Assembly (NCBI GenBank): GCA_963965975.1
Contig: OZ014421.1
Coordinates: forward strand, 5,941,001-6,005,000
Source of the DNA: Xestospongia bergquistia
Taxonomy: Eukaryota > Porifera > Demospongiae > Haplosclerida > Petrosiidae
Reading direction: 5' to 3'
Length of the DNA stretch: 64,000 nt
A program made the position numbers and the translations under genes. The notes beneath the pieces are model-generated. The model did no database searches and was not told where the DNA came from. It saw only the letters and a program-made list of their open reading frames with translations. Shown here piece after piece: positions 1 to 64,000 of the stretch (positions are counted from its first letter, which is position 1; every line of letters starts with the position of its first letter).

Positions 1-473
1 CTATTAGTGGTACTAGTTTAACTCCTTCAGCTGATGTAACTCCTACCGCTAACAATATACCAATTAATCTTGAGATAATTATAGTAGCCATTGTGATATT
101 TCTAATGCTCCTTGCTGTAGTGACCATTGTACTTCTTTGTTGGTTAATAAAACAATACAAGAAGAAACAAAGACATGATACTTATCATGTCTTACAGGAA
201 ACAGAGACAAACAAAAACAAACAAGCTACAGACATTGATGATATTGATCAGGTGTACACAGTTGTTATGAAAGACAAATGTCCTGAACTACCACCTACAT
301 ATCTCTTGTCAGAAGACACCGTTGATCACACTAAAAACACAAATCAACAAGAAGAATATCACATTTTAAACAATCCATTGTATGTAAAACAAGATGAAGT
401 CACTGAAGTATATTCTCATGCTCATCATATCAATGATGAAGCTAAAGAGCTAACTCATCAAATACCAGATTAG
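1..473 (+). CDS. Unit 0: 3' part of type A Ig receptor (exon 5 only, cut by window edge)
   Basis: The window opens inside exon 5 of a type A unit. The frame starting at base 3 is open through the end of the Thr/Ser-rich stalk, a membrane helix of about 24 hydrophobic residues (roughly bases 75-150), a basic stop-transfer run (KQYKKKQR) and a tail of about 105 residues. The tail carries YTVV, a PELPPTYLL proline patch, YHIL and NPLYVK. NPxY motifs are known PTB-domain and endocytosis signals; function here is inferred. The tail ends in the family's usual TAG, followed about 35 bases later by an AATAAA. The signal peptide, N-terminal domain and Ig exons must lie upstream of the window. The only oddity is HAHHIN where most units have LAHHIY. 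Confidence 0.8.
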   Translation, partial: ISGTSLTPSADVTPTANNIPINLEIIIVAIVIFLMLLAVVTIVLLCWLIKQYKKKQRHDTYHVLQETETNKNKQATDIDDIDQVYTVVMKDKCPELPPTYLLSEDTVDHTKNTNQQEEYHILNNPLYVKQDEVTEVYSHAHHINDEAKELTHQIPD

Positions 474-659
474 ATCTGATTGGATTTAACAAAAGTATAA
501 AACAAATAAAGTGATAACTATTTTTACATATGCTGAATTCATTTCTTTAAATTTGTTAATGTATTTTTAAAGGATGTGCCTATAGGTCTGGCTGAAAGTA
601 ATACATTGCTGTGTATGGTTAATAATTAGGGGGTGGGGATCAGTTTAATTGCAACAAAG

Positions 660-1189
660 TACAAAGTACAATATTGGTATCAATTAATACAATACAGAGT
701 ACACTGTCCATTGCTATAACTTCTGCCATTATACCTACAGCTAGTGAGGCCATAAGACTTGAAATTCTAATAGGAGCAGCTATAGCCATACTAGTTGTGA
801 TAATACTACTCCTTTTAATAGTCATCACACTTTTATTGATAATAATACATCAAAAGAAGAAACAAAAAAATGATACTTGGATTGAAGAAGAATCAGAACA
901 TGATGTTGCTACTATTAATGAAGACACAGTGTACTCCATTATCAATAGAGACAAAGATGTACCACCTGAAGTACCACCTCAATTATTTGATGATATTGAT
1001 GAATATGATAGTACTAGTGACTTGTACCAATTGAATGATCATTCATATGATTATGTTATAGCTAATAATCAAGTAGTGTTTGACATATTGGATAAACCTA
1101 GTAATAATGATAACTCTACAACTGTGTATTGTCTTCCTCATTATGAGTCTGTTAGTAATGTTATTGAACTATTATATGATCAAACTTAA
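660..1189 (+). CDS. Type B terminal-exon copy behind unit 0, open reading frame intact
   Basis: About 190 bases after the unit 0 stop there is a 5'-truncated copy of a type B exon 5. It encodes the last part of a Ser/Thr stalk, a long membrane helix (about 25 Ile/Leu/Val residues), a basic HQKKKQK stop-transfer and a long tail. The tail has VYSII, a PPEVPPQ proline patch and about seven further tyrosines. It is the only one of these downstream copies with neither the CCAT frameshift nor another break. There is no good acceptor, but an AG ending at 659 would join it in phase 1 to exon 4. It may be an alternative last exon or a relic that has not yet decayed. Confidence 0.45.
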
Positions 1190-1737
1190 GATATTAATCC
1201 TCAAATATCACAATATTATGATATTATTACTAACATGATTGAATCTCCTGTTACTTTGATAATACAGAAAGTAGACTATGATTGTTGTTAATTAAAATAG
1301 TGTGGTCTTTTCTTTTTAAGTTTTATATCTTTATGTTTACTTTATTATTAGATTAATAATAACAAATACAAATTTATTATCATTTTATCACTCAAAGTTA
1401 TAGACAAAGTTAAGTTAATATTGTTGATGATTATTAATACTATTCTTTAATAAAGGTCTAACTATTAAAAACTAAAATAATAAAATACTAATTAAAATAA
1501 TTCATAATTATTACTTCATGAACTTCATTAGTTCAATGTATATTTGATTATATTAACTTAAAATGTTATTTAGAACTTAACTAAAGAATTAACAAGTTGT
1601 ATTTTTATTAATTACTCATAAACAAACTAAACACCCACATCATGCATTGCTTGTATTTTTATTACAAAATAATATATAAATTACTATAGTAGTAAGTTCT
1701 CATACACTCGACTATATTTGTTTAATATCAAGTCAAG
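1190..1737 (+). promoter_or_regulatory. Intergenic region with class I promoter, upstream of unit 1
   Basis: This starts with 3' UTR of the type B exon, followed by AT-rich sequence with no gene. Near its right end lie a conserved block CCACATCATGCATT (1635-1648, starting 103 bases before the ATG) and a TATATAAA stretch (1673-1680). The same two blocks recur before most units, so I read this as the promoter. Class I promoters always precede the MLTVFTAVF signal-peptide exon. Confidence 0.55.
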
Positions 1738-3746
1738 ATGTTGACAGTCTTTACTGCTGTGTTCATACTATTTAGTAACACTGTGTTGTGTCATAGTAAG
1801 TAGATCAATATTTTCCTTGCCATAGTTCTGATATCATCTCTTGTACATGTAGATCCAGTTGAGTACAATATATTTTATTTTGTCTCTTTTGATGGTTCTA
1901 ACCTCACTAATACTAGTTCAGGATGTATAGTGATTGGATCTGGTGGTCGTTTGAGATGTTTAAATACTAATGGTAAACTAGTTGATGGAGACATTGGTCC
2001 AATGTACTCAATATCTGATAACCTGGGAGAATTCTTTGCTTTTAGTAGATACTCGGTAGATGGTATTGGAAGAATTACCTTTAACTTTCCTAATTCTACT
2101 AATGTATCAAGTGCAGTTATCTATTTCTTTAACTCACCTGATAACTCCATTGGACTACCTATGATCAGTCTTTCTGCTGTGAGTAGTCAACCTCTTAGCT
2201 ATGTCTTTGACAACAATGATGATCTCAGACAAAGCAACTCTCAACTAAGAAATGTCACTCTTAATATACAACAATTAACTACTGTATTTCAACTTGATTT
2301 TATCTTTAATACTAGTATAATTGACTGGTTATTAATAAGTGAAGTCAAGTTTTATAATAGTAAGTTAATATATAAACTATTGATATATCATTAATACATT
2401 ATCATATACTAGACACTCAAATATCTCCCCCAATGGATGCCATTGTCTTCCAGGGTGGTTCCTCACTAAATGTGACCTTAGGACCAGATAACCTTCAGTC
2501 TTCAGTCAATATCTCCTGTACAGTAGTCAATTATGGTTCCTTTGAGTGGCAATGGCAATATAATGAGAGTATCTTGGATCTTCCTGATCGTTCACAAATA
2601 TTAATAGGAGATGCTACAAGAACCAGTATACTAACTATTAATAAACTCAGATATAATGATACTGGAAATTATTCATGTATTGTAAGACATCTACAGAAAA
2701 CAGTAAACTACATAAGACTCATAAAATTAGAATTAACAGGTACTGATTATTAATAATATTAACTTTAATTATCACTAATTTTTAGCTACCATTACTGCTA
2801 TATCTAATAGCATGACCTCAGCTAATATTGGAGATAATGTCACTCTATCATGTGAAGTCTATGGATATCTACCACATAATATTACTATAATATGGAACTA
2901 TATTACTGGAGTGATTAATAATGGAGAACATTATAATATTACAACAAATACTGGATCATTAATAGCAATTGATTTCAATGGTAGTATTACCAATAGTATT
3001 GTCAGTAATCTTACAATATATAATGTAAATAGCAGTGATAATGGGATATATAGCTGTACAATATTAAGAACATTGCTACAAGCAACAATCATATTAAATG
3101 GTAAGTTTATTTATAGCTAAAATAACATTATTTTGTGTTTTTCTGCCCACATTTATGCAAATGTCACTGACACCTTTTCACAGTCATCAGTGTTACTACA
3201 TCTATTAGCACACTGTCAATTGGTACAACACCTACAAACATTAATACACCCACTACTGATGTAACTCCTATTACTTCTATTAGTGGTACTAGTTTAACTC
3301 CTTCAGCTGATGTAACTCCTACCGCTAACTATATACAAATTAATCTTGAGATAATTATAGTAGCCATTATGATATTTCTAATGCTCCTTGCTGTAGTGAC
3401 CATTGTACTTCTTTGTTGGTTAATAAAATTATACAAGAAGAAACAAAAACATGATACTTATGTCTTACAGGAAACAGAGACAAACAAAAACATACAAGCT
3501 GCAGACATTACTGATATTGATCAGGTGTACACAGTTGTTATGAAAGACAAAGCTCCTGAACTACCACCTACATATCTCTTGTCAGAAGACACCATTGATC
3601 ACACTAAAAACACAAATCAACAAGAAGAATATCACATATTAAACAATCCATTATATGTAAAACAAGATGAAGTCACTGAAGTATATTCTCTTGCTCATCA
3701 TATCTATGATGAAGCTAAAGAGCTAACTCATCAAATACCAGATTAG
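1738..3746 (+). CDS. Unit 1: type A two-Ig transmembrane receptor, complete
   Basis: Five exons: 1738-1795, 1853-2359, 2413-2739, 2786-3100 and 3184-3746, all introns phase 1 with GT-AG ends, giving 589 residues. Residues 1-19 are a hydrophobic signal peptide. Residues 20-188 are a beta-rich N-terminal domain ending DWLLISEVKFYN, faintly like the discoidin-like fold of DDR receptors. Ig1 (189-297) and Ig2 (298-402) each have the Cys pair, core Trp and DxGxYxC signature. The stalk is Thr/Ser/Pro-rich, the membrane helix lies near 458-482, and the tail of about 107 residues holds YTVV, PELPPTY, YHIL and NPLY. Many N-x-S/T sites support a cell-surface product. Exon 1 has lost nine bases before its donor compared with other class I units, but phase is kept. 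There is no type B copy behind this unit. Confidence 0.82.
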
Positions 3747-4227
3747 ATCTGATTGGATCAAACAAAAGTATAAAACAAATAAAGTGATAATTATTTTACA
3801 TATGCTGAATTCATTTTTTTAAAATTTGTTAGTGTATTTTTAAAGGATGTGCCTATAGGTCTGGCTGAAAGTAATACATTGCTGTGTATAGTTAATAATT
3901 AGTGGGTGGGGATCAGTTTAATATGCAACCAAGTACAAATTTCCAGCTGGACTTATATATAATACTAGAGTTCCAAGATGATATCTTATATAAGTTTATT
4001 TTAAATAAACTTCAATGTACATTTGATTATAGCAATGTAAAATTTATTTTAGAACTTGATTAGTTAACTGAAGAAGTGACAAGTTGTAATGTTTATTTAC
4101 TATTCATAAAGACACACTAAACTGCCACATCATCCATTACTTTATTTTAATTATAGCTGTAAAATATAAACTAGTGCAGTACTAAGCTCTCATATACTCT
4201 ACTATGTCTATATTATATGAGGTCAAG
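3747..4227 (+). promoter_or_regulatory. 3' UTR of unit 1 and class II promoter of unit 2
   Basis: The AATAAA poly(A) signal of unit 1 is followed by the spacer found behind all type A stops. The class II 5' flank follows, with CCACATCATCCATT at 4125-4138 (103 bases before the ATG) and an AAATATAAAC stretch near 4158-4170. No other gene is seen. Confidence 0.5.
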
Positions 4228-6238
4228 ATGTTAACTGCCTTTGCTGTGTTCATACTATTCAGTAATATTGTGTTGTCTCAAGTACAGATTGGTAAGTGAG
4301 GCTATCTTTATAATTCTATTACCTTACTCTGTATACAGATCCACATCAATACAACATATTTTATGCTGTCTCATTTGGTGGTTCTAACCTCACTAACACT
4401 AGTTCAGGATGTATAGTGATTAGATCAGGTGTTCGTTTGAGATGTTTAAATACTAATGGTAAACTAGTTGATGGAGACATTGGTCCAACGAACTCAATAT
4501 CTGATAACCTGGGAGAATTCTTTGCTTTTAGTAGATACTCAGTAGATGGTATTGGAAGAATTACCTTTAACTTTCAACCTGTTACTCCTGTATCAAGAGC
4601 AGTTATCTATTTCTTTAACTCACCTAATGATTCTATTGGACTACCTATGATTAGTCTTTATGGTGCAGGTAGTCAACCTCTCAGCTATGTCTTTGACAAC
4701 AATGATGATCTCAAACAAAGTGACTCTCAACTAAGAAATATCTCTCTCAATTTACAGCAATCAACTGATGTAGTTCAACTATATTTTATCTTCAATACTA
4801 GTATAATTGACTGGTTATTAGTAAGTGAAGTCAAGTTTTATAATAGTAAGTTAATATATAAACTATTGATATATCATTAATACATTATCATATACTAGAC
4901 ACTCCAATATCTCCCTCATTAAAAACCATTGTCTTCCAGGATGGTCTCTCACTAACTGTGATCATAGGACCAGACAACCTTCAGTCTTCAGTCAATATCT
5001 CCTGTACAGTAGTCAATGCTAGTTCCTTTGAGTGGCAGTGGCAATATAATGAGAATATGTTAGATCTTCCTGATTGTTCACAAATATTAATAGGAGATGC
5101 TACAAGAACCAGTATACTAACTATTAATAAACTCAGATATACTGATGCTGGGAATTATACTTGTATTGCAAAGTATTCACTAGCAACAGTGAAACGTACA
5201 AGACTCACAAACGTAGAATTAATGGGTAATGATTATTAATAATATTAAAGTTAATACCACTAATTCTTGTTTTAGTTAACATTATTGCTATACCTAACAA
5301 CATGACCTTAGCTAATATTGGACATAATGTCACTCTGTCATGTGAAGTCTATGGATATCTACCACCTAATATTACTATAATATGGAACTATATTACTGGA
5401 GTGATTAATAATGGAGAACATTATAAGATTACAACAAATACTGGATTATTAATGGCAATTGATTTCAATGGCAATACTACCAATAGTATTGTCAGTAATC
5501 TTGCAATATATAATGTAAATAGCAGTGATAATGGGACATATACTTGTATGATGTTAGGAACATTGCTACAAGCAACAATAAGTTTAAATGGTAAGTTTAT
5601 TTATAGCTAAAATAACATTATTTTGTGTTTTTTTCTGCCCACATTTATGTAAATGTCACTGACACCTTTTCATAGTCATTAGTGTTACTACATCCATTAG
5701 CATACTGTCAATTGGTACAACACCTACAAACATTAATACACCCACTACTGATGTAACTCCTATTACTTCTATTAGTGGTACTAGTTTAACTACTTCAGCT
5801 GATGTAACTCCTATCACTAACAATATACCAATTAATCTTGAGATAATTATAGTAGCCATTGTGATATTTCTAATGCTCCTTGCTGTAGTGACCATTGTAC
5901 TTCTTTGTTGTTTAATAAAACAATACAAAAAGAAACAAAGACATGATACTCATGTCTTACAGGAAACAGAGACAAACAAAAACAAACAAGCTGCAGACAT
6001 TGATGATATTGATCAGGTGTACACAGTTGTTATGAAAGACAAAGCTTCTGAACTACCACCTACATATCTCTTGTCAGAAGACACCGTTGATCACACTAAA
6101 AACACAAATCAACAAGAAGAATATCACATTTTAAACAATCCATTGTATGTAAAACAAGATGAAGTCACTGAAGTATATTCTCTTGCTCATCATATCTATG
6201 ATGAAGCTAAAGAGCTAACTAATCAAATACCAGATTAG
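4228..6238 (+). CDS. Unit 2: type A two-Ig transmembrane receptor, complete
   Basis: Exons 4228-4291, 4339-4845, 4899-5225, 5276-5590 and 5676-6238 (phase 1 throughout) give 591 residues. The signal peptide is the second type, MLTAFAVFILFSNIVLSQVQ. The N-terminal domain carries the variable patch QPVTPVSRAV. Ig1 ends in the class b form (DAGNYTCIAKYSLATV), and intron 3 is the matching GTAATG/TTTAG|TTAAC type. Ig2, stalk, membrane helix and NPLY tail are as in unit 1. No frameshift or stop is visible. It is expected to be a glycosylated single-pass surface receptor without its own enzyme domain; ligand unknown. Confidence 0.82.
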
Positions 6239-6411
6239 ATCTGATTGGATCAAACAAAAGTATAAAACAAATAAAGTGATAACTATTTTTACATATGCTG
6301 AATTCATTTTTTTAAATTTGTTTATGTATTTTTAAAGAGTGTGCCTATAGGTCTGGCTGTATTGCTGTGTATGGTTAATAATTAGGGGGTGGGGATCAGT
6401 TTAATACGCAA

Positions 6412-6964
6412 CAAGTACAAAGTACAATATTGGTGTCAATTAATACAATACAGAGTACACTGTCCATTGCTATAACTTCTGCCATTATACCTACAGCTAA
6501 TGAGGCCATAAGACTTGAAATTGTAATAGGAACAACTATAGCCATACTAGTTGTAATAATACTACTCATTTTAATAGTCATCACATTTTTATTGATAATA
6601 ATGCATCAAAAGAAGAAACAAAAAAATGATACTTGGATTGAAGAAGAATCAGAACATGATGTTGCTACTATTAATGAAGATACAGTGTACTCCATCCATT
6701 ATCAATAGAGACAAAGATGTACCACCTGAAGTACCACCTCAATTATTTGATGATATTGATGAATATGATAGTACTAGTGACTTGTACCAATTGAATGATC
6801 ATTCATATGATTATGTTATAGCTAATAATCAAGTAGTGTTTGACATACTGGATAAACCTAGTAATAATGATAACTCTACAACTGTGTATTGTCTTCCTCA
6901 TTATGACTCTGTTAGTAATGTTATTGAACTATTATATGATCAAACACAAAATATTAATCTTTAA
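6412..6964 (+). pseudogene. Type B terminal-exon relic behind unit 2, frameshifted by CCAT duplication
   Basis: Partial stalk, membrane helix and HQKKKQK of a type B exon. At 6691-6700 the sequence reads TCCATCCATT instead of TCCATT, so the frame ends at 6708 shortly after VYSIHYQ. The rest of the tail survives in another frame up to 6964, where the usual stop is changed and the end reads QTQNINL. Confidence 0.6.
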
Positions 6965-7611
6965 ATATCACAATATTATGATATTATTACTAACATGATT
7001 AAATCTCCTGTTACTTTTGATAATACAGAAAGTAGACTATGATTGTTGTTGCTAAAAATTGGTGTGGTCTTTTCTTCCTTAAATTTTATATCTTTATGTT
7101 TACTTCATTATTCGTTAAATAACAAGAAGAAAGTTAATGTCGTTACATTTCTCATAGTTATAGATGTAGCTTTCAATTTAATACAACTAATGATAATAAA
7201 TATTATTCCAATGAGAAAATTCTAAAATATTAAAATAATAAAAATACAAATCAAAAAAAATCAAACTATTGAACTGCTTGCTCATTATCACTGATAAAAA
7301 CTATAGATGCAGTTAAGTTAATATTGTCTAATTATCTAATACTAATATAATAAAAATACCAATTAAATTAATCTAATTTTAACACTGTATAAACTTCAAT
7401 GTACATTTGATTATAGCAATGTAAAATTTATTTTCGAACTTGATTAGTTAACTGAAGAAGTGACAAGTTGTAATGTTTATTTACTATTCATAAAGACACA
7501 CTAAACTGCCACATCATCCATTACTTTATTTTAATTATAGCTGTAAAATATAAACTAGTGCAGTACTAAGCTCTTGTATACTCTACTATGTCTATATTAT
7601 ATGAGGTCAAG
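6965..7611 (+). promoter_or_regulatory. Type B 3' UTR and class II promoter of unit 3
   Basis: AT-rich noncoding stretch. A 60-residue open frame at 7043-7225 has no ATG and is eroded in other copies, so I do not call it a gene. The conserved CCACATCATCCATT block is at 7509-7522, 103 bases before the unit 3 ATG, followed by AAATATAAAC. Confidence 0.5.
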
Positions 7612-9612
7612 ATGTTGACTGCCTTTGCTGTGTTCATACTATTCAGTAATATTGTGTTGTCTCAAGTACAGATTGGTAAGTGAGGCTATGTTTATAATTC
7701 TATTACCTTACTCTGTACAGATCCACATGAATACGACATATTTTATGCTGTCTCCTTTGATGGTTCTAACCTCACTAACACTAGTTCAGGATGTATAGTG
7801 ATTGGATCAGGTGCTCGTTTGAGATGTTTAAATACTAATGGTAAACTAGTTGATGGAGACATTGGTCCAATGAACTCAATATCTGATAACCTGGGAGAAT
7901 TCTTTGCTTTTAGTAGATACTCAGTATATGGTATTGGAAGAATTACCTTTAACTTTCCTATTCCTACTTCTGATTCAAGTGCAGTTATCTATTTCTTTAA
8001 CTCACCTAATGACTCCATTGGACTACCTATGATCAGTCTTTATGGTGAGGGTAATCAACCTCTTATCTATGTCTTTGACAACAATGAAAATCTCAGACAA
8101 AATGACTCTCAACTGAGAAATGTCACTCTCAATATACAAAAATTAACTAGTATAGTTCGACTTGATTTTATCTTCAATACTAGTATAATTGACTGGTTAT
8201 TAATAAGTGAAGTCAAGTTTTATAATAGTAAGTTAATATATAAACTATTGATATATCGTTAATATATTACCATATACTAGACACTCCAATATATCCCTCA
8301 GTGGATGCCGTTGTCTTCCAGGGTGGTCCCTCACTAACTGTGACCTTAGGACCAGACAATATTCAGTCTTCAGTCAATATCTTCTGTACAGTAGTCAATA
8401 ATGGTTTCTTTGAGTGGCAATGGCAATATAATGAGAATGTGTTAGATTTTCCTGGTCGTTCACAAATATTAATAGGAGATGCTACAAGAACCAGTATACT
8501 AACTGTTAATAAACTCAGATATACTGATGCCGGAAATTATACTTGTATTGCAAAGCTTTCACTAGGAACAGCAAACCATACAAGAGTCACAGAATTAGAA
8601 TTAACAGGTAATGATTATTAATAATATTAACTTTAATTATCACTAATTTTTAGCTAACATTACTGCTATATCTAATAACATGACCTCAGTTACTATTGGA
8701 GATAATGTCACTCTATCATGTGAAGTCTATGGATATCTACCACCTAATGTTACTATAATATGGAACTATGATACTGGAGTGATTAATAATGGAGAACATT
8801 ATAAGATTACAACAAATACTGGATCATTAATAGCAATTGACTTCAATGGCAATACTACCAATAGTATTGTCAGTAATCTTACAATATATAATGTAAATAG
8901 CAGTGATAATGGGACATATACTTGTATGATATTAGGAACATTGCTACAAGCAACAATCAGTTTAAATGGTAAGTTTATTTATAGTTAAAATAACATTATT
9001 ATGTGTTTTTTATGCCCACATTTATGCAAATGTCACTGACACCTTTTCACAGTCATCAGTGTTACTACATCCATTAGCACACTGTCAATTGGTACAACAT
9101 CTAAAAACATTAATACACACAATATTGATGTAACTCCTATTACTTCTATTAGTGGTACTAGTTTAACTCCTTCAGCTGATGTAACTACTACCGCCAACAA
9201 TATACCAATTAATCTTGAGATAATTATAGTAGCCATTGTGATATTCCTAATGCTCCTTGCTATAGTGACCATTGTACTTCTTTGTTGGTTAATAAAACAA
9301 TACAAGAAGAAACAAAGACATGATACTCATGTCTTACAGAAAACAGAGACAAACAAAAACAAACAAGCTGCAGACATTACTGATATTGATCAGGTGTACA
9401 CAGTTGTTATGAAAGACAAAGTTCCTGAACTACCACCTACATATCTCTTGTCAGAAGACACCATTGATCACACTAAAAACACAAATCAACCAGAAGAATA
9501 TCACATTTTAAACAATCCATTGTCCAAACAAGAAGAAGTCACTGAAGTATATTCTCTTGCTCATCATATCTATGATGAAGCTAAAGAGCTAACTCATCAA
9601 ATACCAGATTAG
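7612..9612 (+). CDS. Unit 3: type A two-Ig receptor, complete, NPxY tyrosine missing
   Basis: Exons 7612-7675, 7721-8227, 8281-8607, 8654-8968 and 9053-9612 give 590 residues. Signal peptide, N-terminal domain (variable patch PIPTSDSSAV), Ig1 (class b, CIAKLSLGTANHT), Ig2, stalk and membrane helix are all intact. Intron 3 is mosaic: it starts with the class b donor GTAATG but ends like class a. In the tail NPLYVKQ is replaced by NPLSKQ, one residue shorter, removing the NPxY tyrosine while the other tyrosines stay. Units 14 and 15 share this change. Confidence 0.82.
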
Positions 9613-9782
9613 ATCTGATTGGATCAAACAAAAGTATAAAACAAATAAAGTGATAACTATTTTACATATGCTGAATTCATTTTTTTAAAAATTTGTTAAT
9701 GTATTTTTAAAGGATGTGCCTATAAGTCTGGCTGCATTGCTGTGTATGGTTAATAATTAGGGGGTGGGGATCAGTTTAATAC

Positions 9783-10320
9783 GCAACAAAGTACAAAGTA
9801 CAATATTGGTATCAATTAATACAATACAGAGTACACTGTCTATTGCTATAACTTCTGCCACTATGCCTACAGCTAGTAAGGCGATAAGACTTGGAATTGT
9901 AATAGGAGCAACTATAACCATACTAGTTGTAATAATACTACTCATTTTAATAGTCATTACACTTCTGTTGATAATAATACATTAAAAAGAAGAAACAAAA
10001 AATTGACACATGGATTGAAGAAGAATCAGAACATGATTGCTACTATTAATAAAGACACAGTGTACTCCATTATCAACAGAAACAAAGATGTACCATCTGA
10101 AGTACCACATCAATTATTTGATGATATTGATGAATATGATAGTACTAGTGACTTGTACCAATTGAATGATCATTCATATGATTATGTTGTAGCTAATAAT
10201 CAAGAAGTGTTTAACATATTGGATAAACCTAGTAATAATGATAACTATACAACTGTGTATTGTCTTCCTCATTATGAGTTTGTTAGTAATGTTATTGAAC
10301 TATTATATGATCAAACTTAA
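9783..10320 (+). pseudogene. Type B terminal-exon relic behind unit 3
   Basis: A type B membrane helix that hits TAA at 9983-9985, just after IIIH, because CAA became TAA. An extra A follows, and the AACATGATGTTGCT region is shortened to AACATGATTGCT. The distal tail from DTVYSIINRN to LLYDQT is readable in the frame 10003-10320 and has no CCAT duplication. Confidence 0.6.
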
Positions 10321-10977
10321 GATATTAATCCTCAAATATCACAATATTATGATATTATTACTAACATGATTGAATCTCCTGTTACTTTTGATAATACAGA
10401 AAGTAGACTATGATTGTTGTTGCTAAAAATTGGTGTGGTCTTTTCTTCCTTAAATTTTATATCTTTATGTTTACTTCATTATTCATTAAATAACAAGAAG
10501 AAAGTTAATGTTGTTACATTTCTCATAGTTATAGATGCAGTTTTCAATTTAATATTACTAGTGATAATAAATATTATTCTTATGAGAAAATTCTAAAATA
10601 CTAAAATAATAAAAATACAAATCAAAAGAAATCAAAATTCCTATTGAACTGCTTGCTCATTATCACTGGTAAAAACTATAGATGCAGTTAAGTTAATATT
10701 GTCTAATTATCTAATACTAATATAATAAAAATACCAATTAAAATAATCAAATTTTAACACTGCAATGTACATTTGATTATAGCAACATAAGATTTATTTT
10801 AGAACTTGATTAGTTAACTGAAGAAGTGACAAGTTGTAATGTTTATTTACTATTCATAAAGACACACTAAACTGCCACATCATCCATTACTTTATTTTAA
10901 TTATAGCTGTAAAATATAAACTAGTGAAGTACTAAGTTCTCATGTACTCTACTATCTCTATGTTATATGAGGTCAAG
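10321..10977 (+). promoter_or_regulatory. Type B 3' UTR and class II promoter of unit 4
   Basis: Noncoding and AT-rich, a near copy of the flank before unit 3. CCACATCATCCATT lies at 10875-10888, 103 bases before the ATG, with AAATATAAAC just behind. No gene seen. Confidence 0.45.
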
Positions 10978-12126
10978 ATGTTGACTGCCTTTGCTGTGTT
11001 CATACTAGTCAGTAATATTGTGTTGTCTCAAGTACAGATTGGTAAGTGAGGCTATGTTTATAATTCTATTACCTTACTCTGTACAGATCCAGTTCAATAC
11101 AACATATTTTATGCTGTCTCCTTTAATGGTTCTAACCTCACTAATACTAGTTCAGGATGTATAGTGATTGGATCTGGTGGTCGTTTGAGATGTTTAAATG
11201 GTACTGGTAAACTAGTTGATAGAGACATTGGTCCAATGAACTCAATATCTGATAACCTGGGAAAATTCTTTGCTTTTAGTAGATACTCTGTAGATGGTAT
11301 TGGAAGAATTACCTTTAACTTTCTTCCTGCCACTCCTGTATCAAGAGCAGTTATCTATTTCTTTAACTCACCTAATGACTCTATTGGACTACCTATGATC
11401 AGTCTTTATTGGTAGGGTAATCAACCTCTTATCTATGTCTTTGACAACAATGTAAATCTCAGACAAAATGTATGTATAATTGACTGTATAATTGACTGGT
11501 TATTAATAAGTGAAGTCAAGTTTTATAATAGGTCTGGCTGCATTGCTGTGTATGGTTAATAATTAGGGGGTGGGGATCAGTTTAATATGCAACAAAGTAC
11601 AAAGTACAATATCGGTATCAATTAATACAATACAGAGTACACTGTCCATTGCTATAACTTCTGCCATTATACCTACAGCTAGTGAGGCCATAAGACTTGA
11701 AATTATAATAGGAACAACTATAGCCATACTAGTTGTGATAATACTACTCATTTTAATAGTCATCACACTTTTATTGATAATAATGCATCAAAAGAAGAAA
11801 CAAAAAATGATACTTGGATTGAAGAAGAATCAGAACATGATGTTGCTACTATTAATGAAGACACAGTGTACTCCATTATCAACAAAGATAAAGATGTACC
11901 ACCTGAAGTACGACATCAATTATTTGATGATATTGATGAATATGATAGTACTAGTGACTTGTACCAATTGAATGATCATTCATATAATTATGTTATAGCT
12001 AATAATCAAGTAGTGTTTGACATATTGGATAAACCTAGTAATAATGATAACTCTACAACTGTGTATTGTCTTCCTTATTATGACTCTGTTAGTAATGTTA
12101 TTGAACTATTATATGATCAAACTTAA
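10978..12126 (+). pseudogene. Unit 4: receptor pseudogene, exon 2 fused to a type B tail relic
   Basis: Exon 1 (10978-11041) and its donor are intact, and exon 2 starts normally at 11087. An extra T near 11410 shifts the frame into a TAG at 11413-11415. A deletion then removes the middle of exon 2, and around 11531 the end of exon 2 (TTTTATAATA) runs directly into the spacer that normally lies behind a type A gene. Ig1, Ig2 and the whole type A exon 5 are therefore gone. The type B relic (about 11590-12126) has lost one A in its AAACAAAAAA run and so is also out of frame, but it has no CCAT duplication. The short TATA/GG overlap suggests a microhomology-mediated deletion. Confidence 0.75.
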
Positions 12127-12675
12127 GATATTAATCCTCAAATATCACAATATTATGATATTATTACTAACATGATTGAATCTCCCGTTACTTTTGATAA
12201 TACAGAAAGAGACTATGACTTATCAATATTAATAAAATTGGTGTGTTTTTTTTATAAAGTTTCATATCTTTATTTTATTATTAGATGAATAACAAGTAGA
12301 AGTTAATATTATTACATGTGTCAAACTATAGATAAAGTTAAGTTAATATCGTTAATGATAATTAATACCATTCTCTATCGAAGGCCTATTTATCAAATAC
12401 TAAAATGATAAAATACAACGTGAAAGAAATCAAAATTTAATACTACATGAACTTCATTAATTTCAATGTACATTAATCACAGTATCTTAAAATTTTATTT
12501 TAGAACTTGATTACTTTACTGAAGAGTTGACAAATTGCTTGTTTATTTAATATCAAGACACACACTAACACCCACATCATCCATTACTTTTACTTTTCTT
12601 ACAATCATAAAATATAAACTAGCGCAGTACTAAGTTCTCATATACTCTACTATCTCTATATTATATGAGGTCAAG
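12127..12675 (+). promoter_or_regulatory. Type B 3' UTR and class III promoter of unit 5
   Basis: AT-rich noncoding sequence. This flank resembles those before units 16 and 22 (class III), with CCACATCATCCATT at 12572-12585, 104 bases before the ATG, then AAATATAAAC. It precedes an MLTVFTAVF exon although its last part resembles class II, so the promoter itself looks mosaic. Confidence 0.45.
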
Positions 12676-14929
12676 ATGTTGACAGTCTTTACTGCTGTGT
12701 TCATACTATTTAGTAACACTGTGTTGTGCCAAAATCAAATAAGTAAGTAGATCAATAATTTTCCTCATCATAATTCTGATATCATCTCTTGTACATGTAG
12801 ATCCAGTTCAATACAACATATTTTATTCTGTCTCCTTTGATGGTTCCACTCTCACTAACACTAGTTCAGGATGTATAGTGATTGGATCTGGTGTTCTTTT
12901 GAGATGTTTAAATACTAATGGTAAACTAGTTGATGGAGACATTGGTCCAATGAACTCAATATCTGATAACCTGGGAGAATTCTTTGCTTTTAGTAGATAC
13001 TCAGTAAATGGTATTGGAAGAATTACCTTTAACTTTCTTCCTGCCACTCCTGTAGCAAGAGCAGTCATCTATTTCTTTAACTCACCTAATGATTCCATTG
13101 GATTTTCTATGATCAGTCTTTATGGTGTGGGTAGTCAACCTTTTAGCTATGTCTTTGACAACAATGATGATCTCAGATAATATGACTCTCAACTGAAAAA
13201 TGTCACTCTTAATATACAACAATTCACTACAGTAGTTCAACTTGATTTTATCTTTAATACTAGTATAGTTGACTGGTTATTAATAAGTGAAGTCAAGTTT
13301 TATAATAGTAAGTTAATATATAAACTATTGATATATCATTAATACATTGTCTTATACTAGACACTCCAATATCTCCCTCATTGGACACCATTGTCTTCCA
13401 GGATGCTCCCTCACTAACTGTGACCATAGGACAGACAACCTTCAGTCTTCAGTCAATCTCTCCTGTACAGTAGTCAATGTTAGTTCCTTTGAGTGGCAAT
13501 GGTTATTTAAAAAGAACAAATTAGATCTTCCTGGTCGTTCACAAATATTAACAAACAATACTACAAGAACCAGTATACTAACTATTAATCAAGTCAGATA
13601 TACTGATACTGGAAATTATTCATGTATTGTGAGACATCTACATGGAACAGTGAACTACATAAGACTCATAAAATTAGAATTAACAGGTACTAATTATTAA
13701 TAATATTAAAATTAGTAACACTAATTCTTTTTTAGCTACCATTACTGCTATATCTAATAACATGACCTCAGCTAATATTGGACATAATGTCACTCTATCA
13801 TGTGAAGTCTATGGATATCTACCACCTAATATTACTATAATATGGAACTATAATACTGGAGTGATTAATAATGGAGAACATTATAAGATTACAACAAATA
13901 CTGGATCATTAATGGCAATTTGTTTTCAATGGCAATACCACTAATAGTATTGTCAGTAATCTTATAATATATAATGTAAATAGCAGTGATAATGGAACAT
14001 ATATGTGTATGATATTAGAAACATCACTACAAACAACAATTAGTCTATACGGTAAGTTTATTTATAGTTAAAATAACATTATTATGTGTTTTGTATGCCC
14101 ACATTTATGCAAATGTCACTGACACCTTTTCATAGTCATCAGTGTTACTACATCCATTAGCACACTGTCAATTAGTACAACACCTACAAACATTAATACA
14201 CCCACTAGTGATGTAACTCCTATTACTTCTATTAGTGGTACTAGTTTAAATCCTTCAGCTGATGTAACTACTACCGCTAACAATATACCAATTAATCTTG
14301 AGATAATTATAGTAGCCATTGTGATATTTCTAATGCTCCTTGTTATAGTGACCATTGTACTTCTTTGTTGGTTAATAAAACAATACAAGAAGAAACAAAG
14401 ACATGATACTCATGTCTTACAGGAAACAGAGACAAACAAAAACAAACAAGCTGGAGATATTACTGATATTGATCAGGTGTACACAGTTGTTATGAAAGAC
14501 AAAGCTCCTGAACTACTACCTACATATCTCTTGTCAGAAGACACCGTTGATCACACTAAAAACACAAATCAACAAGAAGAATATCACATTTTAAACAATC
14601 CATTGTATGTAAAACAAGTTGAAGTCACTGAAGTATATTCTCTTGCTCATCATATCTATGATGAAGCTCAAGGGGTAACACATGAAATGTCAGTAGTTTA
14701 TGACAGTGTTGTTGATATGACTGATCTTAATGCTATTACTGATGAAATGGAATATCATATACCAATTAAGCTTCAGCATACCAAAATGAATGAAGATATT
14801 TTTATAACAGATGATACTGATGAAATGGAATATGCTATACCTACTAAACTGTTATTGAACCATTATATGATCAAACACAAAATATTAATCTTTAAATATC
14901 ACAATATTATGATATTATTACTAACATGA
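12676..14929 (+). pseudogene. Unit 5: broken receptor with kinase-type juxtamembrane tail but no kinase
   Basis: Exons can be traced at 12676-12742, 12801-13307, 13361-13686, 13736-14051 and 14136-14929. Exon 2 has a stop at 13178-13180 (CAA to TAA). Exon 3 lacks one C in the GGACCAGAC region near 13430, and exon 4 has one extra base near 13930. Exon 5 starts like a kinase-bearing type: after HHIYDEAQ it continues with VVYDSVVDM, DEMEYHIP and DEMEYAIPTKL, the juxtamembrane segment seen in units 6 and 13. The kinase domain is absent; at about 14850 the sequence jumps into the end of a type B tail in the wrong frame. This is a former kinase receptor that lost its catalytic part. Confidence 0.78.
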
Positions 14930-15524
14930 TTGAATCTCCCGTTACTTTTGATAATACAGAAAGTAGACTATGATTGTTGTTAATAAAAATTGGTGTGGTC
15001 TTTTCTTCTTTAAATTTTATATCTTTATGTTTACTTCATTATTCGTTAAACAACAAGAAGAAAGTTAATGTCGTTACATTTCTCATAGTTATAGATGCAG
15101 TTTTCAATTTAATACAACTAGTGATAATAAATATTATTCCTATGAGAAAATTCTAAAATATTAAAATACAAATCAAAAGAAATCAAACTTCCAATTGAAC
15201 TGCTTGCTCATTATCACTGATAAAAACTATAGATGCAGTTAAGTTAATATTGTCTAATTATCTAATAATAATATGATAAAAATACCAATTAAAATAATCA
15301 AATTTCAACACTGTACAAACTTCAATGTACATTTGATTATAGCAATGTAAAATTTATTTTAGAATTTGATTAGTTAACTGAAGAAGTGACAAATTGTAGT
15401 GTTTATTTAGTATTCATAAAGACACACTAAACTGTCACATCATCCATTACTTTATTTTAATTATAGCTGTAAAATATAAACTAGTGCAGTACTAAGCTCT
15501 CATATACTCTACTATCTCTATACA
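14930..15524 (+). promoter_or_regulatory. Class II promoter now separated from unit 6 by transposons
   Basis: Type B 3' UTR, then a class II flank with the conserved block as TCACATCATCCATT (15435-15448) and AAATATAAAC near 15471-15481. In other units an ATG follows about 100 bases after the block. Here the flank stops within CTCTATA at 15522, where the hAT element begins; its continuation is found at 22180. Confidence 0.6.
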
Positions 15525-15536
15525 CAGGGGTAGGAA
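15525..15536 (+). repeat. hAT left terminal inverted repeat
   Basis: CAGGGGTAGGAA, pairing with the inverted right end apart from a two-base GT difference. Confidence 0.7.
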
Positions 15537-15840
15537 CTGGGGGTCAGTGGGGTCCCCCCCCCCCCCCCCCCACTTTTTTCACATCATGGTATGCAATTCA
15601 TCATGACAAGTATTTGTACTGTGTCAAATGCTTGTGAAAAATCAAATTGACATCAAATGGTAATGCCATAATTATACAAAAAGGTGATAATTTACACCTT
15701 GATATACACCAAATTTGAAAAAAAAAGTTGTGCTTTCAAGTTTGTGTATTGAAGTTAGTGGGATTATTATTAACCCATTATATTATTTGTATATTATTTG
15801 CCATGTGCATGCAACATACCAGCTGGTAAACTATATGTCT
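15537..15840 (+). other. hAT 5' noncoding region with long C tract
   Basis: No gene seen. It contains an uninterrupted run of about 18 C (15554-15571) and ends at TGTCT (15836-15840), the target site of the LTR element. An open frame at 15715-15918 has no recognisable content and runs into the LTR. Confidence 0.5.
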
Positions 15841-16097
15841 ATAATGTGGGTAAATCCGCCAGTTAAAGTTCAAGTCTTAGTTCAACAATGGTATATTTCA
15901 ACAACAAGAACTCTTTGAATATATATACAGTTAGGAAATTTTACACACAATCAAAGAATGTTCTAGATATATTGATCACATAATTAACACATTAACACTT
16001 ATAATTATGATCACATAATTAACACATTAACACTTATGGTTATGCACACACAAATGAGTCAACTTAAGAGATACAGTAATATAGTACACACACTACA
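15841..16097 (-). repeat. 3' LTR of the gypsy element (left copy)
   Basis: About 257 bases, matching 19687-19933 with scattered differences and an internal duplication of the ATAATTAACACATTAACACT phrase. On the minus strand it begins TGTAGTGTG and ends near CCACATTAT. Confidence 0.85.
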
Positions 16098-16110
16098 CTA
16101 TTCCCCCTCT
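16098..16110 (-). other. Polypurine tract of the gypsy element
   Basis: On the minus strand AGAGGGGGAATAG lies directly before the 3' LTR, the expected place for second-strand priming. Confidence 0.7.
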
Positions 16111-16123
16111 AGTTTTTGTGTCC

Positions 16124-16564
16124 TCACAAAATCAGTAGGAAAGTAACAAAGTCAATGAGTAATATAATCTTCGTAACGTACTGGGGGTCTGCGATTACAT
16201 TGTGGTCTTCCTGTCCCAATTGGTAGTTCATCTGATGAGTTGTATATCCTCCAGATGATCGAGTTTCTTGTTGATTCGCAATGACTTCCACATATGTTTG
16301 CTTTGATGCTGGGATGGCTGGTGGAGAAGTTGGGTTAGGGTAAGCTGGTTCACTTCTTCTCTTTTGTGGGGCAGGTGTAGGTTGCTTCTTACTGGTTTTG
16401 ACCTGTGGCTCACCATAGCAGAGCTTTAGTCTGTTCCTATGCACTACCAATGTCTTTGGAGATCCAATCAACTGTATCTGGTAGGTCACAACACCAACCC
16501 TGTCAATTACAGTGTAAGAGCCACGCCACAACGAAGACAGTTTCCTAGTTCTTCCCTGCTTCAC
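16124..16564 (-). pseudogene. Gypsy integrase C-terminal region
   Basis: The minus-strand frame begins KQGRTRKLSSLWRGSYTV and continues VVHRNRLKLCYG. This is the typical end of a gypsy integrase, where a small beta-barrel follows the catalytic core. It is followed by a Pro/Lys-rich extension without recognised motifs. The frame is broken from the core upstream of it. Confidence 0.75.
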
Positions 16565-16799
16565 AGCAGGGACATAGAGCCAAACTCTGTCCCCTACAGT
16601 GAGGTTGCTGCCAGCGACTTTCTCATCATATTTTGATTCTTTTGGTGTGCTTCGTTCAGTTTCCGTCTCACATCATCGTACACTCCTTTTAGTGAACGGT
16701 TCACATCTTCCACAAACTCAGGAATTCCTTTCTCCTCCACTTCTCCTGGTAAGGGAACCCTGCCTAGCATTACATCTAGTGGAAGGTTTGGTGATCATC

Positions 16800-17227
16800 C
16801 AAAATTAACTCGATAAGGAGAATAACCCATAGACTCATGGAGGGTGGTTCTGTACGTGAATAACACCTTGGGGATATGCAGATCTAAATCTTTTTGGTTC
16901 TCCTTCACTAACTTGGCTAGCATTGCTTTCAAGGTACGATTGAAGTGTTCCACTTGTCCATTTCCTTGTGGGTGATATGCTGTTGTTTGTGTATGCTCAA
17001 TTCCTAGACGTTTGCAGAGAGATGAAACGACTTGTTAAGTTTGCTCCTTGGTCACTATGGAGGCTTGAAGGTACTCCATATCGACAAACAATTTCATTAA
17101 CCAGCACTGTAACCAATGTTTCCGTATCTGTTGACTGAAGAGCAAAGGCTTCAACCCACGTGCTGAAAATATCAGTCACAACTAAGATGTACCTCTTTCT
17201 TTTTGAAGAGGTGGGTAAAGGTCCCAT
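16800..17227 (-). pseudogene. Gypsy integrase catalytic core, frameshifted
   Basis: The minus-strand frame 16997-17227 holds the first part of the RNase H-like integrase core with both aspartates (VVTDIFSTWVEAF and HSDQGANLTSRF). After the second Asp the frame breaks. A YHPQGNGQVEHFNR stretch, with the third acidic residue, continues in another frame down to about 16800. Confidence 0.8.
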
Positions 17228-17377
17228 AATATTCCAAGATATCTTTTAAAATGGACAGGTGGCCTTAATAGTTCCAAGTGGTGCTTGTGGTTTAGGTTGT
17301 GGAGGGTTACGTTGCTGACATTCCTGGCATTCACGTACCCATTTCTCAATATCCAGTTCGTATCCTGGTCAGTAGAA

Positions 17378-17674
17378 TCACTCTTTCATACTCTCAGTTG
17401 TTTTACTCAAGCCGAGATGGCCTGTGTTATCATGGAGCTGTTGTAGGACTGTTGCTTTCATATCACTGAGGATCACTAGTTGTGTTTTTGCTATTAAGGT
17501 GCAGGAGGAGGTTTTAAATTTCTGGCAAAAAACTCCATTTTGGATGAAGGTTCTACGTAGTCCAGAAGCTGAACCTGCAGGTAGTGGCTTCCCTTCCTCA
17601 AGTGCTTTGATCACTGGTGCAAGCTGTTCGTCAACAAGCTGGGTCCTTCTCATATTGTCTGGATCTATATCCAA
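17378..17674 (-). pseudogene. Gypsy integrase zinc-binding N-terminal region
   Basis: The minus-strand frame ends with LQQLHDNTGHLGLSKTTESM, the His-His half of the H2C2 zinc-binding site of gypsy integrases. The Cys half lies just beyond in a shifted frame. The part before it is the linker between RNase H and integrase. Confidence 0.75.
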
Positions 17675-17691
17675 TTGATGTATTGCAGCAA

Positions 17692-18649
17692 CTACGTTCT
17701 CTGTAGAGGGTAACTGGACATGGTACCAGCATTACCATGACTCCTCCCTGGTTTGTACTCGAACTGAAACTTGAATTGTTGCAGGAAAATTTTCCACCTT
17801 GAGAGACGTCCTTCAGTATCTTTCAGACCTTTCAGAGATGTCAGAGGATTATGGTCCGTAACCAGTTGAAATTCAAAGCCATACAGGTAGGGGAAGAACT
17901 CCTTGATAGCTGCCACTGCAGCGAGTGCTTCCTTCTCAATTGTAGAGTAGTTTTGTTCAGCCTTTTTCAGTTGTCTGCTTCAGTACGCTATCACTCGTTC
18001 TTTGCCGTCCTGATTCTGGCTCAGGACTCCCCCTATAGCTGAATCCGACGTATCAGTATACAATACAAATTGCTGGCTGAAATGCAAGGATGGGTGGGCT
18101 CACTAGTCTGTGTTTGAGCTCATCGAAAGCATTTTGGCATTTGGAATCCCAGTGGAAGCCATTTTCCTTTGTCAGAAGCTTATGGAGTGGTTCTGCAACC
18201 CTGGAATAATCAACTACAAGCCGGCGGTAGTAGTTGGCTAGTCCTAAAAACTGCCTGAGCTCCTTCATGTTGTTTGGAATTGGATATGTAGACACTGCCT
18301 CGGTCTTTGCAGGGTCTGGGTGAACACATGCAGCAGATACTATGTGTCCAAGGTACTTGACTTCCCTTTGAGCAAAACGACACTTCTTGAGCTTTAATGT
18401 TAGGCCCGCTTGCCGCAGTACTTGAAAGACATTCGTCAACCTTTCAATATGCACTTTAAAGGATTTGCTAAATACTACAATGTCATCCAGATATATCAGG
18501 CACTGTTTCTCCGTTACTTCAGCAAGAATACACTCCATTAGGTGCTGGAACATGGCAGGTGCGTTGGTAAGGCCAAATGGCATTATGTTGAATTCAAAAT
18601 GGCCTTTGGGAATCGAAAAAGCTGTTTTTTTTCTTGTCTTGCTCTTCAA
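17692..18649 (-). pseudogene. Gypsy reverse transcriptase (YLDD) and RNase H, frameshifted
   Basis: The minus-strand frame 18053-18649 contains the RT palm with MPFGLTNAPAMFQ and the catalytic YLDD box, then the thumb (LRQFLGLANYYRR) and the start of RNase H. After a break near 18050, the frame 17692-17916 holds the end of RNase H with VTDHNPL and a tether-like region. Domain order and motifs are standard for Ty3/gypsy. At least two frameshifts make it non-functional. Confidence 0.88.
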
Positions 18650-19685
18650 CTTCTACCTGCCAGTAGCCGAAGGCGAGGTCCAGTGTGGTGAAGTAGGTGG
18701 CACCAGCAAGAGAATCAAGAGTGGCATCTATCCTTGGGAGTGGGTAGGCATCCTGATGGGTGACAGAATTGAGTTTCCGGTAGTCCACGCAGAACCACCA
18801 GGAGCCATCCTTTTTCTTTACCATCACTACGGGCGATGACCAGGGGCTACTATTGGGTCTCACCACTCCTTGATCAAGCATCCTTGTGACTTCCACATCA
18901 ACCACATCCTTGAGTGCCTCAGGAATCCTTCGTAATGGTTGCCACACAGGTGGTCCTTCAGTTGGGATGGAGTGTTTGACAGCCGGTGCAAATAAATCGG
19001 CAAATTGGGTCAAAAGATTTAGGAGCTGTGTCTCTTCTGAAAATGTCAAGTCGGAACGGTCAAAGCTAAAATCCAGGGCTTGCGATCGATCTGTTTGTAT
19101 AGCCACCACATCGTTTCTGTTATCATCCACCAGCATCACAATGTGTCTGGGGGTTGCCTCTCCAAGCTTCATACCTTTGTAGATGGTTATTAGCGCATAT
19201 TTTACCTCCTTCGCGTTCTGAACTGCTTGCTCGAAGGTCGTAGGCTGCCCGCGCAACAATATTTGTTGGCTTACGGGGGCATCAATCCTGTTAGGAAACG
19301 TTGCAGCAAAATACCAGAGGCCAAATCCTCGTCTGTAAGCCTGTTTGAATAACTTCTTCAAATGATTGGCGAAATCTACAGCTTTTTCACCTGAGCGCTG
19401 GCAACGAGAGATGAACAGCTTCCCCGCTGTTAGTGGGTCTTGAGTCAGGCCAGCTTTCTTCATAAGCGCCGCCTTCAGTAGATTCAGGTCAGCTTTGGTG
19501 GTTGCGTCCAGGTCGACATAGTAGTCTACTAGTTTCCCTCGCAATAATGTCGGCAATATGATTCTCAGTATTTCATTCCTTTGCAGCAGATAAAAGTTCG
19601 AATCGAGTCCATGCCGTGGGGAACTCTTCAACAGTAATCTCTGGAAGGGGTAAGTCGAAAGTAGCCATCCCACTCCTGACACCAA
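18594..19685 (-). pseudogene. Gypsy gag region joined to N-terminal reverse transcriptase
   Basis: The 363-codon minus-strand frame starts in a gag-like region (helical; motifs such as LLRGKLVDYY and KKLFKQAYRRGF) and runs, without a CCHC knuckle or the DSG/DTG protease motif, into the fingers of the RT (DYRKLNSVT, LPRIDATLDSL). The missing stretch implies an internal deletion that happens to keep the frame. It ends near 18594 at a frameshift just before the YLDD part. Confidence 0.8.
19668..19684 (-). other. Primer-binding site of the gypsy element
   Basis: On the minus strand TGGTGTCAGGAGTGGGA starts two bases after the 5' LTR. TGG plus an acceptor-stem complement is the classic layout. 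The bases fit the 3' end expected of a tRNA-Leu (ending TCCTGACACCA), an assignment from general tRNA knowledge. Confidence 0.7.
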
Positions 19686-19686
19686 T

Positions 19687-19933
19687 ATAACGTGAGTAAA
19701 TCCGCTAGTTAAAGTTCAAGTCTTAGTTCAACAATGGTATATTTCAACAACAAGAACTCTGAATATATACACAGTTAGGAAATTTTACACACAATCACAG
19801 AATGTTCTAGATATATTGATCACATAATTAACAACATTAACACTTATAATTATAATTAACACATTAACACTTATGGTTATGTACACACAAATGAGTCAAC
19901 TTAGAGATACAGCAATATAGTACACACACTACA
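19687..19933 (-). repeat. 5' LTR of the gypsy element (right copy)
   Basis: About 247 bases, matching the left LTR. It is followed by target duplication TGTCT at 19934-19938. Its last base A together with TG of the duplication rebuilds the ATG of the hAT transposase frame. Confidence 0.85.
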
Positions 19934-22058
19934 TGTCTACTAGTGAACCTCACCAACCACAATCATTTTCATTCCCAAAGCGACAGTTTGGAAAAGCCAA
20001 GAGGAGTTGTCAAGCTTCTTGGTTTAAAAGGTGGCCATGGCTTCATTATTTAGAGGATCAAGATGCTATTTTATGTTTTACTTGTGCGAAAGCTAGTTCT
20101 GAGAAGAAACTGAACTGGTCAAATAATGCTTAAGCTGCATTCATTTCTGAAAGTTTTTCTAATTGGAAAAATGCCACAATCAAATTTTCTTCTCATGAAG
20201 GAAGCAGATCCCACAAAGAAGTTCTATTGAAACTTATATCGTTGCCATCAACAACGAAAGATATAGGGGAGTCCTTATCACAGCAACATATGAAGGAGAA
20301 AACGGAAAGGTGACAGTGCTTTTTAAAAATTTTATTGAACTCAAGGTTTCTTGCTCGACAGGGTCTTACATTTAGAGGATGTCAAGGAGATGAATCTAAT
20401 TCCAATTTCATTCAACTGTTAAAACTCAGAGGTGAAGATGACAGGAGAATTTTGGACCAATGAAGAGGAAAACAGACAAGTATACAGCACCAGATGTGCA
20501 AAATGAAATTTTAAAAGTTACGTCACATTCAGTTTTGCGACAAATTAGCAGTACACTTAGATCTGCTAAGTTTTTAGCAGTAATGATTGATAAAACCACA
20601 AATATTTCTAATAAAGAACAAGTAGTAATTTGCTTCAGGCATGTAGATGAAAACTTGATGGACCATGAAGAATTTGTCGGATTACATGTTGTGGAATCCA
20701 CAGAAGCTGTTAGTTTGTATGGAGTGGTAAATGACGTATTATTAAGATTGAACCTCTCAACAAAAAGCTAAGAGCCCAATGCTATGATGGTGCTTCTGCA
20801 ATGGCTGGAAAGTGTGGTGGACTAGCCAAGATGATAACAGATGATGAACCTAGAGCAGTTTATATTCATTGCTATGGACATGCCTTAAATTTAGCATGCT
20901 CCAATGCTGTGAAGAACTCCCAAACAATCAAGAATTCTTTGGATTCTGCTTATGAAATAGTAAAACTAGTGAAGAAATCACCTCAAAGGGAAGCCATCTT
21001 TCAGCATTTAAAACAGAGCATTCCAGCTTTTGATGATTGTCCAGGAATAAGAGTTCTTTGTCCAACTCAGTGGGCAGTGCGCACACAAGCACTTCAGAGT
21101 ATCATCTCGAATTACAATACACTTCATGAGCTTTGGCAGGAGTCATTACTGGTGGTCAAGGATACCGAGATGAAGTGTAGAATCCAAGGTGTTGCTTCTA
21201 TCATGGACTCTTTTGATTTTTTTTTCGGGTAATGTTAGGCCAACTTTTGCTACAGCATAGTGATAATTTGAGCATGGCCTTGCAAAGCCAAAGTATGTCA
21301 GCACTTGAGGGTCAGAAAATTGCTCGTATGACTGTTTGCACAATTGAATCCATGCGATCTGATGAAAGCTTCAAGCTGTTTTGGAAAAAAGTAACTGACT
21401 TAGCAGGAAATCTTAATGTAAGTAACCCAACACTACCACGATAGAGAAAACGTCCATCCAGATATGAAACAGGTTTATCAGACAGCAGTTTTCCTCAAAC
21501 TGTTGAAGAATTATATTGAATTGCATATTTTGAAGCATTAGATCTCCTTGTGAGTGCTATCAAATCTCGTTTTGATCAGCCTGGTTACCATGTATAAAAA
21601 TCAATCAGGAACTGAAGTTCCTGATTGATTTTTACAAGGATGACTTTAATGAAGGCCAGTTGAGAGTGCAGTTAGATATTCTAGGAAGTAATATTCCAGC
21701 AGAAGCAAAACCACGCGATCTTTCATCTATTTTGGAGTATGTTTGAGGCCTAAGCTGTTCACAGAAGGCTTTAATGTCTGAAGTATGTGTACTTGTATCA
21801 TTAATTATTGTGATGCCAGCAACCAACGCCACTAGTGAAAGAAGTTTCAGTGCTCTACGCACAGTAAAATCGTACTTGAAATCAACAATGACACAAACAA
21901 GGCTCAACAGCGTAATGATATTGTCAACACATAAGCACCTGACTTCACATAAGCACCTCAGTGATAAGCTAGACTTGATAGAAATTGCAAATGAATTTGT
22001 TAGAGGATATGAACACAGAATGACAATTTTTGGTACATTTAGTCAATCAGATTGTTAA
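19933..22058 (+). pseudogene. hAT (ZMYM1-like) transposase, broken into several frames
   Basis: Fragments in order: 19933-20133, a TTF-type zinc finger region (SWFKRWPWLHYLEDQDAILC) ending at TAA; 20460-20771, a DUF4371-like part with ISSTLRSAKFLAVMIDKTT; 20801-21232, with the end of the CYDGASAMAGK motif in a shifted frame and YIHCYGHALNLACS; 21232-21444; and 21774-22058, the hAT dimerisation region with NATSERSFSALRTVK. The gaps are frameshifts or stops, so no active transposase is made. The order and motifs are those of the ZMYM1/hAT transposases widespread in invertebrates. Confidence 0.85.
21595..21634. repeat. Perfect 19-base inverted repeat with 2-base loop inside hAT
   Basis: The arm TAAAAATCAATCAGGAACT (21595-21613) is followed by GA and its exact reverse complement (21616-21634). 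It lies in the transposase coding region and looks like a templated inversion. The second hAT fragment at 35935 begins exactly where this hairpin ends. Confidence 0.9.
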
Positions 22059-22165
22059 AATATTACAAACCATTATTAATATCAATTAGTGAACTGAGAG
22101 ATATATGCATACATACATACATAACTACAGTCAATTAGAAAACTGCCCACCCACTTTAAATTTGC

Positions 22166-22179
22166 TTCCTACACCCCTG
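22166..22179 (+). repeat. hAT right terminal inverted repeat
   Basis: TTCCTACACCCCTG; the array sequence resumes with CTATATTATATG at 22180. An ATAC microsatellite lies just inside, near 22106-22122. Confidence 0.7.
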
Positions 22180-22199
22180 CTATATTATATGAGGTCAAG

Positions 22200-25100
22200 A
22201 TGTTGACTGCCTTTGCTGTGTTCATACTATTCAGTAATATTGTGTTGTCTCAAGTACAGATTGGTAAGTGAGGCTATGTTTATAATTCTATTACCTTACT
22301 CTGTACAGATCCAGTTCAATACAACATATTTTATGCTGTCTCTTTTGATGGTTCTAACCTCACTAATACTAGTTCAGGATGTATAGTGATTGGATCTGGT
22401 GTTCGTTTGAGATGTTTAAATACTAATGGTAAACTAGTTGATGGAGACATTGGTCCAATGAACTCAATATTTGATAACCTGGGAGAATTCTTTGCTTTTA
22501 GTAGATACTCAGTAGATGGTATTGGAAGAATTACATTCACATTTGAAATTGCTAATCCTGTATCAAGTGCAGTTATCTATTTCTTTAACTCACCTAATAA
22601 CTTCATTGGACTACCTATGATCAGTCTTTATGGTGTGGGTAGTCAACTTAGCTATGTCTTTGACAACAATGATGATCTCAGACAAAATGACTCTCAACTG
22701 AGAAATGTCACTCTCAATATACAACAATTAACTAGTACAGTTCAACTTGATTTTATCTTCAATACTAGTATAATTGACTGGTTATTAATAAGTGAAGTCA
22801 AGTTTTATAATGGTAAGTTAATATATAAACTATTGATATATCATTAATACATTATCGTATACTAGACACTCTAATATCTCCCTCATTGGACAACATTGTC
22901 TTTCAGGATAGTCCCCAAGTAAATGTGACCTTAGGACCAGACACCCTTCAGTCTTCAGTCAATCTCTCCTGTACAGTAGTCAATGATGGTTCCTTTGAGT
23001 GGCAATGGCAATATAATGAGAGTATCATATATCTTCCTGATCGTTCAGATATATTAATAGGAGATGCTACAAGAACCAGTATACTAACTATTAATAAACT
23101 CAGATATACTGATGCTGGGAATTATACTTGTATTACAAAGTATTCACTAGGAACAGTGAACTATCCAAGAGTCACAAAATTAGAATTAACGGGTAATGAT
23201 TATTAATAATATTAAAATTAGTAAAACTAATTCTTGTTTTAGTTAACATTATTGCTATACCTAACAACATGGTATCAGTTACTATTGGAGATAATGTCAC
23301 TCTATCATGTGAAGTCTATGGATATCTACCACTTAATATTACTATAATATGGAACTATAATACTGGAGAGATTAATAATGGAGAACGATATAATATTGCA
23401 ACAAATACTGGATCATTAATGGCAATTGACTTCAATGGCAATACTGCCAATAGTATTGTCAGTAATCTTACAATATATAATGTAAATAGCAGTGATAATG
23501 GAACATATACTTGTATGATGTTAGGAACATTGCTACAAGCAACAATCAGTTTAAATGGTAAGTTTATTTATAGCTAAAATAACATTATTATGTGTTTTTA
23601 TACCCACATTTATGCAAATGTCACTGACACCTTTTCACAGTCATCAGTGTTACTACATCCATTAGCACACTGTCAATTGGTACAACACCTACAAACATTA
23701 ATACACATAATATTCATGTAACTCGTACTACTTCTATTAATGGTACTAGTTTAACTCCTTCAGCTGATGTAACTCCTACCGCTAACAATATACCAATTAA
23801 TCTTGAGATAATTATAGTGGCCATTGTGATAATCCTAATGCTCCTTGTTATAGTGACCATTGTACTTCTTTGTTGTTTAATAAAACAATACAAGAAGAAA
23901 CAAAGACATGATAGTCATGTCTTACAAGAAACAGAGACAAACAAAAACAAACAAGCTGGAGATATTAATGATATTGATCAGGTGTACACAGTTGTTATGA
24001 AAGACAAAGCTCCTGAACTACCACCTACATATCTCTTGGTAGAACAAGAAGAAGACTGCATATTAAACAATCCATTGTATGTAAAACAAGATGAAGTCAT
24101 TGAAGTATATTCTCTTGCTCATCATATCAATGATGAAGCTCAAGGGGTAACTCATCAAATACCAGTAGTTTATGACAGTGTCGTTGATATGACTGAGTTT
24201 AATGTAATTAATGATGAAATGGAATATCATATACTAATTAAGCTTCAGCATATCAAAATGAATGAAGGCATTTTTATAACAGATGATACTGATGAAATGG
24301 AATATGCTGTGCCTACTAAACTTCAACATATAACCCAAGAAAATTTTAAAGAAATAAAACAACTTGGTATTGGACAGTTTAGAGAGGTTATCTTAGCTGA
24401 GACAATAGGCCTCAGTCCTAAAGATCTACGTATGAGTCCTTCAGATGATGATAAGTCAGTATCAGTTCAAGTTGCTGTCAAGAAGATGAAAGAAGACACC
24501 AACTCAAAATCATGGGAGGCTTTTGACAAAGAAGTCAAATTTATGTTTCAGCTAAATCATGTCAATGTCATTCGTCTTTTAGCTGTTAGTCACTCTAGTT
24601 GCACAGAACATTTCATTGTAATGGAATACATGGAGAATGGAGATCTTAACCAGTTTCTACTGAATCATTGCTTTTGTAGCCAACACCCTCCACCTTCATC
24701 TAATCAACTATCACCTCAAATTCTTCTCTCTATGTGTATTCAAATTGCCAATGGTATGACTTACCTTGCCTCTAATAACTACATTCACAGAGATCTTGCT
24801 AGTCGTAATTGTCTAGTAGGTCAGAATTATGTGATTAAAATTGGTAATTTTGGTCTAAGTCGTGATCTCTATGATTCTGCCTACTATTGTACTAAGGGCA
24901 AAGCTAAGTTGCCAATACGATGGATGTCAACAGAATGTTATTATGGTAAATTCTCAGAGAAATCAGATGTGTGGGCATATGGTGTGACAGTATGGGAGAT
25001 TTACACAATGGGACGAGAGCAACCATATGTAACACTCCAAGATGAAGATGTTGTTGAAGATGCTCTGAAGGGTCCTCATCGTACACTATTGTCCAAGCCA

Positions 25101-25229
25101 AGTTATTATCCTCAGGAGGTTTACGATATAATACATCGATATTGTTGGTCAAGTAATCCCAAGGAGAGAGCACCTTTTGATAAGCTATTTCAATTATTGA
25201 TTGAAATTCAAGATAAAGATTGCATCTGA
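22200..25229 (+). CDS. Unit 6: two-Ig receptor with DDR-like tyrosine kinase domain, complete frame
   Basis: Exons 22200-22263, 22309-22812, 22866-23192, 23243-23557 and 23641-25229 give 932 residues: signal peptide, N-terminal domain (patch EIANPVSSAV), Ig1 (class b), Ig2, stalk, membrane helix near 457-482, juxtamembrane region with several tyrosines (VVYDSVVDM, DEMEYAVP), and a kinase at about 638-930. Motifs: glycine loop GIGQFREV (646-653; last Gly is Arg), VAVKK (Lys 684), HRDLASRN (Asp 788), NFG at 806-808 where active kinases have DFG, and LPIRWMSTE. YMENGDLNQFL and the activation-loop pattern point to the DDR family. NFG plus the loop Arg suggests weak or no catalysis. Its promoter is 6.7 kb away across transposons, and only about 20 bases of native 5' flank adjoin the ATG. 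Confidence 0.85.
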
Positions 25230-25618
25230 TTGGATCAAACAACAGTATAAAACAAATAAAGTGATAAGTATTTTTACATACGCTGAATTCATTTTATAAA
25301 ATTTAGTATTGTTTTTTAAAGGATATGCATATAGGTCTGGGCAGACATTAATATATTGCTGTGTATGGTTAATAATTAGGGGGTGGGAATCAGTTTAATA
25401 CGCAACAAAGTAAAAATTTCCAGCTGGACTTATATGCACTGTCTATTTTAAATCTGCTTAATAAGAATTTTTTGTTTTTGTTTTTATTAGTAAATTAATT
25501 ATTACGTCATGTTATTGTTGATAGTTTTTGTGTAAGAATGTGTTTTGTGATCAATTTAAACTATAGATATCCTCTTGGAACTCTAGTATTATATTTAATG
25601 GTGTCCCAGTAGACAACA
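25230..25618 (+). other. 3' flank of unit 6 joined to truncated unit 7
   Basis: AATAAA, the common spacer and a T-rich stretch; no gene and no CCACATCAT promoter block. It runs into the shared junction CCAGTAGACAACATTGG where the 5'-truncated exon 2 begins. Confidence 0.5.
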
Positions 25619-26954
25619 TTGGAAGAATTATGTTCATTTTATAGTTCAAGAGCAGGTATCTATTTCTGTAACTCACCTAATAACTCTATTGGACTACCTA
25701 TGATCAGTCTTTATGGTGTGGGTAGTCAACCTCTTAGCTATGTCTTTGACAACAATGATGATCTCAGACAAAGTGACTCTCAACTGAGAAATGTCACTCT
25801 CAATATGCAACAATTAACTACTAGAGTTCAACTTATGCTTATGTTGGAGATACTGATGTGCTTACCTGTCACTTTGAGCTACATGGCTCATTACACTTCT
25901 GTACAATGGAATCATACAAGTAGTGTGGTACAAAATGATGAGATAAAATATGACATTGTAACTAACCACACTAACTCAACTTTTATGATCAGTCAATTGA
26001 CTATTAGGAATGTCAGCAACAGTGATATGGGGGATTACAAATGTAGGCTTCTTAGAACACATTAAGAAAAGAGGATTTCCTTGAACAGTAAGTTATTATA
26101 GTTATTCTGTTTATATGCAAATGTTTATAAATAAACTATTTACTGTAGCATCTTTTCCCACATTATCATTGATGTCAATTAACTTTTTCCTTCTTACAGT
26201 CCTCAGTATCACAACATCTACTAATACAAAACATATATCTAATGTACTGTCAACTATATCAAGTATAACAATACCTACTAATACATTATCAATCATTACA
26301 ACATCTACTAATATAAAGCCAACATCTAGTATGAAGTCAATGGGTACACTGTCTATTGATCCAGTATTCACTAGTAGGCCATCAATTGGTACAACATCTT
26401 CAATAATGTCATTTAATAAAGCTTCTACTAATACAATATTGGTATCGATTAATACAGTACAGAGTACACTGTCCATTGTTACAACTTCTACCACTATGCC
26501 TACAGCTAGTGAGGCCATAAGACTTGACATTGTAATAGGAACAACTATAGCCATACTAGTTGTGATAATACTACTCATTTTAATAGACATTACACTTCTA
26601 TTGATAATAATACATCAAAAGAAGAAACAAAAAATTGACACTTGGATTGAAGAAGAATCAGAACATGATGTTGCTACTATTAATGAAGACACAGTGTACT
26701 CCATTATCAACAGAGACAAAGATGTACCACCTGAAGTACCACCTCAATTATTTGATGATATTGATGAATATGATAGTACTAGTGACTTGTACCAATTGAA
26801 TGATCATTCATATGATTATGTTATAGCTAATAATCAAGTAGTATTTGACATATTGGATAAACCTAGTAATAATGATGACTATATAACTGTGTATTGTCTT
26901 CCTCATTATGACTCTGTTAGTAATGTTATTGAACTATTATATGATCAAACTTAA
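25619..26954 (+). pseudogene. Unit 7: 5'-truncated chimera with intact type B exon 5
   Basis: There is no exon 1. A partial exon 2 from about 25619 keeps its distal half and then, near 25830, fuses directly into the type B form of Ig2 (CHFEL-type, with SVQWNHTSSVVQ and SDMGDYKC). Ig1 is therefore missing and the start of Ig2 is out of frame with its normal reading. A stop (TAA at 26063-26065) precedes the donor at 26088. The type B exon 5 (26200-26954) has its acceptor (TTCCTTCTTACAG), a long Thr/Ser/Ile stalk, membrane helix and full tail with VYSIINRDKD to LLYDQT, with no CCAT duplication. It is the best full-length copy of the long type B tail. Confidence 0.7.
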
Positions 26955-27503
26955 GATATTAATCCTCAAATATCACAATATTATGATATTATTACTAACA
27001 TGATTGAATCTCCTGTTACTTTTGATAATACAGAAAGTAGACTATGATTGTTGTTAATAAAAATTGGTGTGGTCTTTTCTTTTTTAAGTTTTATATCTTT
27101 ATGTTAAATTTATTATTAGATTATTAATAACAAATACAAATTTATTATCATTTTATCACTCAAAGTTATAGACAAAGTTAAGTTAATATTGTTGATGATT
27201 ATTAATACTATTCTTTAATAAAGGTCTAACTATTAAAAACTAAAATAATAAAATACCAATTAAAATAATTCATAATTATTACTTCATGAACTTCATTAAT
27301 TCAATGTATATTTCATTATATTAACTTAAAATGTTATTTAGAACTTAACTAAAGAATTAACAAGTTGTATTTTTATTAATTAGTCATAAACAAACTAAAC
27401 ACCCACATCATGCATTGCTTGTATTTTTATTACAAAATAATATATAAATTACTACAGTAGTAAGTTCATATACTCTACTATCTCTATATTATATCAAGTC
27501 AAG
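26955..27503 (+). promoter_or_regulatory. Type B 3' UTR and class I promoter of unit 8
   Basis: Noncoding. CCACATCATGCATT at 27403-27416, 101 bases before the ATG; TATATAAA at 27441-27448. Otherwise AT-rich, nothing else seen. Confidence 0.55.
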
Positions 27504-29516
27504 ATGTTGACAGTCTTTACTGCTGTGTTCATACTATTTAGTAACACTGTGTTGTGTCAAAATAAAATAAGTAAGCAGATCAATATTTTCCTTGCCATAG
27601 TTCTGATATCATCTCTTGTTCATGTAGATTTGATACAATACAACATATTTAATGCTGTCTCTTTTGATGGTTCTAACCTCACTAATACTAGTTCAGGATG
27701 TATAGTGATTGGATCTGGTGGTCGTTTGAGATGTTTAAATACTAATGGTAAACTAGTTGATGGAGACATTGGTCCAATGTACTCAATATCTGATAACCTG
27801 GGAGAATTCTTTGCTTTTAGTAGATACTCAGTACATGGTATTGGAAGAATTACCTTTAACTTTCCTAATTCTACTAATGTATCAAGTGCAGTTATCTATT
27901 TCTTTAACTCACCTGATAACTCCATTGGACTACCTATGATCAGTCTTTCTGCTGTGAGTAGTCAACCTCTTAGCTATGTCTTTGACAACAATGATGATCT
28001 CAGACAAAGTGACTCTCAACTGAGAAATGTCACTCTCAATGTACAACAATTAACTACTGTAGTTCAACTTGATTTTATCTTCAATACTAGTATAATTGAC
28101 TGGTTATTAATAAGTGAAGTCAAGTTTTATAATAGTAAGTTAATATATAAACTATTGATATACCATTAATACATTATCATATACTAGACACTCCAATATC
28201 TCCCTCATTGGACACCATTGTCTTCCAGGATAGTCCCCCAGTAAATGTGACCTTAGGACCAGACAACCTTCAGTCTTCAGTCAATCTCTCCTGTACAGTA
28301 GTCAATGCTGGTTCTTTTGAGTGGCAATGGCAATATAATGAGAATGTGTTAGATCTTCCTGATCGTTCACAAATATTAATAGGAGATGCTACAAGAACCA
28401 GTATACTAACTATTAATAAACTCAGATATACTGATACTGGAAATTATTCATGTATTGTAAGAGATAGAAGATTGAACGATACAAGACTCATAAAATTAGA
28501 ATTAACAGGTACTGATTATTAATAATATTAACTTTAATTATCACTAATGTTTTAGCTACCATTACTGCTATATCTAATAGCATGACCTCAGCTAATATTG
28601 GACATAATGTCATTCTGTCATGTGAAGTCTATGGATATCTACCACCTAATATTACTATAATATGGAACTATGATACTGGAGTGATTAATGGAGAACGATA
28701 TAATATTGCAACAAATACTGGATCATTAATAGCAATTGACTTCAATGGCAATACTACCAATAATATTGTCAGTAATCTTACAATATATAATGTAAATAGC
28801 AGTGATAATGGGACATATACTTGTATGATGTTAAGAACATTGCTACAAGCAACAATCAGTTTAAATGGTAAGTTTATTTATAGCTAAAATAACATTATTA
28901 TGTGTTCTTTTTATGCCCACATTTATGCAAATGTCACTGACACCTTTTCATAGTCATCAGTGTTACTACATCCATTAGCACACTGTCAATTGGTACAATA
29001 CCTACAAGCATTAATACACCCACTAGTGATGTAACTCCTATTACTTCTATTAGTGGTACTAGTTTGACTCCTTCAGATGATGTAACTCCTACTGCTAACA
29101 ATATACCAATTAATCTTGAGATAATTATAGTAGCCATTGTGATATTTCTAATGCTCCTTGCTATAGTGACCATTGTACTTCTTTGTTGTTTAATAAAACT
29201 ATACAAGAAGAAACAAAGACATGATACTCATGTCTTACAGGAAACAGAGACAAACAAAAACAAACAAGCTGCAGACATTACTGATATTTATCAGGTGTAC
29301 ACAGTTGTTATGAAAGACAAATCTCCTGAACTACCACCTACATATCTCTTGTCAGAAGACAACATTGATCACAATAAAAACACAAATCAACAAGAAGAAT
29401 ATCACAATTTAAACAATCCGTTGTATGTAAAACAAGATGAAGTCACTGAAGTATATTCTCTTGCTCATCATATCTATGATGAAGCTAAAGAGCTAACTCA
29501 TCAAATACCAGATTAG
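27504..29516 (+). CDS. Unit 8: type A two-Ig receptor, complete; intron 1 can be read through
   Basis: Exons 27504-27570, 27628-28134, 28188-28508, 28556-28867 and 28954-29516 give 589 residues. All domains are as in unit 1. The exon 2 patch is PNSTNVSSAV, identical to units 1 and 11. Ig1 has the short FG loop CIVRDRRLND. Ig2 lacks one Asn (GVINGERY). Intron 1 is 57 bases with no stop, because TAG of other class I units is CAG here, so retaining it adds 19 mostly hydrophobic residues without breaking the frame. The tail has YHNL instead of YHIL. Confidence 0.82.
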
Positions 29517-29905
29517 ATCTGATTGGATCAAACAAAAGTATAAAACAAATAAAGTGATAACTATTTTTACATATGCTGAATTAATTTTTTTTAATTTGTT
29601 AATATATTTTTAAAGGATGTGCCTATAGGTCTGGCTGCATTGCTGTGTATGGTTAATAATTAGGGGGTGGGATCAGTTTAATACATAACAAAGTACAAAT
29701 TTCCAGCTGGACTTATATGCACTGTCTATTTTAAATCTGCTTAATTAGAATTTTTGTTTTTGTTTTATTAGTATATTAATTATTACATCATGTTATTCAA
29801 TTGTTGAATAACATGAGTTTTTGTGTAAGAATGTGTTTTGTAATAAATTTAAACTATAGATATCCTCTTGGAACTCTAGCATTATATTTAATGCTGTCCC
29901 AGTAG
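29517..29905 (+). other. 3' flank of unit 8 joined to truncated unit 9
   Basis: AATAAA, common spacer and T-rich sequence without promoter block. It contains a 12-base inverted repeat with a TTG loop at 29789-29815 that is absent from sister copies. Confidence 0.5.
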
Positions 29906-30187
29906 ACAACATTGGAAGAATTATGTTCATTTTGTAGTTCAAGAGCAGTTATCTCTTTCTTTAACTCACCTAATGACTCCATTGGACTACCTATGATCAG
30001 TCTTTATGGTATGGGTAGTCAACCTCTTAGCTATGTCTTTGACAACAATGATGATCTCAGACAAAATGATTCTCAACTGAGAAATGTCACTATCAATATA
30101 CAACAATTAACTAGTACAGTTCAACCTATGCTTATGTTGGAGATAATGATGTGCCTACCTGTCACTTTGAGCTACATGGCTGTATAA
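29906..30187 (+). pseudogene. Unit 9: remnant of exon 2 fused to a scrap of type B Ig2
   Basis: It has the same left junction (ACAACATTGGAAG) as units 7, 13, 14, 18 and 21. It encodes the distal half of exon 2, then a jump near 30123 into a type B Ig2 scrap (LPVTLSYMA) that ends at once. After CATGGCTGTATAAC the sequence is unrelated to the array. No complete domain is left. Confidence 0.7.
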
Positions 30188-30706
30188 CTCATTTTAACAC
30201 TGTATCAATTTGTCTTGTTATTGTTTAATAGTTGTCAATATAATGGATTTGTACATGTGTGTTCATTGTGTTTATAATATAATATTCTTAGTTTTATTAT
30301 TTCAACAAGCTATTAAACTCAATTTACATATTTAATTGATATAGATATTTTATTTACAATAAACTACTGGACCTTCCCTTGCCATTATAATAATAAATAG
30401 CTATATGGTTATTATGATACTTAATTAAAAGAGTCTAAAGAAAGTTTATTCATTAATACACCTCTTCTATATGTTGTGTATGTACACAGAACTCTTATAG
30501 ACTTTGTTACTTCTTTAACAATCACAGTAAGTGCAAGCTTGCAGCATAAGGTCATCTTTTGAATGAACTGCCTGTAGTAATACATCATCTACTGATACTA
30601 GCATAAACCTTATGTATTTGTGTCTAATAATAAAGCAGCCATATATCTTCAAAAGCTATATATTAATCTCACTGCACTTATTTGTAAGCTGTTTTGAAGT
30701 AGCAAA
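30188..30706 (+). promoter_or_regulatory. Unique flank and promoter region of unit 10
   Basis: The only stretch in the array not made of family sequence. AT-rich, no open frame of note, and no CCACATCATSCATT block. It presumably holds a different promoter for unit 10, which would imply different expression; I cannot identify its elements. Confidence 0.4.
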
Positions 30707-32704
30707 ATGCAGATTTTTCATTTTACTGTCATAACCTGTTTATTATTAGCAGAATCTTCTTTGGCTAGCAAGATCAGTAAGTAGCTATAAATAAACTTTA
30801 AATAGTATCAGCATTATTCCTTTAGGTCCTCTTCAATACAACATATTTCAAGCAGTCTCCTTTGATGGTTCTACTCTCACTAACACTAGTTCAGGATGCA
30901 CTGTACGATCTAATGTTCGCTTACAATGTATAAATGGTAAACTAAATAATGGAGACATTGGTCCATTGAACTCAATATCTGGTAACCTGGGAGAATTCTT
31001 TGCTTTTAGTCGGCAATCAGGAGACAGTACTGGTAGAATTACATTCACATTTGCAGTTAATGTTCCTATATCAAGTGCAGTTATCTATTTCTTTAACTCA
31101 CCTAATGATTCCATTGGACTACCTATGATCAGTCTTTATGGTGTGGGTAGTCAACCTCTTAGCTATGTCTTTGACAACAATGATGATCTGAGACAAAGCG
31201 ACTCTCAACTAAGAAATGTCACTCTCAAGATACAACAATTAACTACTGTAGTTCAACTTGATTTTATCTTTAATACTAGTATAATTGACTGGTTATTAAT
31301 AAGTGAAGTCAAGTTTTATAATGGTAAGTTAATATATAAACTATTGATATATCATTAATACATTATCATATACTAGACACTCCAATATCTCCCTTATTGG
31401 ACACTATTGTCTTCCAGGGTGGTCCTTTACAAACTGTGACCTTAGACCTTGACCAGTCTTCAGTCAATCTCTCTTGTACAGTAGTCACTACTGGCTCCTT
31501 TGAGTGGCAATGGTTTTACAATGAGAATGCATTAGATGTACCTGGTTGCACTCAGGTGTGGATAGGAGATGCTACAAGGACCAGTATACTAACTATTAAT
31601 AAACTTGATTTTATTGATGTTGTTGGTAACTATAATTGTGTTGTCAGACATACACTAGGAACACTTAACTCTACCAGAACTATAGACTTGAGATTACAAG
31701 GTATTATAAATATTCCATTATGAACCATTTAAATATGTCATCATTGTTGTATTCAGGTGATCATAATGTCACTGTTCCTAGCTCTGTGATTTCTGCTTAC
31801 ATTGGAGATAATGTTGTTCTTACTTGTCGCTTTGAGCTACATGGCTGTTTAACTCATTACACTTCTGTACAATGGAATCATACAAGTAGTGTGGTACAAA
31901 ATGATGAAATAAAATATGACATTGTAACTAACCTCACTAACTCAAATTTTATAATCAGTCAATTGACAATAAGGAATGTCAGCAACAGTGATATGGGGGA
32001 TTACAAATGTAGGCTTCTTAGAACACATTTAGAAAAGAGGATTTCCTTGAACAGTAAGTTATTATTGTTATTCTGTTTATATCCAAATGTTTATAAATAA
32101 ACTATTTACTATAGCATCTTTTCCCACATTATCATTGATGTCAATTAACTTTTTCCTTCTTACAGTCCTCAGTATCACAACATATACTAATACAAAACAT
32201 ACACCTAATGTACTATCAACTATATCAAGTATAACATTATATACTAATACATTATCAATCATTACAATATCTACTGATATACAGCCAACATCTAGTATGA
32301 AGTCAATGGGTACACTGTCTATTGATGGAGTATTCACTAGTAGGCCATCAATTGGTACAACATCTTCAATAATGTCATTTAACAAAGCTTCTACTAATAC
32401 AATATTGGTATCAATTAATACAGTACAGAGTACACTGTCCATTGTTACAACTTCTACCACTATGCCTACAGCTAGTGAGGCCATAAGACTTGACATTGTA
32501 ATAGGAGCAACTATAGCCATAATAGTTCTAATAATGCTACTCATTTTAATAGACATTATACTTCTGTTGATAATAATACATCAAAAGAAGAAACAAAAAA
32601 ATGATACTTGGATTGAAGAAGAATCAGAACATGATGTTGCTACTATTAATGAAGACACAGTGTACTCCATCCATTATCAACAGAGACAAAGATGTACCAC
32701 CTGA
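30707..32704 (+). CDS. Unit 10: type B two-Ig transmembrane receptor, complete, short-tail form
   Basis: Exons 30707-30776, 30826-31323, 31377-31700, 31757-32053 and 32166-32704 give 575 residues, all introns phase 1. The signal peptide is unrelated in sequence (MQIFHFTVITCLLLAESSLA). The N-terminal domain differs from type A in its first half (CTVRSNVRLQCING) but is nearly identical in the second. Ig1 has a distinct FG region (CVVRHTLGTLN). Ig2 is the type B form (VVLTCRFELHGC, SDMGDYKC). A long Thr/Ser/Ile stalk, membrane helix and HQKKKQK follow. The CCAT duplication near 32667 gives a tail ending VYSIHYQQRQRCTT; without it the frame would continue to 32924 with many tyrosines. This is the only complete type B gene here and may be the source of the type B pieces. 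Confidence 0.82.
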
Positions 32705-32924
32705 AGTACCACCTCAATTATTTGATGATATTGATGAATATGATAGTACTAGTGACTTGTACCAATTGAATGATCATTCATATGATTATGTTATAGCTAA
32801 TAATCAAGTAGTGTTTAACATATTGGATAAACCTAGTAATAATGATAACTATACAACTGTGTATTGTCTTCCTCATTATGACTCTGTTAATAATGTTATT
32901 GAACTATTATATGATCAAACTTAA
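32705..32924 (+). pseudogene. Out-of-frame distal type B tail of unit 10
   Basis: The distal tail of type B (NRDKDVPPEVPP, SDLYQLND, LLYDQT) is conserved but lies in the other frame because of the four-base duplication upstream. Its good preservation suggests the shift is recent or the segment is renewed by gene conversion. Confidence 0.6.
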
Positions 32925-33475
32925 GATATTAATCCTCAAATATCACAATATTATGATATTATTACTAACATGATTGAATCTCCTGTTACTTTTGATAATA
33001 CAGAAAGTAGTTTATGATTGTTGTTAATAAAAATAGTTTGTTTTTTTCTTTTTTTAAGTTTTATATCTTTATGTTTACTTTATTATTAGATTAATAATAA
33101 CAAATACAAATTTATTATCATTTTATCACTCAAAGTTATAGACAAAGTTAAGTTAATATTGTTGATGATTATTAATACTATTCTTTAATAAAGGTCTAAC
33201 TATTAAAAACTAAAATAATAAAATACCAATTAAAATAATTCATAATTATTACTTCATGAACTTCATTAATTCAATGTATATTTGATTATATTAACTTAAA
33301 ATGTTATTTAGAACTTAACTAAAGAATTAACAAGTTGTATTTTTATTAATTAGTCATAAACAAACTAAACACCCACATCATGCATTGCTTGTATTTTTAT
33401 TACAAAATAATATATAAATTACTATAGTAGTAAGTTTTCATACACTCGACTATATTTGTTTTATATCAAGTCAAG
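32925..33475 (+). promoter_or_regulatory. Type B 3' UTR and class I promoter of unit 11
   Basis: Noncoding. CCACATCATGCATT at 33373-33386, 103 bases before the ATG. The start of this flank (AGTAGTTTATG and a T-rich run) matches the flank before unit 15 rather than those of other units. Confidence 0.55.
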
Positions 33476-35445
33476 ATGTTGACAGTCTTTACTGCTGTGT
33501 TCATACTATTTAGTAACACTGTGTTGTGCCAAAATCAAATAAGTAAGTAGATCAATAATTTTCCTTGCCATAGTTCTAATATCATCTCTTGTCCATGTAG
33601 ATTTGACTCAATACAACATATTTTATGCTGTCTCTTTTGATGGTTTTAACCTCACTAATACTAGTTCAGGATGTATAGTGATTGGATCTGGTGGTCATTT
33701 GAGATGTTTAAATACTAATGGTAAACTAGTTGATGGAAACATTGGTCCAATGTACTCAATATCTGATAACCTGGGAGAATTCTTTGCTTTTAGTAGATAC
33801 TCAGTAGATGGTATTGGAAGAATTACCTTTAACTTTCCTAATTCTACTAATGTATCAAGTGCAGTTATCTATTTCTTTAACTCACCTGATAACTCCATTG
33901 GACTACCTATGATTAGTCTTTATTGTATGGGTGGACAACCTCTTAGCTATGTCTTTGACAACAATGATGATCTCAGACAAAATGACTCTCAACTGAGAAA
34001 TGTCACTCTCAATATACAACAATTAACTACTGTAGTTCAACTTGATTTTATCTTTAATACTAGTATAGTTGACTGGTTATTAATAAGTGAAGTCAAGTTT
34101 TATAATAGTAAGTTAATATATAAACTATTGATATATCATTAATACATTATCATATACTAGACACTCTAATATCTCCCTCATTGGACAACATTGTCTTCCA
34201 AGATGGTTCCTCACTAAATGTGACCTTAGGACCAGACAACCTTCAGTCTTCAGTCAATATCTCCTGTACAGTAGACAATGATGGTTCCTTTGAGTGGCAA
34301 TGGCAATATAATGAGAGTATCTTGGATCTTCCTGATCGTTCACAAATATTAATAGGAGATGCTACAAGAACCAGTATACTAACTATTAATAAACTCAGAT
34401 ATACTGATACTGGAAATTATTCATGTATTGTAAGACATCTACAGGAAACAGTAAACTACATAAGACTCCTAAAATTAGAATTAACAGGTACTGATTATTA
34501 ATAATATTAACTTTAATTATCACTAATTTTTTAGCTAACATTACTGCTATATCTAATAGCATTACCTCAGCTAATATTGGACATAATGTCACTCTATCAT
34601 GTGAAGTCTATGGATATCTACCACCTAATGTTACTATAATATGGAACTATAATACTGGAGTGATTAATAATGGAGAACATTATAAGATTACAACAAATAC
34701 TGGATCATTAATAGCAATTGACTTCAATGGCAATATTACCAATAGTATTGTCAGTAATCTTACAATATATAATGTAAATAGCAGTCATAATGGGATATAT
34801 ACTTGTGTGATGTTAGTAACATTGCTACAAGCAACAATCAGTTTAAATGGTAAGTTTATTTATAGCTAAAATAACATTATTATGTGTTTTTTTATGCCCA
34901 CATTTATGTAAATGTCACTGACACTTTTCACAGTCATCAGTGTTACTACATCTATTAGCACACTGTCAATTGGTACAACACCTACAAACATTAATACACC
35001 CACTAGTGATGTAACTCCTACCGCTAACATTATACCAATTAATCTTGATATAATTATAGTAGCCATTGTGATATTTCTAATGCTCCTTGCTGTAGTGACC
35101 ATTGTACTTCTTTGTTGTTTAATAAAACAATACAAGAAGAAACAAAGACATGATACTTATGTCTTACAGGAAACAGAGACAAACAAAAACAAACAAGCTG
35201 GAGATATTACTGATATTGATCAGGTGTACACAGTTGTTATGAAAGACAAAGCTCCTGAACTACCACCTACATATCTCTTATCAGAAGACACCATTGATCA
35301 CACTAAAAACACAAATCAACAAGAAGAATATCACATTTTAAACAATCCATTGTATGTAAAACAAGATGAAGTCACTGAAGTATATTCTCTTGCTCATCAT
35401 ATCTATGATGAAGCTAAAGAGCTAACTAATCAAATACCAGATTAG
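33476..35445 (+). CDS. Unit 11: type A two-Ig receptor, complete, shortened stalk
   Basis: Exons 33476-33542, 33601-34107, 34161-34487, 34535-34849 and 34934-35445 give 575 residues. Exon 2 patch PNSTNVSSAV; Ig1 class a with CIVRHLQETVNY. Exon 4 is open although its usual ATG reads ATT, which does not matter for an internal exon. The stalk lacks a 51-base block (ITSISGTSLTPSADVTP-like, 17 residues) present in the other units, an in-frame change between repeated GTAACTCCTA phrases. Membrane helix and NPLY tail are intact. Confidence 0.82.
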
Positions 35446-35621
35446 ATCTGATTGGATCAAAAAAAAGTATAAAACAAATAAAGTGATAACTATTTTTACA
35501 TATGCTGAATTCATTTTTTTAAATTTGTTAATGTATTTTTAAAGAATGTGCCTATAGCTCTGGCTGCATTGCTGTGTATGGTTAATAATTAGGGGGTGGG
35601 GATCAATTTAATACGCAACAA

Positions 35622-35935
35622 AGTACAAAGTACAATATTGGTGTCAATTAATACAATACAGAGTACACTGTCCATTGCTATAACTTCTGCCATTATACCT
35701 ACAGCTAATGAGGCCATAAGACTTGAAATTGTAATAGGAACAACTATAGCCATACTAGTTGTGATAATACTACTCATGATACTTGGATTGAAGAAGAATC
35801 AGAACATGATGTTGCTTAGCTACTATTAATGAAGATACAGTGTACTCCATCCATTATCAACAGAGACAAAGATGTACCACCTGAAGTACCACCTCAATTA
35901 TTTGATGATATTGATGAATATGATAGTACTAGTGA
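35622..35935 (+). pseudogene. Type B terminal-exon relic behind unit 11, cut by hAT 3' end
   Basis: The membrane helix is cut short (CTACTCATGATACTTGG, about 60 bases missing), TTGCTTAGCTAC holds a small insertion, and the CCAT duplication is present. At GTACTAGTGAC (35936) the type B sequence stops and hAT sequence begins, sharing the bases AC. Confidence 0.7.
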
Positions 35936-36461
35936 CAAGGATGACTTTAATGAAGGCCAGTTGAGAGTGCAGTTAGATATTCTAGGAAGTAATATTCCAG
36001 CAGAAGCAAAACCACACGATCTTTCATCTATTCTGGAGTGTGTTCGAGGCCTAAGCTGTTCACAGAAGGCTTTAATGTCTGAAGTATGTGTACTTGTATC
36101 GTTAATTATTGTGATGCCAGCAACCAATGCCACTAGTCAAAGAAGTTTCAGTGCTCTACACACAGTAAAATTGTACTTGAAATCAACAATGACACAAACA
36201 AGGCTCAACAGCATAATGATATTGTCAACACATAAGCACCTGACTGATAAGCTAGACTTGACAGAAATTGAAAATGAATTTGTTAGAGGATATGAACACA
36301 GAATGACAATTTTTGGTACATTTAGTCAATCAGATTGTTAAATATTAAAAACTATTATTAATATCAATTAGTGAACTGAGAGATATATGTATACATACAT
36401 ACATAACTACAGTCAATTAGAAAACTGCCCACCCACTTTAAATTTGCTTCCTACACCCCTG
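35935..36461 (+). mobile_element. 3' fragment of the same hAT element, with right terminal repeat
   Basis: Matches 21634-22179 of the large element, including the dimerisation region, the ATAC repeat and the right inverted repeat (36448-36461). It continues into the same CTATATTATATGAGGTCAAGATG of a class II unit. It lacks 18 bases near 36243 that are present, partly as a repeat, in the larger copy. No left end exists, so it arrived by duplication or recombination and not by its own insertion. Confidence 0.88.
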
Positions 36462-36481
36462 CTATATTATATGAGGTCAAG

Positions 36482-38186
36482 ATGTTGACTGCCTTTGCTG
36501 TGTTCATACTATTCAGTAATATTGTGTTGTCTCAAGTACAGATTGGTAAGTGAGCCTATGTTTATAATTCTATTACCTTACTCTGTACAGATCCACATCA
36601 ATACAACATATTTTATGCTGTCTCATTTGGTGGTTCTAACCTCACTAACACTAGTTCAGGATGTATAGTGATTGGATCAGGTGTTTGTTTGAGATGTTTA
36701 AATACTAATGGTAAACTAGTTGATGGAGACATTGGTCCAATGAACTCAATATCTGATAACCTGGGGGAATTCTTTGCTTTTAGTAGACACTCAGTAGATG
36801 GTATTGGAAGAATTACCTTTAACTTTCAATCTGTTACTCCTGTATCAAGAGCAGGTATCTATTTCTGTGACTCACCTAATAACAGAAACAGAGACAAACA
36901 AAAGCAAACAAGCTGGAGTTATTACTGATATTGATCAGGTGTACACAGTTGTTATGAAAGAGAAAGCTCCTGAACTACCACCTACATATCTCTTGGTAGA
37001 ACTAGAAGAAGACTGCATATTAAACAATTCATTGTATGTAAAACAAGATGAAGTCATTGAAGTATATTCTTATGCTCATCATATCTATGATGAAGCTCAA
37101 GAGGTAACTCATCAAATACCAGTAGTTTATGACAGTGTTGTTGATATGACTGAGTTTAATGTTATTACTGATGAAATGGAATATAATGTACCAATTAAGC
37201 TTCAGCATATCAAAATGAATGAAGGCATTTTTATAAAAGATGATACTGAGGAAATGGAATATGTTGTGTCTACTAAACTTCAACATATAACTCAAAAAAA
37301 TTTTAAAGAAATAAAACAACTTGGTATTGGACAGTTTGGAGAGGTTATTTTAGCTGAGACAATAGGCCTTAGTCTTAAAGATCTACGTATGAGTCCTTCA
37401 GATGATGATAAGTCAGTATCAGTTCAAGTTGTTGTCGAGAAGATGAAAGAAGACACCAACTCAAAATCATGGGAGGCTTTTGACAAAGAAGTCAAATTTA
37501 TGTTTCAGCTAAATCATCCCAATCTCATTCATCTTTTAGCTGTTAGTCACTCTAGTTGTACAGAACATTTTATTGTAATGGAATACATGGAGAATGGAGA
37601 TCTTAACCAGTTTCTGCTGAATCATTGCTTTTGTAGCCAACATCCTCCACCTTCATCTAATCAACTGTCACCTCAAATTCTTCTCTCTATGTGTATTCAA
37701 ATTGCCAATGGTATGACTTACCTTGCCTCTAATAACTACATTCATAGAGATCTTGCTAGTCATAATTGTCTAGTAGGTCAGAATTATGTGATTAAAATTG
37801 GTAATTTTGGTCTAAGTCGTGATCTCTATGATTCTGCCTACTATTGTACTAAGGGTAAAGCTAAGTTGCCAATTCGATGAATGTCAACAGAATGTTATTA
37901 TGGTAAATTCTCAGAGAAGTCAGATGTGTGGGCATATGGTGTGACAGTATGGGAGATTTACACAATGGGACGAGAGGAACCATATGTAACACTCCAAGAT
38001 GAAGATGTCATTGAAGATGCTCTGAAGGGTCCTCATCGTACACTATTGTCCAAGCCAAGTTATTGTCCTCAGGAGGTTTACAATATAATACATCAACATT
38101 GTTGGTCAAGTAATCCCAAGGAGAGAGCACCTTTTGGTAAGCTATTTCAATTATTGGTTGAAATTCAAGATAAAGATTGCATCTGA
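36482..38186 (+). pseudogene. Unit 12: kinase receptor pseudogene lacking Ig and membrane parts
   Basis: Exon 1 (36482-36545) and the first half of exon 2 (from 36591) are normal. Near 36889 exon 2 jumps into the cytoplasmic part of a kinase-type exon 5 (ETETNKSKQ), losing Ig1, Ig2, stalk and membrane helix and shifting the frame. The kinase frame (to 37880) has GIGQFGEV, VVVEK in place of VAVKK (catalytic Lys lost), HRDLASHN, NFG at 37803-37811, and TGA in place of the Trp of IRWMS at 37878-37880. The remainder, 37881-38186, is otherwise open. Its 5' end carries the hAT fragment, as in unit 6. Confidence 0.85.
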
Positions 38187-38577
38187 TTGGATCAAACAAA
38201 AGTATAAAACAAATAAAGTGATAAGTATTTTTACATATGCTGAATTTATTTTTTAAAATTTGTTAATGTATTTTTAAAGGATGTGCATATAGATCTGGGC
38301 AGAAATTAATATATTGCTGTGTATCGTTAATAATTAGGGGGTGGGGATCAGTTTAATACGCAACAAAGTACAAATTTCCAGCTGGACTTAATATGCACTG
38401 TCTATTTTAAATCTGCTTAATTAGAATTTTTTGTTTTTGTTTTTATTAGTAAATTAATTATTACATCATGTTATTGTTGATAGTTTTTGTGTACTTTTAA
38501 GAATGTGTTTTGTGATCAATTTAAACTATAGATATCCTCTTGGAACTCTAGTATTATATTTAATGCTGTCCCAGTAG
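38187..38577 (+). other. 3' flank of unit 12 joined to truncated unit 13
   Basis: Poly(A) signal, common spacer and T-rich stretch; no promoter block and no signal-peptide exon. Ends at the shared CCAGTAG|ACAACATTGG junction. Confidence 0.5.
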
Positions 38578-38583
38578 ACAACA

Positions 38584-41281
38584 TTGGAAGAATTATGTTC
38601 ATTTTGTAGTTCAAGAGCAGGTATCTATTTCTGTGACTCACCTAATAACTCCATTGGACTACCTATGATCAGTCTTTATGGTGTGGGTAGTCAACCTCTT
38701 AGCTATGTCTTTGACAACAATAAAAATCTCAGACAAAATGACTCTCAACTGAGAAATGTCACTCTCAATATAAAACAATTAACTAGTACAGTTCAACTGG
38801 ATTTTATCTTCAATACTAGTATAATTGACTGGTTATTAATAAGTGAAGTCAAGTTTTATAATAGTAAGTTAATATATAAACTATTGATATATCATTAATA
38901 CATAATCGTATACTAGACACTCCAATATCTCCCTCAATGGACAATATTGTCTTCCAGGGTGGTCGCTCACTAACTGTGACCATAGGACCAGACAACCTTC
39001 AGTCTTCAGTCAATATCTCCTGTACAGTAGTCAATAATGGTTCGTTTGAGTGGCAATGGCAATATAATGAGAGTATCATGAATCTTCCTGATCGTTCACA
39101 AATATTAATAGGAGATGCTACAAGAACCAGTATACTAACTATTAATAAACTCAGATATAGTGATACTGGGAATTATACTTGTATTGCAAAGTATTCACTA
39201 GGAACAGTGAACTATACAAGAGTCACAAAATTAGAATTAACAGGTAATGATTATTAATAATATTAAAATTAGTAACACTAATTCTTTTTTAGTTAACATT
39301 ATTGCTATACCTAACAACATGGTATCAGTTACTGTTGGAGATAATGTCACTCTATCATGTGAAGTCTATGGATATCTACCACCTAATGTTACTATAATAT
39401 GGAACTATAATACTGGAGTGATTAATAATGGAGAACATTATAAGATTGCAACAAATACTGGATCATTAATGGCAATTGACTACAATGGCAATACTACCAA
39501 TAGTATTGTCAGTAATCTTACAATATATAATGTAAATAGCAGTGATAATGGGACATATACTTGTATGATGTTAGGAACATTGCTACAAGCAACAATCAGT
39601 TTAAATAGTAAGTTTATTTATAGCTAAAATAACATTATTATGTGTTTTTTTCTGCACACATTTATGTAAATGTCAATGACACTTTTTCAAAGTCATCAGT
39701 GTTACTAAATTTATTAGCACACTGTCAATTAGTACAATACCTACAAGCATTAATACACATAATATTGATGTAACTAATACTACTTCTATTAGTGGTACTA
39801 GTTTAACTACTTCAGCTGATGTAACTCCTACCGCTAACAATATACCAATTAATCTTGAGATAATTATAGTGGCCATTGTGATATTCCTAATGCTCCTTGT
39901 TATAGTGGCCATTGTACTTCTTTGTTGTTTAATAAAACACTACAAGAAGAAACAAAGACATGATACTCATGTCTTACAAGAAACAGAGACAAACAAAAGC
40001 AAACAAGCTGGAGTTATTACTGATATTGATCAGGTGTACATAGTTGTTATGAAAGATAAACCTCCTGAACTACCACCTACATATCTCTTGGTAGAACAAG
40101 AAGAAGACTGCATATTAAACAATCCATTGTATGTAAAAAAAGATGAAGTCATTGAAGTATATTCTTTTGCTCATCATATCTATGATGAAGCTAAAGAGGT
40201 AACTCATCAAATACCAGTAGTTTATGACAGTGTTGTTGATATCACTGAGTTTAATGTTATTACTGATGAAATGGAATATCATATACCAATTAAGCTTCAG
40301 CATATCAAAATGAATGAAGGCATTTTTATAACAGATGATACTGAGGAAATGGAATATGTTGTGTCTACTAAACTTCAACATATAACTCAAGAAAATTTTA
40401 AAGAAATAAAACAACTTGGTATTGAACAGTTTGGAGAGGTTATCTTAGCTGAGACAATAGGCCTCAGTCTTAAAGATCTACGTATGAGTCCTTCAGATGA
40501 TGATAAGTCAGTATCAGTTCAAGTTGCTGTCAAGAAGATGAAAGAAGACACCAACTCAAAATCATGGGAGGCTTTTGACAAAGAAGTCAAATTTATGTTT
40601 CAGCTAAATCATCCCAATCTCATTCATCTTTTAGCTGTTAGTCACTCTAGTTGTACAGAACATTTCATTGTAATGGAATACATGGAGAATGGAGATCTTA
40701 ACCAGTTTCTGCTGAATCATTGCTTTTGTAGCCAACATCCTCCACCTTCATCTAATCAACTGTCACCTCAAATTCTTCTCTCTATGTGTATTCAAATTTC
40801 CAATGGTATGACTTACCTTGCCTCTAATAACTACATTCATAGAGATCTTGCTAGTCGTAATTGTCTAGTAGATCAGAATTATGTGATTAAAATTGGTAAT
40901 TTTGGTCTAAGTCGTGATCTCTATGATTCTGCCTATTATTGTACTAAGGACAAAGCTAAGTTGCCAATACGATGGATGTCAACAGAATGTTATTATGGTA
41001 AATTCTCAGAGAAATCAGATGTGTGGGCATATGGTGTGACAGTATGGGAGATTTACACAATGGGACGAGAGGAACCATATGTAACACTCCAAGATGAAGA
41101 TGTCATTGAAAATGCTCTGAAGGGTCCTCATCGTACACTATTGTCCAAGCCAAGTTATTGTCCTCAGGAGGTTTACGATATAATACATCAACATTGTTGG
41201 TCAAGTAATCCCAAGGAGAGAGCACCTTTTGATAAGCTATTTCAATTATTGGTTGAAATTCAAGATAAAGATTGCATCTGA
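38584..41281 (+). CDS. Unit 13: 5'-truncated two-Ig receptor with DDR-like pseudokinase
   Basis: No signal-peptide exon. A half exon 2 (open from 38584, donor at 38864) is followed by intact exons 38917-39243, 39293-39607 and 39693-41281. The preserved part encodes Ig1 (class b), Ig2, stalk, membrane helix, juxtamembrane tyrosines and a full kinase domain. The glycine loop reads GIEQFGEV (second Gly is Glu). VAVKK and HRDLASRN are kept, and DFG is NFG (40898-40906). Exons 3-5 have no stop, so a receptor could be made if a start were supplied, for example by splicing from an upstream unit, which phase 1 allows. Otherwise it is a recent pseudogene. Residue FNN in FDNN-type motifs and IRWMSTE are normal. 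Confidence 0.75.
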
Positions 41282-41666
41282 TTGGATCAAACAAAAGTAT
41301 AAAACAAACAAAGTGATAACTATTTTTACATATGCTGAATTCATTTTTTAAAATTTGTTAATGTATTTTTAAAGGATGTGCATATAGGTCCGGGCAGAAA
41401 TTAATATATTGCTGTGTATGGTTAATAATTAGGGGGTGGGGATCAGTTTAATACGCAACAAAGTACAAATTTTCAGCTGGACTTATATCCACTGCCTATT
41501 TTAAATCTGCTTAATTAGAATTTTTTGTTTTTGTTTTTATTAGTAAATTAATTATTACGTCATATTGTTTTTGTGTAAGAATGTGTTTTGTGATCAATTT
41601 AAACTATAGATATCCTTATCTTATAGTATTATATTATATAGTATTATATTTAATGCTGTCCCAGTA
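41282..41666 (+). other. 3' flank of unit 13 joined to truncated unit 14
   Basis: As before units 7 and 13, with a small local repeat TATAGTATTATAT near 41624-41650. No gene and no promoter block. Confidence 0.5.
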
Positions 41667-41673
41667 GACAACA

Positions 41674-43332
41674 TTGGAAGAATTATGTTCATTTTGTAGT
41701 TCAAGAGGAGGTATCTATTTCTGTGACTCACCTAACAACTCCATTGGACTACCTATGATCAGTCTTTATGGTGTGGGTAGTCAACCTCTTAGCTATGTCT
41801 TTAACAACAATGATGATCTAAGACAAAGTGACTCTCAACTGAGAAATGTCACTCTCAATATACAACAATTAACTAGTACAGTTCAACTTGATTTTATCTT
41901 CAATACTAGTATAATTGACTGGTTATTAATAAGTGAAGTCAAGTTTTATAATAGTAAGTTAATATATAAACTATTGATATATCATTAATACATTATCATA
42001 TACTAGACACTCCAATATCTCCCTCAATGGACACCATTGTCTTCCAGGATGGTCCCTCAATAACTGTGACCATAGGACCAGACACCCTTCAGTCTTCAGT
42101 CAATCTCTCCTGTACAGTAATCAATGCTAGTTCTTTTGAGTGGCAATGGCAATATAATGAGAGTATCTTGGATCTTCCTGATCGTTCACAAATATTAATA
42201 GGAGATGCTACAAGAACCAGTATACTAACTATTAATAAACTCAGATATACTGATACTGGAAATTATTCATGTATTGTAAGACATGGAACATTGAACGATA
42301 CAAGACTCATAAAATTAGAATTAACAGGTACTGATTATTAATAATATTAACTTTAATTATCATTAATTTTTTAGCTAACATACTTGCTATATCTAATAGC
42401 ATGACCTCAGCTAATATTGGACATAATGTCACTCTATCATGTGAAGTCTATGGATATCTACCACCTAATATTACTATAATATGGAACTATATTACTGGAG
42501 TGATTAATAATGGAGAACATTATAAGATTACAGCAAATACTGGATCATTAATGGCAATTGATTTCAATGGCAATACTACCAATAGTATTGTCAGTAATCT
42601 TACAATATATAATGTAAATAGCAGTGATAATGGGACATATAGCTGTATGATATTAAGAACATTGCTACAAGCAACAATCAGTTTAAATGGTAAGTTTATT
42701 TATAGCTAAAATAACATTATTATGTGTTTTTATGCCCACATTTATGCAAATGTCACTGACACCTTTTCACAGTCATCAGTGTTACTACATCCATTAGCAC
42801 ACTGTCGATTGGTACAACATCTACAAACATTAATACACACAATATTCATGTAACTCCTATTACTTCTATTAGTGGTACTAGTTTAACTCCTTCAGCTGAT
42901 GTAACTACTACCGCCAACAATATACCAATTAATCTTGAGATAATTATAGTAGCCATTGTGATATTTCTAATGCTCCTTGCTGTAGTGACCATTGTATTTC
43001 TTTGTTGGTTAATAAAACAATACAAGAAGAAACAAAGACATGATACTTATGTCTTACAGGAAACAGAGACAAACAAAAACAAACAAGCTGCAGACATTAC
43101 TGATATTAATCAGGTGTACACAGTTGTTATGAAAGACAAAGTTCCTGAACTACCACCTACATATCTCTTGGCAGAAGACACCATTGATCACACTAAAAAC
43201 ACAAATCAACCAGAAGAATATCACATTTTAAACAATCCATTGTCCAAACAAGATGAAGTCACTGAAGTATATTCTCTTGCTCATCATATCTATGATGAAG
43301 CTAAAGAGCTAACTCATCAAATACCAGATTAG
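41674..43332 (+). CDS. Unit 14: 5'-truncated type A two-Ig receptor
   Basis: Half exon 2 (open from 41674, donor at 41954), then intact exons 42007-42327, 42375-42689 and 42773-43332. Ig1 has the short FG loop CIVRHGTLND; Ig2, stalk and membrane helix are normal. The tail has NPLSKQ in place of NPLYVKQ, as in units 3 and 15. There is no signal peptide or ATG of its own, so expression as a surface protein would need an exon from elsewhere. All retained frames are open. Confidence 0.7.
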
Positions 43333-43499
43333 ATCTGATTGGATCAAACAAAAGTATAAAACAAATAAAGTGATAACTATTTTACATATGCTGAATTCAT
43401 TTTTTTAAAATTTGTTAATGTATTTTTAAAGGATGTGCCTATAAGTCTGGCTGCATTGCTGTGTATGGTTAATAATTAGGGGGTGGGGATCAGTTTAAT

Positions 43500-44043
43500 T
43501 GCAACAAAGTACAAAGTACAATATTGGTATCAATTAATACAATACAGAGTACACTGTCCATTGCTATAACTTCTGCCATTATACCTACATTTAGTGAGGC
43601 CATAAGACTTGAAATTATAATAGGAACAACTATAGCCATACTAGTTGTGATAATACTACTCATTTTAATAGACATTACACTTTTATTGATAATAATGCAT
43701 CAAAAGAAGAAACAAAAAAATGATACTTGGATTGAAGAAGAATCAGAACATGATGTCGCTACTATTAATGAAGATACAGTGTACTCCATCCATTATCAAC
43801 AGAGACAAAGATGTACCACCTGAAGTACCACCTCAATTATTTGATGATATTGATGAATATGATAGTACTAGTGACTTGTACCAATTGAATGATCATTCAT
43901 ATGATTATGTTATAGCTAATAATCACGTAGTGTTTGACATATTGGATAAACCTAGTAATAATTATAACTCTACAACTGTGTATTCTTTTCATCATTATGA
44001 GTCTGTTAGTAATGTTATTGAACTATTATATGATCAAACTTAA
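43500..44043 (+). pseudogene. Type B terminal-exon relic behind unit 14
   Basis: Partial stalk, helix and basic stop-transfer, then the CCAT duplication near 43790 gives the short ending VYSIHYQQRQRCTT (stop 43821-43823). The distal tail is preserved out of frame to 44043. Confidence 0.6.
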
Positions 44044-44594
44044 GATATTAATCCTCAAATATCACAATATTATGATATTATTACTAACATGATTGAATCT
44101 CCTGTTACTTTTGATAATACAGAAAGTAGTTTATGATTGTTGTTAATAAAAATAGTTTGTTTTTTTCTTTTTTTAAGTTTTATATCTTTATGTTTACTTT
44201 ATTATTAGATTAATAATAACAAATACAAATTTATTATCATTTTATCACTCAAAGTTATAGACAAAGTTAAGTTAATATTGTTGATGATTATTAATACTAT
44301 TCTTTAATAAAGGTCTAACTATTAAAAACTAAAATAATAAAATACCAATTAAAATAATTCATAATTATTACTTCATGAACTTCATTAGTTCAATGTATAT
44401 TTGATTATATTAACTTAAAATGTTACTTAGAACTTATCTAAAGAATTAACAAGTTGTATTTTTATTAATTAGTCATAAACAAACTAAACACCCACATCAT
44501 GCATTGCTTGTATTTTTATTACAAAATAATATATAAATTACTATAGTAGTAAGTTTTCATACACTCGACTATATTTGTTTTATATCAAGTCAAG
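44044..44594 (+). promoter_or_regulatory. Type B 3' UTR and class I promoter of unit 15
   Basis: Noncoding; nearly the same as 32925-33475. CCACATCATGCATT at 44492-44505, 103 bases before the ATG. Confidence 0.55.
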
Positions 44595-46618
44595 ATGTTG
44601 ACAGTCTTTACTGCTGTGTTCATACTATTTAGTAACACTGTGTTGTGTCAAAATCAAATAAGTAAGTAGATTAATAATTTTCCTTGCCATAGTTCTGATA
44701 TCATCTCTTGTTCATGTAGATTTGACTCAATACAACATACTTAATGCTGTCTCCTTTGATGGTTCTAACCTCACTAACACTAGTTCAAAATGTATAGTGA
44801 TTGGATCTGGTGGTCGTTTGAGATGTTTAAATGGTACTGGTAAACTAGTTGATGGAGACATTGGTCCAATGAACTCAATATCTGATAACCTGGGAGAATT
44901 CTTTGCTTTTAGTAGATACTCAGTAGATGGTATTGGAAGAATTACCTTTAACTTTCCTATTTCTACTTCTGTATCAAGTGCAGTTATCTATTTCTTTAAC
45001 TCACCTAATAACTCCATTGGACTATCTATGATCAGTCTTTATGGTGTGAGTAGTCAACCTCTTAGCTATGTCTTTGACAACAATGATGATCTCAGACAAA
45101 GTGACTCTCAACTGAGAAATGTCACTCTCAATATACAACAATTAACTACTGTAGTTCAACTTGATTTTATCTTTAGTACTAGTATAGTTGACTGGTTATT
45201 AATAAGTGAAGTCAAGTTTTATAATAGTAAGTTAATATATAAACTATTGATATATCATTAATACATTATCATATACTAGACACTCCAATATTTCCCTCAT
45301 TGGTCACCATGGACACCATTGTCTTCCAAATGGTTCCTCACTAAATGTGACCTTAGGACCAGACAACCTTCAGTCTTCAGTCAATATCTCCTGTACGGTA
45401 GACAATGATGGTTCCTTTGAGTGGCAATGGCAATATAATGAGAGTATCTTGGATCTTCCTGATCGTTCACAAATATTAATAGGAGATGCTACAAGAACCA
45501 GTATAATAACTATTAATAAACTCAGATATACTGATACTGGAAATTATTCTTGTATTGTAAGACATCCACATGGAACAGTGAACTACATAAGACTCATAAA
45601 ATTAGAATTAACAGGTACTGATTATTAATAATATTAACTTTAATTATCACTAATTTTTAGCTAAAATTACTGCTATATCTAATAGCATGACCTCAGCTAA
45701 TATTGGACATAATGTCACTCTATCATGTGAAGTCTATGGATATCTACCACCTAATATTACTATAATATGGAACTATATCAATGGAGTGATTAATAATGGA
45801 GAACATTATAAGATTACAACAAATACTGGATCATTAATGGCAATTGACTTCAATGGCAATACTACCAATAATATTGTCAGTAATCTTACAATATATAAAG
45901 TAAATAGCAGTGATAATGGGACATATACTTGTATGATGTTAGAAACATTGCTACAAGCAACAATCAGTTTAAATGGTAAGTTTATTTATAGCTAAAATAA
46001 CATTATTATGTGTTTTTATGCCCACATTTATGCAAATGTCACTGACACCTTTTCACAGTCATCAGTGTTACTACATCCATTAGCACACTGTCAATTGGTA
46101 CAACATCTACAAACATTAATACACACAATATTCATGTAACTCCTATTACTTCTATTAGTGGTACTAGTTTAACTCCTTCAGCTGATGTAACTACTACCGC
46201 CAACAATATACCAATTAATCTTGAGATAATTATAGTAGCCATTGTGATAAATCTAATGCTCCTTGCTGTAGTGACCATTGTACTTCTTTGTTGGTTAATA
46301 AAACAATACAAGAAGAAACAAAGACATGATACTTATGTCTTACAGGAAACAGAGACAAACAAAAACAAACAAGCTGCAGACATTACTGATATTGATCAGG
46401 TGTACACAGTTGTTATGAAAGACAAAGCTCCTGAACTACCACCTACATATCTCTTGTCAGAAGACACCATTGATCACACTAAAAACACAAATCAACCAGA
46501 AGAATATCACATTTTAAACAATCCATTGTCCAAACAAGATGAAGTCACTGAAGTATATTCTCTTGCTCATCATATCTATGATGAAGCTAAAGAGCTAACT
46601 CATCAAATACCAGATTAG
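44595..46618 (+). pseudogene. Unit 15: type A receptor with frameshift at the start of Ig1
   Basis: Exons 44595-44661, 44720-45226, 45280-45614, 45661-45975 and 46059-46618. All are open except the first 60 bases of exon 3, where a nine-base insertion (GTCACCATG-like) and a one-base loss turn CTTCCAAGATGG into CTTCCAAATGG and bring in a TAA. Ig1 proper is intact in the other frame. An AG ending at 45356 would act as an in-phase alternative acceptor and skip the damage, shortening the Ig1 N-terminus by about 25 residues, so a product is not excluded. The tail shows the NPLSKQ change. Confidence 0.65.
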
Positions 46619-46789
46619 ATTTGATTGGATCAAACAAAAGTATAAAACAAATAAAGTGATAACTATTTTACATATGCTGAATTCATTTTTTTAAAATTTG
46701 TTAATGTATTTTTAAAGGATGTGCCTATAAGTCTGGCTGCATTGCTGTGTATGGTTAATAATTAGGGGGTGGGGATCAGTTTAATATGC

Positions 46790-47330
46790 AACAAACTACA
46801 AAGTACAATATTGGTATCAATTAATACAATACAGAGTACACTGTCCATTGCTATAACTTCTGCCATTATACCTACAGCTAGTGAGGCCATAAGACTTGAA
46901 ATTGTAATAGGAACAACTATAGCCATACTAGTTGTGATAATACTACTCATTTTAATAGTCATCACACTTTTATTGATAATAATACATCAAAAGAAGAAAC
47001 AAAAAAATGATACTTGGATTGAAGAAGAATCAGAACATGATGTTGCTACTATTAATGAAGATACAGTGTACTCCATCCATTATCAACAGAGACAAAGATG
47101 TACCACCTGAAGTACCACCTCAATTATTTGATGATATTGATGAATATGATAGTACTAGTGACTTGTACCAATTGAATGATCATTCATATGATTATGTTAT
47201 AGCTAATAATCAAGAAGTGTTTGACATATTGGATAAACCTAGTAATAATGATAACTATACAACTGTGTATTGTCTTCCTCATTATGACTCTGTTAGTAAT
47301 GTTATTGAACTATTATATGATCAAACTTAA
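46790..47330 (+). pseudogene. Type B terminal-exon relic behind unit 15
   Basis: As behind unit 14: intact helix, CCAT duplication near 47074, short ending at 47108-47110, distal tail out of frame to 47330. Confidence 0.6.
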
Positions 47331-47878
47331 GATATTAATCCTCAAATATCACAATATTATGATATTATTACTAACATGATTGAATCTCCTGTTACTTTTG
47401 ATAATACAGAAAGAGACTATGACTTATCAATATTAATAAAATTGGTGTGTTTTTTTATAAAGTTTCATATCTTTATTTTATTATTAGATGAATAACAAGT
47501 AGAAGTTAATATTATTACATGTGTCAAACTATAGATAAAGTTAAGTTAATATCGTTAATGATAATTAATACCATTCTCTATCAAAGGCCTATTTATCAAA
47601 TACTAAAATGATAAAATACAACGTGAAAGAAATCAAAATTTAATACTACATGAACTTCATTAATTTCAATGTACATTAATCACAGTATCTTAAAATTTTA
47701 TTTTAGAACTTGATAACTTTACTAAAGAGTTGACAAATTGCTTGTTTATTTATTATCAACACACACACTAACACCCACATCATCCATTACTTTTACTTTT
47801 CTTACAATCATAAAATATAAACTAGTGCAGTACTAAGCTCTCATATACTCTGCTATCTCTATATTATATGAAGTCAAG
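47331..47878 (+). promoter_or_regulatory. Type B 3' UTR and class III promoter of unit 16
   Basis: Noncoding, nearly the same as the flank before unit 5. CCACATCATCCATT at 47775-47788, 104 bases before the ATG. Confidence 0.5.
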
Positions 47879-50250
47879 ATGTTGACAGTCTTTACTGCTG
47901 TGTTCATACTATATAGTAACACTGTGTTGTGTCAAAATCAAATAAGTAAGCAGATCAATAATTTTCCTCATCATAATTCTGATATCATCTCTTGTACATG
48001 TAGATCCAGTTCTATACAGCATACTTAATGCTGTCCCCTTTGATGGTTCTAACCTCACTAACACTAGTTCAGGATAAACGGTACAATCTGATATTCGCTT
48101 ACAATGTATGAATGGTAAATTAAATGATGGAGACATTGGTCCATTGAACTCAATATCTGATAGCCTGGGAGAATTCTTCGCTTTTAGTAGACACTCAGTA
48201 GATGGTATTGGAAGAATTACCTTTAACTTTCCAGTTGTTAATCCTGTGTCAAGAGTAGTCATCTAATTCTTTAACTCACCTTATAAGTTTTAGTAGATAC
48301 TCAGTAGATGGTATTGAAAGAATTACCTTTAACTTTCCAGTTGTTAATCCTGTGTCAAGAGTAGTCATCTATTTCTTTAACTCACCTTATAACTCCATTG
48401 GACTACCTATGATCAGTCTTTATGGTGAGGGTAGTCAACCTCTTAACTACACCTTTGACAACAATGATAATCGCAGACAAAGTGACTCTCGACTGAGAAA
48501 TGTCACTCTCAATATAAAACAATTAAACACTTTAGTTCAACTTGATTTTATCTTCAATACTGGTATAATTGACTGGTTATTAATAAGTGAAGTCAAGTTT
48601 TATAATGGTAAGTTAATATATAAACTATTGATATATCATTAATACATTATCCTATACTAGACACTCAAATATCTCCCCCAATGGATGCCATTGTCTTCCA
48701 GGGTGGTCCCTCACTAACTGTGACCTTTGGACCAGACAACCTTCAGTCTTCAGTCAATCTCTCCTGTACAGTAATCAATGCTAGTTCCTTTGAGTGGCAG
48801 TGGCAATATAATGGGAATGTGTTAGATCTTCCTGGTCATTCACAAATATTAATAAAAGATGCTACAAGAACCAGTATACTAACTATTAATAAACTCAGAT
48901 ATACTGATACTGGAAATTATTCTTGTATTGTAAGACATGGAACATTGAACGTTACAAGACTCATAAAATTAGAATTAACAGGTACTGGTTATTAATAATA
49001 TTAACTTTAATTATCACTAATTTTTTAGCTAACATTACTGCTATATCTAATAGCATGACCTCAGCTAATATTGGACATAATGTCACTCTATTATGTGAAG
49101 TCTATGGATATCTACCACCTAATGTTACTATAATATGGAACTATAATACTGGAGTAATTAATAATGGAGAATATTATAAGATTACAACAAATACTGGATC
49201 ATTAATAGCAATTGACTACAATGGCAATACTACCAATAGTATTGTCAGTAATCTTATAATATATAATGTAAATAGCAGTGATAATGGAACATATATGTGT
49301 ATAATATTAGAAACATCACTACAAACAACAATTAGTCTATACGGTAAGTTTATTTATAGTTAAAATAACATTATTATGTATTTTTTATGCCCACGTTTAT
49401 GCAAATGTCACTGACACCTTTTCATAGTCATCAGTGTTACTACATCCATTAGCACACTGTCAATTGGTACAACACCTACAAACATTAATACACCCACTAG
49501 TGATGTAACTCCTATTACTTCTATTAATGGTACTAGTTTAACTCCTTCAGCTGATGTAACTCCTATACTGCTAACAATATACCAAATTACCAATTAATCT
49601 TGAGATAATTATAGTAGCCATTGTGATATTTCTAATGCTCCTTGTTATAGTGACCATTGTACTTCTTTGTTGTTTAATAAAACAATACAAGAAGAAACAA
49701 AGACATGATACTTCATGTCTTACAAGAAACAGAGACAAACAAAAACAAACAAGCTGGAGATATTACTGATATTTATCAGGTGTACAAAGTTGTTATGAAA
49801 GACAAAGCTCCTGAACTACGACCTACATATCTCTAGTAAGAAGACACCATTGATCATACTAAAAACACAAATCAACAAGAAGAATATCACATTATAAACA
49901 ATCCATTGTATGTAAAACAAGATGAAGTCACAGAAGTATATTCTCTTGCTCATCATATCTATGATGAAGCTCAAGGGGTAACACATGAAATGTCAGTAGT
50001 TTATGACAGTGTTGTTGATATGACTGACTTTAATGTTATTACTGATGAAATGGAATATCATATACCAATTAAGCTTCGTCATAACAAAATGAATGAAGAT
50101 ATTTTTATAACAGATGATACTGTTGAAATGGAATATGCTATACCTACTAAGAAGAAAGTTAATGTCATTACATTTCTCATAGTTATAGATGCAGTTTTCA
50201 ATTTAATACAACTAGTGATAATAAATATTATTCCTATGAGAAAGTTCTAA
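47879..50250 (+). pseudogene. Unit 16: heavily damaged receptor with kinase-type tail and internal duplication
   Basis: Exon 1 47879-47945; exon 2 from 48004 to 48607 with TAA at the conserved SGC cysteine (near 48076) and a 106-base tandem duplication (48182-48287, 48288-48393) that shifts frame. Its first half resembles unit 10, so it is a type A/B mosaic. Exons 3 (48661-48981) and 4 (49029-49343) are open. Exon 5 (from 49428) has insertions near 49568 and 49711 and a TAG near 49834. The tail is of the kinase type (VVYDSVVDM, EMEYAIPTK) but no kinase follows. Instead it runs into the 3'-flank sequence KKKVNVITFLIVID and stops at 50250. Confidence 0.8.
48182..48393 (+). repeat. 106-base tandem duplication inside exon 2 of unit 16
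   Basis: Two copies of the segment from TTTTAGTAGA to the AACTCACCTTATAA phrase, differing at a few bases (CACTCAG/TACTCAG, GGAAG/GAAAG, CTAATT/CTATTT). The length is not a multiple of three. Confidence 0.9.
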
Positions 50251-50635
50251 AATACTAAAATAATAAAAATACAACTCAAAAGAAATCAAACTATTGAACT
50301 GCTGTATCATTATCACTGATAAAAACTATAGATGCAGTTAAGTTAATATTGTCTAATTATCTAATACTAATATAATAAAAATACCAATTAAAATAATCTA
50401 ATTTTAACACTGTATGAACTTCAATGTACATTTGATTATAGCAATGTAAAATTTATTTTCGAACTTGATTAGTTAACTGAAGAAGTGACAAGTTGTAATG
50501 TTTATTTACTATTCATAAAGACACACTAAACTGCCAACTCATCCATTACTTTATTTTAATTATAGCGTAAAATATAAACTAGTGCAGTAGTAAGTTCTCA
50601 TATACTCTAATATGTCTATATTATATGAGGTCAAG
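50251..50635 (+). promoter_or_regulatory. Class II promoter of unit 17
   Basis: Noncoding. The conserved block is altered to CCAACTCATCCATT (50534-50547), 102 bases before the ATG, and one base is missing from the following AGCTGTAAAATATAAAC. Confidence 0.45.
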
Positions 50636-52514
50636 ATGTTGACTGCCTTTGCTGTGTTCATACTATTCAGTAATATTGTGTTGTCTCAAGTACAGATTGG
50701 TAAGTGAGGCTATGTTTATAATTCTATTACCTTACTCTGTACAGATTCAGTTCAACACAACATATTTTATGCTGTCTCTTTTGATGGTTCTAACCTCACT
50801 AACACTAGTTCAGGATGTATAGTGATTGGATCAGGTGTTTGTTTGAGATGTTTAAATACTAATGGTAAACTAGTTGATGGAGACATTGGTCCAATGAACT
50901 CAATATCTGATAACCTGGGAGAATTCTTTGCTTTTAGTAGATACTCGGTAGATGGTATTGGAAGAATTACCTTTAACTTTCAAACTGTTACTCCTGTATC
51001 AAGAGCAGTTATCTATTTCTTTAACTCACCTAATAACTCCATTGGACTACCTATAATCAGTCTTATGGGTAGTCAACCTCTTAGCTATGTCTTTGACAAC
51101 AATAAAAATCTCAGACAAAATGACTCTCAACTGAGAAATGTCACTCTCAATATACAACAGTTAACTAGTACAGTTCAACTTGATTTTATCTTTAATACTA
51201 GTATAATTGACTGGTTATTAATAAGTGAAGTCAAGTTTTATAATGGTAAGTTAATATATGAACTATTGATATATCATTATTACATTATCATATACTAGGC
51301 AATCCAATATCTCCTTCAATGGACCCTATTGTCTTCCAGGATGGTCCCTCACTAACTATGACCTTAGGACCAGACAACCTTCAGTCTTCAATCAATCTCT
51401 CCTGTACAGTAGTCAGTGATGGTTCCTTTGAGTGGCAATGGCAATATAATGAGAATATGTTAGATCTTCCTGATTGTTCACAAATATTAATAGGAGATGC
51501 TACAAGAACCAGTATACTAACTATTAATAAACTCAGATATACTGATGCTGGGAATTATACTTGTAATGCAAAGCATTCACTAGGAACAGTCAACAAAACA
51601 AGAGTCATAATATTAGAATTAACGGGTAATGATTATTAATAATATTAAAATTAGTAACACTAATTCTTGTTTTAGTTTACATTATTGCTATACCTAACAA
51701 CATGACCTCAGCTAATATCAGACATAATGTCACTCTGTCATGTGAAGTCTATGGATATCTACCACCTAATATTACTATAATATGGAACTATATTACTGGA
51801 GTGATTAATAATAAAGAGCATTATAAGATTACAACAAATAGTGGATCATTAATAGCAATTGATTTCAATGGCAATACTACCAATAGTATTGTCAGTAATC
51901 TTACAATATATAATGTAAATAGCAGTGATAATGGGACGTATACTTGTATGATATCAGGAACATTGCTACAAGCAACAATCAGTTTAAATGGTAAGTTTAT
52001 TTATAGCTAAAATAACATTATCATGTGTTTTTTTCTGCCCACAATTATGCAAATGTCACTGACACAAGTCATCAGTGTTACTACATCCATTAGCACACTG
52101 TCAATTGGTACAACACCTACAAACATTAATACACCCACTAGTGATGTAACTCCTATTAGTTCTATTAGTGGTACTAGTTTAACTCCTTCAACTGATGTAA
52201 CTCCTCCCACTAACAATATACCAATTAATCTTGAGATAATTATAGTATCCATTGTGATATTCCTAATGCTCCTTGTTATAGTGACCTTTGTACTTCTTTG
52301 TTGTTTAATAAAACAATACAAGAAGAAACAAAGACATGATACTTATGTCTTACAGGAAACAGAGACAAACAAAAACAAACAAGCTGGAGATATTACTGAT
52401 ATTGATCAGGTGTACACAGTTGTTATGAAAGACAAAGTTCCTGAACTACCACCTACATATCTCTTGTCAGAAGACACCATTGATCACACATCTATGATGA
52501 AGCTCAAGGTATAA
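50636..52514 (+). CDS. Unit 17: type A two-Ig receptor with truncated tail
   Basis: Exons 50636-50699, 50745-51245, 51299-51625, 51676-51990 and 52069-52514 give 550 residues. Signal peptide, N-terminal domain (patch QTVTPVSRAV, two residues shorter after SLMGSQ), Ig1 (class b, CNAKHSLGTVNKT), Ig2 and stalk are intact. The acceptor of exon 5 has lost the usual CTTTTCAC pyrimidines and reads CACTGACACAAG|TC, so splicing may be weak. A deletion in the tail after DTIDHT shifts the frame to SMMKLKV, removing YHIL, NPLY and the later tyrosines while keeping YTVV and PPTYLL. Confidence 0.7.
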
Positions 52515-52926
52515 CTCATCAAATACCAGATTGGATCTGATTGGATCAAACAACAGTATAAAACAAATAAAATTATAACTATTTTTACATATGCTGAGTT
52601 CATCATTTTTTTAAATTTGTTAATGTATTTTTAAAGGATGTGCCTATAGGTCTGGCTGAAAGTAATACATTGCTGTGTATGGTTAATAATTAGGGGGTGG
52701 GGATCAGTTTAATACGCAACAAAGTACAAATTTCCAGCTGGACTTTACACTGTCTATTTTAAATCTGCTTAATTAGAATTTTTGATTTTGTTTTTATTAG
52801 TATATTAATTATTACATCATGTTATTCAATTGTTGATAGTTTTTGTGTAAGAATGTGTTTTGTGATCAATTTAAAGTATAGATATCCTCTTGGAACTCTA
52901 GTATTATATTTAATGCTGTCCCAGTA
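52515..52926 (+). other. 3' flank of unit 17 joined to truncated unit 18
   Basis: Poly(A) signal region, common spacer and T-rich stretch ending in the shared junction. No promoter block, no gene. Confidence 0.5.
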
Positions 52927-52933
52927 GACAACA

Positions 52934-54261
52934 TTGGAAGAATTATGTTCATTTTGTAGTTCAAGAGCAGTTATCTCTTTCTTTAACTCACCTAATGACT
53001 CCATTGGACTACCTATGATCAGTCTTTATGGTGAGGGTAGTCAACCTCTTAGCAATGTCTTTGACAACAATGATGATCTGAGACAAAATGATTCTCAACT
53101 GAGAAATGTCACTCTCAATATACAACAATTAACTAGTACAGTTCAACCTATGCTTATGTTGGAGATAATGTTGTTCTGACCTGTCACTTTGAGCTACATG
53201 GCTGTATAACTCATTACACTTCTGTACAATGGAATCATACAAGTAGTGAATAATGAAAAAAATATGACATTGCAACTAACCACACTAACTCAACTTTTAT
53301 CATCAGTCAATTGACAATTAGGAATGTCAGCAACAGTGATATGGTGAATTACATATGTGTGCTTCTTAGAATATATTTAGGAAAGAAAATTTCCTTGAAC
53401 AGTAAGTTATTATAGTTATTCTGTTTATATGCAAATGTTTATAAATAAACTATTTTACTATAGCATCTTTTCCCACATTATCATTGATGTCAATTAACAT
53501 TATTCTTCTAACAGTCCTCAGTATCACAACATATACTAATACAAGACACACAACTATCGTACTGTCAACTGTATCAAGTATAACAATACCTACTAATACA
53601 TTTTCACTTATTACCATATTTACAAATATACAGCCAATATCTAGTATGAAGTCAATGAGTACACTGTCTATTGATCCAGTATTCATTAGTAGGCCATCAA
53701 TTGGTACAACATCTTCAATAATGTCATTTAACAAAGCTTCTACTAATACAATATTGGTATCAATTAATACAGTACAGAGTACATTGTCCATTGCTATAAC
53801 TTCTGCCATTATGCCTACAGCTAGTGAGGCCATAAGACTTGACATTATAATAGGAACAACTATAGCCATACTAGTTGTAATCAGTTTAATAGTCATTACA
53901 CTTTTATTGATAATAATGCATCAAAAGAAGAAACAAAAAAATGATACTTGGATTGAAGAAGAATCAGAACATGATGTTGCTACTATATGAAGATACAGTG
54001 TACTCCATCCATTATCAACAGAGACAAAATGTACCACCTGAAGTACCACCTCAATTATTTGATGATATTGATGAACATGATAGTACTAGTGCCTTGTACC
54101 AATTGAATGATCATTCATATGATTATGTTATAGCTAATAATAAAGTAGTGTTTAACATATTAGATAAACCTAGTAATAATGATAACTCTACAACTGTGTA
54201 TTGTCTTCCTCATTATGACTCTGTTAGTAATGTTATTGAACTATTATATGATCGAACTTAA
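52934..54261 (+). pseudogene. Unit 18: 5'-truncated exon 2 / type B Ig2 / type B tail chimera
   Basis: Half exon 2 (52934 to about 53146) fuses to the type B Ig2 (from about 53147) without Ig1; the first frame ends at 53179 (TGA). Ig2 has further changes, and its donor is at 53402. The type B exon 5 has its acceptor at 53514 and a good stalk and helix (with a small in-frame deletion in the helix, VVISLIVITL). A deletion near 53985 then gives TGA at 53988-53990. The CCAT duplication is also present; the distal tail continues in another frame to 54261. Not functional as it stands. Confidence 0.72.
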
Positions 54262-54811
54262 GATATTAATCCTCAAATATCACAATATTATGATATTATT
54301 ACTAACATGATTGAATCTCCTGTTACTTTTGATAATACAGAAAGTAGACTATGATTGTTGTTAATAAAAATAGTGTGGTCTTTTCTTTTTTAAGTTTTAT
54401 ATCTTTATGTTTACTTTATTATTAGATTAATAATAACAAATACAAATTTATTATCATTTTATCACTCAAAGTTATAGACAAAGTTAAGTTAATATTGTTG
54501 ATGATTATTAATACTATTCTTTAATAAAGGTCTAACAATTAAAAACTAAAATAATAAAATACCAATTTAAATAATACATAATTATTACTTCATGAACTTC
54601 ATTAATTCAATATATATTTGATTATATTAACTTAAAATGTTATTTAGAACTTAACTAAAGAATTAACAAGTTGTATTTTTATTAATTACTCATAAACAAA
54701 CTAAACACCCACATCATGCATTGCTTGTATTTTTATTACAAAATAATATATAAATTACTATAGTAGTAAGTTCTCATACACTCGACTATATTTGTTTTAT
54801 ATCAAGTCAAG
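54262..54811 (+). promoter_or_regulatory. Type B 3' UTR and class I promoter of unit 19
   Basis: Noncoding. CCACATCATGCATT at 54709-54722, 103 bases before the ATG, then a TATATAAA stretch. Confidence 0.55.
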
Positions 54812-56824
54812 ATGTTGACAGTCTTTACTGCTGTGTTCATACTATTTAGTAACACTGTGTTGTGTCAAAATCAAATAAGTAAGTAGATTAATAATTTTCC
54901 TTGCCATAGTTCTGATATCATCTCTTGTTCATGTAGATTTGACTCAATACAACATACTTAATGCTGTCTCCTTTGATGGTTCTAACCTCACTAATACTAG
55001 TTCAGGATGTATAGTGATTGGATCTGGTGGTCATTTGAGATGTTTAAATACTAATGGTAAACTAGTTGATGGAGACATTGGTCCAATGTACTCAATATCT
55101 GATAACCTGGGAGAATTCTTTGCTTTTAGTAGATACTCAGTAGATGGTATTGGAAGAATTACCTTTAACTTTCAAACTGTTACTCCTGTATCAAGAGCAG
55201 TTATCTATTTCTTTAACTCACCTAATGACTCCATTGGACTACCTATGATCAGTCTTTATGGTGTGGGTAATCAACCTCTTAACTACACCTTTGACAACAA
55301 TGATGATCTGAGACAAAGTGACTCTCAACTGAGAAATGTCACTCTCAATATACAACAATTAACTAGTATAGTTCGACTTGATTTTATCTTCAATACTAGT
55401 ATAATTGACTGGTTATTAATAAGTGAAGTCAAGTTTTATAATAGTAAGTTAATATATAAACTATTGATATACCATTAATACATTATCATATACTAGACAC
55501 TCCAATATCTCCCTCATTGGACACCATTGTCTTCCAGGATAGTCCCCCAGTAAATGTGACCTTAGGACCAGACAACCTTCAGTCTTCAGTCAATCTCTCC
55601 TGTACAGTAGTCAATGCTGGTTCTTTTGAGTGGCAATGGCAATATAATGAGAATGTGTTAGATCTTCCTGATCGTTCACAAATATTAATAGGAGATGCTA
55701 CAAGAACCAGTATACTAACTATTAATAAACTCAGATATACTGATACTGGAAATTATTCATGTTTTGTAAGAGATAGAAGATTGAACGATACAAGACTCAT
55801 AAAATTAGAATTAACAGGTACTGATTATTAATAATATTAACTTTAATTATCACTAATGTTTTAGCTACCATTACTGCTATATCTAATAGCATTACCTCAG
55901 CTAATATTGGACATAATGTCATTCTGTCATGTGAAGTCTATGGATATCTACCACCTAATATTACTATAATATGGAACTATATTACTGGAGTGATTAATGG
56001 AGAACATTATAAGATTACAACAAATACTGGATCATTAATAGCAATTGACTTCAATAGCAATACTACCAATAGTATTGTCAGTAATCTTACAATATATAAT
56101 GTAAAAAGCAGTGATAATGGGACATATACTTGTATGATATTAAGAACATTGCTACAAGCAACAATCAGTTTAAATGGTAAGTTTATTTATAGCTAAAATA
56201 ACATTATTATGTGTTTTTTTTTGCCCACATTTATGCAAATGTCACTGACACCTTTTCACAGTCATCAGTGTTACTACATCTATTAGCACACTGTCAATTG
56301 GTACAACACCTACAAACATTAATACATCCACTAGTGATGTAACTCCTATTACTTCTACTAGTGGTACTAGTTTAACTCCTTCAGCTGATGTAATTCCTAC
56401 CACTAACAATATACTAATTAATCTTGAGATAATTATAGTAGCCATTGTGATATTTCTAATGCTCCTTGCTATAGTGACCATTGTACTTCTTTGTTGTTTA
56501 ATAAAACAATATAAGAAGAAACAAAGACATGATACTCATGTCTTACAGGAAACAGAGACAAACAAAAACAAACAAGCTGGAGATATTAATGATATTGATC
56601 AGGTGTACACAGTTGTTATGAAAGACAAAGCTCCTGAACTACCACCTACATATCTCTTGTCAGAAGACACCATTGTTCACACTAAAAACACAAATCAACA
56701 AGAAGAATATCACATTTTAAACAATCCATTGTATGTAAAACAAGATGAAGTCACTGAAGTATATTCTCTTGCTCATCATATCTATGATGAATCTAAAGAG
56801 CTAACTCATCAAATACCAGATTAG
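54812..56824 (+). CDS. Unit 19: type A two-Ig receptor, complete
   Basis: Exons 54812-54878, 54937-55443, 55497-55817, 55865-56176 and 56262-56824 give 589 residues. Exon 2 patch QTVTPVSRAV with NYTFDNN in place of SYVFDNN. Ig1 is nearly identical to that of unit 8, including the short FG loop (CFVRDRRLND). Ig2 lacks one Asn, as in units 8 and 20. Stalk, membrane helix and NPLY tail are intact. From Ig2 to beyond the stop it is almost the same as unit 20, while exons 2 and 3 differ. That pattern fits a recent duplication or gene conversion of the 3' half. Confidence 0.83.
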
Positions 56825-56989
56825 ATCTGATTGGATCAAACAAAAGTATAAAACAAATAAAGTGATAACTATTTTTACATATGCTGAATTCATTTCTTTA
56901 AATTTGTTAATGTATTTTTAAAGGATGTACCTATAGGTCTGGCTGCATTGGTTAATAATTAGGGGGTGGGGATCAGTTTAATACACAAC

Positions 56990-57526
56990 AAAGTACGAAG
57001 TACAATATTGGTATCAATTAATACAATACAGAGTACACTGTCCATTGCTATAACTTCTGCCATTATATCTACAGCTAGTGAGGCCATAAGACTTGAAATT
57101 ATAATAGGAACAACTATAGCCATACTAGTTGTGATAATACTACTCATTTTAATAGTCATCACACTTTTATTGATAATAATGCATCAAAAGAAGAAACAAA
57201 AAATTATACTTGGATTGAAGAAGAATCAGAACATGATGTTGCTACTATTAATGAAGATACAGTGTACTCCATCCATTATCAACAGAGACAAAGATGTACC
57301 ACCTGAAGTACCACCTCAATTATTTGATGATATTGATAAATATGATAGTACTAGTGACTTGTACCAATTGAATGATCATTCATATGATTATGTTATAGCT
57401 AATAATCAAGAAGTGTTTAACATATTGGATAAACCTAGTAATAATGATAACTCTACAACTGTGTATTCTCTTCCTCATTATGACTCTGTTAGTAATGTTA
57501 TTGAACTATTATATGATCAAACATAA
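56990..57526 (+). pseudogene. Type B terminal-exon relic behind unit 19, doubly frameshifted but open
   Basis: One A is missing in the AAACAAAAAA run (near 57197) and the CCAT duplication (near 57270) adds four bases. Together they restore the frame, so 56966-57526 is open for 186 codons with about 25 residues read in a foreign frame between helix and PSIINRDKD. It may be chance, or a tail that regained its distal tyrosines. Confidence 0.55.
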
Positions 57527-58073
57527 GATATTAATCCTCAAATATCACAATATTATGATATTATTACTAACATGATTGAATCTCCTGTTACTTTTGATAA
57601 TACAGAAAGAGACTATGATTGTTGTTAATAAAAATAGTGTGGTCTTTTCTTTTTTAAGTTTTATATCTTTATGTTTACTTTATTATTAGATTAATAATAA
57701 CAAATACAAATTTATTATCATTTTATCGCTCAAAGTTATAGACGAAGTTAAGTTAATATTGTTGATGATTATTAATACTATTCTTTAATAAAGGTCTAAC
57801 TATTAAAAACTAAAATAATAAAATACCAATTAAAATAATTCATAATTATTACTTCATGAACTTCATTAATTCAATGTATATTTCATTATATTAACTTAAA
57901 ATGTTATTTAAAACTTAACTAAAGAATTAACAAGTTGTATTTTTATTAATTAGTCATAAACAAACTAAACACCCACATCATGCATTGCTTGTATTTTTAT
58001 AACAAAATAATATATAAATTACTATAGTAGTAAGTTCATATACTCTGCTATCTCTATATTATATGAGGTCAAG
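57527..58073 (+). promoter_or_regulatory. Type B 3' UTR and class I promoter of unit 20
   Basis: Noncoding. CCACATCATGCATT at 57973-57986, 101 bases before the ATG; TATATAAA follows. The last 45 bases (CTCTGCTATCTCTATATTATATGAGG) are of the class II/III kind, so this flank is mosaic. Confidence 0.55.
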
Positions 58074-60094
58074 ATGTTGACAGTCTTTACTGCTGTGTTC
58101 ATACTATTTAGTAACACTGTGTTGTGTCAAAATCAAATAAGTAAGCAGATCAATAATTTTCCTCATCATAATTCTGATATCATCTCTTGTTCATGTAGAT
58201 TTGACTCAATACAACATACTTAATGCTGTCTCTTTTGATGGTTCTAACCTCACTAATACTAGTTCAGGATGTATAGTGATTGGATCTGGTGATCATTTGA
58301 GATGTTTAAATACTAATGGTAAACTAGTTGATGGAGACATTGGTCCAATGAACTCAATATCTGGTAACCTAGGAGAATTCTTTGCTTTTAGTAGACACTC
58401 AGTACATGGTATTGGAAGAATTACCTTTAACTTTCAACCTGCTACTCCAGTGTCAAGAGCAGTTATCTATTTCTTTAACTCACCTAATGACTCCATTGGA
58501 CTACCTATGATCAGTCTTTATGGTGTGGGTAGTCAACCTCTTAGCTATGTCTTTGACAACAATGATGATCTCAGACAAAGTGACTCTCAACTGAGAAATG
58601 TCACTCTCAATATACAACAATTAACTAGTACAGTTCAACTTGATTTTATCTTCAATACTAGTATAATTGACTGGTTATTAATAAGTGAAGTCAACTTTTA
58701 TAATGGTAAGTTAATATATAAACTATTGATATATCATTAACTCATTATCATATAGTAGACACTCCAATATCTCCTTCATTTGACCCCATTGTCTTCCAGG
58801 GTGATCCCTCGCTAACTGTGACCTTAGGACCAGACAACATTCAGTCTTCAGTCAATCTCTCCTGTACAGTAGTCAATGATGGTTCCTTTGAATGGGAATG
58901 GCAATATAATGAGAATATGTTAGATCTTCCTGATCGTTCACAAATATTAATAGGAGATGCTACAAGAACCAGTATACTAACTATTAATAAACTCAGATAT
59001 ACTGATGCTGGAAATTATACTTGTATTGCAAAACTTTCACTAGAAACAGCAAACCATACAAAAGTCGCAGAATTAGAATTAATGGGTAATGATTATTAAT
59101 AATATTAAAATTAGTAACACTAATTCTTGTTTTAGTTAACATTATTGCTATACCTAACAACATTGTATCAGTTACTATTGGAGATATTGTCACTCTATCA
59201 TGTGAAGTCTATGGATATCTACCACCTAATATTACTATAATATGGAACTATAATACTGGAGTGATTAATGGAGAACGATATAATATTGCAACAAATACTG
59301 GATCATTAATAGCAATTGACTTCAATAGCAATACTACCAATAGTATTGTCAGTAATCTTACAATATATAATGTAAATAGCAGTGATAATGGGACATATAC
59401 TTGTATGATATTAAGAACATTGCTACAAGCAACAATCAGTTTAAATGGTAAGTTTATTTATAGCTAAAATAACATTATTATGTGTTTTTTTTGCCCACAT
59501 TTATGCAAATGTCACTGACACCTTTTCACAGTCATCAGTGTTACTACATCTATTAGCACACTGTCAATTGGTACAACACCTACAAACATTAATACATCCA
59601 CTAGTGATGTAACTCCTATTACTTCTATTAGTGGTACTAGTTTAACTCCTTCAGCTGATGTAACTCCTACCACTAACAATATACTAATTAATCTTGAGAT
59701 AATTATAGTAGCCATTGTGATATTTCTAATGCTCCTTGCTATAGTGACCATTGTACTTCTTTGTTGTTTAATAAAACAATACAAGAAGAAACAAAGACAT
59801 GATACTCATGTCTTACAGGAAACAGAGACAAACAAAAACAAACAAGCTGGAGATATTAATGATATTGATCAGGTGTACACAGTTGTTATGAAAGACAAAG
59901 CTCCTGAACTACCACCTACATATCTCTTGTCAGAAGACACCATTGTTCACACTAAAAACACAAATCAACAAGAAGAATATCACATTTTAAACAATCCATT
60001 GTATGTAAAACAAGATGAAGTCACTGAAGTATATTCTCTTGCTCATCATATCTATGATGAAGCTAAAGAGCTAACTCATCAAATACCAGATTAG
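58074..60094 (+). CDS. Unit 20: type A two-Ig receptor, complete
   Basis: Exons 58074-58140, 58199-58705, 58759-59085, 59136-59447 and 59532-60094 give 591 residues. Exon 2 patch QPATPVSRAV; the terminal strand is altered to EVNFYN. Ig1 is class b (CIAKLSLETANHT), close to unit 3, and its core WQW is WEW. Ig2 is open although NNM reads NNI. Stalk, helix and NPLY tail are almost identical to unit 19. No stops or frameshifts. Confidence 0.83.
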
Positions 60095-60480
60095 ATCTGA
60101 TTGGATCAAACAAAAGTATAAAACAAATAAAGTGATAACTATTTTTACATATGCTGAATTCATTTCTTTAAATTTGTTAATGTATTTTTAAAGGATGTGC
60201 CTATAGGTCTGGCTGCATTGCTGTGTATGGTTAATAATTAGGGGGTGGGGATCAGTTTAATACGCAACAAAGTACAAATTTCCAGCTGGACTTATATGCA
60301 CTGTCTATTTTAAATCTGCTTAATTAGATTTTTTGTCTTTGTTTTTATTAGTATATTAATTATTACATCATATTATTCAATTGTTGATACTTTTGTGTAA
60401 GAATGTGTTTTGTAATCAATTTAAACTACAGATATCCTCTTGGAATTCTAGTATTATATTTAATGCTGTCCCAGTAGACA
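60095..60480 (+). other. 3' flank of unit 20 joined to truncated unit 21
   Basis: Poly(A) signal, spacer, T-rich stretch and shared junction; nothing else seen. Confidence 0.5.
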
Positions 60481-60483
60481 ACA

Positions 60484-61276
60484 TTGGAAGAATTATGTTC
60501 ATTTTGTAGTTCAAGAGCAGTTATCTCTTTCTTTAACTCACCTAATGACTCCATTGGACTACCTATGATCAGTCTTTATGGTATGGGTAGTCAACCTCTT
60601 AGCTATGTCTTTGACAACAATGATGATCTTAGACAAAATGATTCTCAACTGAGAAATGTCACTCTCAACATACAACAATTAACTAGTACAGTTCAACCTA
60701 TGCTTATGTTGGAGATAATGTTGTTCTGACCTGTCACTTTGAGCTACATGGCTGAACTCATTACACTTCTGTACAATGGAATCATACAAGTAGTGAATAA
60801 TGGAAAAAATATGACATTGCAACTAACCACACTAACTCAACTTTTTATCATCAGTCAATTGACAATTAGGAATGTCAGCAACAGTGATTTGGTGAATTAC
60901 ATATGTGTGCTTCTTAGAATATATTTAAAGAAAATTTCCTTGAACAGTAAGTTATTATTGTTATTCTGTTTATATCCAAATGTTTATAAATAAACTATTT
61001 ACTGTAGCATCTTTTCCCACATTATCATTGATGTCAATTAACATTATTCTTCTAACAGTCCTCAGTATCACAACATCTACTAATACAAAACATACACCTA
61101 ATGTACTATCAACTATATCAAGTATAACATTACCTACTAATACATTATCAATCATTACAACATCTACTAATATAAAGCCAACATCTAGTATGAAGTCAAT
61201 GGGTACACTGTCTATTGATCCAGTATTCACTAGTAGGCCAACAACACAAATCAACAAGAAGAATATCACATTATAA
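60484..61276 (+). pseudogene. Unit 21: truncated chimera of exon 2, type B Ig2 and type B stalk
   Basis: Half exon 2 (to about 60697) is fused to type B Ig2, with TGA at 60727-60729; the rest of Ig2 is in other frames up to the donor at 60947. The type B exon 5 begins after the acceptor at 61058 and encodes the stalk. Near 61240 it jumps into a piece of type A tail (ACAAATCAACAAGAAGAATATCACATT), stopping at 61276, and then into type A 3' UTR. No membrane helix remains in this part. Confidence 0.72.
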
Positions 61277-61464
61277 ACAATCCATTGTATGTAAAACAAG
61301 ATGAAGTCACAAAAGTATAAAACAAATAAAGTGATAACTATTTTTACATATGCTGAATCCATTTTTTAAATTTGTTAATGTATTTTTAAAGGATGTGCCT
61401 ATAGGTCTGGCTCAAAGTAATACATTGCTATGGGGATCAGTTTAATACGCAACAAAATACTAAG

Positions 61465-61981
61465 TACAATATTGGTATCAATACAGAGTACACTGTCCAT
61501 TGCTATAACTTCTGCCATTATACCTACAGCTAGTGAGGCCATAAGACTTGAAATAGTAATAGGAACAACTATAGCCATACTAGTTGTGATAATACTACTC
61601 ATTTTAATAGTCATCACACTTTTATTGATAATAATGCATCAAAAGAAGAAACAAAAAATGATACTTGGATTGAAGAAGAATCAGAACATGATGTTGCCAC
61701 TATTAATGAAGATACAGTGTACTCCATCCATTATCAATAGAGACAAAGATGTACCACCTGAAGTACCACCTCAATTATTTGATGATATTGATGAACATGA
61801 TAGTACTAGTGACTTGTACCAATTGAATGATCATTCATATGATTATGTTATAGCTAATAATCAAGTAGTGTTTGACATATTGGATAAACCTAGTAATAAT
61901 GATAACTCTACAACTGTGTATTGTCTTCCTCATTATGACTCTGTTAGTAATGTTATTGAACTATTATATGATCAAACTTAA
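61465..61981 (+). pseudogene. Type B terminal-exon relic behind unit 21, doubly frameshifted but open
   Basis: Like the relic at 56990-57526: one A missing in the AAACAAAAAA run, then the CCAT duplication, so the frame 61430-61981 stays open for 183 codons. It also lacks nine bases in the stalk (ATACAGAGTACACTG without ATTAATACA). Confidence 0.55.
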
Positions 61982-62526
61982 GATATTAATCCTCAAATAT
62001 CACAATATTATGATATTATTACTAACATGATTGAATCTCCTGTTACTTTTGATAATACAGAAAGAGACTATGACTTATCAATATTAATAAAATTGGTGTG
62101 TTTTTTTATAAAGTTTAATATCTTTATTTTATTATTAGATGAATAACAAATAGAAGTTAATGTCATTACATGTGTCAAACTATAGATAAAGTTAAGTTAA
62201 TATCGTTAATGATAATTAATACCATTCTCTATCGAAGGCCTATTTATCAAATACTAAAATAATAAAATACAACGTGAAAGAAATCAAAATTTAATACTAC
62301 ATGAACTTCTTTAATTTCAATGTACATTAATCACAGTAAATTAAAATTTTATTTTAGAACTTGATTACTTTACTGAAGAGTTGACAAATTGCTTGTTTAT
62401 TTAATATCAACACACACACTAACACCCACATCATCCATTACTTTTACTTTTCTACAATCATAAAATATAAATTGCTACAGTAGTAAGTTCATATACTCTA
62501 CTATCTCTATATTATATGAGGTCAAG
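61982..62526 (+). promoter_or_regulatory. Type B 3' UTR and class III promoter of unit 22
   Basis: Noncoding, close to the flanks of units 5 and 16. CCACATCATCCATT at 62426-62439, 101 bases before the ATG; the end is of the class I kind (AATTGCTACAGTAGTAAGTTC). Confidence 0.5.
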
Positions 62527-64000
62527 ATGTTGACAGTCTTTACTGCTGTGTTCATACTATTTAGTAAAACTGTGTTGTGTCAAAATCAAATAAGTAAACA
62601 GATCAATAATTTTCCTCATCATAGTTCTGATATCATCTCTTGTAGATCCAGTTCAATACAACATATTTTATGCTGTCTCCTTTGATGGTTCTAACCTCAC
62701 TAACACTGTTCATTTGAAATGTTTAAATGGTACTGGTAAACTAGTTGATGGAGATATTGGTCCAATGAACTCAATATCTGGTAACCTGGAATAATTCTTT
62801 GCTTTTAGTAGACACTCAGTACATGGTATTGGAAGAATTACCTTTATCTTTAAACCTGTTACTCCTGTATCAAAAGCAGTTATCTATTTCTTTAACTCAC
62901 CTTATTATCTCCATTGGATTACCTATGTTCAGTCTTTATGGTATGGGTAGTCAACCTCTTAACTACACCTTTGACAACAATGATAATCTCAGACAAAGTG
63001 ACTCTCGACTGAGAAATGTCACTCTCAATATACAAGAATTAACTACTGTAGTTCAACTTGATTTTATCTTCAATACTAGTATAATTGACTGGTTATTAAT
63101 AAGTGAAGTAAAGTTTTATAATGGTAAGTTAATATATAAACTATTGCATGATATATCATTAATACATTATCATATACTAGACACTCCAAAACCTCTCTTA
63201 ATTGACATAATTGTCTTCCAGGGTCGTCCCTCACTAACTATGACCTTAGGACCAGACAACCTGCAGTCTTTAGTCATTCTCTTCTGTACAGTAATCAATA
63301 CTAGTTCCTTTGAGTAGCAGTGGCAATATAATGAGAATGTGTTAGATCTTCCTGGTCGTTCACAAATATTAATAGGAGATGCTACAAGAACCAGTATACT
63401 AACTATTAATAAACTCAGATATACTGATACTGGAAATTATTCATGTATTGTAAGACATGGAACATTGAACGATACAAGATTCATAAAATTAGAATTAACA
63501 GGTACTGATTATTAATAATATTAACTTTAATTATCACTAATTTTTTAGCTAACATTACTGCTATATCTAATAGCATGACCTCAGCTGATAATGGACATAA
63601 TGTCACTCTATCATGTGAAGTCTATGGATATCTACCACCTAATATTACTATAATATGGAACTATAATACTGGAGTGATTAATAATGGAGAACATTATAAG
63701 ATTACAACAAATACTGGATCATTAATGGCAAATGACTACAATGGCAATACCACTAATAGTATTGTCAGTAATCTTACAATATATAATGTAAATAGCAGTG
63801 GCAATGGAACACATATGTGTATGATATTAGAAACATCACTACAAACAACAATTAGTCTATACAGTAAGTTTATTTATAGTTAAAATAACATTATTATGTG
63901 TTTTTATGCCCACATTTATGCAAATGTCACTGACACTTTTTCATAGTCATCAGTGTTACTATATCCGTTACAACATCTAAAAACATTAATACACCCACTA
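62527..64000 (+). pseudogene. Unit 22: receptor pseudogene, cut by window end
   Basis: Exon 1 62527-62593 (donor GTAAAC in place of GTAAGT), exon 2 62646-63123, exon 3 63181-63501, exon 4 63549-63863, exon 5 from 63947. Exon 2 lacks the SSGC segment and has a TAA where LGEF should be (near 62790), plus an insertion near 62905. Exon 3 has TAG in place of the core Trp (FEWQW to FE*QW, 63316-63318). Exon 4 is open, but its DNGTY signature reads GNGTH. The stalk continues past the window edge. Confidence 0.75.

Follow-up and report, generated by a model that had tools for sequence, protein, structure and literature searches.

The window, the whole stretch of 64,000 nt that we analysed, carries receptor gene units from end to end, all of them head to tail on the + strand. 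Exon mapping bore out the tandem array on a repeated five-exon plan that an earlier note had described, with corrections. By our own grouping of exon-level matches, there are 18 A-type units (signal peptide, E2, Ig1, Ig2 and TM exons; the left edge truncates one of them), together with 5 B-type units or remnants. The total of 23 agrees with the earlier estimate of about 22. Seven more B-type tail fragments stand alone. Only 10 complete open-frame gene models lie inside the window (9 A-type and 1 B-type), and the remaining copies are partial or broken. Missed in the note were the second gene type, the widespread breakage, an LTR retrotransposon and, in three units, a tyrosine kinase encoded by the last exon. 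The array outruns the window, spanning roughly -25.6 kb to +122 kb (window coordinates), and minus-strand members are present among the copies outside it. The features of the window are as follows.

1..470, +, 3' part (TM exon) of a kinase-less A-type unit whose start, -1531, precedes the window; ORF complete
666..1288, +, orphan B-type tail (TM2), with others like it at 6408-7049, 9799-10420, 35631-35934, 43516-44143, 46798-47412 and 56999-57608
1738..3746, +, complete A-type gene, kinase-less; exons 1738-1795, 1853-2359, 2413-2739, 2786-3100, 3184-3746
4228..6238, +, complete A-type gene, kinase-less; exons 4228-4291, 4339-4845, 4899-5225, 5276-5590, 5676-6238
7612..9612, +, complete A-type gene, kinase-less, without the NPxY tyrosine; exons 7612-7675, 7721-8227, 8281-8607, 8654-8968, 9053-9612
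10978..12208, +, truncated unit: signal peptide and partial E2, then B-type tail; Ig exons not found
12676..14980, +, broken A-type unit with a stop codon in E2 and frameshifts in both Ig exons; then a bit of B-type tail
15840..19933, -, LTR retrotransposon between units, with pieces of reverse transcriptase, RNase H and integrase; flanking direct repeats 15840-16097 and 19686-19933
22200..25229, +, complete A-type gene whose last exon includes a tyrosine kinase, NFG for DFG; exons 22200-22263, 22309-22812, 22866-23192, 23243-23557, 23641-25229
25566..27054, +, B-type remnant (partial E2, Ig2', TM2)
27504..29516, +, complete A-type gene, kinase-less; exons 27504-27570, 27628-28134, 28188-28508, 28556-28867, 28954-29516
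29859..30204, +, B-type remnant (partial E2 and Ig2')
30707..32704, +, complete B-type gene (592 aa ORF); its signal peptide differs, and it carries Ig2' and a TM2 tail; exons 30707-30776, 30826-31323, 31377-31700, 31757-32053, 32115-32704 (last acceptor our choice between two that keep the frame open)
33476..35445, +, complete A-type gene, kinase-less, shorter stalk; exons 33476-33542, 33601-34107, 34161-34487, 34535-34849, 34934-35445
36482..38186, +, truncated, broken unit: signal peptide and partial E2, then juxtamembrane part and kinase (NFG, VAVK lysine changed, stop within the kinase)
38531..41281, +, unit without signal peptide and 5' part of E2; Ig1, Ig2, TM and kinase open, NFG; 533 aa frame at 39680-41281
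41649..43332, +, unit without signal peptide and 5' part of E2; Ig1, Ig2 and kinase-less TM exon open
44595..46618, +, broken A-type unit (Ig1 frameshift)
47879..49996, +, broken A-type unit: 106 bp tandem duplication in E2 (48182-48392), stops in the TM exon
50636..52514, +, complete A-type gene with a short tail, in which four of six counted tyrosine motifs are missing; exons 50636-50699, 50745-51245, 51299-51625, 51676-51990, 52069-52514
52881..54361, +, B-type remnant, tail frame broken
54812..56824, +, complete A-type gene, kinase-less, the seed unit; exons 54812-54878, 54937-55443, 55497-55817, 55865-56176, 56262-56824
58074..60094, +, complete A-type gene, kinase-less; exons 58074-58140, 58199-58705, 58756-59085, 59136-59447, 59532-60094
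60429..62063, +, B-type remnant, in pieces
62527..64000, +, broken A-type unit that ends at about 64410, beyond the right edge

Splice sites were picked by motif score and distance, with phase ignored, within 12 nt of the position expected from the seed unit. For exon matches starting in the window, 123 of 128 boundaries are in phase 1 (acceptors 59/64, donors 64/64), these being essentially four introns copied repeatedly and not independent observations. The five others are all in frameshifted units, two at 12676, one at 44595 and two at 62527. One of the phase 1 sites, at 53660 in a B-type tail, scores poorly. Intron 1 of the A-type units is 45-58 nt long, and therefore there is no room for more coding sequence between the signal peptide and E2.

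From its N-terminus, the complete protein has a signal peptide, then a putative DS-like jelly-roll domain and two Ig domains; an S/T-rich stalk leads to the TM helix and to a tail that bears tyrosines. This plan supports the description of these genes as modular surface receptors. Two Ig domains were found by Pfam in the units scanned. E2 (exon 2) matches PF21114 (DDR1-2_DS-like) weakly in 11/11 copies at E<=1, with a best value of 5.8e-5 and scores below the cut-off where bits are shown. In Foldseek, the DDR1 DS-like domain ranks first and is the sole match at E<=0.001 (9.9e-4), the predicted model being of low confidence. The E2 structure is poorly predicted; VIA-align ties many jelly-roll domains, and no DDR chain is found in the top 50 matches of the model. 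A search of PDB sequences with an E2 profile returned six matches, none a DDR chain, with a best E of 0.11. The genome-wide PF21114 search, which listed nothing even in the window, is uninformative because it also missed window proteins that match singly. No F5/8C (collagen-binding) domain was reported by Pfam in the exons scanned, E2 included. In the tails, VYxVV is present in all 19 open TM exons, PPxY in 17 and NPxY in 14.

In some copies the last exon extends into an intronless tyrosine kinase. The kinase exon at 23643-25226 matches PF07714 at 3.1e-76. When one kinase was compared with the PDB, DDR2 and DDR1 occupied the first 11 rows (218.9-226.4 bits), followed by an EGFR-labelled chain (9p9u, 209.5 bits over two stretches) and TrkC (193.6). 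The domain is probably of the DDR type, as judged from the similarity of this one kinase rather than from a tree. In a genome search in which 135 of 455 candidates were scored, 14 of the 32 places listed share 50% identity or more with the kinase, and every one of them is in this cluster (C11:5918084-6074280). Within the window, 8/9 complete A-type genes end before the kinase. The DFG motif reads NFG in 3/3 window kinases and DFG in the 11/11 others found in the 264 kb read. The DFG-bearing kinases are found beyond the window, in the direction of each array end; the unit at 89362 (window coordinates) is a complete gene with such a kinase. A receptor tyrosine kinase appears to be the ancestor of the array genes.

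The units are mosaics. In 12 units and 138 sites, incompatibility within 100 nt is 0.372, compared to 0.515 when permuted (0/1000 permutations), in support of the proposal that recombination mixes units. Units 27504 and 54812 differ by 0.3% in Ig1 but by 5.8% in E2. The earlier note had attributed the mixing to exon shuffling, with phase 1 introns allowing whole exons to be swapped by recombination or by splicing between neighbours. The symmetric phase 1 exons fit this explanation, as do the two signal-peptide types, which are found with several tail types, and the exon distance comparisons, 4/6 of which are uncorrelated (E2 and TM, rho -0.06). Ig1 (0.385) and the TM exon (0.232) are also more coherent internally than with other exons (0.45-0.62), whereas E2 (0.535) and Ig2 (0.56) conflict strongly within themselves. 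Conflict at 200-300 nt is slightly higher across introns than within exons (0.554 and 0.486), but at 60-120 nt the trend is reversed (0.392 and 0.510). Taken over 60-300 nt, conflict across introns exceeds that within exons by 0.017 (bootstrap -0.078 to 0.110). Mixing at phase 1 introns in particular is thus unsupported, because incompatibility is no more frequent for site pairs that span an intron than for pairs inside an exon. At matched distance breakpoints show no concentration at introns, which speaks for gene conversion or unequal crossing-over. Despite the internal coherence of Ig1 and TM, exon shuffling at introns is not favoured by the matched-distance test, and we consider it very unlikely.

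Variability is highest in the FG loop of Ig1 and low over much of E2. This distribution speaks against two further explanations. The first is that these are ordinary matrix or cell-adhesion receptors, DDR-like receptors of collagen or glycans that multiplied for dosage or tissue-specific expression and have no recognition role. The DS-like similarity and the DDR-like kinase agree with it; the missing F5/8C match in the exons scanned and a most variable part within the ectodomain do not, and it is unlikely. The second is a decaying birth-and-death family, in which a few receptor kinases work, young interior copies drift to pseudogenes, and mosaicism merely follows from how alike the copies are; there would be no recognition repertoire. 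Breakage is extensive, with 8/18 A-type units in the window broken or truncated and 4/5 B-type units reduced to remnants. The NFG motif of all window kinases points the same way, as does a dN/dS near 1, which is not significant; diversifying selection is not shown by it. However, the frames are open in 12/19 five-exon units in the 264 kb read, above the approximately 23% expected from neutral substitution (binomial 2e-4), an excess that is weaker when counted as 12/21. VYxVV is likewise retained in every open tail. Decay without a recognition role is somewhat unlikely.

We favour, with a probability of about 0.6, a cluster of DDR-related receptor tyrosine kinases that was tandemly amplified and re-sorted into mosaic ectodomains, with many copies decaying. 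The ancestral repeat was likely one A-type and one B-type gene, amplified in tandem. The kinase would then have been lost from most copies in the window, with DFG kinases kept outside it towards both array ends. Short tracts may have been re-sorted by gene conversion and unequal crossing-over, giving mosaic ectodomains most variable in the Ig1 FG loop, while many copies decayed. The ligands of the kinase-less receptors may come from self, neighbour or microbe; to signal, these receptors would pair with active kinases that phosphorylate their tails.

The same amplified cluster could serve as a recognition repertoire. In this view, mosaic DS-like/Ig ectodomains, dozens in number and mostly devoid of the kinase, would carry a hypervariable, CDR3-like FG loop in Ig1 and would compete for or pair with the few active kinases of the cluster. 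We advance this only tentatively: it fits the data, and a decaying receptor-kinase family fits too. The locus is a candidate, as yet unproven, for a self/non-self recognition repertoire. To our knowledge, the genes behind sponge graft rejection are not settled. One cluster with kinase-bearing and kinase-less mosaic Ig receptors provides a concrete locus for studies of polymorphism and of linkage to fusion or rejection. It would show how a family of kinase receptors sheds its kinase and becomes a repertoire of variable ectodomains. If the recognition reading is true, tyrosine kinase receptors would have supplied the parts of an allorecognition or immune system in an early-branching animal.

No such array was found described in the titles and abstract beginnings of the open-licence papers retrieved. 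Vertebrate KIR/LILR and plant RLK/RLP arrays mix signalling and signal-deficient receptors, with gene conversion and pseudogenes. They are analogies only, as their domains and lineages differ from those of this array. For the Alr genes of Hydractinia, polymorphism and a role in fusion are established, and we know of no kinase ancestry or DS-like domain in them. The Hydractinia allorecognition complex has an Alr family of 41 genes (PMC11999971), similar to our array in that many Ig-type receptor genes lie in one genomic complex. Unlike Alr, the array has a probable kinase ancestry and a putative DS-like domain, and it is known from one genome's sequence alone.

DDR1 and DDR2 are linked to the array by the best kinase match, a weak DS-like similarity of E2 and NPxY in the juxtamembrane tail, where this motif has a role in DDR1. 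DDR orthologues are reported from sponges (PMC6485061). The array differs from DDR1 and DDR2 in having two Ig domains where the F5/8C collagen-binding domain is not seen, a kinase in one exon, a tandem arrangement and mostly kinase-less members.

The Geodia receptor tyrosine kinase has two Ig domains, its kinase-less relatives are sponge adhesion molecules, and the Ig domains are polymorphic. Calling the locus an undescribed system, as the earlier note did, is too strong, because two papers already present a Geodia cydonium receptor tyrosine kinase that has an extracellular Ig-like domain and whose introns all lie outside the kinase domain (PMC12018476, PMC5793068). Our array shares both features. 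Compared by description rather than by sequence, it differs in its large tandem arrangement, putative DS-like domain at the N-terminus, DDR-like kinase, B-type tail and NFG copies. As to sequence markers of a sponge source, a silicatein-type motif pattern had no match, and the best PDB match of Bcl-2 is not diagnostic. The Geodia-type plan of Ig domains, TM and intronless kinase is complete in the gene at 22200-25229, and is found without the 5' end at 38531-41281.

The window and 100 kb on either side (264 kb) contain a dense array of receptor genes. The whole assembly (146.46 Mb, 21 contigs) was searched, and copies were located by tblastn and iterated nhmmer with seeds from the kinase-less unit 54812 (units are named by start position). 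Across the 264 kb, the matches form 64 exon clusters. In complete A-type genes, a signal-peptide exon of 58-67 nt is followed by exon 2 (E2, 501-507 nt), Ig1 (315-330 nt), Ig2 (312-315 nt) and a last exon with the transmembrane helix and tail (TM), separated by introns of about 45-86 nt. Ig1 and Ig2 scored above the Pfam Ig cut-offs in the two units scanned. B-type genes differ from these in their signal peptide and tail (TM2), and their Ig2 is diverged. One is complete in the window:

30707-32704, plus strand: B-type gene, open five-exon model, 592 aa

Elsewhere in the window, B copies occur as tails or remnants interspersed among A-type units. The earlier note counted about 22 units, close to our own grouping of 18 A-type units, one of them clipped by the window's left edge, and five B-type units or remnants; nine A and one B are complete. 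Units 22200 and 89362 were counted as intact, since they lack a stop within 900 nt because the frame continues into a kinase. The E2 of unit 47879 is disrupted by a 106 bp tandem duplication (48182-48392). An LTR retrotransposon (15840-19933) lies between units 12676 and 22200; fragments of its reverse transcriptase, RNase H and integrase are on the minus strand, its GC is raised and it is flanked by two repeats, each about 250 bp long. GC rises in a similar way beyond the window, at 80-85 kb. The array ends (window coordinates -25.6 to -24.4 kb and +121.2 to +122.5 kb) are occupied by diverged members that resemble each other and are in opposite orientation; in both, Ig1 is 39.0% identical to the seed.

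Splice sites were placed within 12 nt of the position predicted from the seed, by motif score with a small distance penalty, and the frame was read afterwards. For hits starting in the window, phase 1 was read at all 64 donors and at 59 of the 64 acceptors; this includes site 53660 in a B-type tail, which has a poor splice score. Phase 1 had been claimed for every boundary; it holds for 123 of 128, and the five departures are all in frameshifted units. These boundaries represent four introns as independent evidence of phase. In genes for Ig and other extracellular modules, introns all in phase 1 are usual.

Our analysis also revealed that the units recombine. The comparison covered 138 two-state sites in 12 units whose E2, Ig1, Ig2 and TM are all open; three of these units lie at least partly outside the window. 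Conflict between nearby sites was 0.372, compared to 0.515 after permutation (0 of 1000), a mark of recombination that bears out the proposed mixing of units. When the distance matrices of the exons were compared, four of the six pairs showed no relation (E2-TM -0.06, Ig1-TM -0.07, Ig2-TM 0.03, E2-Ig2 0.00) and two correlated positively: E2-Ig1 (0.40, 3 of 1000) and Ig1-Ig2 (0.31, 14 of 1000). Units 27504 and 54812 are 99.7% identical in Ig1 and 5.8% different in E2; units 54812 and 58074 are 99.3% identical in TM and 11.9% different in Ig1. Conflict inside Ig1 (0.385) and inside TM (0.232) is lower than with other exons (0.45-0.62), which counts against our reading of the breakpoints. At 200-300 nt, conflict is slightly higher across introns than within exons (0.554 and 0.486), with the opposite pattern at 60-120 nt (0.392 and 0.510). 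Over 60-300 nt the difference, 0.017 (-0.078 to 0.110), spans zero. The breakpoints are therefore not concentrated at introns, and the suggestion that mixing proceeds through the phase 1 introns was not supported. Variability across the four exons is highest in the Ig1 FG loop, from the second cysteine to the last strand (mean amino acid difference 0.49 over 12 columns).

The dN/dS analysis excluded exons with a stop or a frameshift. Pooled values were 0.96 for E2 (13 units), 1.21 for Ig1 (19), 0.97 for Ig2 (22) and 1.10 for TM (19). Disjoint nearest pairs gave 0.84, 1.20, 1.34 and 1.38, respectively, none of which differs from 1 (p 0.15-0.43). Within the TM exon, pN/pS is higher for the stalk (1.79) than for the cytoplasmic part (0.84). 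Introns 2 and 4 are less divergent between units (0.028 and 0.051) than the adjoining exons, a weak neutral standard as they are short and contain splice signals. Ratios near 1 would fit an array interior that is simply decaying, a reading we consider less likely, and the open frames count against it. Five-exon units are open in 12 of 19 cases, compared to 23% under neutral substitution (binomial 2e-4; 0.035 if the neutral chance is 40%), with a hand-counted denominator and indels and gene conversion ignored. Adding -3882 and 94521, units with five exons, one cut short, gives 12 of 21 (7.7e-4; 0.085 at 40%).

The tails are conserved in short motifs. The motif VYxVV is present in all 19 open A-type TM exons of the 264 kb (acceptor plus at least 100 codons; some of the units are broken in other exons), PPxY and EVYS in 17 each, and NPxY in 14. 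The tail is short in two. The tyrosine motifs are possible docking sites, if phosphorylated.

The TM exon runs on into a protein kinase in units 22200 and 38531 (PF07714, 3.1e-76 and 1.1e-77, respectively); the kinase of unit 36482 is broken. Eight complete A-type units in the window (1738, 4228, 7612, 27504, 33476, 50636, 54812 and 58074) end before the kinase. The solved kinases closest to that of unit 22200 are discoidin domain receptors (DDRs), DDR2 and DDR1 filling the first 11 rows (218.9-226.4 bits), followed by an EGFR-labelled chain (9p9u, 209.5 bits in two stretches) and TrkC (193.6). A genome search at E<=1e-20 scored 135 of 455 candidates and listed 32 places. Among the matches listed, identity to the window kinase reaches 50% or more at 14 places, all within C11:5918084-6074280 on the window's contig, and the next best, on C14 and C5, are 41-43% identical. 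Also among these matches is a run of at least 10 tyrosine kinase matches at C6:1621389-1696795 (36-42% identical).

The 264 kb contains 14 kinase loci, counting a split locus at 96.8-97.7 kb as one. All three in the window have NFG, and all 11 outside have DFG, including the complete five-exon gene 89362 and the locus at 96.8 kb, which is also broken. Loss of the DFG aspartate normally abolishes catalysis, so the three window kinases are predicted to be pseudokinases. The most diverged members on both sides (49-52% kinase identity) bear kinases, which suggests kinase loss in the array interior as the simpler direction. We propose as most likely that the receptors would be located at the cell surface, that gene conversion would make their ectodomains vary, and that kinase-less receptors would signal via kinase-bearing partners.

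E2 may point to the same relatives as the kinase. All 11 aligned members matched PF21114, the DDR1/2 DS-like domain, at E<=1 (best 5.8e-5); one member scored 19.4 bits over residues 125-166, below the cut-off of 27. An E2 profile found nothing convincing among PDB sequences. For an AlphaFold model of E2, itself poor (pLDDT 55), the top Foldseek match was the DS-like domain of DDR1 (E 9.9e-4, TM-score 0.46). VIA-align placed this model in the general jelly-roll class only: CBM, MAM and Eph domains came out level, and its top 50 lacked any DDR chain. Together with the DDR-like kinase, the E2 matches make it likely, short of proof, that the family is related to DDRs. The genome has 49 E2 matches, 47 of them on the window's contig and two on C1 (L029, C1:1342001-1350000; L030, C1:1353001-1361000). 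The C1 pair has E2 (about 83% identical), Ig1, Ig2 and TM; a kinase match was absent from the 8 kb read at each. Ig2 of L029 contains a stop, and another Ig2-like stretch is found at L029:7416-7643.

Other gene runs were observed in the assembly. Dense Ig matches are found at C7:1.04-1.35 Mb, where some have identical scores and are spaced 1.8 kb apart, and at C2:0.25-0.40, 7.27-7.57 and 10.96-11.46 Mb. In one C2 example (L008), Ig and FN3-like stretches and a tyrosine-rich tail were recognized by eye. Papain-type cysteine protease exon matches form runs at C9:1502757-1523415 and C3:911398-1064351.

A literature search over titles and abstract starts of open-licence papers found no array of such composition. 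Parts of the published record describe DDR orthologues in sponges (PMC6485061) and a sponge transcriptome in which nearly 200 genes are listed as putative cytokine receptors, with domains of the tyrosine kinase, Ig and FN3 types (PMC8242945). Among the closest published systems is the receptor kinase of the sponge Geodia cydonium, in which Ig-like domains are already known and introns are confined to outside the kinase domain (PMC5793068, PMC12018476).
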